Made by a program: the position numbers and the translations under genes. The notes beneath the pieces are model-generated. The model had not been told where the DNA came from, ran no database searches, and saw nothing but the letters and a program-made list of their open reading frames with translations. Source: Cristatella mucedo (lineage: Eukaryota; Bryozoa; Phylactolaemata; Cristatellidae). Taken from it: a stretch of 64,000 bases of DNA. Location of the stretch: contig WPIO01000290.1 of NCBI GenBank assembly GCA_009760855.2, positions 57,241 to 121,240 of the forward strand, written 5' to 3'. Positions 1 to 64,000 of this stretch are shown in pieces; the stretch's first letter is position 1; each line of letters opens with the position of its first letter.

Positions 1-1680
1 TTGAATCAGCTTGTCGGAACGTGCAGTAGCTGGCAGCTGAGTGCTGTACCTTGTTTTTAAGCCATTTGCACTCAAATTGATCATTTCGCACGAGTTCGCT
101 GCAGGTCGCAGGATATTTTCACACTTCAAATCTGCTCGTCGTACCGTGCGGTAGCTGGCAGCAGAGTGCTGCACCTTGTTAAAAGCCGTTTGCACTTGAC
201 TAATTCACTTCGTACGAGGTAGCAGCTGATCGCGGAAAATCTATAAACTTCAAATCTGCTCGACGCAGCCTGCAGTAGCTGGCAGCAGAGTGCTGCAACT
301 TGTTTTACGCCATTTGCCCTTAAATAACTCATTTCGCACGAGTTTACAGCTGATTGCGGAATATCTACACGATTTAAACCTGCTCGTGGCAGCATGTGGT
401 AGCTTGCAGCAGAGTGCTGCACCTTGTTTTAAGCCAATTGCACTTGAAAAATTCATTTTGATCGAGTTGGCAGCAGTTCGTGGAATATGTAGACACTTTA
501 AATCTGCTCGTCGAAGCATGCGGTAGCTGGCAGCAGAGTGCTGCACCTTTCTTTAAGCTATTCGCACTTCAATAATTCATTTCGCACAAGTTCGCAGCAG
601 ATCGTGGATTATCTACACACTTTTAATCTGCTCGTCGGAGCATGGGGTAGCTTGCAAAAGAGTGATGCAATTCGCGTTAAGCCATTTGCATTTGAATAAC
701 TCATTTTGCACGAGTTTGCAGCAGATTGTGGAATATCTACACACTTTAAATCTGCTTGTCGGAGCGTGCGGTAGCTGGCAGCTGAGTGCCGCACCTTGTT
801 TTAAGCAATTCGCACTTGAATACCTCATTTCGCACGACTTCACGGCAGATCGCGGATTATCTACCCACTCTACATCTTCTTGAGACACCGAGCTGTAGTT
901 CGCAGCAGAGTGCTGCACTTTATTTTTGGCTATTCGCAATTGAGTAGGTCATTTCGTTTGAGTTCGCAGCATTTTGCGGAATATGTAAACACTTTTTATC
1001 TGCTCGTCGGAGCGTGTCAGAGCTGACAGAAGGTCGATGCAATTTGTTTTAAGCCATTAGCACTTGAATAACTCTTTTCGCACGACTTCGCAGCAGATCG
1101 TGGAATATCTACAGACTTTCAATCAGCTTGTTGGAACGTGCAGTAGCTGGCAGCTGAGTGCTGCACCTTGTTTTAGTCCATTCGCACTTAAATAGATCAT
1201 TTCGCACAAGTTCGCTGCAGATTGCGGAATATTTTTACACTTCATATCTGCTTGTCGTACCGTGCGGTAGCTGGCAGCAGAGTACTGCACCTCGTTAAAA
1301 GCCATTCGCACTTGACTAACTCATTTCGTACGAGCTAGCAGCTGATCGCCAAATATCTAGAAATATCAAATCTGCTCGTCGCAGCGTGCGGTAGCTGGCA
1401 GCTGAGTGCTGCACCTTGTTTTAGTCTATTCCCACCCTAATAGATCATTTCGCACGAGTTCGCTGTAATTAGCTGAATACTTTTACACTTCAAATTCTCT
1501 CGTCGTACCGTGCGGTAGCTTGCAGCAGAGTGCTGCACCTTGTTAAAAGCCATTCGCACTTGACTAACTCATTTCGTACGAGCTAGCAGCTGATCGCGGA
1601 ATATTTTGAAATTTTAAATCTGCTCGTAGCAGCGTGCGGTAGCTGGCAGCAGAGTGCTGCACCTATTTTTAGGCCATTCG
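1..1680 (+). repeat. Lead-in satellite monomers with 10-monomer duplication
   Basis: About 13.5 monomers precede the regular 21-monomer HOR. The first 600 bp resemble the diverged monomers near 13.6-14.9 kb and 52.6 kb; for example the GACGCAGCCTG variant near 250 recurs near 14890. From about 600 to 1640 the monomer order matches about 1842-2790, a spacing of 1240 bp or ten monomers. Markers are the AGCATTTTGCGG unit near 970 and 2210, and CAGACTTTCAATCAGCTTG near 1111 and 2350. The block is therefore a shifted partial copy of the start of HOR A. No gene or other element is visible. Confidence 0.85.
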
Positions 1681-4280
1681 AACTTGAATATCTCATTTCG
1701 CACGAGTTCGCAGCAGATCACGGAATATTTTCACACTTCAAATCAGCTCGTCGCAGTGTGAGGTCGCTGGGTGCAGAGTGCTGCACCTTGGTTTAAGCAA
1801 CTTGCACTTCAATAATTCGTTTCGCACGAGTTTGCAGCAGATTGCGGAACATTTACACACTTTTAATCAGCTCGTCGGAGCATGCGGTAACTTGCAAAAG
1901 AGTGATGCAATTTGTTTTAAGCCTTTCGAACTTGAATGACTCATTTCGCACGAGTTCGCAGCAGATCGTGGAATATACACACACTTTAAATCTGCTTATT
2001 GGAGCGTGCGGCAGCTGGCAGATGAGTGCCACACCTTGTTTTAAGCCATTCGTTCTTGAAATACCTCATTTCGCACGACTTCGCAGCAGATCGCGGATTA
2101 TCTACACATTTTAAATCTCCTTGAGACACGGCTGTAGTTCGCAGCAGAGTGCTGCTTCTTATTTTTGGCTATTCGCAATATAGTAGGTCATTTCGTTTGA
2201 GTTCGCAGCATTTTGCGGAATATGTAAACACTTTTTATCTGCTCGTCGGAGCGTGTCAGAGCTGATAAGGTCGATGCAATTTGTTTTAAGCCATTAGCAC
2301 TTGAATAACGCTTTTCGCACGACTTCGCAGCAGATCGTGGAATATCTACAGACTTTCAATCAGCTTGTGTGAACGTGCAGTAGCTGGCAGCTGAGTGCTG
2401 CACCTTATTTTAGTCCATTCGCACTTAAATAGATCATTTCGCACAAGTTCGCTGCAGATTGCGGAATATTTTTACACTTCAAATCTGCTTGTCGTACCGT
2501 GCGGTAGCTAGCAGCAGAGTACTGCACCTTGTTAAAAGCCATTCGCACTTGACTAACTCATTTCGTACGAGCTAGCAGCTGATCGCCAAATATCTAGAAA
2601 TATCAAATCTGCTCGTCGCAGCGTGCGGTAGCTGGCAGCTGAGTGCTGCATCTTGTTTTAGTCTATTCCCACCCTAAAAGATCATTTCGCACGAGTTCGC
2701 TGTAATTAGCTGAATACTTTTACACTTCAAATTCTCTCGTCGTACCGTGCGGTAGCTTGCGGCAGAGTGCTGCACCTTGTTAAAAGCCATTCGCACTTAA
2801 ATAACTCATTTCGCACAAACTTGCAGCCGATCACGAAATATCTAGAAACTTTAAATCCCCTCGTCACAGCGTGCAGCAGCAGGCAGCAGACTGATGCAAA
2901 TTGATTTAAGCCATTCGCACTTGAATAACCCATTTCACATGAGTTCGCAGCAGATAGCGGAATATTTACAGACTTTAAATCTGCTTTTCGAAGCGTGCCG
3001 TAGCTGGCAGCTGAGTGTTGAGCTTTGTTTTAGGCCATTCGCCCTCAATAACTCATTTCGCACGAGTTCGCAGCGGATTGAGGAATATCTACACGTTTCA
3101 AACCTGCTCGTGGCAGCATGCGGTAGCTTGCAGCAGAGTGCTGCACCTTGTTTTAAGCCATTCGCACTTGAAATACTCATTTCGTTCGAGTTGGCAGCAG
3201 TTCGCGGAATATGTAAACACTTCAAATCTGCTCGTCGAAGCCTACAGTAGCTGGCAGCAAAGTGCTGCACTTTTCTTGCAGCTATTCGCACTTCAATAAT
3301 TCATTTCGCACGAGTTCGCAGCATATCACGGATTATTTACATACTTATAATTTGTTTGTCGGAGCATGGGGTAGCTGGCAGCAGAGTGCTGCACCTATTT
3401 TTAGGCCATTCGAACTTGAATATCTCATTTCGCACGAGTTCGCTGCAGATCGCAGAATATATTTACACTTCAAATGAGCTCGTCGAAGTGTGCGGTCACT
3501 TGGTGCAGAATGCTACACCTTGCTATAGGCAACTTGCACTTCAATGATTCATTTCGCACGAGTTCGCAGCAGATTGCTGAATATTTACAAACTTTTAATC
3601 TGCTCGTCAGAGCCTGCAGTAGCTAGGAGCAGAGTGCTGCACCTTGCTTGAGGCCATTCGCACATGAATAGATCATTTCAATCGAGTTCGCAGCAGATCG
3701 CGGAATATCTACAAATTTTAACCCTGCTCGTGGCAGCATGCGGTAGCTTGCAGCAGAGTGCTGCACCTTGTTTTTAAGCCATTCGCACTTGAAAAACTCA
3801 TTTCGCTCGAGTTGGCAGCAGTTCGCAGAATATGTAGACACTTCAAATCTGCTCGTCGTAGCGTGTGGTAGCTTGCAGCAGAGTGCTGCACCTTTCTTTA
3901 AGCTATTCGTACTTCTATAATTCATTTCGCACGAGTTCGCAGCAGATCGCGGATGATCTACACACTTTTGATCTGCTCGTCGGAGCATGGGGTAGCTTGC
4001 AGAAGAGCGATGCAATTTGTTTAAACCATTCGCACTTGAATGACTCATTTCGCACGAGTTGTCAGCAGATCTCCGAATATTTTTACACTGAAAATCGGCC
4101 CGTTGGAGCGTGCGGTAGCTGGCAGCAGAGTGATGCAAATTGATTTAAGCCATTCGCACTTGAATTACTCATTTCGCACGAGCTGGCAGCAGATCGGAGA
4201 ATACCTTGACACTTCAAATCTGCTCGTCACAGCTTGCAATAGCTGGCAGCAGAGTGGTTTAATTTAGTTTAAGCCATTCG
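1681..4280 (+). repeat. HOR A copy 1 (21 monomers)
   Basis: First copy of a 21-monomer higher-order unit. Copy starts are set here at an AACTTGAATA word that recurs at 1681, 4281, 6886 and 9490, giving periods of 2600, 2605 and 2604 bp (21 x 124 = 2604). This copy is the most diverged. It carries small deletions near 2120 (GACACGGCTG where the others read GACACCGAGCTG) and near 2267 that account for its shorter length. Its first eight or so monomers are also duplicated upstream at ten-monomer spacing. Confidence 0.93.
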
Positions 4281-6885
4281 AACTTGAATAAGTCATTTCG
4301 CACGAGTTCGCAGCAGATCACGGAATATTTTCACACTTCAAATCAGCTCGTCGCAGTGTGAGGTCGCTGCACGCAGAGTGCTGCACCTTGGTTTAAGCAA
4401 CTTGCACTTCAATAATTCGTTTCGCACGAGTTTGCAGCAGATTGCGGAACATTTACACACTTTTAATCAGCTCGTCGGAGCATGCGGTAACTTGCAGAAG
4501 AGTGATGCAATTTGTTTTAAGCCGTTCGAACTTGAATGACTCATTTCGCACGAGTTCGCAGCAGATCGTGGAATATCCACACACTTTAAATCTGCTTATT
4601 GGAGCGTGCGGCAGCTGGCAGATGAGTGCCACACCTTGTTTTAAGCCATTCGTTCTTGAATACCTCATTTCGCACGACTTCGCAGCAGATCGCGGATTAT
4701 CTACACACATTTTAAATCTCCTTGAGACACCGAGCTGTAGTTCGCAGCAGAGTGCTGCACCTTATTTTTGGCTATTCGCAATTGAGTAGATCATTTCGTT
4801 TGAGTTCGCAGCATTTTGCAGAATATGTAAACACTTTTTATCTGCTCGTCGGAGCGTGTCAGAGCTGACAGAAGGTCGATGCAATTTGTTTTAAGCCATT
4901 AGCACTTGAATAACTCTTTTCGCACGACTTCGCAGCAGATCGTGGAATATCTACAGACTTTCAATCAGCTTGTTGGAACGTGCAGTAGCTGGCAGCTGAG
5001 TGCTGCACCTTATTTTAGTCCATTCGCACTTAAATAGATCATTTCGCACAAGTTCGCTGCGGATTGCGGAATATTTTTACACTTCAAATCTGCTTGTCGT
5101 ACCGTGCGGTAGCTGGCAGCAGAGTACTGCACCTTGTTAAAAGCCATTCGCACTTGACTAACTCATTTCGTACGAGCTAGCAGCTGATCGCCAAATATCT
5201 AGAAATATCAAATCTGCTCGTCGCAGCGTGTGGTAGCAGGACTCTGAGTGCTGCACCTTGTTTTAGTCCATTCCCACCCTAAAAGATCATTTCGCACGAG
5301 TTCGCTGTAATTAGCTAAATACTTTTACACTTCAAATTCTCTCGTCGTACCGTGCGGTAGCTTGCGGCAGAGTGCTGCACCTTGTTAAAAGCCATTCGCA
5401 CTTAAATAACTCATTTCGCACAAACTTGCAGACGATCACGAAATATCTAGAAACTTTAAATCCCCTCGTCACAGCGTGCAGTAGCAGGCAGCAGACTGAT
5501 GCAAATTGATTTAAGCCATTCGCACTTGAATAACCCATTTCACATGAGTTCGCAGCAGATAGCAAAATATCTACAGACTTTAAATCTGCTTTTCGAAGCG
5601 TGCCGTAGCTGGCAGCTGAGTGTTGAGCTTTGTTTTAGGCCATTCGCCCTCAATAACTCATTTCGCACGAGTTCGCAGCGGATTGAGGAATATCTACACG
5701 TTTCAAACCTGCTCGTGGCAGCATGCGGTAGCTTGCAGCAGAGTGCTGCACCTTGTTTTAAGCCATTCGCACTTGAAATACTCATTTCGTTCGAGTTGGC
5801 AGCAGTTCGCGGAATATGTAAACACTTCAAATCTGCTCGTCGAAGCCTACAGTAGCTGGCAGCAAAGTGCTGCACTTTTCTTGCAGCTATTCGCACTTCA
5901 ATAATTCATTTCGCACGAGTTCGCAGCATATCATGGATTATTTACATACTTATAATTTGTTTGTCGGAGCATGGGGTAGCTGGCAGCAGAGTGCTGCACC
6001 TATTTTTAGGCCATTCGAACTTGAATATCTCATTTCGCACGAGTTCGCTGCAGATCGCAGAATATATTTACACTTCAAATGAGCTCGTCGAAGTGTGCGG
6101 TCACTTGGTGCAGAATGCTACACCTTGCTATAGGCAACTTGCACTTCAATGATTCATTTCGCACGAGTTCGCAGCAGATTGCTGAATATTTACAAACTTT
6201 TAATCTGCTCGTCAGAGCCTGCAGTAGCTAGGAGCAGAGTGCTGCACCTTGCTTGAGGCCATTCGCACATGAATAGATCATTTCAATCGAGTTCGCAGCA
6301 GATCGCGGAATATCTACACGATTCAAACCTGCTCGTGGCAGCATGCGGTAGCTTGCAGCAGAGTGCTGCACCTTGTTTTAAGCCATTCGCACTTGAAAAA
6401 ACTCATTTCGCTCGAGTTGGCAGCAGTTCGCAGAATATGTAGACACTTCAAATCTGCTCGTCGTAGCGTGTGGTAGCTTGCAGCAGAGTGCTGCACCTTT
6501 CTTTAAGCTATTCGCACTTCTATAATTCATTTCGCACGAGTTCGCAGCAGATCGCGGATGATCTACACACTTTTAATCTGCTCGTCGGAGCATGGGGTAG
6601 CTTGCAGAAGAGCGATGCAATTTGTTTAAACCATTCGCACTTGAATGACTCATTTCGCACGAGTTGTCAGCAGATCTCCGAATATTTTTACACTGAAAAT
6701 CGGCCCGTTGGAGCGTGCGGTAGCTGGCAGCAGAGTGATGCAAATTGATTTAAGCCATTCGCACTTGAATTACTCATTTCGCACGAGCTGGCAGCAGATC
6801 GGAGAATACCTTGACACTTCAAATCTGCTCGTCACAGCTTGCAATAGCTGGCAGCAGAGTGGTTTAATTTAGTTTAAGCCATTCG
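4281..6885 (+). repeat. HOR A copy 2 (21 monomers)
   Basis: Second copy of the 21-monomer unit, 2605 bp. It is close to copy 3 over its whole length, with only scattered single-base differences by eye, for example a two-base difference in the ACACACATTT run near 4702. The monomers inside the copy differ plainly from one another: GATGCAAATTG, GTTAAAAGCC, CCCTCAATAAC and CTTCAATAATTC units occur in fixed order. High identity between copies with low identity between neighbours is the hallmark of an HOR spread by unequal exchange or amplification of whole blocks. Confidence 0.94.
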
Positions 6886-9489
6886 AACTTGAATAAGTCA
6901 TTTCGCACGAGTTCGCAGCAGATCACGGAATATTTTCACACTTCAAATCAGCTCGTCGCAGTGTGAGGTCGCTGCACGCAGAGTGCTGCACCTTGGTTTA
7001 AGCAACTTGCACTTCAATAATTCGTTTCGCACGAGTTTGCAGCAGATTGCGGAACATTTACACACTTTTAATCAGCTCGTCGGAGCATGCGGTAACTTGC
7101 AGAAGAGTGATGCAATTTGTTTTAAGCCGTTCGAACTTGAATGACTCATTTCGCACGAGTTCGCAGCAGATCGTGGAATATCCACACACTTTAAATCTGC
7201 TTATTGGAGCGTGCGGCAGCTGGCAGATGAGTGCCACACCTTGTTTTAAGCCATTCGTTCTTGAATACCTCATTTCGCACGACTTCGCAGCAGATCGCGG
7301 ATTATCTACACATTTTAAATCTCCTTGAGACACCGAGCTGTAGTTCGCAGCAGAGTGCTGCACCTTATTTTTGGCTATTCGCAATTGAGTAGATCATTTC
7401 GTTTGAGTTCGCAGCATTTTGCGGAATATGTAAACACTTTTTTATCTGCTCGTCGGAGCGTGTCAGAGCTGACAGAAGGTCGATGCAATTTGTTTTAAGC
7501 CATTAGCACTTGAATAACTCTTTTCGCACGACTTCGCAGCAGATCGTGGAATATCTACAGACTTTCAATCAGCTTGTTGGAACGTGCAGTAGCTGGCAGC
7601 TGAGTGCTGCACCTTATTTTAGTCCATTCGCACTTAAATAGATCATTTCGCACAAGTTCGCTGCGGATTGCGGAATATTTTTACACTTCAAATCTGCTTG
7701 TCGTACCGTGCGGTAGCTGGCAGCAGAGTACTGCACCTTGTTAAAAGCCATTCGCACTTGACTAACTCATTTCGTACGAGCTAGCAGCTGATCGCCAAAT
7801 ATCTAGAAATATCAAATCTGCTCGTCGCAGCGTGTGGTAGCAGGACTCTGAGTGCTGCACCTTGTTTTAGTCCATTCCCACCCTAAAAGATCATTTCGCA
7901 CGAGTTCGCTGTAATTAGCTAAATACTTTTACACTTCAAATTCTCTCGTCGTACCGTGCGGTAGCTTGCGGCAGAGTGCTGCACCTTGTTAAAAGCCATT
8001 CGCACTTAAATAACTCATTTCGCACAAACTTGCAGACGATCACGAAATATCTAGAAACTTTTAATCCCCTCGTCACAGCGTGCAGTAGCAGGCAGCAGAC
8101 TGATGCAAATTGATTTAAGCCATTCGCACTTGAATAACCCATTTCACATGAGTTCGCAGCAGATAGCAAAATATCTACAGACTTTAAATCTGCTTTTCGA
8201 AGCGTGCCGTAGCTGGCAGCTGAGTGTTGAGCTTTGTTTTAGGCCATTCGCCCTCAATAACTCATTTCGCACGAGTTCGCAGCGGATTGAGGAATATCTA
8301 CACGTTTCAAACCTGCTCGTGGCAGCATGCGGTAGCTTGCAGCAGAGTGCTGCACCTTGTTTTAAGCCATTCGCACTTGAAATACTCATTTCGTTTCGAG
8401 TTGGCAGCAGTTCGCGGAATATGTAAACACTTCAAATCTGCTCGTCGAAGCCTACAGTAGCTGGCAGCAAAGTGCTGCACTTTTCTTGCAGCTATTCGCA
8501 CTTCAATAATTCATTTCGCACGAGTTCGCAGCATATCATGGATTATTTACATACTTATAATTTGTTTGTCGGAGCATGGGGTAGCTGGCAGCAGAGTGCT
8601 GCACCTATTTTTAGGCCATTCGAACTTGAATATCTCATTTCGCACGAGTTCGCTGCAGATCGCAGAATATATTTACACTTCAAATGAGCTCGTCGAAGTG
8701 TGCGGTCACTTGGTGCAGAATGCTACACCTTGCTATAGGCAACTTGCACTTCAATGATTCATTTCGCACGAGTTCGCAGCAGATTGCTGAATATTTACAA
8801 ACTTTTAATCTGCTCGTCAGAGCCTGCAGTAGCTAGGAGCAGAGTGCTGCACCTTGCTTGAGGCCATTCGCACATGAATAGATCATTTCAATCGAGTTCG
8901 CAGCAGATCGCGGAATATCTACACGATTCAAACCTGCTCGTGGCAGCATGCGGTAGCTTGCAGCAGAGTGCTGCACCTTGTTTTAAGCCATTCGCACTTG
9001 AAAAACTCATTTCGCTCGAGTTGGCAGCAGTTCGCAGAATATGTAGACACTTCAAATCTGCTCGTCGTAGCGTGTGGTAGCTTGCAGCAGAGTGCTGCAC
9101 CTTTCTTTAAGCTATTCGCACTTCTATAATTCATTTCGCACGAGTTCGCAGCAGATCGCGGATGATCTACACACTTTTAATCTGCTCGTCGGAGCATGGG
9201 GTAGCTTGCAGAAGAGCGATGCAATTTGTTTAAACCATTCGCACTTGAATGACTCATTTCGCACGAGTTGTCAGCAGATCTCCGAATATTTTTACACTGA
9301 AAATCGGCCCGTTGGAGCGTGCGGTAGCTGGCAGCAGAGTGATGCAAATTGATTTAAGCCATTCGCACTTGAATTACTCATTTCGCACGAGCTGGCAGCA
9401 GATCGGAGAATACCTTGACACTTCAAATCTGCTCGTCACAGCTTGCAATAGCTGGCAGCAGAGTGGTTTAATTTAGTTTAAGCCATTCG
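6886..9489 (+). repeat. HOR A copy 3 (21 monomers)
   Basis: Third copy, 2604 bp. Conceptual translations of 7058-7384 and of the matching stretch 9662-9988 in copy 4 are identical, which illustrates how little copies 3 and 4 have diverged. A one-base insertion near 8393 (TCGTTTCGAG for TCGTTCGAG) is private to this copy. Confidence 0.94.
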
Positions 9490-10960
9490 AACTTGAATAA
9501 GTCATTTCGCACGAGTTCGCAGCAGATCACGGAATATTTTCACACTTCAAATCAGCTCGTCGCAGTGTGAGGTCGCTGCACGCAGAGTGCTGCACCTTGG
9601 TTTAAGCAACTTGCACTTCAATAATTCGTTTCGCACGAGTTTGCAGCAGATTGCGGAACATTTACACACTTTTAATCAGCTCGTCGGAGCATGCGGTAAC
9701 TTGCAGAAGAGTGATGCAATTTGTTTTAAGCCGTTCGAACTTGAATGACTCATTTCGCACGAGTTCGCAGCAGATCGTGGAATATCCACACACTTTAAAT
9801 CTGCTTATTGGAGCGTGCGGCAGCTGGCAGATGAGTGCCACACCTTGTTTTAAGCCATTCGTTCTTGAATACCTCATTTCGCACGACTTCGCAGCAGATC
9901 GCGGATTATCTACACATTTTAAATCTCCTTGAGACACCGAGCTGTAGTTCGCAGCAGAGTGCTGCACCTTATTTTTGGCTATTCGCAATTGAGTAGATCA
10001 TTTCGTTTGAGTTCGCAGCATTTTTTGCGGAATATGTAAACACTTTTTTATCTGCTCGTCGGAGCGTGTCAGAGCTGACAGAAGGTCGATGCAATTTGTT
10101 TTAAGCCATTAGCACTTGAATAACTCTTTTCGCACGACTTCGCAGCAGATCGTGGAATATCTACAGACTTTCAATCAGCTTGTTGGAACGTGCAGTAGCT
10201 GGCAGCTGAGTGCTGCACCTTATTTTAGTCCATTCGCACTTAAATAGATCATTTCGCACAAGTTCGCTGCGGATTGCGGAATATTTTTACACTTCAAATC
10301 TGCTTGTCGTACCGTGCGGTAGCTGGCAGCAGAGTACTGCACCTTGTTAAAAGCCATTCGCACTTGACTAACTCATTTCGTACGAGCTAGCAGCTGATCG
10401 CCAAATATCTAGAAATATCAAATCTGCTCGTCGCAGCGTGTGGTAGCAGGACTCTGAGTGCTGCACCTTGTTTTAGTTTATTCCCACCCTAAAAGATCAT
10501 TTCGCACGAGTTCGCTGTAATTAGCTAAATACTTTTACACTTCAAATTCTCTCGTCGTACCGTGCGGTAGCTTGCGGCAGAGTGCTGCACCTTGTTAAAA
10601 GCCATTCGCACTTAAATAACTCATTTCGCACAAACTTGCAGACGATCACGAAATATCTAGAAACTTTAAATCCCCTCGTCACAGCGTGCAGTAGCAGGCA
10701 GCAGACTGATGCAAATTGATTTAAGCCATTCGCACTTGAATAACCCATTTCACATGAGTTCGCAGCAGATAGCAAAATATCTACAGACTTTAAATCTGCT
10801 TTTCGAAGCGTGCCGTAGCTGGCAGCTGAGTGTTGAGCTTTGTTTTAGGCCATTCGCCCTCAATAACGCATTTCGCACGAGTTCGCAGCGGATTGAGGAA
10901 TATCTACACGTTTCAAACCTGCTCGTGGCAGCATGCGGTAGCTTGCAGCAGAGTGCTGCA
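9490..10960 (+). repeat. HOR A copy 4, partial (about 12 monomers)
   Basis: The fourth copy follows copy 3 closely but stops about 1471 bp in. After the GAGTGCTGCACC ending at about 10962, the expected TTGTTTTAAGCC of HOR A is replaced by TTTCTTAGGGCTATTC, a variant of the next block. A run of six T near 10021 has two more bases than copy 3. The end falls within a conserved monomer word, as expected if the array switched by exchange between aligned monomers. Confidence 0.9.
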
Positions 10961-11951
10961 CCTTTCTTAGGGCTATTCGCACTTCAACAATTTATTTCGC
11001 ACGAGTTCCCAGCACATCGTGGATTATTTACACACTTTTAATCTGCTCGTCGGAGAATGGGGTAGCTTGTTGAAGAGTGATGCAATTCGATTTAGGCCAT
11101 TTGCATTTGAATAACTCATTTCGCACGAGTTTGCAGCAGATTGTTGAATATCTACACACTTTAAACCTGCTCGTCGGAGCTTGAAGTAGCTGGCAGCTGA
11201 TCGCCGCTCCTTGTTTTAATCCATTCGCACTTGAATACCTCATTTCGCACGAGTTCGCAGCCCATCGCAGAAATTTATCAGACTTCAAATTTGCTTGTCG
11301 TCCGATGCAGAAGCTGGCAGCTGAGTGCTGCACCTGGTTTTAAGCCATTCGCACTTGAATGACTCATTTTGCACAAGTTCGCAGCAGATCGCAGAATATC
11401 TAGACACTTTAAGTCATCTCATCCCGGCGTGCAGTAGCTGGGAGCAGAGTGATTCAATTTGCTTTACGCCATTCGCACTTGATTAACTCCTTTCGCACGA
11501 GTTCGAAGCAGATCGCAGATTATCTACACAGTTTGAATCAGCTCGGCACAGTGAGCAGTCTCTGGCAGCACAGTGCTGCACCTAGCATAAAGCAATTCAC
11601 CCTTGAATAACTCATTTCGCACGAGTTCGCAGCAGTTTGCAGAATATGTAGACACTTTTAATCTGCTCGTCGGAGCATGCTGTACCTAGCAGCAGAGTGA
11701 TGCAATTTGTTTTAAGCCATTCGCACTTAAATAACCCATTTCACACGAGTTCGCAGCAGATGGCAGAATATCTCCAGATTATAAATTTGCTTTTCGAAGG
11801 GTGCGGTAGCTGGCAGCTAAGTGCTGAGCCTTGCTTTAGCCCATTCGCCCTCAATAACTCATTTCGCACGAGTACACAGCGGATTGCGGAATATCTACAT
11901 GTTTCAAACCTGCTCGTGGCAGCATGCGGTAGCTTGCAGCAGAGTGCTGCA
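10961..11951 (+). repeat. HOR B copy 1 (8 monomers)
   Basis: First of two eight-monomer blocks. The variant CCTTTCTTAGGGC begins at 10961 and again at 11952, a spacing of 991 bp (8 x 124 = 992). Stretches starting at 11697 and 12688 match at the same spacing. Shared markers include ATTTATTTCGCACGAGTTCCCAG and the GAAGAGTGATGCAATTCG unit, here named only by short words. Divergence between the two copies is clearly greater than within HOR A or H. Confidence 0.83.
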
Positions 11952-12942
11952 CCTTTCTTAGGGCAATTCGCACTTCAACAATTTATTTCGCACGAGTTCC
12001 CAGCACATCGCGGATTATTTACACACTTTTAATCTGCTCGTCGGAGCATGGGGTAGCTTGTCGAAGAGTGATGCAATTCGCATTAAGCCATTCGTATTTG
12101 AATAACTTATTTCGCACGAGTTCGCAGCAGATTGTTGAATATCTTTACACTTTACATTTGCTTGTCGGAGCCTGCAGTAGCTGGCAGCTGATTGCCGCAC
12201 CTTGTTTTAATCCATTCGCATTTGAATACCTCATTTCGCACGAGTTCGCAGCAAATCGCAGAATATTTTCAGACTTCAAATTTGCTTGTCGTAGTGTGCA
12301 GAAGCTGGCAGCTGAGTGCTGCACCAGGTTTTTAGCCATTCGCACTTAAATGACTCATTTTGCACGAGTTCGCAGCAGATCGCAGAATATCTAGACACTT
12401 TAAGTCATCTCGTCCCGGCGTGCAGTGGCTGGGAGCAGAGTGATTCAATTTGTTTTACGCCATTCGCACTTGATCAACTCCTTTCGCACGAGTTCGAAGC
12501 AGATCGCAGATTATCTACACACTTTGAATCAGCTCGGCACAGTGAGCAGTCTCTGGCAGCACAGTGCGGCAACTACCATAAAGCAATTCACCCTTGAATA
12601 ACTCATTTCGTACGAGTTCGCAGCAGTTTGCAGAATATGTAGACACTTTTATTCTGCTCGTCGGAGCATGCTGTACCTAGCAGCAGAGTGATGCAATTTG
12701 TTTTAAGCCATTCGCACTTGAATAACCCATTTCGCACGAGTTGGCAGCAGATGGCGGAATATCTACAGACTTTAAATCTGCTTTTCGAAGCGTGCGGTAG
12801 CTGGCAGCTGAGTGCTGCACCTTGTTTTAGGCCAATCGGCCTCAATAACTCATTTCGCACGAGTTCGCAGCGGATTGCGGAATATCTACACGTTTCAAAC
12901 CTGCTCGTGGCAGCATGCCGTAGCTTGCGGCAGAGTGCTGCA
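11952..12942 (+). repeat. HOR B copy 2 (8 monomers)
   Basis: Second eight-monomer block, aligned to the first at 991-bp spacing. Its later part, from about 12360, also aligns with 49440 onward at 37083-bp spacing, so the block sits on the edge of an older long-range duplicate. The copy ends where the monomer order passes into the diverged region near 12.94 kb. Confidence 0.8.
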
Positions 12943-15110
12943 CCTTGTTTTAAGCCATGTGCACTTGAAAAACTCATTTCGTTCGAGTTGGCAGCAGTTC
13001 GCGGAATATGTATAAACTTCAAATCTGCTCGTCGGAGCGTGCAGTAGCTGGCAGCAGAGTGCTGCACCTTTCTTTAAGCTATTCGCACTTAAATAATTCA
13101 TTTCCCATGAGTTTGCAGCAGATCACGGATTATCTACACACTTATAATTTGCTCGTCGGAGCATGGGGTAGCTTGCAGAAGAGTGGTGCAATTCGCTTTA
13201 AGCCGTTCGCATTTGAATAACTCATTTCGCACGAGTTCGCAGCAGATTGTGGAATATCTACACAGTTAAAATCTGCTTGTCGGAGCGTTCGGTAGCAGGC
13301 AGCTGAGTGCCGCACTTTGTTTTAAGCCATTCGCACTTGAATACCTCATTTCGCACGACTTTGCATGGGATCGCGGATTATCTACACACTTTAAATCTCC
13401 GTGACACACCGTGCTGTAGCTCGCAGCAGAGTGCTGCACCTTCTTTTAGGCTATTCGCAATTGAATAAGTCATTTCGTTCGAGTTTGCAGCAGTTCGCGG
13501 AATATGTAGACACTAATTATCTGCTAGTCGGTGCATGTAAGAGCTGACAGATGGTTGATGCAATTTGTTTTAAGCCATTAGCCCTTGAATAACTCTTTTC
13601 GCACGACTTCGCAGCAGATCGTGGAATATTTACAGACTTTTAATCAGCTTGTCGGAACGTTTAGTACCTGGCAGCTGAGTGCTGCACCTTGTTTTAGTCC
13701 ATTCGCACTTGAATAGATCATTTCGCACGAGTTCGCTGCAGATCGCGTATTATTTTTATACTTAAAATCTGCTCGTCGTACCGTGTGGTAGCTGGCAGCA
13801 GAGTGCTGCACCTTGCTAAAAGCCATTCGCACTTGACTAACTCATTTCGTACGAGGTAGCAGCTGATTGCTGAATATCTAGAAATATCAAATCTGCTGGT
13901 CACAGCTTGCGGTAGCTGGCAGCAGAGTGCTTCAGCTTTTTTTAAGCCAATCGAACTTGAATAACTCATTTCGCACGAGTTAGCTGCAGATCGCAGAATA
14001 TTTTCACACTTCAAATTAGCTCGTCGCATTGTGAGGTCACTTGGTGCAAAGTGCTGCACCTTGCTTTAAGCAACTTGCACTTCAATTATTCATTTCGCAC
14101 GAGTTCGCAGCAGATTGCGGAATATTTACATACTTTTAATTTGCTCGTCAGAGCCTGGGGTAGCTGGCAGCAGAGTGCTGCACCTTGCTTGAGGCCATTC
14201 GCACATGAATAGATCATTTCAATCGAGTTCGCAGCAGATCGTGGAATATCTACACGATTCAAACCTGTTCGTGGCAGCATGCGGTTGCATGCAGTAGAGT
14301 GCTGCACCTTGTTTTAAACCATTTGCACTCGAAAAACTCATTTCGCTCGAGTTGGCAGTAGTTTGCACAAAATGTAGACACTTCAAATCTGCTCCTTGGA
14401 GCTTGCGGTAGCTGGCAGCAGAGTGCTGCACCTTTCTTAGGGCTATTCGACCTTCAATAATTCATTTCGCACGAGTTCCCAGCACATCGCGGATTATTTA
14501 CACACTTTTAATCTGCTCGTCGGAGCATGGGGTAGCTTGCCGAAGAGTGATGCAATTCGCTTTAAGCCATTTCCATTTGAATAACTCATTTCGCACGAGT
14601 TCGCAGCAGATTGTTGAATATATACACACTTTAAATCTGCTCGTCGGAGCGTGCAGTTGCTGGCAGCTGATCGCTGCTCCTTGTTTTAATCCATTCGCAA
14701 TTGAATACCTCATTTCGCACGAGTTCGCAGCCAATCGCAGAAATTTTTCAGACTTCAAATTTGCTTGTCGTACCGTGAAGAAGCTGGCAGCAGAGTGCTG
14801 CACCTTGTTAAAAGCCATTCGCACTTGACTAACTCATTTCGTTCGAGCTAGCAGCTGATTGCGGAATATCTAGAAACTTCAAATCTGCTCGACGCAGCCT
14901 GTGGTAGCATGCAGCAGAGTGCTGCACCTTGTTTTAAGCTATTCGCACTTGAAAAACTCATTTCGCTCGTGTTGGCAGCAGTTCGCGGAATATGTAGACA
15001 CTTCAAATCTGCTCGTCAGAGCCTGCAGTAGCTGGCAGCAGAGTGTTGCACCTTTCTTTAAGCTATTGGCACTTTAATAATTCATTTCGCACGAGTTCGC
15101 AGCAGATCGC
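12943..15110 (+). repeat. Diverged satellite mosaic between HOR B and HOR D
   Basis: About 17 monomers without a local tandem HOR. The monomer order matches 49.7-51.7 kb at a constant spacing of 37083 bp up to about 14420; the CTTATAAT word at 13141 pairs with 50224, and the start of CTTGAGGCCA at 14188 with 51271. Related orders recur at 21.8-22.9, 52.4-53.3, 54.2-55.2 and 57.0-58.1 kb. I read it as an older HOR that has since decayed. From about 14930 it already resembles the tail of an HOR D unit. No gene visible. Confidence 0.8.
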
Positions 15111-16971
15111 AGACTATCTACGCGGTTTTAACCTGCTCGTCGCAGCAAGCAGTCTCTGACAGCACAGTGCTGCACCTAGTGTTAAGCCATTCATCCTTAA
15201 ATAACTCATTTCGCTCGAGTTCGCAGCAGATCGCAGAATATCTACACACTTCAAATCTGCTCGTCAGAGCGGGCGGTAGCTGACGGCAGATTGCTGTGCA
15301 TTGCTTGGGTCCATTCCCACTCGAATAGATCATTTCGCACGAGTTCGCAGCAGATCGCAGAATATTTTCAGACTTCAAATTCGCTTGTCGTAGCGTGCTG
15401 AAGCTGGCAGCTGAGTGCTGCACCTAGCTTTTAAGCCATTCACACTTGAATGACTCATTTTGCACGAGTTCGCAGCAGATCGCAGAATACCTAGAAACTT
15501 CAAATCTGCTCATCGCAGTGCACAATAGCTGGCAGCAGAGTGATGCAATTTGGTTGAAGCCATTCGCACTTAAATAACTTATTTCGCACGAGTTAGCAGC
15601 AGATCGCAGATTCTCTACACACTTTAAATCGTCTCGTCGGAGCTTGCTGCAGCTGGAAGCAGAGTGCTGCACCTTGTTTTAAGCCATTCGAACCTAAATA
15701 ACTCATTTCGGACGAGTTTGCCACAGATAGCGGAATATTTTTACACTTCAAGTCAGCTCGTCCCAGCTTGCTGTAGCTGGCAGCCGAGTGCAGCACCTTG
15801 CTGTATGCCACTCACTCTTCAATAATTCATTTCGCTCGACTTAGCAGCAGATCGCTGAATATCTAGACACTTTAAGTCATCTCGTCCCTGCGTGCAGTAG
15901 CTGGGAGCAGAGTGATTCAATTTGTTTTTCGCCATTCTCACTTGATTAACTCCTATCGCACGAGTTCGCATCAGATCGCAGATTATCTACAAACTTTTAA
16001 TCAGCTCGTTGCAGTGAGCAGTCTCTGGCAGCACAGTGCTGCACCTAGCGTTAAGCAATTCACCCTTGAATAACACATTTCGTACGAGTTCGCAGCAGTT
16101 TGCGGAATATGTGGACATTTTTAATCTGCTCGTCGGAGCATGCGGTACCTAGCAGCAGAGTGATGCAATATGTTTTAAGCCATTCGCACTTGAATACCTC
16201 ATTTCACACTAGTTCGCAGCAGATGGTGGAATATCTACAGACTTTAAATCTGCTTTTCGAAGCGTGCAGTAGCTGGCAGCTGAGTGCTGCACCTTGTTTT
16301 AGGCCATTCGCCCTTAAATAACTTATTTCGCACGAGATCACAGCAGATTGCTGAATATCTACACGATTCAAACCTGCTCATGGTAGCATGCGGTAGCTTG
16401 CAGCAGAGTGCTGCACCTTGTTTAAAGCCATTCGCACTTGAAAAACTCATGTCGCTCAAGTTGGCAGCAGTTCGCAGAATTCGTAGACACTTCAAATCTG
16501 CTCGTCGGAGCATGCAGTATCTGGCAGCAGAGTGCTTCACCGTTCTTTAAGCTATTTGCACTTCAATTATTCATTTCGCACGAGTTTGCAGCAGATTGCT
16601 GAATATTTACATACTTTTAATCTGCTCGTCAGAGCCTGAGGTAGCTGGCAGCAGAGTGCTGCACCTTGCTTGAGGCCATTCGCACATGAATGGATCATTT
16701 CAATCAAGTTCGCAGCAGATCGCGGAATATCTACACGATTCAAACCTGCTCGTGGCAGCATGGGGTAGCTTGCAGAACAGTGCTGCACCTTGTTTTAAGC
16801 CATTCGCACTAGAAAAATTCATTTCGCTCGTGTTGGCAGCAGTTCGCGGAATATGTAAACACTTCAAATCTGCTCGTCGGAGCCTGCAGTAGCTGGCAGC
16901 AGAGTGCTGCACCTTTCTTTAAGCTATTGGCACTTTAATAATTCATTTCGCACGAGTTCGCAGCAGATCGC
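15111..16971 (+). repeat. HOR D copy 1 (15 monomers)
   Basis: Copy starts are set at AGACTATCTA, found at 15111, 16972, 18834 and 20446, giving lengths of 1861, 1862 and 1612 bp (15, 15 and 13 monomers). Copy 1 and copy 2 are almost the same: conceptual translations of 15424-15672 and 17285-17533, and of 16100-16321 and 17961-18182, are identical. Marker monomers are the CTTGCTGTATGCC unit near 15800 and the CTGACGGCAGATTGCTG unit near 15281. Confidence 0.93.
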
Positions 16972-18833
16972 AGACTATCTATGCGGTTTTAATCTGCTCG
17001 TCGCAGCAAGCAGTCTTTGACAGCACAGTGCTGCACCTAGCGTTAAGCCATTCCTCCTTGAATAACTCATTTCGCTCGAGTTCGCAGCAGATCGCAGAAT
17101 GTCTACATACTTCAAATCTGCTCGTCAGAGCAGGCGGTAGCTGACGGCAGATTGCTGTGCCTTGCTTGAGTCCATTCCCACTCGAATAGATCATTTCGCA
17201 CGAGTTCGCAGCAGATCGCAGAATATTTTCAGACTTCAAATTCGCTTGTCGTAGCGTGCTGAAGCTGGCAGCTGAGTGCTGCACCTAGCTTTTAAGCCAT
17301 TCACACTTGAATGACTCATTTTGCACGAGTTCGCAGCAGATCGCAGAATACCTAGAAACTTCAAATCTGCTCATCGCAGTGCACAATAGCTGGCAGCAGA
17401 GTGATGCAATTTGGTTGAAGCCATTCGCACTTAAATAACTTATTTCGCACGAGTTAGCAGCAGATCGCAGATTCTCTACACACTTTAAATCGTCTCGTCG
17501 GAGCTTGCTGCAGCTGGAAGCAGAGTGCTGCACCTTGTTTTAAGCCATTCGAACCTAAATAACTCATTTCGGACGAGTTTGCCACAGATAGCGGAATATT
17601 TTTACACTTCAAGTCAGCTCGTCCCAGCTTGCTGTAGCTGGCAGCCGAGTGCAGCACCTTGCTGTATGCCACTCACTCTTCAATAATTCATTTCGCTCGA
17701 CTTAGCAGCAGATCGCTGAATATCTAGACACTTTAAGTCATCTCGTCCCTGCGTGCAGTAGCTGGGAGCAGAGTGATTCAATTTGTTTTTCGCCATTCTC
17801 ACTTGATTAACTCCTATCGCACGAGTTCGCAGCAGATCGCAGATTATCTACAAACTTTTAATCAGCTCGTTGCAGTGAGCAGTCTCTGGCAGCACAGTGC
17901 TGCACCTAGCGTTAAGCAATTCACCCTTGAATAACACATTTCGTACGAGTTCGCAGCAGTTTGCGGAATATGTGGACATTTTTAATCTGCTCGTCGGAGC
18001 ATGCGGTACCTAGCAGCAGAGTGATGCAATATGTTTTAAGCCATTCGCACTTGAATACCTCATTTCACACTAGTTCGCAGCAGATGGTGGAATATCTACA
18101 GACTTTAAATCTGCTTTTCGAAGCGTGCAGTAGCTGGCAGCTGAGTGCTGCACCTTGTTTTAGGCCATTCGCCCTTAAATAACTTATTTCGCACGAGATC
18201 ACAGCAGATTGCTGAATATCTACACGATTCAAACCTGCTCATGGTAGCATGCGGTAGCTTGCAGCAGAGTGCTGCACCTTGTTTAAAGCCATTCGCACTT
18301 GAAAAAACTCATGTCGCTCAAGTTGGCAGCAGTTCGCAGAATTCGTAGACACTTCAAATCTGCTCGTCGGAGCATGCAGTATCTGGCAGCAGAGTGCTTC
18401 ACCGTTCTTTAAGCTATTTGCACTTCAATTATTCATTTCGCACGAGTTTGCAGCAGATTGCTGAATATTTACATACTTTTAATCTGCTCGTCAGAGCCTG
18501 AGGTAGCTGGCAGCAGAGTGCTGCACCTTGCTTGAGGCCATTCGCACATGAATGGATCATTTCAATCAAGTTCGCAGCAGATCGCGGAATATCTACACGA
18601 TTCAAACCTGCTCGTGGCAGCATGGGGTAGCTTGCAGAACAGTGCTGCACCTTGTTTTAAGCCATTCGCACTAGAAAAATTCATTTCGCTCGTGTTGGCA
18701 GCAGTTCGCGGAATATGTAAACACTTCAAATCTGCTCGTCGGAGCCTGCAGTAGCTGGCAGCAGAGTGCTGCACCTTTCTTTAAGCTATTGGCACTTTAA
18801 TAATTCATTTCGCACGAGTTCGCAGCAGATGGC
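16972..18833 (+). repeat. HOR D copy 2 (15 monomers)
   Basis: Second copy, 1862 bp. A one-base expansion in a run of A near 18303 accounts for the extra base relative to copy 1. All marker monomers keep their order. The very high similarity to copy 1 indicates a recent duplication of the complete 15-monomer block. Confidence 0.93.
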
Positions 18834-20445
18834 AGACTATCTATGCGGTTTTAATCTGCTCGTCGCAGCGAGCAGTCTTTGACAGCACAGTGCTGCACCT
18901 AGCGTTAAGCCATTCCTCCTTGAATAACTCATTTCGCTCGAGTTCGCAGCAGATCGCAGAATGTCTACATACTTCAAATCTGCTCGTCAGAGCAGGCGGT
19001 AGCTGACGGCAGATTGCTGTGCCTTGCTTGAGTCCATTCCCACTCGAATAGATCATTTCGCACGAGTTCGCAGCAGATCGCAGAATATTTTTATACTTCA
19101 AATTCGCTTGTCGTAGCGTGCAGAAGCTGGCAGCTGAGTTCTGCACCTGGTTTTAAGCCATTCGCACTTGAATGACTCATTTTGCACGAGTTCGCAGCAG
19201 ATCGCAGAATACCTAGAAACTTCAAATCTGCTCATCGCAGTGCACAATAGCTGGCAGCAGAGTGATGCAATTTGGTTGAAGCCATTCGCACTTAAATAAC
19301 TTATTTCGCACGAGTTAGCAGCAGATCGCAGATTCTCGACACACTTTAAATCGTCTCGTCGGAGCTTGTGGCTTCTGGCAGCAGAGTGCTTCACCTTGTT
19401 TTATGCCATTCGAACATAAAAAACTCATTTCGGACGAGTTCGCCGCAGATAGCGGAATATTTTCACATTTCAAGTCAGCTCGTCCCAGCTTGCTGTAGCT
19501 GGCAGCCGAGTGCAGCACCTTGCTTTATGCCACTAACACTTCAACAATTCATTTCGCTCGAGTTCGTTGCAGATCGCGGAATATCTAGACACTTTAAGTC
19601 ATCTCGTTCCAGCGTGCAGTAGCTAGGACCAGAGTGATTAAATTTGTTTTACACCATTCTCACTTGATTAACTCCTAATCGCACGAGTTCGCAGCAGATC
19701 GCAGATTATCAACAAACTTTTAATCAGCTCGTCGCAGGGAGCAGTCTCTGGCAGCAAAGTGCTGCACCTAGCATTAAGCAATTCAACCTTGAATAACTCA
19801 TTTCGTACGAGTTCGCAGCAGTTCTCGGAATATGTAGACACTTTTAATCTGCTTGTCGGAGCATGCCGTACCTAGCAGCAGAGTGATGCAATTTGTTTTA
19901 AGCCATTCACACTTGAATACCTCATTTCACACGAGTTCGCAGCAGATGGCAGAATATCTACAGACTTTAAATCTGCTTTTCAAAGCGTGCGGTAGCTGGC
20001 AGCTGAGTGCTGCACTTTGTTTTAGGCCATTTGCCCTAAAATAACTCATTTCCCACTAGTTGGCAGCAGATTGCGGAATTTTTACATACTTTTAATCTGC
20101 TCGTCAGAGCCTGAGGTAGCTGGCAGCTGAGTGCTGCGCCTTGTTTTAGGCCATTCGCCCTGAATAACTCATTTCGCACGAGTTCCCAGCGGATTGCAAA
20201 ATATCTACACGATTCAAACCTGCTCGTGGCAGCATGCGGTAGCTTGCAGCAGAGTGCTGCACCTTGTTTTAAGCTATTTGCACTTAAAAACCTCATTTCG
20301 CTCGTGTTGGCAGCAGTTCGCGGAATATGTAGACACTTCAAATCTGCTCGTCAGAGCGTGCAGTAGCTGGCAGCAGATTGCTGCACCTTTCTTTAAGCTA
20401 TTGGCACTTCAATTATTCATTTCGCTCGAGTTCGCAGCAGATCGC
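18834..20445 (+). repeat. HOR D copy 3, shortened to 13 monomers
   Basis: Third copy, 1612 bp, two monomers shorter than copies 1 and 2. Its first 500 bp are close to copy 2; beyond about 19340 it diverges more. Near 20030-20150 two chimeric monomers replace a longer stretch: a CCCTAAAATAAC unit passes into a TTTTTACATAC end, then a CCTGAGGTAGCTGG start passes into a GTGCTGCGCC and CCCTGAATAAC unit. The same first chimera recurs near 28641-28710, so it is an inherited change and not a local assembly accident. Confidence 0.85.
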
Positions 20446-21590
20446 AGACTATCTATGCTCTTTCAATCTGCTCGTTGCAGCAAGCAGTCTCTGGCAGCAC
20501 AGTGCTGCACCTAGCGTTAAGTCATTCACCCTTGAATAACTCATTTCGCTCGAGTTGGCAGCAGATCGCAGAATATCTACACACTTCAAATCTGCTCGTC
20601 AGAGCGTGCGGTAGCTGACGGCAGATTGCAGCACCTTGCTTGAGGCCAATCCCACTCGAATAGATCATTTTGCACGAGTTCGCAGCAGATCGCAGAATAA
20701 TTTCAGACTTCAAATTTGCTTGTTGTAGCGTGCAGGAGCTGGCAGCTGAGTGCTGTACCTGGTTTTAAGCCATTCGCACTTGAATGACTCATTTTGCACG
20801 AGTTCGCAGCAGATCGCAGAATACCTAAAAACGTCAAATCTGCTCGTCGCAGCACGCAATAGCTAGCAGCCGAGTGATGCAATTTGGTTTAAGCCATTCA
20901 CACTTGAATAACTTATTTCGCACGAGTTAGCAGCAGATCGCAGATTCTCTACACACTTTAAATCGTCTCGTCGGAGCTTGCGGCTGCTAACAGCAGAGTG
21001 CTTCACCTTGTTTTATGCCATTTGAACTTAAATAACTCAATTCGGACGAGTTCGCCGCAGATAGCTGAATATTTTCACACTTTAAGTCAGCTCGTCCCAG
21101 CTTGCTGTAGCTGGCAGCCGAGTGCAGCACCTTGCTTTATGCCACTCACACTTCCACAATTCATTTCGCTCGAGTTCGTTGCAGATTGCGGAATATCAAG
21201 ACACTTTAAGTCATCTCGTTCCAGCGTGCAGTAGCTAGGAGCAGAGTTATTAAATTTGTTTTTCGCCATTCTCACTTGATTAACTCCTATCGCACGAGTT
21301 CGCAGCAGATCGCAGATTATCTACAAACTTTTAATCAGCTCGTCGCAGCAAGCAGTCTCTGGCAGCACAGTGCTGCACCTAGCATTAAGCAATTCAACCT
21401 TGAATAACTCATTTCGTACGAGTTCGCAGCAGTTTGCAGAATATGTAGACACTTTTAATCTGCTCGTCGGAGCATGCCGTACCTAGCAGCAGAGTGATGC
21501 AATTTGTTTTAAGCCATTCACACTTGAATACCTCATTTCGCACGAGTTCGCAGCAGATGGCAAAATATCTACAGACTTTAAATGTGCTTT
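20446..21590 (+). repeat. HOR D copy 4, partial
   Basis: Fourth, incomplete and more diverged copy. Stretches at 20998 and 21494 align with 19386 and about 19883 in copy 3 at 1611-1612 bp, the 13-monomer spacing. After about 21590 the CTGCGCCTTG and ACTCGATTCGC variants of block E take over. Confidence 0.8.
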
Positions 21591-24500
21591 TCGAAGCGTG
21601 CGGTAGCTGGCAGCTGAGTGCTGCGCCTTGTTTTGGGCCATTCGCCCTCAATAACTCGATTCGCACGAGTTCGCAGCGGATTGTGGAATATTTACACGTT
21701 TCAAACCTGCTCGTGGCAGCATGCGGTAGCTTGCAGGAGAGTGCTGCACCTTGTTTTAAGCCATTCGCACTTCAATAATTCATTTCGCACGAGTTCGCAG
21801 CAGATCACGGATTATCCACACACTTATAATTTGCTCGTCAGAGCATGGGGTAGCTTGCAGAAGAGTGATGCAATTCGCTTTAAGCCATTCGCATTTGAAT
21901 AAATCATTTCGCACGAGTTCGCAGCAGATTGTGGAATATCTACACACTTTAAATCTGCTTGTCGGAGCGTGCGGTAGCAGGAAGCTGAGTGCCTCACCTT
22001 GTTTTAAGCCATTTGCACTTGAATACCTCATTTCGCACGACTTCGCATGGGATCGCGGATTATCTACACACGTTAAATCTCCGTGACACACCGTGCTGTA
22101 GCTTGCAGCAGACTGCTGCACCATCTTTTAGGCTATTCGCAATTGAATAACCCATTTCGTTTAAGTTCACAGCAGTTCGCGGAATATGTAGATACTTTTA
22201 ATCTGCTCGTCGGTGCGTGTGAGAGTTGACAGAAGCTTGATGCAATTTGTTTTAAGCCAATAGCAGTTGAATAACTCTTTTCGCATGACTTAGCAGCAGA
22301 TCGTGGAATATCTGCCAACTTTCAATCAGCTTGTTGGAACGTGCAGTAGCTGGCAAGCTGAGTGCTGCACCTTGTTTTAGTCCATTCGCAATTAATTAGA
22401 TCAGTTCGCACGAATTCGCTGATGATCGCGGAATATTTTTACACTTCAAATCTGCTCGTAGTAACATGCGGTAGCGAGCAGCTGAGTGCTGCACCTTGTT
22501 AAAAGCCATTCGCACTTGACTAACTCATTTCGTTCGAGCTAGCAGCTGATTGCGGAATATCTAGACATATCAAATCTTCTCGTCACAGCCTGCTGTAGCT
22601 TGCAGCAGGGTGCTTCACCTTTTTTAAGCCAATCGAACTTGAATAACTCATTTCGGACGAGTTAGCTGCAGATCGCGGAATATTTTCACACTTCAAATTA
22701 GCTCGTCGCAGTGTGAGGTCACTTGGTGCAAAGTGTTGCACCTTGCTTTAAGCAACTTGCACTTCAATTATTCATTTCGTACGAGTTCGCAGCAGATTTC
22801 TGAATATTTACATACTTTTAATCCGCTCGTCTGAGCCTGAGTTAGCTGGCAGCAGAGTGCTGCACCTTGCTTGAGTCCATTCCCACTCGAATAGATCATT
22901 TCGCACGAGTTCCCAGCAGATCGCAGAATATTTTCAGACTTCAAATTAGCTTGTCGTAGAGTGCAGAAGCTGGCAGCTGAGTGCTGCATCTTGTTTTAAG
23001 CTATTCGCACTTGAAAAACTCATTTCGTTCGAGTTGGCATCAGTTCGCAGAATATGTTAAAACTTCAAATCTGCTCGTCGGAGCCTGCAGTAGCTGGCAG
23101 CAGATTGCTGCACCTTTTTTTTAAGCTATTCGCACTTCAATAATTCATTTCGCACGAGTTCGCAGCAGATCACGGATTATTTACACACTTATAATTTGCT
23201 CGTCGGAGCTTGGGGTAGCTTGAAGAAGAGTGATGCAATTCGCTTTAAGACATTCACCCTTGAATAACTCATTTCGCTCGAGTTCGCAGCAGATTGTGGA
23301 ATATCTACACACTTTAAATCTGCTTGTCGGAGAATGCGGTAGCAGGCAGCTGAGTGCAGCACCTTGTTTTAAGCCATTCGCACTTGAATACCTCATTTCG
23401 CACGACTTCGCATGGGATCGCGGATTATCTACACACTTTAAATCTCCGTGACACACCGTGCTGCAGTTCGCAGCAGACGGCTGAATATCTACAGACTTTA
23501 AATCTGCTTTTCGAAGCGTGCGGTAGCTGGCAGCTGAGTGCTGAGCCTTGTTTTAGGTCATTCGCCCTCAATAACTCATTTCGCACTAGTTCGCAGTGGA
23601 TTGCGGAATATCTACACGTTTCAAACCTGCTCGTGGCAGCATGCGATAGCTTGCAGCAGAGTGCTGCATCTTGTTTTAAGCCATTTGCACTTGAAAAACT
23701 CATTTCGTTCTAGGTGGCAGCGGTTCGCAGAATATGTAAACACTTAAAATCTGCTCGTCGGAGCCTGGAGTAACTGGCAGCAGAGTGCTGCACCTTTCTT
23801 TAAGCTATTCGCACTTCAATAATTCATTTCGCACGAGTTCGCAGCAGATCACGGATTATCCACACACTTATAATTTGCTCGTCGGAACATGGGGTAGCTT
23901 GCAGAAGAGTGATGCAATTTGCTTTAAGCCATTCGCATTTGAATAACTCATTTCGCACGAGTTCGCAGCAGATTGTGGAATATCTACACACTTTAAATCT
24001 GCTTGTCGGAGCGTGTGGTAGCAGGCAGCTAAGTGCCGCACCTTGTTTTAAGCCATTTGCACTTGAATACCTCATTTCGAACGACTTCGCAAGGAATCGC
24101 GGATTATCTACACACCTTACATCTCCGTGACACACCGTGCTGAAGCTGGCAGCAGACTGCTGCACCTTCTTTTAGGCTATTTGCAATTGAATAACCCATT
24201 TCGTATGAGTTCACAGCAGTCCGCGGAATATGTCGACACTTTTAATCTGCTCGTCGGTGAGTGTGAGAGGTGACAGAAGGTTGATGCACTTTGTTTTAAG
24301 CCATTCGCACTTGAATAACCCATTTCGCACGAGTTGGCAGCAGTTGGCGGAATATCTACAGACTTTAAATCTGCTTTTCGAAGCGTGCGGTAGCTGGCAG
24401 CTGAGTGCTGCGCCTTGTTTTGGGCCATTCCCCCTCAATAACTCGATTCGCACGAGTTCGCAGCGGATTGCCGAATATCTACACGTTTCAAACCTGCTCA

Positions 24501-24830
24501 TGGCAGCATGCGGTAGCTTGCAGGAGAGTGCTGCACCTTGTTTTAAGCCATTCGCACTTCAATAATTCATTTCGCACGAGTTCGCAGCAGATCACGGATT
24601 ATCTACACACTTATAATTTGCTCGTCAGAGCATGGGGTAGCTTGCAGAAGAGTGATGCAATTCGCTTTAAGCCATTCGCATTTGAATAAATCATTTCGCA
24701 CGAGTTCGCAGCAGATTGTGGAATATCTACACACTTTAAATCTGCTTGTCGGAGTGTGAGGTAGCAGGAAGCTTAGTGCCGCACCTTGTTTTAAGCCATT
24801 TGCACTTGAATACCTCATTTTGCACGACTT
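21591..24830 (+). repeat. Block E: paired segments spaced 2787 bp, half-register break inside
   Basis: Segments 21591-22034 and about 24378-24820 are near-duplicates; for example 21618-21902 and 24405-24689 translate almost identically. Their spacing is 2787 bp, which is 23 x 124 minus about 64, so the two copies are out of monomer register. The cause lies at 23470 (separate entry). Three related sub-blocks with a CATGGGGTAGCTTG monomer followed by a CCGTGACACACCG monomer lie at 21.83-22.10, 23.20-23.46 and 23.88-24.15 kb. No gene visible. Confidence 0.83.
23377..23500 (+). repeat. Out-of-register hybrid monomer (64-bp loss)
   Basis: The monomer starting at 23377 is normal up to monomer position 93. 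At its second GCAGCAG box (23470-23476) the sequence continues with what normally follows the first box: ACGGCTGAATATC in place of AGTGCTGCACC. The two boxes are 60 bp apart in a monomer, so joining the later box of one unit to the earlier box of the next removes 64 bp. This agrees with the 2787-bp spacing of the flanking duplicates. A shared seven-base box at the join suggests microhomology-mediated loss or slippage. Confidence 0.85.
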
Positions 24831-27800
24831 CGCAGCAGATCGCAGAACATTTTCAGACTTCTAATTTGCTTGTCGTAGCGTGCAGAAGCTGGCAGCTGAG
24901 TGCTGCACCTGGTTTTAAGCCTTTCGCACTTGAATGACTCATTTTGCACAAGTTGGCAGCAGATCGCAGATTATCTAGACACTTTAAGTCATCTCGTCCC
25001 GGCGTACAGTAGCTGGGAGTAGAGTGATTCAATTTGTTTTATGCCATTCGCACTTGATTATTTCCTTTCGCAAGAGTTCGCAGCAGATCGCAGATTATCT
25101 ACACACTTTTAATCAGCTCGTCGCAGCTAGCAGTCTCTGGCAGACAGTGCTACACCTAGCATTAAGCCATTCTACCTTGAAAAACTCACTTCGCTCGAGT
25201 TTGCAGCAAATCGCAGAATATCTACACACTTCAAATCTGCTAGTCAGACCGTGCGGTAGCTGACGGCAGATTGCTGCACCTTGCTTGAGGCCATTCCCAC
25301 TCGAATAGATCATTTCGCACGAGTTCGCTGCAGATCGCAGAATATTTTCAGACTTCAAATTTGCTTGTCGTAGCGTGCAGAAGCTGGCAGCTGAGTGCTG
25401 CACTTGGTTTTAAGCCATTCGCACTTGAATGACTCATTTTGCACGAGTTTGCAGCAGATCGCGGAATACCTAGAAACTTCAAATCTGCTCGTCGCAGCAT
25501 GCAATAGCTGGCAGGAGAGTGTTGCACCTTGCTTAAAGCCATTCGCACTTGACTAACTCATTTCGTACGAGCTAGCAGCTGATTGCCGAATATCTAGAAA
25601 TATCAAATCTACTCGTCACAGCCTGCGGTAGCTGGCAGCAGAGTGTTTCACCTTTTTTTAAGCCAATCGAACTTGAATAACTCATTTCGCACGAGTTAGC
25701 TGCAGATCGCGGAATATGTTCACACTTCAAATTACCTAGTCGCAGTGCCCGGTCACTTGGTGCATAGTGCTGCACCTTGCTTTGAGCCACTTGCACTTCA
25801 GTTATTCATTTCGCACGAGTTCGCAGCAGATTGCGGAATATTTTCTTACTTTTAATCTGCTCGTCAGAGCCTGCTGAAGCTGGCAGCAGAGTGCTGCACC
25901 TAGCTTAAGGCCATTCGCTCATGAATAGATCATGTCAATCGAGTTCGCAGCAGATCGCGGAATATCTACACGATTCAAACCTGCTCGTGGCAGCATGCGG
26001 TAGCTTGAAGCAGAGTGCTGCACCTTGTTTAAGGCCATTTGCACTTGAAAAAATCATTTCGCTTGTGTTGGCAGCAGTTCGCGGAATATGTAGACACTTC
26101 AAATCTGCTCGTCGGAGCGTGCTGTAGCTGGCAGCAGATTGCTGCACCTTTCTTGAGGCTATTGGCACTTCAATAATTCATTTCCCATGAGTTCGAGGGA
26201 GATAGAAGAGTATCTACACGCTTTTAATCTGCTCGTCGCAGCGAGCAGTCTCTGGCAGCACAGTGCTGCACCTAGCCTTAAGCCATTCACCCTTGAATAA
26301 CTCATTTCGCTCGAGTTCGCAGCAGATCGCAGAATATCTACACACTTCAAATCTGCTCGTCAGAGCGTGCGGTAGCTGACGGCAGATTGCTGCACCTTGC
26401 TTGAGGCCATTTCCACTCGATTAGATCATTTCGAACGAGTTCGCAGCAGATCGCAGAATATTATCAGACTTCAAATTTGCTTGTCGTAGCGTGCAGAAGC
26501 TGGCAGCTGAGTGCTGCACCTGGTTTTAAGCCATTCGCACTTGAATGACTCATTTTGCACGAGTTCGCAGCAAATCGCAGAATACCTAGAAACTTTAAAT
26601 CTGGTCGTAGCAGCGTGCAATAGCTGGCAGCAGAGAGATGCAATTTGGTTTAAGCATTTAGCACTTGAGTAACCCAAATCACACGAGTTCGCAGCAGATG
26701 GCGGAATATCTACAGACTTTAAATTTGCTTTTCGAAGCGTGCGGCAGCTGGCAGCTGAGTGCTGAGCCTTGTTTTAGGCCATTCACCCTCAATAACTCAT
26801 TTCGCAAGAATTCGCAGTGGATTGCTGAATATCTACACGTTCCTAACTTGCTCGTGGCAGCATGCGGTAGCTTGCAGCAGAGTGCTGCACCTTGTTTTAA
26901 GCCGTTCGCACTTAAAAAACTCATTTCGTTCGAGTTCGCAGCAGATTGTGGAATATCTACACACTTTAAATCTGCTTGTCGGAGCGTGCGGTAGCAGGCA
27001 GCTGAGTGCCGCACCTTGTTTTAAGCCATTTGCACTTGAATACCTCATTTCCCTTGTGTTGGCAGCAGTTCGCAGAATATGTAGACACTTCAAATCTGCT
27101 CGTCGGTGCGTGTAAGAGCTGACAGATGGTTGAAGCAATTTGTTTAAAGCCATTAGCACTTGAATGACTCTTTTCGCACGACTTCGCAACAGATCGTGAA
27201 ATATCTGCAGACTTTCAATCTGCTTGTCGGAGCGTACAGAATCTGGCAGCTGAGTGCTGCACCTGGTTATAAGCCATTCGCACTTGAATGGCTCACTTTG
27301 CACGAGTTCGCAGAAGATAGCAGAATATCTAGACACTTTAAGTCATCTCGTCCCGGCGTGCAGTAGCTGGGAGCAGAGTGATTCAATTTGTCTTATGCCA
27401 TTCGGACTTGATTAACTCCTTTCGCACGAGTTCTCAGCAGATCGCAGATTATCTACACACTTTTAATCAGCTCGTCGGAGCAAGCAGTCTCTGGCAGCAC
27501 AGTGCTGCACCTAGCATTAAGCAATTCACCCTTGAATAACTCATTTCGCTCGAGTTCGCCGCAGTTTGCGGAATATGTACACACTTCAAATCTGCTCATC
27601 AGAGCGTGTGGTAGCTGACGGCAGATTGCTGCACCTTGCTTGAGGCCATTCCCACTTGAATAGACCATTTCGCACGAGTTCGCAGGAGATCGCAGAATGT
27701 TTTCAGACTTCAAATTTCCTTGTCGTAGCTTGCAGAAGCTGGCAGCTGAGTGCTGCACCTGGTTTTAAGCCATTCGCACTTGAATGACTCATTTTGCACG

Positions 27801-29570
27801 AGTTCGCAGCAGATCGCAGAATACCTAGAAACGTCAAATCTGCTCGTCGCATGGTGCAGTAGCTGGCAGCAGAGTGATGCAATTTGGTTTAGGCCATTCG
27901 CACTTGAATAAATTATTTCGCACGAGTTAGCAGCAGATCGCAGATTCTCTACACACTTTAAATCGTCTCGTTGGAGCGTGCTGCAGCTGGAAGGGGAGTG
28001 CTGCACTTTGTTTTAAGCTATTCGAACTTAATTAACTCATTTCGGACGAGTTTGAAGCAGATAGCTGAATATTTTCACACTTCAAGTCAGCTCGTCCCAG
28101 CTTGCTGTAGCTGGCAGCCGAGTGCAGCACCTTGCTTTATGCCACTCACACTTCCACAATTCATTTCGCTCGAGTTCGTTGCAGATCGCTGAATATCTAG
28201 ACACTTTAAGTCATCTCGTTCCAGCGTGCAGTAGCTAGGAGCAGAGTGATTAAGTTTGTTTTTCGCCATTCTCACTTAATTAACTCCTATCACACGAGTT
28301 CGCAGCAGATCGCAGATTATCTACAAACTTTTAATCAGCTCGTCGCAGCAAGCAGTCTCTGGCAGCACAGTGCTGCAACTAGCATTAAGCAATTCAACAT
28401 TGAATAACTCATTTCGTACGAGTTCGCAGCAGTTTGCGGTATATGTAGACACTTTTAATCTGCTCGTCGGAGCATGCGGTACCTAGCAGCAGAGTGATGC
28501 ATTTTGTTTTAAGCCATTCACACTTGAATACGTCATTTCACACGAGTTCGCAGCAGATGGCGGAATATCTACAGACTTTAAATCTGCTTTTCGAAGCGTG
28601 TGGTAGCTGGCAGCTGAGTGCTGCACCTTGTTTTAGGCCATTTGCCCTAAAATAACTCATTTCGCACGAGTTGGCAGCAGATTGCGGAATTTTTACATAC
28701 TTTTAATCTGCTCGTCAGAGCCTGAGCTAGCTGGAGGCAGAGTGCTGCACCTTGCTTGAGGCCAATCGCACATGAACATATCATTTCAATCGAGCTCGCA
28801 GAAGATCGCGGAATATCTACACGAATCAAACCTGCTCATGGCAGCATGCGGTAGCTTGCAGCAGAGTGCTCCACCTTGTTTTAAGCCATTCGCACTTGAA
28901 AAACTCATTTCGCTCGAGTTGGCAGCAGTTCGCGGAATATGTAAACACTTCAAATCTGCTCGTCGGAGCCTGCAGTAGCTGGCAGCGGAGTGCTGCACCT
29001 TTCTTTAAGCTATTCGCACTTAAACAATTCATTTCGCACGAGTTCGCAGCAGATCACGGATTATCTACACACTTATAATTTGCTCGGGGGAGCATGGGGT
29101 AGCTTGCAGAAGAGTGATGCAATTCGCTTTAAGCCATTCGCATTTGAATAACTCATTTCGCACGAGTTCGCAGCAGATTGTGGAATATCTACAGACTTTA
29201 TAATGCTTTTCGAAGCGTAAGGTAGCTGGCAGCTGAGTGTTGCACCTTGTTTTAGGCCATCCGCCCTCAATAACTCATTTCACACGAGTTCGCAGTGGAT
29301 TGCAGAATATCTACACGTATCAAACCAGCTCGTGGCAGCATGCGGTAGCTTGCAGCAGAGTGCTGCACTTTGTTTTAAGCAATTCGCACTCGAAAAACTC
29401 ATTTCGCTCGAGTTGGCAGCAGTTCGCGGAATATGTAAACACTTCAAATCTGCTCGTCGGAGCCTGCAGTAGCTGGCAGCTGAGTGCTGCGCCTTGTTTT
29501 AGGCCATTCGCCCTCAATAACTCATTTCGCAAGAGTTCGCAGCGGATTGCTGAATATCTACACACTTCAA
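24831..29570 (+). repeat. Satellite mosaic; relatives at 60-61.7 kb and 19-20 kb
   Basis: About 38 monomers without a clear local HOR. Positions 24840-26440 match about 60120-61725 at a spacing drifting from 35279 to 35286 bp; the rare TAGTCAGACC variant at 25241 and 60524 is a marker. Positions 27710-28720 match HOR D copy 3 (19098-20110) at 8611-8612 bp, including the chimeric monomer described there. The GTTCGAGGGAGATA variant near 26193 recurs near 31390, 32999, 36597 and 53411. No gene, mobile element or non-satellite sequence is visible. Confidence 0.8.
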
Positions 29571-31600
29571 ATCTGCTCGTCAGAGCTTGCGGTAGCTGAC
29601 GGCAGATTGCTTCACCTTTGCTTGTGACCATTCCCACTCGAATAGATCATTTCGCACGAGTTCGCAGCAGATCGCAGAATATTTTCAGACTTCAAATTTG
29701 CTTGTCGTAGCGTGCAGAAGCTGGCAGCTGAGTGCTGCACCTGGTTTTAAGCCATTCGCACTTGAATGACTAATTTGGCACGAGTTCGCAGCAGATCGCA
29801 GAATACCTAGAAACTTCAAATCTGCTCGTCGCAGCGTGCAATAGCTGGCAGCAGAGTGATGCAATTCGGTTTAAGTCATTCGCACTTGAATAACTTATTT
29901 CGCACGAGTTAGCAGCTGACCGCAGATTCTCTACACACTTTAAATCGTCTCGTCGGTACGTGTGGCAGCTGGCAGCAGAGTGCAGCACCTTGTTTTAAGC
30001 CATTCGAACTTGAATAACTCATTTCGCACGAGTTCGCCGCAGATAGCGGAATATTTTCATACTTCAATTCAGATCGTCCCAGCTTGCTGTAGCTGGCAAC
30101 CGAGTGCAACACCTTGCTTTATGCCTCTCACACTTCAATAACTCATTTCGCTCGAGTTCGCAGCAGATAGCAGAATATCTAGACACTTTAGGTCATCTCG
30201 TCCCGGCGTGCAGTAGCTGGGAGAAGAGTGATTCAATTTGTTTTATGCCATTCGCACTTGATTAACTCCTTTTGCAAGAGTTCGCAGCTGATCGCAGATT
30301 ATCTACACACTTTTAATCAGCTCGTCGGAGGGAGCAGTCTCTGGCAGCACAGTGCTGCACCTAGCATTAAGCAATTCACCCTTGAATAACTCATTTCGCT
30401 CGAGTTCACAGCAGTTTGCGGAATATGTACACACTTCAAATCTGCTCATCAGAGCGTGTGGTAGCTGACGGCAGATTGCTGCACCTTGCTTGAGGCCATT
30501 CCCACTCGAATAGACCATTTCGCACGAGTTTGCAGCAGATCGCAGATTATCTACACACTTTAAATCGTCTCGTCAGAGTGTGCGGCATTTGGCAGCAGAG
30601 TGCAGCACCTTGTTTTAAGCCATTCCAACTTAAATAACTCATTTCGGACGAGTTTGATGCAGAGAGCGGAATATCTACACGATTTAAACCTGCTCGTGGC
30701 TGCATGCGGTAGCTTGCAGCAGAGTCCTGCACCTTGTTTTAAGCTATTTGCACTTAAATAAATCATGTCGGTCGTGTTGGCAGCAGTTGGCGGAATATGT
30801 AGACACTTCAAATCTGCACGTCGGAGCTTGTGGTAGCTGGGAGCAGATGGCTGCACCTTTCTTGAGGCTATTGGCACTTCAATAATTCATTTCGCACGAG
30901 TTCGCAGCAGATCACGGATTATCTACACACTTATAATTTGCTCGGCGGAGCATGGGGTAGCTTGCAGAAGAGTGATGCAATTCGCTTTAAGCCATTCGCA
31001 TTTGAATAACTCATTTCGCACGAGTTCGCAGCAGATTGTGGAATATCTACAGACTTTATAATGCATTTCGAAGAGTGAGGTAGCTGGCAGCTGAGTGTTG
31101 CACCTTGTTTTAGGCCATCCGCCCTCAATAACTCATTTCACACGAGTTCGCAGCAGATTGCAGAATATCTACACGATTCAAACCTGCTCGTGGCAGCATG
31201 CGGTAGCTTTCAGCATAGTGCTGCACCTTGTTTTAAGCCATTTGCACTTGAAAAAATCATTTCGCTTGTGTTGGCAGCAGTTCTCAGAATATGTGACACT
31301 TCAAATCTGCTCGTCGGAGCGTGCTGTAGCTGGCAACAGATTGCTGCACCTTTCTTTAGGCTATTGGCACTTCAATAATTCATTTCGCATGAGTTCGAGG
31401 GAGATAGCAGACTATCTACACGCTTTTAATCTGCTCGTCGCAGCGAGCAGTCTCTGGCAGCACAGTGCTGCACCTAGCGTTAAGCCATTCACCCTTGAAT
31501 AACTCATTTCGCTCGAATTCGCAGCAGATCGCAGAATATCTACACACTTCAAATCTGCTCGTCAGAGCGTGCTGTAGCTGACGGCAGATTGCTGCACCTT
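29571..31600 (+). repeat. Duplicate segment, first copy (spacing about 5202 bp)
   Basis: About 16 monomers that recur at 34770-36800. Paired positions are 29770 and 34972, 30303 and 35505, 30547 and 35749, each 5202 bp apart, and 31416 and 36619 (5203). That is 42 monomers less about 6 bp, so register is kept. The part from about 30870 also belongs to the 13-monomer tandem repeat, so two duplication events of different size overlap here. The copies part at about 31600, where ACTTGAATACCTC replaces ACTCGAATAGATC. Confidence 0.85.
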
Positions 31601-32477
31601 GCTTGAGGCCATTTCCACTTGAATACCTCATTTCGCAGGAGCTCGCAGCAGATCGCAGAATATTATCAGACTTTAAATTTGCTTGTCTTAGCGTGCAGAA
31701 GCTGGCAGCTGAGTGCTGCACCTGGTTTTAAGCCATTCGCACTTGAATGACTCATTTTGCACGAGTTCGCAGCAAATCGCAGAATACCTAGAAACTTCAA
31801 ATCTGCTAGTCGCAGCCTGCAATAGTTGGCAGCAGAGAGATGCAATTTGGTTTAAGCCATTAGCACTTGAGTAACCCAAATCACACGAGTTCGCAGCAGA
31901 TGGCGGAATATCTACAGACTTTAAATCTGCTTTTCGAAGCGTGCAGCAGCTGGCAGCTGAGTGCTGCGCCTTGTTTTAGGCCATTCGCCCTCAATAACTC
32001 ATTTCGCAAGAGTTCGCAGCGGATTGCTGAATATCTACATGTTCCTAACTTGCTCGTGGCAGGATGAGGTAGCTTGCAGCAGAGTGCTGCACCTTGTTTT
32101 AAGCCGTTCGCACTTAAAAAACTCATTTCGTTCGAGTTCGCAGCAGATTGTGGAATATCTACACACTTTAAATCTGCTTGTCGGAGCGTGCAGTAGCAGG
32201 CAGCTGAGTGCCGCTCCTTGTTTTAGGCCATTCGCCCTCAATAACTCATTTCGCACGAGTTCGCAGCGGATTGCGGAATATCTACACGTTTCAAACCTGC
32301 TCGTGGCAGCATGCGGTAGCTTGCAGCCGAGTGCTGCAGTTTGTTTTAAGCAATTCGCACTCGAAAAACTCATTTCGCTCGAGTTGGCAGCAGTTCGCGG
32401 AATATGTAAACACTTCAAATCTGCTCGTCGGAGCCTGCAGTAGCTGGCAGCAGAGTGCTGCACCTTTCTTTAAGCTA
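30870..32477 (+). repeat. 13-monomer HOR copy 1
   Basis: First copy of a tandem block of 13 monomers. Pairs at 30931 and 32538, 31095 and 32702, 31416 and 33024, 31867 and 33475 give spacings of 1607-1608 bp (13 x 124 = 1612, less small indels). The rare variants GCTCGGCGGAGC, TCCGCCCTCAATAAC and GTTCGAGGGAGATA keep their order. A one-base loss near 31295 (ATGTGACAC for ATGTAGACAC) accounts for the change from 1607 to 1608. Confidence 0.87.
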
Positions 32478-33820
32478 TTCGCACTTCAACAATTCATTTC
32501 GCACGAGTTCGCAGCAGATCACGGATTATCTACACACTTATAATTTGCTCGGCGGAGCATGGGGTAGCTTGCAGAAGATTGATGCAATTCGCTTTAAGCC
32601 ATTCGCATTTAAATAACTCATTTCGCACGAGTTCGCAGCAGATTGTGGAATATCTACAGACTTTATAATGCTTTTCGAAGCGTGAGGTAGCTGGCAGCTG
32701 AGTGTTGCACCTTGTTTTAGGCCATCCGCCCTCAATAACTCATTTCACACGAGTTCGCAGCAGATTGCAGAATATCTACACGATTCAAACCTGCTCGTGG
32801 CAGCATGCGGTAGCTTTCAGCATAGTGCTGCACCTTGTTTTAAGCCATTTGCACTTGAAAAAATCATTTCGCTTGTGTTGGCAGCAGTTCTCAGAATATG
32901 TAGACACTTCAAATCTGCTCGTCGGAGCGTGCTGTAGCTGGCAACAGATTGCTGCACCTTTCTTTAGGCTATTGGCACTTCAATAATTCATTTCGCATGA
33001 GTTCGAGGGAGATAGCAGACTATCTACACGCTTTTAATCTGCTCGTCGCAGCGAGCATTCTCTGGCAGCACAGTGCTGCACCTAGCGTTAAGCCATTCAC
33101 CCTTGAATAACTCATTTCGCTCGAATTCGCAGCAGATCGCAGAATATCTACACACTTCAAATCTGCTCGTCAGAGCGTGCGGTAGCTGACGGCAGATTGC
33201 TGCACCTTGCTTGAGGCCATTTCCACTTGAATACCTCATTTCGCAGGAGCTCGCAGCAGATCGCAGAATATTATCAGACTTTAAATTTGCTTGTCTTAGC
33301 GTGCAGAAGCTGGCAGCTGAGTGCTGCACCTGGTTTTAAGCCATTCGCACTTAAATGACTCATTTTGCACGAGTTCGCAGCAAATCGCAGAATACCTAGA
33401 AACTTTAAATCTGGTCGTCGCAACGTGCAAAAGCAGGCAGCAGAGAGATGCAATTTGGTTTAAGCCATTAGCACTTGAGTAACCCAAATCACACGAGTTC
33501 GCAGCAGATGGCGGAATATCTACAGACTTTAAATCTGCTTTTCGAAGCGTGCAGCAGCTGGCAGCTGAGTGCTGCGCCTTGTTTTAGGCCATTCGCCCTC
33601 AATAACTCATTTCGCAAGAGTTCGCAGCTGATTGCTGAATATCTACATGTTCCTAACTTGCTCGTGGCAGGATGAGGTAGCTTGCAGCAGAGTGCTGCAC
33701 CTTGTTTTAAGCCGTTCGCACTTAAAAAACTCATTTCGTTCGAGTTCGCAGCAGATTTTTGGAATATCTACACACTTTAAATCTGCTTGTCGGAGCGTGC
33801 TGTGGCAGGCAGCTGAGTGC
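32478..33820 (+). repeat. 13-monomer HOR copy 2, about 11 monomers
   Basis: Second copy of the 13-monomer block. It follows the first until about 33820, where the TTGTTTTAAGTC monomer replaces the CTCCTTGTTTTAGGCC monomer that leads the first copy round to the next unit. A run of five T near 33756 (AGATTTTTGG) differs from AGATTGTGG in copy 1. The last two monomers of the unit are absent. Confidence 0.85.
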
Positions 33821-34769
33821 CGCACCTTGTTTTAAGTCATTTGCACTTAAATACCTCATTTCGCACGACTTCGCATGGGATGGCGGATAATCTACACACT
33901 TTAAATCTCTGTGACACACCGTGCTGTAGCTCGCAGCAGAGTGCTGCACCTTCTTTTAGGCTATTCGCAATTGAATAACTCATTTAGTTCGAGTTCGCAG
34001 CAGTTCGGTGAATATGTAGACACTTTTAATCTGCTCGTCGGAGCATGCTGTACCTATCAGCAGAGTGATGCAATTTGTTTTAAGCCATTCGCACTTGAAT
34101 AACCCATTTCACACGAGTTGGCAGCAGATGGCAGAATATCTACAGACTTTAAATCTGCTTTTCGAAGCGTGCGGCAGCTGGCAGCTGAGTGCTGCACCTG
34201 GTTTTAAGCCATTCGCACTTGAATGACTCACTTTGCACGAGTTCGCAGCAGATAGCAGAATATCTAGACACTTTAAGTCATCTCGTCCCGGCGTGCAGTA
34301 GCTGGGAGCAGAGTGATTCAATTTGTCTTATGTCATTCGGACTTGATTAACTCCTTTCGCACGAGTTCCCAGCAGATCTCAGATTATCTACACGCTTTTA
34401 ATCAGCTCGTCGGAGCCAGCAGTCTCTGGCAGCACAGTGCTGCACCTAGCATTAAGCAATTCACCCTTGAATAACTCATTTCGCTCAAGTTCGCAGCAGT
34501 TTTCGGAATATGTAAACACTTCAAATCTGCTCGTCGGAGCCTGCAGTAGCTGGCAGCAGAGTGGTGCACCTTTCTTTAAGCAGTTGGCACTTCAATAATT
34601 CATTTCGCACGAGTTCGCAGTAGATCACGGATTATTTACACACGTTTAATTTGCTCGTCGGAGCATGGGGTAGCTTGCAGAAGAGTGATGATATTCGCTT
34701 TAAGCCATTCACCCTTGAATGACTCATTTCGCTCGAGTTCGCAGCAGATCGCAGAATATCTACACACTT
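33821..34769 (+). repeat. Satellite mosaic between 13-monomer HOR and second 5.2-kb duplicate
   Basis: About eight monomers. They resemble the later part of an HOR H unit: the CCGTGACACACCG-like monomer, then CACTTTGCACGAG and GGACTTGATTAAC monomers, then a GATGATATTCGC monomer near 34688, in the same order as at 39.98-40.80 kb but with monomers missing. This looks like an older relative of HOR H. No gene visible. Confidence 0.75.
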
Positions 34770-36800
34770 CAAATCTGCTCGTCAGAGCGTGCGGTAGCTG
34801 ACGGTAGATTGCTTCACCTTTGCTTGTGACCATTCCCACTCGAATAGATCATTTCGCACGAGTTCGCAGCAGATCGCAGAATATTTTCAGACTTCAAATT
34901 TGCTTGTCGTAGCGTGCAGAAGCTGGCAGCTGAGTGCTGCACCTGGTTTTAAGCCATTCGCACTTGAATGACTAATTTGGCACGAGTTCGCAGCAGATCG
35001 CAGAATACCTAGAAACTTCAAATCTGCTCGTCGCAGCGTGCAATAGCTGGCAGCAGAGTGATGCAATTTGGTTTAAGTCATTCGCACTTGAATAACTTAT
35101 TTCGCACGAGTTAGCAGCTGACCGCAGATTCTCTACACACTTTAAATCGTCTCGTCGGAGCGTGTGGCAGCTGGCAGCAGAGTGCAGCACCTTGTTTTAA
35201 GCCATTCGAACTTAAATAACTCATTTCGCACGAGTTCGCCGCAGATAGCGGAATATTTTCATACTTCAATTCAGATCGTCCCAGCTTGCTGTAGCTGGCA
35301 ACCGAGTGCAACACCTTGCTTTATGCCTCTCACACTTCAATAACTCATTTCGCTCGAGTTCGCAGCAGATAGCAGAATATCTAGACACTTTAGGTCATCT
35401 CGTCCCGGCGTGCAGTAGCTGGGAGAAGAGTGATTCAATTTGTTTAATGCCATTCGCACTTGATTAACTCCTTTTGCAAGAGTTCGCAGCAGATCGCAGA
35501 TTATCTACACACTTTTAATCAGCTCGTCGGTGCCAGCAGTCTCTGGCAGCACAGTCCTGCACCTAGCATTAAGCAATTCACCCTTGAATAACTCATTTCG
35601 CTCGAGTTCACAGCAGTTTGCGGAATATGTACACACTTCAAATCTGCTCATCAGAGCGTGTGGTAGCTGACGGCAGATTGCTGCACCTTGCTTGAGGCCA
35701 TTCCCACTCGAATAGACCATTTCGCACGAGTTTGCAGCAGATCGCAGATTATCTACACACTTTAAATCGTCTCGTCAGAGTGTGCGGCAGTTGGCAGCAG
35801 AGTGCAGCACCTTGTTTTAAGCCATTCCAACTTAAATAACTCATTTCGGACGAGTTTGAGGCAGAGAGAGGAATATCTACACGATTTAAACCTGCTCGTG
35901 GCTGCATGCGGTAGCTTGCAGCAGAGTCCTGCACCTTGTTTTAAGCTATTTGCACTTAAATAAATCATGTCGGTCGTGTTGGCAGCAGTTGGCAGAATAT
36001 GTAGACACTTCAAATCTCCTCGTCGGAGCTTGTGGTAGCTGGGCGCAGATGGCTGCACCTTTCTTGAGGCTATTGGCACTTCAATAATTCATTTCGCACG
36101 AGTTCGCAGCAGATCACGGATTATCTACACACTTATAATTTGCTCGGCGGAGCATGATGTAGCTTGCAGAAGAGCGATGCAATTCGCTTTAAGCCATTCG
36201 CATTTTAATAACTCATTTCGCACGAGTTCGCAGCAGATTGTGGAATATCTACAGACTTTATAATGCTATTCGAAGCGTGAGGTAGCTGGCAGCTGAGTGT
36301 TGCACCTTGTTTTAGGCCATCCGCCCTCAATTACTCATTTCACTCGAGTTCGCAGCAGATTGCAGAATATCTACACGATTCAAACCTACTCGTGGCAGCA
36401 TGCGGTAGCTTTCAGCATAGTGCTGCACCTTGTTTTAAGCCATTTGCACTTGAAAAAATCATTTCGCTTGTGTTGGCAGCAGTTCTCAGAATATGTAGAC
36501 ACTTCAAATCTGCTCGTCGGAGCGTGCTGTAGCTGGCAACAGATTGCTGCACCTTTCTTTAGGCTATTGGCACTTCAATAATTCATTTCGCATGAGTTCG
36601 AGGGAGATAGCAGACTATCTACACGCTTTTAATCTGCTCGTCGCAGCGAGCAGTCTCTGGCAGCACAGTGCTGCACCTAGCGTTAAGCCATTCACCTTTG
36701 AATAACTCATTTCGCTCGAGTTCGCAGCAGATCGCAGAATATCTACACAGTTCAAATCTGCTCGTCAGAGCTTGCGGCAGCTGAAGGCAGATTGCTGCAC
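34770..36800 (+). repeat. Duplicate segment, second copy (spacing about 5202 bp)
   Basis: Second copy of the 29571-31600 segment. Conceptual translations of 30547-30732 and 35749-35934 differ at one residue. The copy carries the TCCGCCCTCAAT and GTTCGAGGGAGATA monomers in the same order. It joins a D-like stretch after about 36950. Confidence 0.85.
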
Positions 36801-37530
36801 CTTGCTTGAGGCCATTCCCACTCGAATAGATCATTTCGCACGAGTTTGCAGGAGATCGCAGAATGTTTTCAGACTTCAAATTTCCTTGTCGTAGCGTGCA
36901 GAAGCTGGCAGCTGAGTGCTGCACCTGGTTTTAAGTTATTCTCACTTGAATGACTCATTTTGCACGAGTTTGCAGCAGATTGCAGTATACCTAGAAACTT
37001 CAAATTTGCACGTCGGAGCGTGCTGCAGCTGGAAGCAGAGTGCTGCACTTTGTTTTAAGCCATTCGAACTTAATTAACTCATTTCGGACGAGTTTGACGC
37101 AGATAGCTGAATATTTTCACACTTCAAGTCAGCTCGTCCCAGCTTGCTGTAGCTCGCAGCCGAGTGCTGCACCTTGCTTTATGCCACTCACACTTCCACA
37201 ATTCATTTCGCTCGAGTTCGTTGCAGATCGCGGAATATGTAGATACTTTAAGTCATCTCGTTCCAGCGTGCAGTAGCTAGGAGCAGAGTGATTAAATTTG
37301 TTTTTCGCCATTCTCACTTGATTAACTCCTATCGCACGAGTTCGCAGCAGATCGCAGATTATCTACACACTTTTAATCAGCTCGTCGCAGCGAGCAGTCT
37401 CTGGCAGCACAGTGCTGCACCTAGCATTAAGCCATTCACCCTTGAATAACTCATTTCGTACGAGTTGGCAGCAGTTTGCGGAATATGTAGACACTTTTAA
37501 TCTGCTCGTCGGAGCATGTAGTACCTAGAA
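36801..37530 (+). repeat. Short D-like mosaic before HOR H
   Basis: About six monomers. The CTTGCTTTATGCC, CTTCCACAATTC and TTTTTCGCCATTC units near 37170-37310 follow the same order as 21.1-21.3 kb and 28.1-28.3 kb, which places the stretch in the HOR D family. It ends at 37530, where the monomer order of HOR H begins. Confidence 0.78.
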
Positions 37531-40387
37531 GCAGAGTGATTCAATTTGTCTTATGCCATTCGGACTTGATTAACTCCTTTCGCACGAGTTCGCAGCAGAT
37601 CGCAGATTATCTCCACACTTTTAATCAGCTTGTCGGAGCCAGCAGTCTCTGGCAGCACAGTGCTGCACCTAGCATTTAGCAATTCACCCTTGAATAACTC
37701 ATTTCGCTCGAGTTCGCAGCAGTTTGCGGAATATGTAAACACTTCAAATCTGCTCGTCGGAGCCTGCAGCAGCTGGCAGCAGGGTGGTGCACCTTTCTTT
37801 AAGCAGTTGGCACTTCAATAATTCAGTTCGCATGAGTTCGCAGTAGATCACGGATTATTTACACACGTATAATTTGCTCGTCGGAGCATGGGGTAGCTTG
37901 CAGAAGAGTGATGATATTCGCTTTAAGCCATTCACCCTTGAATGACTCATTTCGCTCGAGTTTGCAGCAGATCGCAGAATATCTACACACTTCAAATCTG
38001 CTCGTCAGAGCGTGCAGTAGCTGACGGCAGATTGCTTCACCTTTGCTTGTGACCATTCCCACTCGATTTGATCATTTCGCACGAGTTTGCAGCAGATTGC
38101 AGAATATTTTCAGACTTCAAATTTGCTTGTCGTAGCATGCAGAAGCTGGCAGCTGAGTGCTGCACCTGGTTTTAAGCCATTTGCACTTGAATGACTCATT
38201 TTGCACGAGTTTGCAGCAGATCACTGAATACCTAGAAACTTCAAATCTGCTCGTCGCAGCGTGCAATAGCTGGCAGCAGAGTGATGCAATTTGGTTTAAG
38301 CCATTCGCACTTGAATAACTTATTTCGCACGAGTTAGCAGCTGATCGCAGATTCTCTACACACTTTAAATCGTCTCGTCGGAGCGTGCGGCAGCTGGCAG
38401 CAGAGTGCAGCACCTTGTTTTAGGCCATTCGAACTTAAATAACTCATTTCGGACGAGTTCGCCGCAGATAGCGGAATATTTTCACACTTCAAGTCAGATC
38501 GTCCCAGCTTGCTGTAGCTGGCAACCGAGTGCAACACCTTGCTTTATGCCTCTCACACTTCGATAACTCATTTCGCTCGAGTTCGCAGGAGATAGCAGAA
38601 TATCTAGACAGTTTGAGTCATCTCGTCCCGGCGTGCAGTAGCTGGGAGAAGAGTGATTCAATTTGTTTTATGCCATTCGCACTTGATTAACGCCTTTCGC
38701 ATGAGTTAGCAGCAGATCGCAGATTATCTACACACTTTTAATCAGCTCGTCGGAGCGAGCAGTCTCTGGCAGCACAGTGCTGCACCTAGCATTAAGCAAT
38801 TCACCCTTGAATAACTCATTTCGCTCGAGTTCGCAGCAGTTTGCCGAATATGTACACACTTCAAATCTGCTCATCAGAGCGTGTGGTAGCTGACGGCAGA
38901 TTGCTGCACCTTGCTTGAGGCCATTCCCACTCGAATAGATCATTTCGCACGAGTTCGCAGCAGATCGCAGATTCTCTACACACTTTAAATCGTCTCGTTG
39001 GAGCGTGCGGCTTCTGGCAGCAGAGTGCTTCACCTTGTTTTATGCCATTCCAACTTAAATAACTCATTTCGGACGAGTTCGCCACAGATAGCAGAATATT
39101 TTCACACTTCAAGTTAGCTCGTCCCAGCTTGCTGTAGCTGGCAGCCGAGTGCAGCACCTTGCTTTATTCCACTTACACTTCAACAATTAATTTCGCTCGA
39201 GTTCGCAGCAGATCGAGGAATATCTCGACACTTTAAGTCATCTCGTCCCAGCATGCAGTAGCTGGGAGCAGAGTGATTCAATTCGTTTAATGCCATTCGC
39301 ACTTGATTAACTCCTTTCGCACGAGTTCGCAGCAGATCGCAGATCATCTACACACTTTTAATCAGCTCGTCGCAGCGAGCAGTCTCTGGCAGCACAGTGC
39401 TGCTCCTAGCATTAAGCTATTCACCCTTGAATAACTCATTTCGTACGAGTTCGCAGCAGTTTGCTGAATATGTAGACACTTTTAATCTGCTCGTCGGAGC
39501 TTGCGGTACCTAGCAGCAGAGTGATGCAATTTGTTTTAAGCCATTCACACTTGAATACATAATTTCACACGAGTTAGCAGCAGATGGCTGAATATCTACA
39601 GACTTTGTAATGCTTTTCGAAGCGTGCGGTAGCTGGCAGCTGAGTGCTGCGCCTTGTTTTAGGATATTCGCCCTCAATAACTCATTTCGCAAGAGTTCGC
39701 AGCTGATTGCTGAATATCTACACGCTCCTAACCTGCTCGTGGCAGCATGCGGTAGCTTGCAGCAGAGTGCTGCACCTTCTTTTAGGCTATTCGCAATTGA
39801 ATAACTCATTTCGTTTGAGTTCGCAGCAGATTGTGGAATATCTACACACTTTAAATCTGCTTGTCGGAGCGTGTGGTAGCAGGCAGCTGAGTGCTGCACC
39901 TTGTTTTAAGCCATTTGCACTTGAATACCTCATTTCGCACGACTTCGCATGGGATCGCGGATTATCTACACACTTTAAATCTCCGTGACACACCGTGCTG
40001 TAGCTGGCAGCAGAGTGCTGCACATTCTTTTAGGCTATTCGCAATTGAATAACTCATTTCGTTCGAGTTCGAGTTCGCAGCATTTCGCGGAATATGTAGA
40101 CACTTTAAATCTGCTCGTCGGTGCGTGTAAGAGCTGACAGATGGTTGATGCAATTCGTTTCAAGCCATTAGCACTTGAATAACTCTTTTCGCACGACTTT
40201 GCAGCAGATCGTGGAATATCTACAGACTTTAAATCTGCTTGTCGGAGCGTGCAGAAGCTGGCAGCTGAGTGCTGCACCTGGTTTTAAGCCATTCGCACTT
40301 GAATGACTCACTTTGCACGAGTTCGCAGCAGATAGCAGAATATCTAGACACTTTAAGTCATCTCGTCCCGGCGTGCAGTAGCTGGGA
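37531..40387 (+). repeat. HOR H copy 1 (23 monomers)
   Basis: Copy starts are set at GCAGAGTGAT before TCAATTTGTC, found at 37531, 40388, 43239, 46093 and 48401. Lengths are 2857, 2851, 2854 and 2308 bp (23 x 124 = 2852). This copy has a six-base tandem duplication, GTTCGAGTTCGAG, near 40061-40073 that copies 2 and 3 lack. That accounts for the 2857/2851 difference. Elsewhere the copies differ only by scattered single bases. Confidence 0.95.
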
Positions 40388-43238
40388 GCAGAGTGATTCA
40401 ATTTGTCTTATGCCATTCGGACTTGATTAACTCCTTTCGCACGAGTTCGCAGTGAATCGCAGATTATCTACACACTTTTAATCAGCTCGTCGGAGCCAGC
40501 AGTCTCTGGCAGCACAGTGCTGCACCTAGCATTTAGCAATTCACCCTTGAATAACTCATTTTGCTCGAGTTCGCAGCAGTTTGCGGAATATGTAAACACT
40601 TCAAATCTGCTCGTCGGAGCCTGCAGTAGCTGGCAGCAGGGTGGTGCACCTTTCTTTAAGCAGTTGGCACTTCAATAATTCAGTTCGCATGAGTTCGCAG
40701 TAGATCACGGATTATTTACACACGTATAATTTGCTCGTCGGAGCATGGGGTAGCTTGCAGAAGAGTGATGATATTCGCTTTAAGCCATTCACCCTTGAAT
40801 GACTCATTTCGCTCGAGTTTGCAGCAGATCGCAGAATATCTACACACTTCAAATCTGCTCGTCAGAGCGTGCAGTAGCTGACGGCAGATTGCTTCACCTT
40901 TGCTTGTGACCATTCCCACTCGAATAGATCATTTCGCACGAGTTCGCAGCAGATCGCAGAATATTTTCAGACTTCAAATTTGCTTGTCGTAGCGTGCAGA
41001 AGCTGGCAGCTGAGTGCTGCACCTGGTTTTAAGCCATTTGCACTTGAATGACTCATTTTGCACGAGTTTGCAGCAGATCACAGAATACCTAGAAACTTCA
41101 AATCTGCTCGTCGCAGCGTGCAATAGCTGGCAGCAGAGTGATGCAATTTGGTTTAAGCCATTCGCACTTGAATAACTTATTTCGCACGAGTTAGCAGCTG
41201 ATCGCAGATTCTCTACACACTTTAAATCGTCTCGTCGGAACGTGCGGCAGCTGGCAACAGAGTGCAGCACCTTGTTTTAGGCCATTCGAACTTAAATAAC
41301 TCATTTCGGACGAGTTCGCCGCAGATAGCGGAATATTTTCACACTTCAAGTCAGATCGTCTTAGCTTGCTGTAGCTGGCAACCGAGTGCAACACCTTGCT
41401 TTATGCCTCTCACACTTCGATAACTCATTTCGCTCGAGTTCGCAGCAGATAGCAGAATATCTAGACACTTTAAGTCATCTCGTCCCGGCGTGCAGTAGCT
41501 GGGAGAAGAGTGATTCAATTTGTTTTATGCCATTCGCACTTGATTAACTACTATCGCATGAGTTAGCAGCAGATCGCAGATTATCTACACACTTTTAATC
41601 AGCTCGTCGGAGCGAGCAGTCTCTGGCAGCACAGTGCTGCACCTAGCATTAAGCAATTCACCCTTGAATAACTCATTTCGCTCGAGTTCGCAGCAGTTTG
41701 CCGAATATGTACACACTTCAAATCTGCTCATCAGAGCGTGTGGTAGCTGACGGCAGATTGCTGCACCTTGCTTGAGGCCATTCCCACTCGAATAGATCAT
41801 TTCGCACGAGTTCGCAGCAGATCGCAGATTCTCTACACACTTTAAATCGTCTCGTTGGAGCGTGCGGCTTCTGGCAGCAGAGTGCTTCACCTTGTTTTAT
41901 GCCATTCCAACTTAAATAACTCATTTCGGACGAGTTCGCCACAGATAGCAGAATATTTTCACACTTCAAGTTAGCTCGTCCCAGCTTGCTGTAGCTGGCA
42001 GCCGAGTGCAGCACCTTGCTTTATGCCACTTACACTTCAACAATTAATTTCGCTCGAGTTCGCAGCAGATCGAGGAATATCTCGACACTTTAAGTCATCT
42101 CGTCCCAGCATGCAGTAGCTGGGAGCAGAGTGATTCAATTCGTTTAATGCCATTCGCACTTGATTAACTCCTTTCGCACGAGTTCGCAGCAGATCGCAGA
42201 TCATCTACACACTTTTAATCAGCTCGTCGCAGCGAGCAGTCTCTGGCAGCACAGTGCTGCTCCTAGCATTAAGCTATTCACCCTTGAATAACTCATTTCG
42301 TACGAGTTCGCAGCAGTTTGCTGAATATGTAGACACTTTTAATCTGCTCGTCGGAGCTTGCGGTACCTAGCAGCAGAGTGATGCAATTTGTTTTAAGCCA
42401 TTCACACTTGAATACATAATTTCACACGAGTTAGCAGCAGATGGCTGAATATCTACAGACTTTGTAATGCTTTTCGAAGCGTGCGGTAGCTGGCAGCTGA
42501 GTGCTGCGCCTTGTTTTAGGATATTCGCCCTCAATAACTCATTTCGCAAGAGTTCGCAGCTAATTGCTGAATATCTACACGCTCCTAACCTGCTCGTGGC
42601 AGCATGCGGTAGCTTGCAGCAGAGTGCTGCACCTTCTTTTAGGCTATTCGCAATTGAATAACTCATTTCGTTTGAGTTCGCAGCAGATTGTGGAATATCT
42701 ACACACTTTAAATCTGCTTGTCGGAGCGTGTGGTAGCAGGCAGCTGAGTGCTGCACCTTGTTTTAAGCCATTTGCACTTGAATACCTCATTTCGCACGAC
42801 TTCGCATGGGATCGCGGATTATCTACACACTTTAAATCTCCGTGACACACCGTGCTGTAGCTGGCAGCAGAGAGCTGCACATTCTTTTAGGCTATTCGCA
42901 ATTGAATAACTCATTTCGTTCGAGTTCGCAGCATTTCGCGGAATATGTAGACACTTTAAATCTGCTCGTCGGTGCGTGTAAGAGCTGACAGATGGTTGAT
43001 GCAATTCGTTTCAAGCCATTAGCACTTGAATAACTCTTTTCGCACGACTTCGCAGCAGATCGTGGAATATCTACAGACTTTAAATCTGCTTGTCGGAGCG
43101 TGCAGAAGCTGGCAGCTGAGTGCTGCACCTGGTTTTAAGCCATTCGCACTTGAATGACTCACTTTGCACGAGTTCGCAGCAGATAGCAGAATATCTAGAC
43201 ACTTTAAGTCATCTCGTCCCGGCGTGCAGTAGCTGGGA
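40388..43238 (+). repeat. HOR H copy 2 (23 monomers)
   Basis: Second copy, 2851 bp. Conceptual translations of 41585-41890 and 41718-42014 are identical to those at 38728-39033 and 38861-39157 in copy 1 and to 44438-44743 and 44571-44867 in copy 3. It is among the most homogeneous stretches in the window, implying recent amplification of the 23-monomer block. Confidence 0.96.
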
Positions 43239-46092
43239 GCAGAGTGATTCAATTTGTCTTATGCCATTCGGACTTGATTAACTCCTTTCGCACGAGTTCG
43301 CAGTGAATCGCAGATTATCTACACACTTTTAATCAGCTCGTCGGAGCCAGCAGTCTCTGGCAGCACAGTGCTGCACCTAGCATTTAGCAATTCACCCTTG
43401 AATAACTCATTTTGCTCGAGTTCGCAGCAGTTTGCGGAATATGTAAACACTTCAAATCTGCTCGTCGGAGCCTGCAGTAGCTGGCAGCAGGGTGGTGCAC
43501 CTTTCTTTAAGCAGTTGGCACTTCAATAATTCAGTTCGCATGAGTTCGCAGTAGATCACGGATTATTTACACACGTATAATTTGCTCGTCGGAGCATGGG
43601 GTAGCTTGCAGAAGAGTGATGATATTCGCTTTAAGCCATTCACCCTTGAATGACTCATTTCGCTCGAGTTTGCAGCAGATCGCAGAATATCTACACACTT
43701 CAAATCTGCTCGTCAGAGCGTGCAGTAGCTGACGGCAGATTGCTTCACCTTTGCTTGTGACCATTCCCACTCGAATAGATCATTTCGCACGAGTTCGCAG
43801 CAGATCGCAGAATATTTTCAGACTTCAAATTTGCTTGTCGTAGCGTGCAGAAGCTGGCAGCTGAGTGCTGCACCTGGTTTTAAGCCATTTGCACTTGAAT
43901 GACTCATTTTGCACGAGTTTGCAGCAGATCACAGAATACCTAGAAACTTCAAATCTGCTCGTCGCAGCGTGCAATAGCTGGCAGCAGAGTGATGCAATTT
44001 GGTTTAAGCCATTCGCACTTGAATAACTTATTTCGCACGAGTTAGCAGCTGATCGCAGATTCTCTACACACTTTAAATCGTCTCTCGTCGGAGCGTGCGG
44101 CAGCTGGCAACAGAGTGCAGCACCTTGTTTTAGGCCATTCGAACTTAAATAACTCATTTCGGACGAGTTCGCCGCAGATAGCAGAATATTTTCACACTTC
44201 AAGTCAGATCGTCTTAGCTTGCTGTAGCTGGCAACCGAGTGCAACACCTTGCTTTATGCCTCTCACACTTCGATAACTCATTTCGCTCGAGTTCGCAGCA
44301 GATAGCAGAATATCTAGACACTTTAAGTCATCTCGTCCCGGCGTGCAGTAGCTGGGAGAAGAGTGATTCAATTTGTTTTATGCCATTCGCACTTGATTAA
44401 CTACTATCGCATGAGTTAGCAGCAGATCGCAGATTATCTACACACTTTTAATCAGCTCGTCGGAGCGAGCAGTCTCTGGCAGCACAGTGCTGCACCTAGC
44501 ATTAAGCAATTCACCCTTGAATAACTCATTTCGCTCGAGTTCGCAGCAGTTTGCCGAATATGTACACACTTCAAATCTGCTCATCAGAGCGTGTGGTAGC
44601 TGACGGCAGATTGCTGCACCTTGCTTGAGGCCATTCCCACTCGAATAGATCATTTCGCACGAGTTCGCAGCAGATCGCAGATTCTCTACACACTTTAAAT
44701 CGTCTCGTTGGAGCGTGCGGCTTCTGGCAGCAGAGTGCTTCACCTTGTTTTATGCCATTCCAACTTAAATAACTCATTTCGGACGAGTTCGCCACAGATA
44801 GCAGAATATTTTCACACTTCAAGTTAGCTCGTCCCAGCTTGCTGTAGCTGGCAGCCGAGTGCAGCACCTTGCTTTATGCCACTTACACTTCAACAATTAA
44901 TTTCGCTCGAGTTCGCAGCAGATCGAGGAATATCTCGACACTTTAAGTCATCTCGTCCCAGCATGCAGTAGCTGGGAGCAGAGTGATTCAATTCGTTTAA
45001 TGCCATTCGCACTTGATTAACTCCTTTCGCACGAGTTCGCAGCAGATCGCAGATCATCTACACACTTTTAATCAGCTCGTCGCAGCGAGCAGTCTCTGGC
45101 AGCACAGTGCTGCTCCTAGCATTAAGCTATTCACCCTTGAATAACTCATTTCGTACGAGTTCGCAGCAGTTTGCTGAATATGTAGACACTTTTAATCTGC
45201 TCGTCGGAGCTTGCGGTACCTAGCAGCAGAGTGATGCAATTTGTTTTAAGCCATTCACACTTGAATACATAATTTCACACGAGTTAGCAGCAGATGGCTG
45301 AATATCTATAGACTTTGTAATGCTTTTCGAAGCGTGCGGTAGCTGGCAGCTGAGTGCTGCGCCTTGTTTTAGGATATTCGCCCTCAATAACTCATTTCGC
45401 AAGAGTTCGCAGCTGATTGCTGAATATCTACACGCTCCTAACCTGCTCGTGGCAGCATGCGGTAGCTTGCAGCAGAGTGCTGCACCTTCTTTTTAGGCTA
45501 TTCGCAATTGAATAACTCATTTCGTTTGAGTTCGCAGCAGATTGTGGAATATCTACACACTTTAAATCTGCTTGTCGGAGCGTGTGGTAGCAGGCAGCTG
45601 AGTGCTGCACCTTGTTTTAAGCCATTTGCACTTGAATACCTCATTTCGCACGACTTCGCATGGGATCGCGGATTATCTACACACTTTAAATCTCCGTGAC
45701 ACACCGTGCTGTAGCTGGCAGCAGAGTGCTGCACATTCTTTTAGGCTATTCGCAATTGAATAACTCATTTCGTTCGAGTTCGCAGCATTTCGCGGAATAT
45801 GTAGACACTTTAAATCTGCTCGTCGGTGCGTGTAAGAGCTGACAGATGGTTGATGCAATTCGTTTCAAGCCATTAGCACTTGAATAACTCTTTTCGCACG
45901 ACTTCGCAGCAGATCGTGGAATATCTACAGACTTTAAATCTGCTTGTCGGAGCGTGCAGAAGCTGGCAGCTGAGTGCTGCACCTGGTTTTAAGCCATTCG
46001 CACTTGAATGACTCACTTTGCACGAGTTCGCAGCAGATAGCAGAATATCTAGACACTTTAAGTCATCTCGTCCCGGCGTGCAGTAGCTGGGA
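43239..46092 (+). repeat. HOR H copy 3 (23 monomers)
   Basis: Third copy, 2854 bp. Private changes are a two-base TC insertion near 44083 (CGTCTCTCGTCGG) and one extra T near 45490, together three bases over copy 2. All 23 monomers are present in order. The shared state of most sites with copy 2 makes these two the closest pair by eye. Confidence 0.96.
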
Positions 46093-48400
46093 GCAGAGTG
46101 ATTCAATTTGTCTTATGCCATTCGGACTTGATTAACTCCTTTCGCACGAGTTCGCAGTGAATCGCAGATTATCTACACACTTTTAATCAGCTCGTCGGAG
46201 CCAGCAGTCTCTGGCAGCACAGTGCTGCACCTAGCATTTAGCAATTCACCCTTGAATAACTCATTTTGCTCGAGTTCGCAGCAGTTTGCGGAATATGTAA
46301 ACACTTCAAATCTGCTCGTCGGAGCCTGCAGTAGCTGGCAGCAGGGTGGTGCACCTTTCTTTAAGCAGTTGGCACTTCAATAATTCAGTTCGCATGAGTT
46401 CGCAGTAGATCACGGATTATTTACACACGTATAATTTGCTCGTCGGAGCATGGGGTAGCTTGCAGAAGAGTGATGATATTCGCTTTAAGCCATTCACCCT
46501 TGAATGACTCATTTCGCTCGAGTTTGCAGCAGATCGCAGAATATCTACACACTTCAAATCTGCTCGTCAGAGCGTGCAGTAGCTGACGGCAGATTGCTTC
46601 ACCTTTGCTTGTGACCATTCCCACTCGAATAGATCATTTCGCACGAGTTCGCAGCAGATCGCAGAATATTTTCAGACTTCAAATTTGCTTGTCGTAGCGT
46701 GCAGAAGCTGGCAGCTGAGTGCTGCACCTGGTTTTAAGCCATTTGCACTTGAATGACTCATTTTGCACGAGTTTGCAGCAGATCACAGAATACCTAGAAA
46801 CTTCAAATCTGCTCGTCGCAGCGTGCAATAGCTGGCAGCAGAGTGATGCAATTTGGTTTAAGCCATTCGCACTTGAATAACTTATTTCGCACGAGTTAGC
46901 AGCTGATCGCAGATTCTCTACACACTTTAAATCGTCTCGTCGGAGCGTGCGGCAGCTGGCAACAGAGTGCAGCACCTTGTTTTAGGCCATTCGAACTTAA
47001 ATAACTCATTTCGGACGAGTTCGCCGCAGATAGCGGAATATTTTCACACTTCAAGTCAGATCGTCTTAGCTTGCTGTAGCTGGCAACCGAGTGCAACACC
47101 TTGCTTTATGCCTCTCACACTTCGATAACTCATTTCGCTCGGAGCGAGCAGTCTCTGGCAGCACAGTGCTGCACCTAGCATTAAGCAATTCACCCTTGAA
47201 TAACTCATTTCGCTCGAGTTCGCAGCAGTTTGCAGAATATGTACACACTTCAAATCTGCTCATCAGAGCGTGTGGTAGCTGACGGCAGATTGCTGCACCT
47301 TGCTTGAGGCCATTCCCACTCGAATAGATCATTTCGCACGAGTTCGCAGCAGATCGCAGATTCTCTACACACTTTAAATCGACTCGTCGGAGCGTGCGGC
47401 TGCTGGCAGCAGAGTGCTTCACCTTGTTTTCTGCCATTCCAAGGTTAATAACTCATTTCGGACGAGTTCGCCACAGATAGCAGAATATTTTCACACTTCA
47501 AGTCAGCTCGTCCCAGCTTGCTGTAGCTGGCAGCCGAGTGCAGCACCTTGCTTTATGCCACTTACACTTCAACAATTAATTTCGCTCGAGTTCGCAGCAG
47601 ATCGAGGAATATCTAGACACTTTAAGTCATCTCGTCCCAGCATGCAGTAGCTGGGAGCAGAGTGATTCAATTTGTTTTATGCCATTCGCACTTGATTAAC
47701 TCCTTTCGCACGAGTTCGCAGCAGATCGCAGATTATCTACACACTTTTAATCAGCTCGTCCCAGCGAGCAGTCTCTGGCAGCACAGTGCTACTCCTAGCA
47801 TTAAGCAATTCACCCTTGAATAACTCATTTCGTACGAGTTCGCAGCAGTTTGCGGAATATGTAGACACTTTTAATCTGCTCGTCGGAGCTTGCGGTACCT
47901 AGCAGCAGAGTGATGCAATTTGTTTTAAGCCATTCACACTTGAATACATCATTTCACACGAGTTGGCAGCAGATGGCGGAATATCTACAGACTTTAAATC
48001 TGCTTGTCGGAGCGTGTGGTAGCAGGCAGCTGAGTGCCGCACCTTGTTTTAAGCCATTTGCACTTGAATACCTCATTTCGCACGACTTCGCATGGGATCG
48101 CGGATTATCTACACACTTTAAATCTCCGTGACACACCGAGCTGTAGCTGGCAGCAGAGTGCTGCACATTCTTTTAGGCTATTCGCAATTGAATAACTCAT
48201 TTCGTTCGAGTTCGCAGCATTTCGCGGAATATGTAGACACTTTTAATCTGCTCGTCGGTGCGTGTAAGAGCTGACAGATGGTTGATGCAATTTGTTTTAA
48301 GCCATTCGCACTTGAATGACTCACTTTGCACGAGTTCACAGCAGATAGCAGAATATCGAGACACTTTAAGTGATCTCGTCCCGGCGTGCAGTAGCTGGAA
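46093..48400 (+). repeat. HOR H copy 4, internally deleted (2308 bp)
   Basis: Fourth copy, about 543 bp short. Three losses explain this. About 173 bp are missing at the 47140/47141 join; about 247 bp (two monomers) near 47985, where AATATCTACAG runs into CTTTAAATCTGCTTG of a later monomer; and one monomer near 48295. The first loss breaks the monomer register and the other two keep it. Up to 47140 the copy is as close to copy 3 as the intact copies are to each other; after it, it is more diverged. Confidence 0.9.
47131..47150 (+). other. Register-breaking 173-bp deletion junction
   Basis: The sequence reads CATTTCGCTC then GGAGCGAGCA. In copy 3 the two sides lie at 44281-44288 and from 44462, so the bases matching 44289-44461 are absent: 173 bp, one monomer plus 49 bp. 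The join links monomer position 27 to position 77, so it is not explained by exchange between aligned monomers. The two sides share TCG, a three-base microhomology. End joining or slippage is the likely cause. Confidence 0.9.
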
Positions 48401-49440
48401 GCAGAGTGATTCAATTTGTCTTATGCCATTCGGACTTTAATAACTCCTTTCGCTCGAGTTCGCAGCAGATCCCAGATTATCTACACACTTTTTATCAGCT
48501 CGTCGGAGCGAGCAGTCTCTGGCAGCACAGTGCTGCACCTAGCATTAAGCAATTCACCCTTGAATAACTCATTTCGCTCGAGTTCGCAGCAGTTTTCGGA
48601 ATATGTAAACACTTCAAATCTGCTCGTCGGAGCCTGCAGTAGCTGGCAGCAGAGTGGTGCACCTTTCTTTAAGCAGTTGGCACTTTAATAATTCATTTCG
48701 CACGAGTTCGCAGTAGATCACGGATTATTTACACACGTATAATTTGCTCTTCGGAGCATGGGGTAGCTTGCAGAAGAGTGATGATATTCGCTTTAAGCCA
48801 TTCACCCTTGAATGACTCATTTCGCTCGAGTTCGCAGCAGATCGCTGAATATCTACACACTTCAAATCTGCTCTTCAGAGCGTGCGGTAGCTGACGGCAG
48901 ATTGCTTCACCTTTGCTTGAGACCATTCCCACTCGAATAGATCATTTCGCACGAGTTCGCAGCAGATCGCAGAATATTTTCAGACTTCAAATTTGCTTGT
49001 CGTAGCGTGCAGAAGCTGGCAGCAGAGTGCTGCACCTGGTTTTAAGCCATTCGCACTTGAATGACTCATTTTGCACGAGTTCGCAGCAGATCGCAGAATA
49101 CCTAGAAACTTCAAATCTGCTCGTCGCAGCGTGCAATAGCTGGCAGCAGAGTGATGCAATTTGGTTTAAGCCATTCGCACTTGAATAACTTATTTCGCAC
49201 GAGTTAGCAGCTGATCGCAGATTCTCTACACACTTTAAATCGTCTCGTCGGAGGTTGCGGCAGCTGGCAGCAGAGTGTAGCACCTTGTTTTAAGCCATTC
49301 GAACCTAAATAACTCATTTCGGACGAGTTCGCCGCAGATAGCAGAATATTTTAACACTTCAAGTCAGATCGTCCCAGCTTGCTGTAGCTGGCAACCGGTT
49401 GCAACACCTTGCTTTATGCCTCTCACATTTCAATAACTCA
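48401..49440 (+). repeat. HOR H copy 5, partial and diverged
   Basis: The first nine or so monomers of the H unit recur here; 48729 and 48987 match 46421 and 46679 at 2308 bp. Single-base differences are more frequent than among copies 1-3, for example GCTCTTCGGAGC for GCTCGTCGGAGC near 48747. The order then passes smoothly into the region matching 12.4 kb. Confidence 0.87.
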
Positions 49441-51690
49441 TTTCGCTCGAGTTCGCAGCAGATCGCGAAATATCTAGGCACTTTAAGTCATCTCGTCCCT
49501 GCATGCAGTAGCTGGGAGCAGAGTGATTCAATTTGTTTTATGCCATTCGCACTTGATTAACTTCTTTAACGTAAGTTCGCAGCAGATCGCAGATTATCTA
49601 CATACCTTTAATCAGCTCGTCGCAGCTAGCAGTCTCTGGCAGCACAGTGCTGCACCTAGCATTAAGCAATTCACCCTTGAATGACTCATTTCGTACGAGT
49701 TCGCTGCAGTTTGCGGAATATGTAGACACTTGTAATCTGCTCGTCGGAGAATGCGGCACCTAGCAGCAGAGTGATGCAATTTGTTTTAAGCCATTCGCAC
49801 TTAAATAACTCATTTCTCACGAGTTCGCAGCAGATGGCGGAATATCTACAGACTTTAAATCTGCTTTTTGAAGGTTGCGGTAGCTGGCAGCTGAGTGCTG
49901 CACCTTGTTTTAGGCCATTCGCCCTTAATAACTCATTTCGCACGAGTTCTTAGCGGATTGCAGAATATCTACACGTTTTAAACCTGCTCGTGGCAGCATG
50001 CGGTAGCTTGCAGCAGAGTGCTGCACCTTGTTTTCAGCCATTCGCACTTGAAAAACTTATTGCGTTCGAGTTGGCAGCAGTTCGCGGAATATGTAAACAC
50101 TTCAAGTCTGCTCATCGGAGCCTGCAGTAGCTGGCAGCAGATTGCTGCACCTATTTTTAACCTAATCGCACTTCAATAATTCATTTGGCACAAGTTCGCA
50201 GCAGATCACGGATTATCTACACACTTATAATGTGCTCTTCGGAGCATGGGGTAGCTTGCAGAAGAGTGATGCAATTCGCTTTAAGCCATTCGCATTTAAA
50301 TAACTCATTTCGCACGAGTTCGCAGCAGATTGTGAAATATCTATACACTTTAAATCTGCTTGTCGGAGCGTGCGGTAGCAGGCAGCTGAGTGCCGCACAT
50401 TGTTTTAAGCCATTCGCTCTCTAATACCTCATTTCGCACGACTTTGCATGGGATCGCGGATTATCTACACACTTTAAATCTCCGTGACTCACCGTGCTGT
50501 AGCTCGCAGCAGAGTGCTGCACCTTCTTTTAGGCTATTCGCAATTGAATAACTCATTTCGTTCGAGTTCGCAGCAGTTCGCGGAATATGTAGACAATTTT
50601 AATCTGCTCGTCGGTGCGTGTAAGAGCTGACAGATGGTTGATGCAATTTGTTTTAAGCCATTAGCACTTGAATAACTCTTTTCGCACGACTTCGCAGCGG
50701 ATCGTGGAATATCTACAGACTTTCAATCAGCTTGTCAGGACATGCAGTGGCTGGCAGCTGAGTGCTGCACCTTGTTTTAGTCCATTCCCAATTAAATAGA
50801 TCATTTCGCACGAGTTCGTTCTAAATCTCGGAATAATTTTACACTTCAAATCTGCTCGTCGTACCGTGTAGTAGCTTGCAGCAGAGTGCTGCACCTTGTT
50901 AAAAGCCATTCGCACTTGACAAACTCATTTCGTACGAGCTAGCAGCTGATTGCAGAATATCTAGAAATACCAAATCTGCTCGTCACAGCCTGTGGTAGCT
51001 GGCAGCACAGTGCTTCACCTTTTTTTAAGCCAATCGAACTTGAATAACTCATTTCGCACGAGTTAGCTGCAAATCGCGGAATATTTTCACACTTCAATTT
51101 AGCTAGTCGCAGTGGGCAGTCACTTGGTGCAAAGTGCTGCACCTTGCTTTGAGCAACTTGCACTTCAATTATTCATTTCGCACGAGTTCGCAGCAGATTG
51201 CGGAATATTTACATACTTTTAATCTGGTCGTCAGAGCCTGCGGTATCTGGCAGCAGAGTGCTGCACCTTGCTTGAGGCCATTTGCACATGAATAGTTCAT
51301 TTCAATCGAGTTCGCAGCAGATCGCAAAATAAACGATTCAAACCTGCATGTGGCAGCATGCGGTAGCTTGCAGAAGAGTGCTGCACCTTGTTTTAAGCCA
51401 TTTGCACTTGAAAAACTCATTTCGCTCGTGTTGGCAGCAGTTTGCAGAAAATGTACACACTACAAATCTGCTCGTCGGAGCGTGTGGTAGCTGGCAGCAG
51501 AGTGCTGCACCTTTCTTAGGGCTATTGGCACTTCAATAATTCATTTCGCACGAGTTCCCAGCAGATCGCGGATTATCTACAAACTTTTAATCTGCTCGTC
51601 GGAGCATGGAGTAGCTTGCTGAAGACTGATGCAATTCGCTTTAAGCTATTCGCATTTGAATAACTCATTTCGCACGAGTTCGCAGCAGAT
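49441..51690 (+). repeat. Old duplicate of 12.36-14.61 kb (spacing 37083 bp)
   Basis: About 18 monomers in the same order as 12360-14610. The spacing is 37083 bp at 12601/49684, 12688/49771, 13141/50224 and 14188/51271, and about 37079 bp at the far end, after a four-base deletion near 51330 (AAAATAAACG). Base differences are many, so this is an older event than HORs A, D and H. No gene visible. Confidence 0.83.
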
Positions 51691-53870
51691 CGCAGATTAT
51701 CCACACACTTTTAATCAGCTCGTCGGAGCCAGCAGTCTCTGGCAACACAGTGCTGCACCTAGCATCAAGCAATTCACCCTTGAATAACTCATTTCGCTCG
51801 AGTTCGCAGCAGTTTGCGAATATGTACACACTTCAAATCTGCTCATCAGAGCGTGTGGTAGCTGACGGCAGATTGCTGCACCTTGCTTGAGGCCATTCCC
51901 ACTCGAATAGATCATTTCGCAAGAGTTCGCAGCAGATCGCAGAATAATTTCAGACTTCAAATTTGCTTGTCGTAGCATGCAGAAGCTGGCAGCTGAGTGC
52001 TGCACGTGGTTTTAAGCCATTCCCACTTGAATGACTCATTTTCCACGAGTTCGCAGCAGATCGCAGAATACCTAGAAACTTCAAATTTGCTCGTCGCAGC
52101 GTTCAATAGCTGGCAGCAGAGTGATGCAATTTGGTTTAAGCCATTCGCACTTGAATAACTTATTTCGCACGAGTTAGCAGCAGATCGCAGATTCTCTACA
52201 CACTTTAAATCGTCTCGTCGGAGCGTGCTGCAGCTGGAAGCAGAGTGCTGCACTTTGTTTTAAGCCATTCGAACTTAATTAACTCATTTCGGACGAGGTT
52301 GACTCAGATAGCGGAATATTTTCACACTTCAAGTCAGCTCGTCCCAGCTTGCTGTAGCTGGCAGCCGAGTGCAGCACCTTGCTTTATGCCACTCACACTT
52401 CAATAACTCATTTCGTTCGAGTTCGCAGCAGTTCGCGGATTATGTAGACACTTTTAATCTGCTCGTCGGTGCGTGTGAGAGCTGACAGAAGGTTGATGGA
52501 ATTTGTTTTAAGCTCTTAGCACTTGAATAACTCTTTTCGAATGACTTCGCAGCAGATCGTGGAATATCTACAGACTTTCAATCAGCTTGTCGGAACGTGC
52601 AGTAGCAGGCAGCTGAGTGCTGCACCTTGTTTTAGTCCATTCGCACTTAAATAGATCATTTCGCGCGAGTTCGCTGCAGATCGCGAAATATTTTTACACT
52701 TCAAATCTGCTCGTCTTTCCTTGCGGTAGCTAACAGCAGAGTGCTGCACCTTGTTAAAAGCCATTCGCACTTGAGTAACTCATTTCGTACGAGCTAGCAG
52801 CTGATCTCAGAATATCTAGAAATGTAAAATCTGCTCGTCCCAGCGTGCGGTAGCTGGGCACAGAGTGTTTCACCTTTTTTTAAGCCAACCGAACTTGAAT
52901 ATCTCATTTCGACGAGTTAGCAGCAGATCGCGGAATATTTTCACACTTCAAATTAGTTCATGGCAGTGTGCGGTCACTCGGTGCAAAGTGCTGCACCTTG
53001 CTTTGAGCAACTTGCACTTCAATTATTCATTTCGCACGAGTTCGCTGCAGATTGCGGAATATTTTCTTACTTTTAATCTGCTCGTCAGAGCCTGCGGTAG
53101 CTGGCAGCAGAGTGCTGCACCTTGCTTGAGGCCATTCGCACATGAATAGATCATTTCAATCAAGTTCGCAGGAGATCGCGGAATATCTACACGATTCAAA
53201 CCTGCTCGATGCAGCATGCGGTAGCTTGAAGCAGAGTGCTGCACCTTGTTTTAAGCCATTTGCACTTGAAAAAATCATTTCGCTTGTGTTGGCAGCAGTT
53301 CGCGGAATATGTAGACACTTCAAATCTGCTCGTCGGAGCGTGCTGTAGCTGGCAGCAGATTGTTGCACCTTTCTTTAGGCTATTGGCACTTCAATAATTC
53401 ATTTCGCATGAGTTCGAGGGAGATGGCAGACTATCTACACGCTTTTAATCTGCTCGTCGCAGCGAGCAGTCTCTGGCAGCACAGTGCTGCACCTAGCGTT
53501 AAGCCATTCACCCTTGAATAACTCATTTCGCTCGAGTTCGCAGCAGATCGCAGAATATCTACACACTTCAAATCTGCTCGTCAGAGCGTGCGGTAGCTGA
53601 CGGCAGATTGCTGCACCTTGCTTGAGGCCGTTTCCACTCGATTAGATCATTTCGCACGAGTTCGCAGCAGATCGCAGAATATTATCAGACTTCAAATTTG
53701 CTTGTCGTAGCGTGCAATAGCTGGCAGCAGAGACATGCAATTTGGTTTAAGCCATTAGCACTTGAGTAACCCATATCACACGAGTTCGCAGCAGATGGCG
53801 GAATATCTACAGACTTTAAATCTGCTTTTCGAAGCGTGCGGCAGCTGGCAGCTGAGTGCTGTTCCTTGTT
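51691..53870 (+). repeat. Satellite mosaic before HOR J
   Basis: About 17.5 monomers. 51690-52390 resembles 30.3 kb and 28.0 kb material. 52420-53150 repeats 50560-51300 at about 1855 bp (15 monomers less five bases). 53400-53870 carries the GTTCGAGGGAGATG variant and then matches 26.66 kb at a spacing of about 27097 bp. The patchwork suggests repeated block exchange among decayed HORs. No gene visible. Confidence 0.77.
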
Positions 53871-56720
53871 TTAGGCCATTCGCCCTCAATAACTCATTTC
53901 GCAAGAGTTCGCAGCTGCTTGCTGAATATCTACACGTTTCAAACCTGCTCGTGGCAGCATGCGGTAGCTTGCAGCAGAGTGCTGCACCTTGTTTTAAGCC
54001 ATTCGCACTTGAAAAACTCATTTCGTTCGAGTTGGCAGTGGTTCGCGGAATATGTAAACACTTAAAATCTGCTCGTCGGAGCCTGGAGTAACTAGCAGCA
54101 GAGTGCTGCACCTTTCTTTAAGCTATTCGCACTTCAATAATTCATTTTGCACGAGTTAGCAGCAGATCACGGATTATCTACACACTTATAATTTGCTCAT
54201 CGGAGCATGGGGTACCTTGCAGAAAAGTGATGCAATTTGCTTTAAACCATTCGCATTTGAATAACTCATTTCGCACGAGTTCGCAGCAGATTGTGGAATA
54301 TCTACACACTTTAAATCTGCTTGTCGGAGCGTGCTGTAGCAGGCAGCTGAGTGCCACACCTTGTTTTAAGCCATTCGCACTTGAATACCTCATTTCGCAC
54401 GACTTCGCATGGGATCGCGGATTATCTACCCACTTTAAATCTCCGTGACGCACCTTGCTGTATCTCACAGCAGAGTGCTGCACCTTATTTTAGGCTAATT
54501 GCAATTGAATAACTCATTTCCTTCGAGTTTGCAGCAATTCGCAGAATATGTAGACACTTTTAATTTGCTCGTCGGTGCATGTAAGAGCTGACAGATAGTT
54601 GATGCAATTTGTTTTAAGCCATTAGCACTTGAATAACTCTTTTCGCACGACTTCGCAGCAGATCGTGGAATATCTACAGACTTTTAATCAGCTTGTCGGG
54701 ACGTGCAGTTGCTGGCAGCTGAGTGCTGCACCTTGTTTTAGTCCATTCGCACTTGAATAGATCATTTCGCACGAGTTCGCTGCAGATCGCGGAATATTTT
54801 TACACTTTAAATCTGCTCGTTGTACCGTGCTGTAGCTGGCAGCAGAGTGGTGCACCTTGTTAAAAGCCATTCGCACTTGACTAACTCATTTCGTACGAGG
54901 TAGCAGCTGATTGAGGAATATCTAGAAATATCAAATCTGCTCGTCACAGCTTGCGGTAGCTGGCAGCAGAGTGCTTCAGCTTTTTTTAAGCTAATCGAAC
55001 TTGAATAACTCATTTCGCACGAGTTAGCTGCAGATCGCGGAATATTTTCAAACTTCAAATTAGCTCGTCGCAGTGTGCGGTCACTTGGTGCAAAGTGCTG
55101 CACCTTGCTTTAAGCAACTTGCACTTCAATTATTCATTTCGCACGAGTTCGCAGCAGATTGCTGAATATTTACATACTTTTAATCTGCTCGTCAGAGCCT
55201 GCGGTAGCTGGCAGCAGAGTGCTGCACCTTGCTTGAGGCCATTCCCACTCGAATAGATCATTTCGCACGAGTTCGCAGCAGATCGCAGATTATCTATGCA
55301 CTTTAAATCAGCTCGTTGCAGCAAGCAGTCTCTGGCAGCACAGTGCTGCACCTAGAATTAAGCCATTCATCCTTGAATAAATCATTTCAATCGAGTTCGA
55401 AGCATATCGCGGAATATCTACAAACTTTTAATCTGCTCGTCGCAGCTAGCAGTCTCTGGCAGAACAGTGGTGCACCTAGCGTTAAGCCATTCACCCTAGA
55501 ATAACCTATTTCGCTCGAGTTCGCAGCAGATCTCAGAATATCTACACACTTCAAATCTGCTCGTCAGAGCGTGCGGTAGCTGACGGCAGATTGCTGCACC
55601 TTGCTTGAGGCCATTCCAAGTCGAATAGATCATTTCGCACGAGTTCGCAGCAGATCGCAGATTATCTATGCACTTCTAATCAGCTCGTCGCAGCGAGCAG
55701 TCTCTGGCAGCACAGTGCTGCACCTAGCATTAAGCCATTCACCCTTGAATAAATCATTTCGTCCGAGTTCGCAGCAGTTTGCGGAATATGTAGACACATT
55801 TAATCTGCTCGTCGGAGCATGCTGTACCTAGCAGCAGAGTGATGCAATTTGTTTTAAGCCATTCGCACTTGAATAATCTATTTTACACGAGGTCCCAGCA
55901 GATGGCGGAATATCTACAGACTTTAAATCTGCTTTTCGAAGTATGTGGTAGCTGGCAGCTGAGTGCTGCGCCTTGTTTTAGGCCATTCGCCCTGAATAAC
56001 TCATTTCGCACGAGCTCCCAGCGGATTGCAAAATATCTACACGTTTCAAACCTGCTCGTGGCAGAATGCGGTAGCTTGCAGGAGAGTGCTGCACCTTGTT
56101 TTAAGCCATTCGCACTTCAATAATTCATTTTGCACGAGTTCGCAGCAGATCACGGATTATCAACACACCTATAATTTGTTCGTCGGAGCATGGGGTAGCT
56201 TGCAGAAGAGTGATGCAATTCGCTTTAAGCCATTCGCATTTGAATAACTCATTTCGCACGAGTTCGCAGCAGATTGTGGAATATCTACTCACTTTAAATC
56301 TGCTTGTCGGAGAATGAGCTAGCAGGCAGCTGAGTGCCTCACCTTGTTTTAAGCCATTCGCACTTGAATACCTCATTTCGCACGACTTCGCATGGGATCG
56401 CGGATTATCTACCCACTTTAAATCTCCGTGACGCACCGTGCTGTATCTCACAGCAGAGTGCTGCACCTTCTTTTAGGCTATTCGCAATTGAATAACCTAT
56501 TTCGTTTGAGTTCACAGCAGTTCGCGGAAGATGTAGATACTTTTAAACTGCTCGTCGGTGCGTGTGAGAGTTGACAGAAGCTTGATGCAATTTGTTTTAA
56601 GCCATTAGCACTTGAATAACTCTTTTCGCACGACTTCGCAGCAGATCGTCGAATATCTACAGACTTTCAATCAGCTTGTTGGAACGTGCAGTAGCTGGCA
56701 GCTGAGTGCTGCACCTTGTT
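53871..56720 (+). repeat. HOR J copy 1 (about 23 monomers)
   Basis: The word TTAGGCCATT before CGCCCTCAATAAC lies at 53871 and 56721, 2850 bp apart. Matching points are 54178 and 57028, 54227 and 57077, 54688 and 57538. After about 55235 the spacing becomes 2973 bp (CGCAGCTAGC at 55441 and 58414), so the second copy is one monomer longer there. Confidence 0.88.
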
Positions 56721-59695
56721 TTAGGCCATTCGCCCTCAATAACTCATTTCGCAAGAGTTCGCAGCTGATTGCTGAATATCTACACGTTTCAAACCTGCTC
56801 GTGGCAGCATGCAGTAGCTTGCAGCAGAGTGCTGCACCTTGTTTTAAGCCATTCGCACTTGAAAAACTCATTTCGTTCGAGTTGGCAGCGGTTCGCGGAA
56901 TATGTAAACACTTAAAATCTGCTCGTCGGAGCCTGGAGTAACTAGCAGCAGAGTGCTGCACCTTTCTTTAAGCTATTCGCACTTCAATAATTCATTTTGC
57001 ACGAGTTCGCAGCAGATCACGGATTATCTACACACTTATAATTTGCTCATCGGAGCATGGGGTACCTTGCAGAAAAGTGATGCAATTTGCTTTAAGCCAT
57101 TCGCATTTGAATAACTCATTTCGCACGAGTTCGCAGCAGATTGTGGAATATCTACACACTTTAACTCTGCTTGTCGGAGCATGCTGTAGCAGGCAGCTGA
57201 GTGCCGCACCTTGTTTTAAGCCATTCGCACTTGAATACCTCATTTCGCACGACTACGCATGGGATCGCGGATTATCAACCCACTTTAAATCTCCGTGACG
57301 CACCGTGCTGTATCTCACAGCAGAGTGCTGCACCTTATTTTAGGCTAATCGCAATTGAATAACTCATTTCCTTCGAGTTCGCAGCAATTCGCAGAATATG
57401 TAGACACTTTTAATTTGCTCGTCGGTGCGTGTAAGAGCTGACAGATAGTTGATGCAATTTGTTTTAAGCCATTAGCACTTGAATAACTCTTTTCGCACGA
57501 CTTCGCAGCAGATCGTGGAATATCTACAGACTTTTAATCAGCTTGTCGGAACGTGCAGTTGCTGGCAGCTGAGTGCTGCACCTTGTTTTAGTCCATTCGC
57601 ACTTGAATAGATCATTTCGCACGAGTTCGCTGCAGATCGCACAATATTTTTACACTTTAAATCTGCTTGTCGTACCGTGCTGTAGCTGGCAGCAGAGTGC
57701 TGCACCTTGCTAAAAGCCATTCGCACTTGACTAACTCATTTCGAACGAGGTAGCAGCTAATTGAGGAATATCTGGAAATATCAAATCAGCTCGTCACAGC
57801 GTGCGGTAGCTGGCAGCAGAGTGCTTCAGCTTTTTTTAAGCTAATCGAACTTGAATAACTCATTTCTCACGAGTTAGCTGCAGATCGCGGAATATTTTCA
57901 CACTTCAAATTAGCTCGTCGCAGTGTGCGATCACTTGGTGCAAAGTGCTGCACCTTGCTTTAAGCAACTTGCACTTCAATTATTCATTTCGCACGAGTTC
58001 GCAGCAGATTGCTGAATATTAGATACTTTTAATCTGCTCGTCAGAGCCTGCGGTAGCTGGCAGCAGAGTGCTGCACCTTGCTTGAGGCCATTCGCACATG
58101 AATAGATCATTCTAATCGAGTTCGCAGCAGATCGCGGAATATCTACACGATTCAAACCTGCTCGTGGCAGCATGCGGTAGCTTGAAGCAGAGTGCTGCAC
58201 CTTGTTTTAAGCCATTTGCACTTGAAAAACTTATTGCGTTCGAGTTGGCAGCAGTTCGCGGATTATGTAAACACTTCAAATCTGCTCGTCGGAGCGTTTG
58301 GTTGCTGGCAGCAGAGTGTTGCACCTTTCTTAGGGCTATTCGCACTTCAATAATTCATTTCGCACGAGTTCCCAGCAGATCGCGGATTATCTACAAACTT
58401 TTAATCTGCTCGTCGCAGCTAGCAGTCTCTGGCAGCACAGTGGTGCACCTAGCGTTAAGCCATTCACCCTAGAATAACTTATTTCGCTCGAGTTCGCAGC
58501 AGATCGCAGAATATCTACACACTTCAAATCTGCTCGTCAGAGCGTGCGGTAGCTGACGGCAGATTGCTGCACCTTGCTTGAGGCCATTCCCACTCGAATA
58601 GATCATTTCGCACGAGTTCGCAGCAGATCGCAGATTATCTATGCACTTTTAATCAGCTCGTCGCAGCGAGCAGTCTCTGGCAGCACTGTGCTGCACCTAG
58701 CATTAAGCCATTCACCCTTGAATAAAACATTTTGTCCGAGTTCGCAGCAGTTTGCGGAATATGTGAGACACATTTAATCTGCTCGTCGGAGCATGCTGTA
58801 CCTAGCAGCAGAGTGATGCAATTTGTTTTAAGCCATTCGCACTTGAATAACCTATTTCACACGAGTTCCCAGCAGATGGCGGAATATCTACAGACTTTAA
58901 ATCTGCTTTTCGAAGTATGCGGTAGCTGGCAGCTGAGTGCTGCGCCTTGTTTTAGGCCATTCGCCCTGAATAACTCATTTCGCACGAGTTCCCAGCGGAT
59001 TGCAAAATATCTACACGTTTTCAAACCTGCTCGTGGAAGCATGCGATAGCTTGCAGCAGAGTGCTGCACCTTGTTTTAAGCCATTCGCACTTCAATAATT
59101 CATTTTGCACGAGTTCGCAGCAGATCAGGGATTATCTACACACTTATAATTTGCTCGTCGGAGCATGGGGTAGCTTGCAGAAGAGTGATGCAATTCGCTT
59201 TAAGCCATTCGCATTTGGATAACTCATTTCGCACGAGTTCGCAGCAGATTGTGGAATATCTACTCACTTTAAATCTGCTTGTCGGAGAATGCAGTAGCAG
59301 GCAGCTGAGTGCCTCACCTTGTTTTAAGCCATTCGCACTTGAATACCTCATTTCGCACGACTTCGCATGGGATCGCGGATTATCTACCCACTTTAAATCT
59401 CCGTGACGCACCGTGCTGTATCTCACAGCAGAGTGCTGCACCTTTTATTAGGCTATTCGCAATTGAATAACTCATTTCGTTCGACTTCGCAGCAGTTCGT
59501 TGAATATGTAGACACTTTTAATCTGCTCGTCGGTGCGTGTGAGAGCTGACAAAAGGTTGATGCAATTTGTTTTAAGCCATTTGCACTTGAATAACTCTTT
59601 TCGCACGACTTCGCAGCAGATCGTCGAATATCTACAGACTTTCAATCAGCTTGTTGGAACGTGCAGTAGCTGGCAGCTGAGTGCTGCACCTTGTG
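56721..59695 (+). repeat. HOR J copy 2 (about 24 monomers)
   Basis: Second copy, about 2.97 kb. Between about 58085 and 58410 it carries CACATGAATAG, TTGAAAAACTTATTG and TTTCTTAGGGC monomers in place of the CACTCGAATAG and CATCCTTGAATAAATC monomers of copy 1. This substitutes different monomers and adds a net single monomer. The two copies match over the rest of their length. The copy ends near 59695, where GTGTTAGTCC replaces GTTTTAGGCC. Confidence 0.86.
57100..57223 (+). repeat. Example monomer with internal 10-bp phasing
   Basis: This unit shows the internal plan of the monomer. TCGC words begin at 57101, 57121 and 57131, spaced 20 and 10 bp. In the commoner ATCGCGG form of the monomer a fourth TCGC follows 10 bp later; here that site reads ATTGTGG, a double CpG transition. 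A GCAGCAG box starts at monomer position 34, and in most monomers a second one starts at position 94, exactly 60 bp on (here altered to GCAGCTG). The monomer therefore looks built from roughly ten-base blocks and perhaps from two related halves of 60 and 64 bp. That origin is inference; the spacings are direct. Confidence 0.85.
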
Positions 59696-61291
59696 TTAGT
59701 CCATTCGCACTTAAATAGATCATTTCGCACAAGTTCGCAGCAGATCGCAGATTATCTATGCACTTTTAATCAGCTCGTCGCAGCGAGCAGTCTCTGGCAG
59801 CACAGTGCTGCACCTAGCATTAAGCCATTCACCCTTGAATAAATCATTTCGCACGAGTTCCCAGCAGATCGCGGATTATCTACACACTTTTAATCTGCTC
59901 GTCGGAGCATGGGGTAGCTTGCAGAAGAGTGATGCAATTCGCTTTAAGCCATTCGCATTTGAATAACTCCATTTCGCACGAGTGCGCAGCAGATTGTTGA
60001 ATATCTACACACTTTAAATCTGCTTGTCGGAGCGTGCGGTAGCTGGCAGCTGTGTGCCGCACCTAGTTTTAATCCATTCGCACTTGAATACCTCATTTAG
60101 CAGGGAGTTCGCAGCAGATCGCAGAATATTTTCAGACTTCTAATTTGCTTGTCTTAGAGTGCAGAAGCTGGCAGCTGAGTGCTGCACCTGGTTTTAAGCC
60201 TTTCGCACTTGAATGACTCATTTTGCACGAGTTGGCAGCAGATCGCAGATTATCTAGACACTTTAAAGTCATCTCGTCCCGGCGTACAGTAGCTGGGAGC
60301 AGAGTGATTCAATTTGTTTTTTACGCCATTCGCACTCTATTATTTCCTTTCGCAAGAGTTCGCAGCAGATCGCAGATTATCTACACATTTTTAATCAGCT
60401 CGTCGCAGCGAGCAGTCACTGGCAGCACAGTGCTGCACCTAGCGTTAAGCCATTCACCCTTGAATAACTCATTTCGCTCTAGTTCGCAGCAGATCGCAGA
60501 ATATCTACACACTTCAAATCTGCTAGTCAGACCGTGCGGTAGCTGACGGCAGATTGCTGCACCTTGCTTGAGGCCATTCCCACTCGAATAGATCATTTCG
60601 CACGAGTTCGCTGCAGATCGCAGAATATTTTCAGACTTCAAATTTGCTTGTCGTAGTGTGCAGAAGCTGGCAGCTGAGTGCTGCACCTGGTTTTAAGCCA
60701 TTCGCTCTTGAATGACTCATTTTGCACGAGTTCGCAGCAGATCGCAGAATACCTAGAAACTTCAAAATCTGCTCGTCGCAGCATGCAATAGCTGGCAGCA
60801 GAGTGCTGCACCTTGCTAAAAGCCATTCGCACTTGACTAACTCATTTCGTACGAGCTAGCAGCTGATTGCAGAATATCTAGAAATATCAAATCTGCTCGT
60901 CAGAGCGTGCGGTAGCTGGAAGCAGAGTGCTTCACCTTTTTTTTAACCAATCGAACTTGAATAACTCATTACGCACGAGTTAGCTGCAGATCGCGGAATA
61001 TTTTCACACTTCAAATTACCTTGTCCCAGTGCCCCGTCACTTGGTGCAAAGTGCTGCAACTTGCTTTAAGCAACTTGCACTTCAATTTTATAATTTCGCA
61101 CGAGTTCGCAGCAGATTGCTGAATATTTACATACTTTTAATCTGCTCGTCTGAGCCTGGGGTGGCTGGCAGCAGAGTGATGCACGTTGCTTGAGGCCATT
61201 CGCACATAAATAGATCATTTCAATCGAGTTCGCAGCAGATCGCGGAATATCTACACAATTCAAACCTGCTCGTGGCAGCATGCGGTAGCTT

Positions 61292-61306
61292 GCAGCAGAG
61301 TGCTGC
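61292..61306 (+). repeat. Example of the monomer dyad (6-bp arms, 3-base centre)
   Basis: GCAGCA, GAG, TGCTGC: a perfect inverted repeat with six-base arms. It occurs at monomer positions 94-108 in most units of the array. A stronger form in the monomers with CTCTGGCAGCACAG reads GCAGCAC, A, GTGCTGC with seven-base arms, for example 60422-60436. Monomers with GCAGCTGAGTGCTGC or GAGTGATGCAA lose part of it. Short dyads that may extrude as hairpins have been proposed as a feature of centromeric satellites lacking a CENP-B box; any such role here is inference. Confidence 0.8.
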
Positions 61307-61890
61307 ACCTTGTTTTAAAGCCATTTGCACTTGAAAAAATCATTTCGCTCGTGTGTGCAGCAGTTCGCAGAATATGTAGACACTTTAAATCTGCTCGTCG
61401 GAGCGTGCGGTAGCTGGCAGCAGATTGCCGCACCTTTCTTTAGGCTATTGGCACTTCAATAATTCATTTCGCACGAGTTCGCCGCAGATCGCAGACTATC
61501 TACACGCTTTTAATCTGCTCGTCGCAGCAAGCAGTCTCTGGCACCACAGTGCTGCACCTAGCGTTAAGCCTTTCACCCTTGAATAACTCATTTCGCTCGA
61601 GTTCGCAGCAGATCGCAGAATATCTACACACTTCAAATCTGCTAGTCAAAGCGTGCGGTAGCTGACGGCAGATTGCTGCACCTTGCTTGCGGCCATTCCC
61701 ACTCGAATAGATCATTTCGCACGAGTTAGCAGCAGATCGCAGATTCTCTTCACACTTTAAATCGTCCCGTCGGAGCGTGCGGCAGCTGGCAGCAGAGTGC
61801 TGCACCTTGTTTTAAGCCATTCGAACTTAAACAACTCATTTCGGTCGTGTTTGACGCTGATTGCGGAATATTTTCGCACTTGAAGACAGC

Positions 61891-61910
61891 TCGTCCTTGC
61901 TTTTATGCCA
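61891..61910 (+). other. 34-bp deletion inside one monomer
   Basis: The sequence reads GCTCGTCC directly followed by TTGCTTTTATGCC. Other units of this class, for example near 28087-28145, have about 34 bases between these words, including GCTGTAGCTGGCAGCCGAG. A TTGCT word occurs at both edges of the missing piece, so slippage or short-homology loss is possible. It lies near the start of the error-dense zone, so an assembly fault cannot be excluded. Confidence 0.7.
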
Positions 61911-62170
61911 CACACACTTCAATAATTCATTTCGCTCGAGTTCGCAGCAGATCTCGGAATATCTAGACACTTTAGGTCATCTCGTCCCAGCGTGCAGTAG
62001 CTGGGAGCAGAGTGATTCAATTTGTTTTATGTCATTCGCACTTGATTAACTTCTTTCCACGAGTTCGCAGCAGATCGCAGATTATCTGCACACTTTTAAT
62101 CAGCTCGTCGGAGCATGCGGTAGCTTTCAGAAGAGTGCTGCACCTTCCTTGAGGCCATTCGCACATGAAT

Positions 62171-64000
62171 AGATCATTTAATCGAGTGTCACAGCAGATC
62201 GCGGAATATCTACACGCTTCAAACCTGCTCGTCGCAGCATGCGGTAGCTTGCAGAAGAGTGCTGCACCTTGCTTTAAGCCATGGCACGTGAATAAAAAAC
62301 CATGTCGCTCTGCTTTGGCAGCTGTTCGCGGAAAAATGTATACACTTCAAATCTGCTCGTCGGAAGCGTGCGGTAGCTGGCAGCAGAGATTGCCGCACCT
62401 TTCTTGAAGCTATTCAGCCATCTATAATTCATTTCGCACGAGTTCGCAGCAGATCGCGGATGCTCTACACACTTTTAATCCTGCTCGTCGGGCATTAAAG
62501 GTAGCTTGCAGAAAGAGTGATGCAATTCGCTGTTAAGCGCATTCGATTTGGATATAACTCATAACTCGCACGAGTTTCGCAGCACGATTTGTTAAAAGTA
62601 TTCTTAGCAACTTCAAATCGCTTATCGGAGCGTGCGGTAGCGGCAAGCTGAGTGCTGCCGCACACTATTTTTAATTCCATTCGCACTTGAATACCTCAGT
62701 ATCGACACGAAGCTATCCGCGGCAGACTCGCGGATTATCTACACACTGTTAATACTCGGCTTGACACACCGTTGCTGTACCTCGCAGCAGAGTGCTGGCA
62801 ACCTTCCTATTAGGCTTTCGCAATTGAATAACTCATTTCGTTCGAGTTCGCAGCAGTTCGCGGAATATGTATGACGATCCATTCTAAAATCTGCTCGTTC
62901 TGGATGCGTGTGAGAGCTGACAGAAGGTTTGATGCAATTTGCTTTAAGCCATTAGCACTTAAATTCAACTCTTTTCGCACGACTTCGGCAGGCAGAAGAT
63001 ACGTGCGAAATATTCTTACCGACTTTCAATCAGCTGTTTTCGGGAACGTGTGCAGATAGCTCGGCAGCTGAGTGCCTGACAAACTTGTTTTAGTCCAGTT
63101 CCCACTTAAATAGATCATTTTTTGTTGCGCACGAGTTCCGCTGTAATTAGCGGAAATACTTTTACACTCTGCAAATTCTCGTAGTCGTACCTTGCGGTAG
63201 ACTTGCCAGCAGAGTGCTGCGCCTATGGTTAAAGCAATTCGCACTTGAAGCTAAACTCATTTCGTACTAGCTACCAGCTGATCGCGGAATAGTTTGAAAT
63301 TTTAAATCTTGCGTCGTAGCCGCGTTGCGGTGTACTGGCAGCAGAAGTGCCTGCACCTATTTTTATGGCCATCGAACTTTGGAATATCTCAGTTCGCCGA
63401 GTTCGCTGCGAGATCGCGGAATATATTCACACTTAAATTCAGGTCGTCGGAAGTGTGCGGTCACTTGGTGCAGAAATGTACTACAAACCCTTGCTTTAAG
63501 CAACTTGCAACTCAATGAGTCATTTCGCAAGAAACGAGTTCGCAGCAGATTGCTCGAAAATTTTTACAAAACTTTTTTAATCTGCTCTCGTCAGATGCCT
63601 GCGGTAGCTTGGGGAGCAGAAGCTGCTGCACTTGCTTTGAGGATTTCGCAACATGAATAGGATCATTTCAATCGAGTTCGCGCAGCAGATCGCTGGGAAT
63701 TAATCTACAACAGATTCAACCTGCTTGTGGCAGCAGTCGGTAGCTTGTGCAGCAGAGTAGCTGCACCTTGTTTTTTTTTTAAGCCAGTTCGCACTTGAAA
63801 AACTCATTTCGCTCGAAAGTTGGCAGCAGTTCGCGGAATATTGTCGGACACCTTTCAAATCTGCTCGTCGTAGCGTGGTGGTAGCCTTGCAGCAGAAGGG
63901 GGTGGGCTGCAACCTTTCTGTATAAGCATTCCGCACTTTAATAATCATTTCGCACGAGTTCGCAGCAGATCGCGGATGATCTACACACTTTTAATCTGCT
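62171..64000 (+). other. Error-dense satellite, probably unpolished long-read sequence
   Basis: The monomers continue but small insertions and run expansions appear every few bases. An example is 63541-63600, 60 bases that match 51 bases at 3565-3615. Another is the run of ten T near 63770. Substitutions are comparatively few. That profile is typical of raw single-molecule reads and not of satellite divergence elsewhere in the window. The monomer order from about 62930 matches A-type monomers: the TTTGAAATTTTAAATC unit near 63293 matches about 1604, and 63600-64000 matches about 3600-3980. The true sequence here should not be read base by base. Confidence 0.85.

What the first reader, a model, noticed from the sequence alone, without database searches (positions are those of the whole stretch)
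1..64000. Unrecognised 124-bp satellite with at least five distinct higher-order repeats in 64 kb
Seen directly: blocks of 21, 8, 15/13, 13 and 23 monomers (plus a 23/24-monomer pair) follow one another in one orientation with no other DNA between. Multi-scale HOR structure is best known from primate alpha satellite (171 bp). Several unrelated HOR sizes side by side on a 124-bp monomer would be a useful independent case of centromere-style array evolution.
Basis: partly seen in the sequence, partly recalled or inferred. Interest (0 to 1): 0.8.

Follow-up and report, generated by a model that had tools for sequence, protein, structure and literature searches.

The report
Animal satellite with layered higher-order repeats
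A 64-kb stretch of an animal genome is nothing but a 124-base tandem repeat that has been copied again and again in blocks of 8 to 24 units, much like the repeats of primate centromeres but with only two to four copies of each block.

Summary
The window is the last 64 kb of a 121-kb contig made of a 124-bp satellite in one orientation. Neighbouring monomers are about 75% identical, while blocks of 21, 8, 15, 13 (twice) and 23 monomers, and a 23/24-monomer pair, recur at 93-99%. Permuting monomer order destroys this (longest run 53 monomers, 3-4 in 20 permutations). These are real higher-order repeats (HORs), but each has only about 2-3.5 copies, and older copies (92-93%) link distant parts of the array. 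A second array, in contig C59, also shows recurring HOR-like spacings. This fits repeated, mostly in-register block duplication by unequal exchange or a replication-based equivalent. The host is an animal, by recall of COX1 a spiralian and probably a mollusc. The satellite is very roughly 1% of the assembly. Centromere function could not be tested; there is no CENP-B box excess and no dyad excess. The last 1.7 kb looks like unpolished long read, so its 136-146-bp 'monomers' are not real. HORs outside primates are known, so I file this as a new member of a known kind.

The parts
1..61882 (+). 124-bp satellite array, single orientation, about 500 monomers
   Evidence: TRF period 124, 4-61871; cyclic alignment to the consensus, 429 of the window's 518 rows exactly 124 bp
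1741..10915 (+). 21-monomer HOR, 2600-2605 bp, ~3.5 copies, 99.1% identical at one unit's shift
10793..12897 (+). 8-monomer HOR, 991 bp, ~2 copies, 93.2%
14882..19969 (+). 15-monomer HOR, 1861 bp, ~2.7 copies, 97.4%
18605..21580 (+). 13-monomer HOR, 1612 bp, ~1.9 copies, 93.6%
23441..23500 (+). truncated monomer (60 bp), one of three clearly truncated rows inside the array
30811..33779 (+). second 13-monomer HOR, 1607 bp, ~1.9 copies, 97.8%
29570..37002 (+). 42-monomer (5202 bp) pair, 29570-31799 vs 34772-37002, 97.5%, overlapping the second 13-monomer block
37623..47053 (+). 23-monomer HOR, 2851-2857 bp, ~3.3 copies, 99.4%
47054..47134 (+). truncated monomer (81 bp) at the end of the 23-monomer block
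53819..59643 (+). two-copy unit of 23/24 monomers (shift 2850 bp, then 2973 bp), 96.5%
12527..14633 (+). older layer: 17 monomers matching 49610-51712 (shift 37,083 bp) at 91.9%
24615..26473 (+). older layer: 15 monomers matching 59892-61759 (shift 35,277 bp) at 93.3%
61883..61974 (+). truncated monomer (92 bp)
62300..64000 (+). contig end with ~13 scattered inserted bases per monomer; probably unpolished long-read sequence of the same satellite, not 136-146-bp monomers

Best explanation
The window is part of a long tandem array of a 124-bp satellite in an animal, probably a spiralian and a mollusc. Shown: monomers inside a unit are about 75% identical, while whole units of 8-24 monomers recur at 93-99%; older and younger block copies overlay each other; the block shifts are within 5 bp of whole numbers of monomers; a second array has recurring spacings of its own. 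Inferred: blocks of roughly ten to fifty monomers are repeatedly duplicated and lost, mostly in register, by unequal sister-chromatid exchange or a break-induced, replication-based equivalent. Once a block is doubled, its near-identical copies recombine more easily, so 3-4-copy HORs arise locally before later events overwrite them. Inferred and less sure: the array lies in centromeric or pericentromeric heterochromatin (about 0.45 likely).
For: Diagonals at 2600, 991, 1861, 1612, 1607 and 2857 bp, and block copies with graded divergence from 0.6% to 8%. Permuting monomer order gives runs of 3-4 against 53 observed, 20 permutations. The nearest relative of a monomer is within 5 positions for 0 of 497 monomers in the window and 1 of 884 kept rows in the contig, against a mean of 11 (minimum 2 in 2000 draws) for random partners; no adjacent pair reaches 90% identity (0 of 876). 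In a toy block duplication/deletion model, units averaging 3 monomers give 54-161 short-lag partners per 500, units of 1-60 or 8-60 give 0-21, with a median best match of 0.97-0.99 (observed 0.976; 6 runs for each of two event numbers). The 57 kb upstream has further lags (12, 34, 11, 22, about 55). In C59, same-variant spacings of 6877, 3033 and 1861 bp recur. The motif occurs 8040 times in the assembly, its reversed control 0 times.
Against: No chromatin or cytogenetic data. No CENP-B box excess (3 one-mismatch hits, 5.0 expected). No excess of short dyads (61 observed, Markov null mean 68.6, range 54-94, 20 draws). The toy model does not separate units of 1-60 from 8-60 monomers, its background identity (0.65-0.71) is below the observed 0.753 and its fifth-percentile best match (0.74-0.90) is below the observed 0.911, so it is only a sketch. 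Some similar pairs do lie at short lags (58 pairs at >=0.9 over lags 2-7). The C59 spacings had no chance control and come from a part of a capped list.
Confidence: 0.8

Rival explanations
1. The HOR blocks are largely an assembly artefact: an assembler joined haplotypes or repeated read overlaps in tandem, or collapsed a longer array.
For: The contig has 121 kb and is satellite from end to end. Contig 39.6-48.1 kb and the last 1.7 kb carry about 9-13 scattered inserted bases per monomer, as in unpolished reads. The 21- and 23-monomer copies are >99% identical, so copy number there is uncertain.
Against: Of the 12 block pairs aligned, all carry substitutions (28 to 166) and identity is graded from 92% to 99.4%. 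Overlapping layers at many shifts are not what a single misjoin gives. A second contig, C59, shows recurring spacings too (no chance control).
Confidence: 0.1
2. An ordinary non-centromeric satellite (interstitial or subtelomeric heterochromatin) whose HORs reflect recombination alone, without any chromosome function.
For: Smith's unequal-exchange model needs no selection (review PMC8122249, passages). No CENP-B box or dyad excess. Abundance is only about 0.7-1.1% of the assembly by a rough estimate.
Against: Long arrays in two contigs (C59 and C211) with different favoured variants resemble chromosome-specific centromeric arrays; their chromosomal place is not shown.
Confidence: 0.45
3. The array is the functional centromere repeat of this animal, an independent analogue of alpha-satellite HOR arrays.
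For: HOR layout as in alpha satellite: units internally ~75% identical, between copies up to 99.4%. At least thousands of copies. C59 and C211 differ in their favoured variant: 64 of the 100 listed C59 matches (my count of the printed list) end in GCCGA, against C at that column in about 2% of 880 C211 monomers.
Against: Units have only 2-3.5 copies here. No centromere protein data. It is unknown whether every chromosome carries an array.
Confidence: 0.4

Closest known systems
Primate alpha satellite HOR arrays (171 bp)
   Same: Divergent monomers (~70% identical) arranged in multi-monomer units whose copies are up to 97-100% identical (figures from PMC8122249, passages); different unit sizes on different arrays.
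   Different: 124 bp not 171; no CENP-B box excess; only 2-3.5 copies per unit in the window; several unit sizes inside one 64-kb stretch; host is an invertebrate-type animal by its mitochondrial code.
Lusy1, 124-bp holocentromere satellite of Luzula sylvatica
   Same: Same monomer length; abundant tandem satellite (PMC11538461, abstract and passages).
   Different: Plant. The term 'higher-order' does not occur in that paper's main text. Its sequence was not seen, so sequence identity is untested.
Tribolium madens TmSat1/TmSat2 (HOR-derived beetle satellites)
   Same: Invertebrate satellites built from a ~110-bp unit through HORs (PMC13081366, passages).
   Different: Those arrays show macro-dyad symmetries; this window is in one orientation. 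They derive nearly 38% of that genome against roughly 1% of the assembly here.
Bivalve satellite SSUsat (315 bp, Spisula subtruncata)
   Same: Molluscan tandem satellite, at least 1.3% of its genome (PMC5537241, start of abstract, passages).
   Different: No HOR organisation was found in its cloned multimers; monomer length differs; sequences not compared.

Membership tests
Satellite DNA with higher-order repeats | Long head-to-tail array of one monomer | tested here: met
   121-kb contig, 976 rows, 752 of exactly 124 bp
Satellite DNA with higher-order repeats | Monomers within a unit diverged, copies of the unit near-identical | tested here: met
   adjacent ~0.75; unit copies 93-99%
Satellite DNA with higher-order repeats | Periodicity beyond chance ordering of monomers | tested here: met
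   53-monomer run against 3-4 in 20 permutations
Primate alpha satellite | 171-bp monomer | tested here: not met
   124 bp
Primate alpha satellite | CENP-B box in a share of monomers | tested here: not met
   motif typed from recall; 3 one-mismatch hits in the window, 5.0 expected by chance
Homogenised active-type HOR array | Tens to hundreds of copies of one unit (recalled) | tested here: not met
   ~1.9-3.5 copies per unit in the window (coordinates); a collapsed assembly could hide more
Centromeric satellite | CENP-A/CENH3 binding or location at the primary constriction | not testable with these tools
   no chromatin data or karyotype
Centromeric satellite | Enrichment in short dyad symmetry (frequent, not obligatory) | tested here: not met
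   61 dyads against null mean 68.6, range 54-94, 20 first-order Markov draws
Lusy1 (Luzula) | Sequence identity to Lusy1 | not tested
   only passages of the main text were read, consensus not seen; host is animal
BIV160 and other conserved molluscan satellites | Sequence identity | not tested

The most novel reading that the evidence does not exclude
A spiralian (probably molluscan) centromere satellite that independently evolved alpha-satellite-like organisation, caught in a state where many HOR units of different size and age coexist within 100 kb and none has taken over. That would make it a natural record of how HORs start and are overwritten.
Probability: 0.35. Interest if true: 0.6.

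Novelty: new member of a known kind. Interest (0 to 1): 0.38.

Why it matters
HOR evolution is best documented in primates, where (by recall) one unit usually dominates an array. An array of another animal branch with seven HOR blocks of different size and age in 64 kb, no row of the polished window longer than 132 bp and so no sizeable insertion, and a second array with other spacings lets models of block duplication be fitted outside primates. If the repeat proves centromeric it would be a rare case in this branch, as far as I know. If not, it shows that HOR layering can be a general result of recombination rather than a sign of centromere function.

Tried and rejected
Non-satellite features: Rfam at gathering thresholds 0 matches, ARAGORN 0 genes. 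CENP-B box: no excess. Hairpin in the monomer: the consensus folds no better than shuffles (z -0.58), and of five window samples one did (z -2.68, window 33000-33123). In the GCAGCA/TGCTGC hairpin 199 of 727 gap-free monomers keep all six pairs; four pairs are held at about the rate expected for independent columns, two somewhat above it (638 against 622, 581 against 537), and only 16 of 4362 cells are compensated, so I found no good sign of selection for it. 136-146-bp monomers at the window end as a second monomer class: rejected as unpolished sequence. A minimum duplicated unit size: not claimed, because toy models with units of 1-60 and 8-60 monomers overlap. Luzula Lusy1 as identity: rejected on host grounds only. 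Lutraria rhynchaena, a clam with a genome of similar size by recall, was searched for but nothing tied it to this assembly (listing only). A search on assembly numbers found one paper, a moth genome note. COX1 against the PDB gives mostly mammalian chains first (by recall of the entries) and does not place the phylum.

'Not described' is not claimed.

Full report
WHERE IT LIES. The window is G000:C211:57241-121240, the last 64 kb of a 121,240-bp contig in an unnamed 572-Mb assembly of 688 contigs. The genome is animal. Of 66 core-histone matches many lie a few kilobases from one another, and one locus holds an ordinary-looking H2B frame (L026; named by recall). The COX1 gene on the 21,008-bp contig C688 has 11 TGA codons in frame and reads without stops in tables that make TGA tryptophan and AGA/AGG sense codons; table 2 gives 8 stops. 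Its AGA, AGG and ATA codons sit at sites that, by recall, fit serine and methionine. From recall of animal COX1 sequences, this code and the residues around MFVVGMDVDTRAYF point to a spiralian, most likely a mollusc and perhaps a bivalve. No database call placed the species (PDB search).

CHECK OF THE OBSERVATION. TRF's main row is an array of period 124 over 4-61871. A cyclic alignment to the consensus splits the window into 518 rows, 429 of exactly 124 bp, and the whole contig into 976 rows, 752 of 124 bp. All align in one orientation and no other DNA was recognised. Mean pairwise monomer identity is 0.753, and adjacent monomers (0.71-0.76 per block, 0.68 in the last) are no more alike than random pairs. 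Whole blocks recur: 21 monomers (2600 bp, 99.1%), 8 (991 bp, 93.2%), 15 (1861 bp, 97.4%), 13 (1612 bp, 93.6%), 13 again (1607 bp, 97.8%), 23 (2857 bp, 99.4%), and a two-copy 23/24 unit (96.5%). With monomer order permuted, the longest unbroken run of similar monomers falls from 53 to 3 or 4 in all 20 trials. Of 497 window monomers (rows outside 118-132 bp and the noisy end dropped), 472 lie in runs of four or more at 0.88 identity, 276 at 0.95 and 174 at 0.98.

LAYERS. The blocks are not of one age. Besides the fresh 21- and 23-monomer units there are older copies, such as 12527-14633 against 49610-51712 at 91.9% and 24615-26473 against 59892-61759 at 93.3%. A 42-monomer pair (97.5%) overlaps the second 13-monomer block. 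The 57 kb upstream shows further lags, among them 12, 34, 11, 22 and about 55 monomers (the last partly in unpolished sequence). Each unit in the window has only about 1.9 to 3.5 copies by its coordinates, so this is a mosaic of small HORs and not one long homogenised HOR array.

HOW IT PROBABLY WORKS. A monomer's closest relative is within five positions for 0 of 497 in the window. In the contig it is so for 1 of 884 kept rows, against a mean of 11 and a minimum of 2 in 2000 draws of random partners. No adjacent pair reaches 90% identity (0 of 876). Some pairs at lags 2-7 do: 58 over the six lags. The turnover unit is therefore mostly a block of many monomers. In a toy duplication/deletion model, units averaging three monomers give 54-161 short-lag partners per 500, while units of 1-60 or 8-60 give 0-21 (6 runs for each of two event numbers). 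The model does not show a minimum unit, and its background identity (0.65-0.71) is lower than the real one. The block shifts lie within 5 bp of whole multiples of 124, and the array has three clearly truncated rows (60, 81 and 92 bp). I infer homology-guided, in-register exchange rather than random end joining. In C59 the spacings of 24.5 and 55.5 monomers suggest half-monomer joints carried along inside units.

ELSEWHERE IN THE GENOME. A degenerate motif that catches 246 places among the 976 rows of C211 has 3666 forward and 4374 reverse matches in the assembly, with 0 for the reversed control. Scaled by that catch rate this is about 32,000 monomers or 4 Mb. Scaled by the rate in the listed part of C59 (100 matches in 81 kb) it is about 6.5 Mb. 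That is 0.7-1.1% of the assembly and only a rough figure. Only the first 100 places were printed; all are in C59, from 711,993 to 793,299 and on one strand, so an array begins there after about 712 kb of contig without a match. 64 of these 100 (my count) end in GCCGA, while C211 has C at that column in about 2% of 880 monomers, which suggests array-biased variants. In 53 of the 100 places (the first 45 and last 2 left out), same-variant spacings of 6877 bp (6 pairs), 3033 bp (5, within 1 bp) and 1861 bp (5, within 1 bp) recur; this had no chance control. An exact 46-base consensus stretch occurs four times: twice in C211, once in C272 and once in C285. The exact 43-base consensus stretch occurs nowhere in the assembly. 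How the satellite is spread over the other contigs I could not learn, because the next pattern did not complete (and 12 retries).

ASSEMBLY QUALITY. From about 62.3 kb to the end the rows carry 13.2 inserted bases each (13 of 13 rows with four or more), against 0.20 in the rest of the window (1 of 503 rows). Contig 39.6-48.1 kb shows the same (9.4 per row, 41 of 65 rows); the contig before 39.5 kb has 6 of 319 such rows and 48.2-57.2 kb 0 of 73. Both stretches align to the polished array with a net excess of inserted bases. I read them as unpolished long-read sequence. The copy number of the >99% identical blocks may also be wrong. The HOR pattern as a whole is not explained this way, because the 12 aligned block pairs differ by 28 to 166 substitutions each.

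FUNCTION TESTS. There is no CENP-B box excess, no excess of short dyads, and no RNA family match. A 6-bp hairpin in the consensus is complete in 199 of 727 monomers and shows 16 compensated cells of 4362, with two of six pairs held somewhat above expectation. CpG sites show more transitions than other sites (G>A 16.3% against 3.8%, C>T 11.4% against 7.3%, 880 monomers). This hints at germline methylation, but the copies are not independent. Nothing here shows or excludes a centromere.

COMPARISON. HOR structure as such is known in primates and beetles (PMC8122249, passages; PMC13081366, passages). In my searches the only other 124-bp satellite monomer was Lusy1 of Luzula (PMC11538461, found, passages), whose sequence I did not see; the 124-bp element in the Tribolium paper is a chimeric junction. 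Molluscan satellite papers that surfaced as listings include one that found no HORs in SSUsat (PMC5537241, passages) and one that mentions HOR units as a process in general terms (PMC5874043, passages). I do not claim that this satellite is undescribed.

VERDICT. A real, well-formed HOR satellite in a non-primate animal: a new member of a known kind, with an instructive mosaic of small HORs of different age. Interest is moderate, and would rise if the array proves centromeric.

Noticed in passing
62300-64000 (and contig C211 39.6-48.1 kb, outside the window): About 9-13 scattered inserted bases per monomer, net insertion-biased; looks like unpolished single-read sequence at the contig end and in one internal block.
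   Followed up: yes
G000:C59:711993-793299 and perhaps beyond (outside the window): A second array of the same satellite inside a larger contig, with recurring spacings of 6877, 3033 and 1861 bp and a different favoured variant. Its border with other DNA could not be read.
   Followed up: partly
1-64000: CpG sites of the monomer (10 per 124 bp, observed/expected 1.29) show raised G>A and C>T change across the contig's polished monomers, a hint of methylation in the germ line.
   Followed up: partly
G000:C688 (outside the window): A 21,008-bp mitochondrial contig, and partial COX1 matches with stops in C166, C83, C549 and C299 that may be nuclear copies.
   Followed up: no
window:33000-33123: One monomer-long sample folds better than its shuffles (z -2.68, 2 of 200 shuffles as good), unlike four other samples and the consensus.
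   Followed up: no
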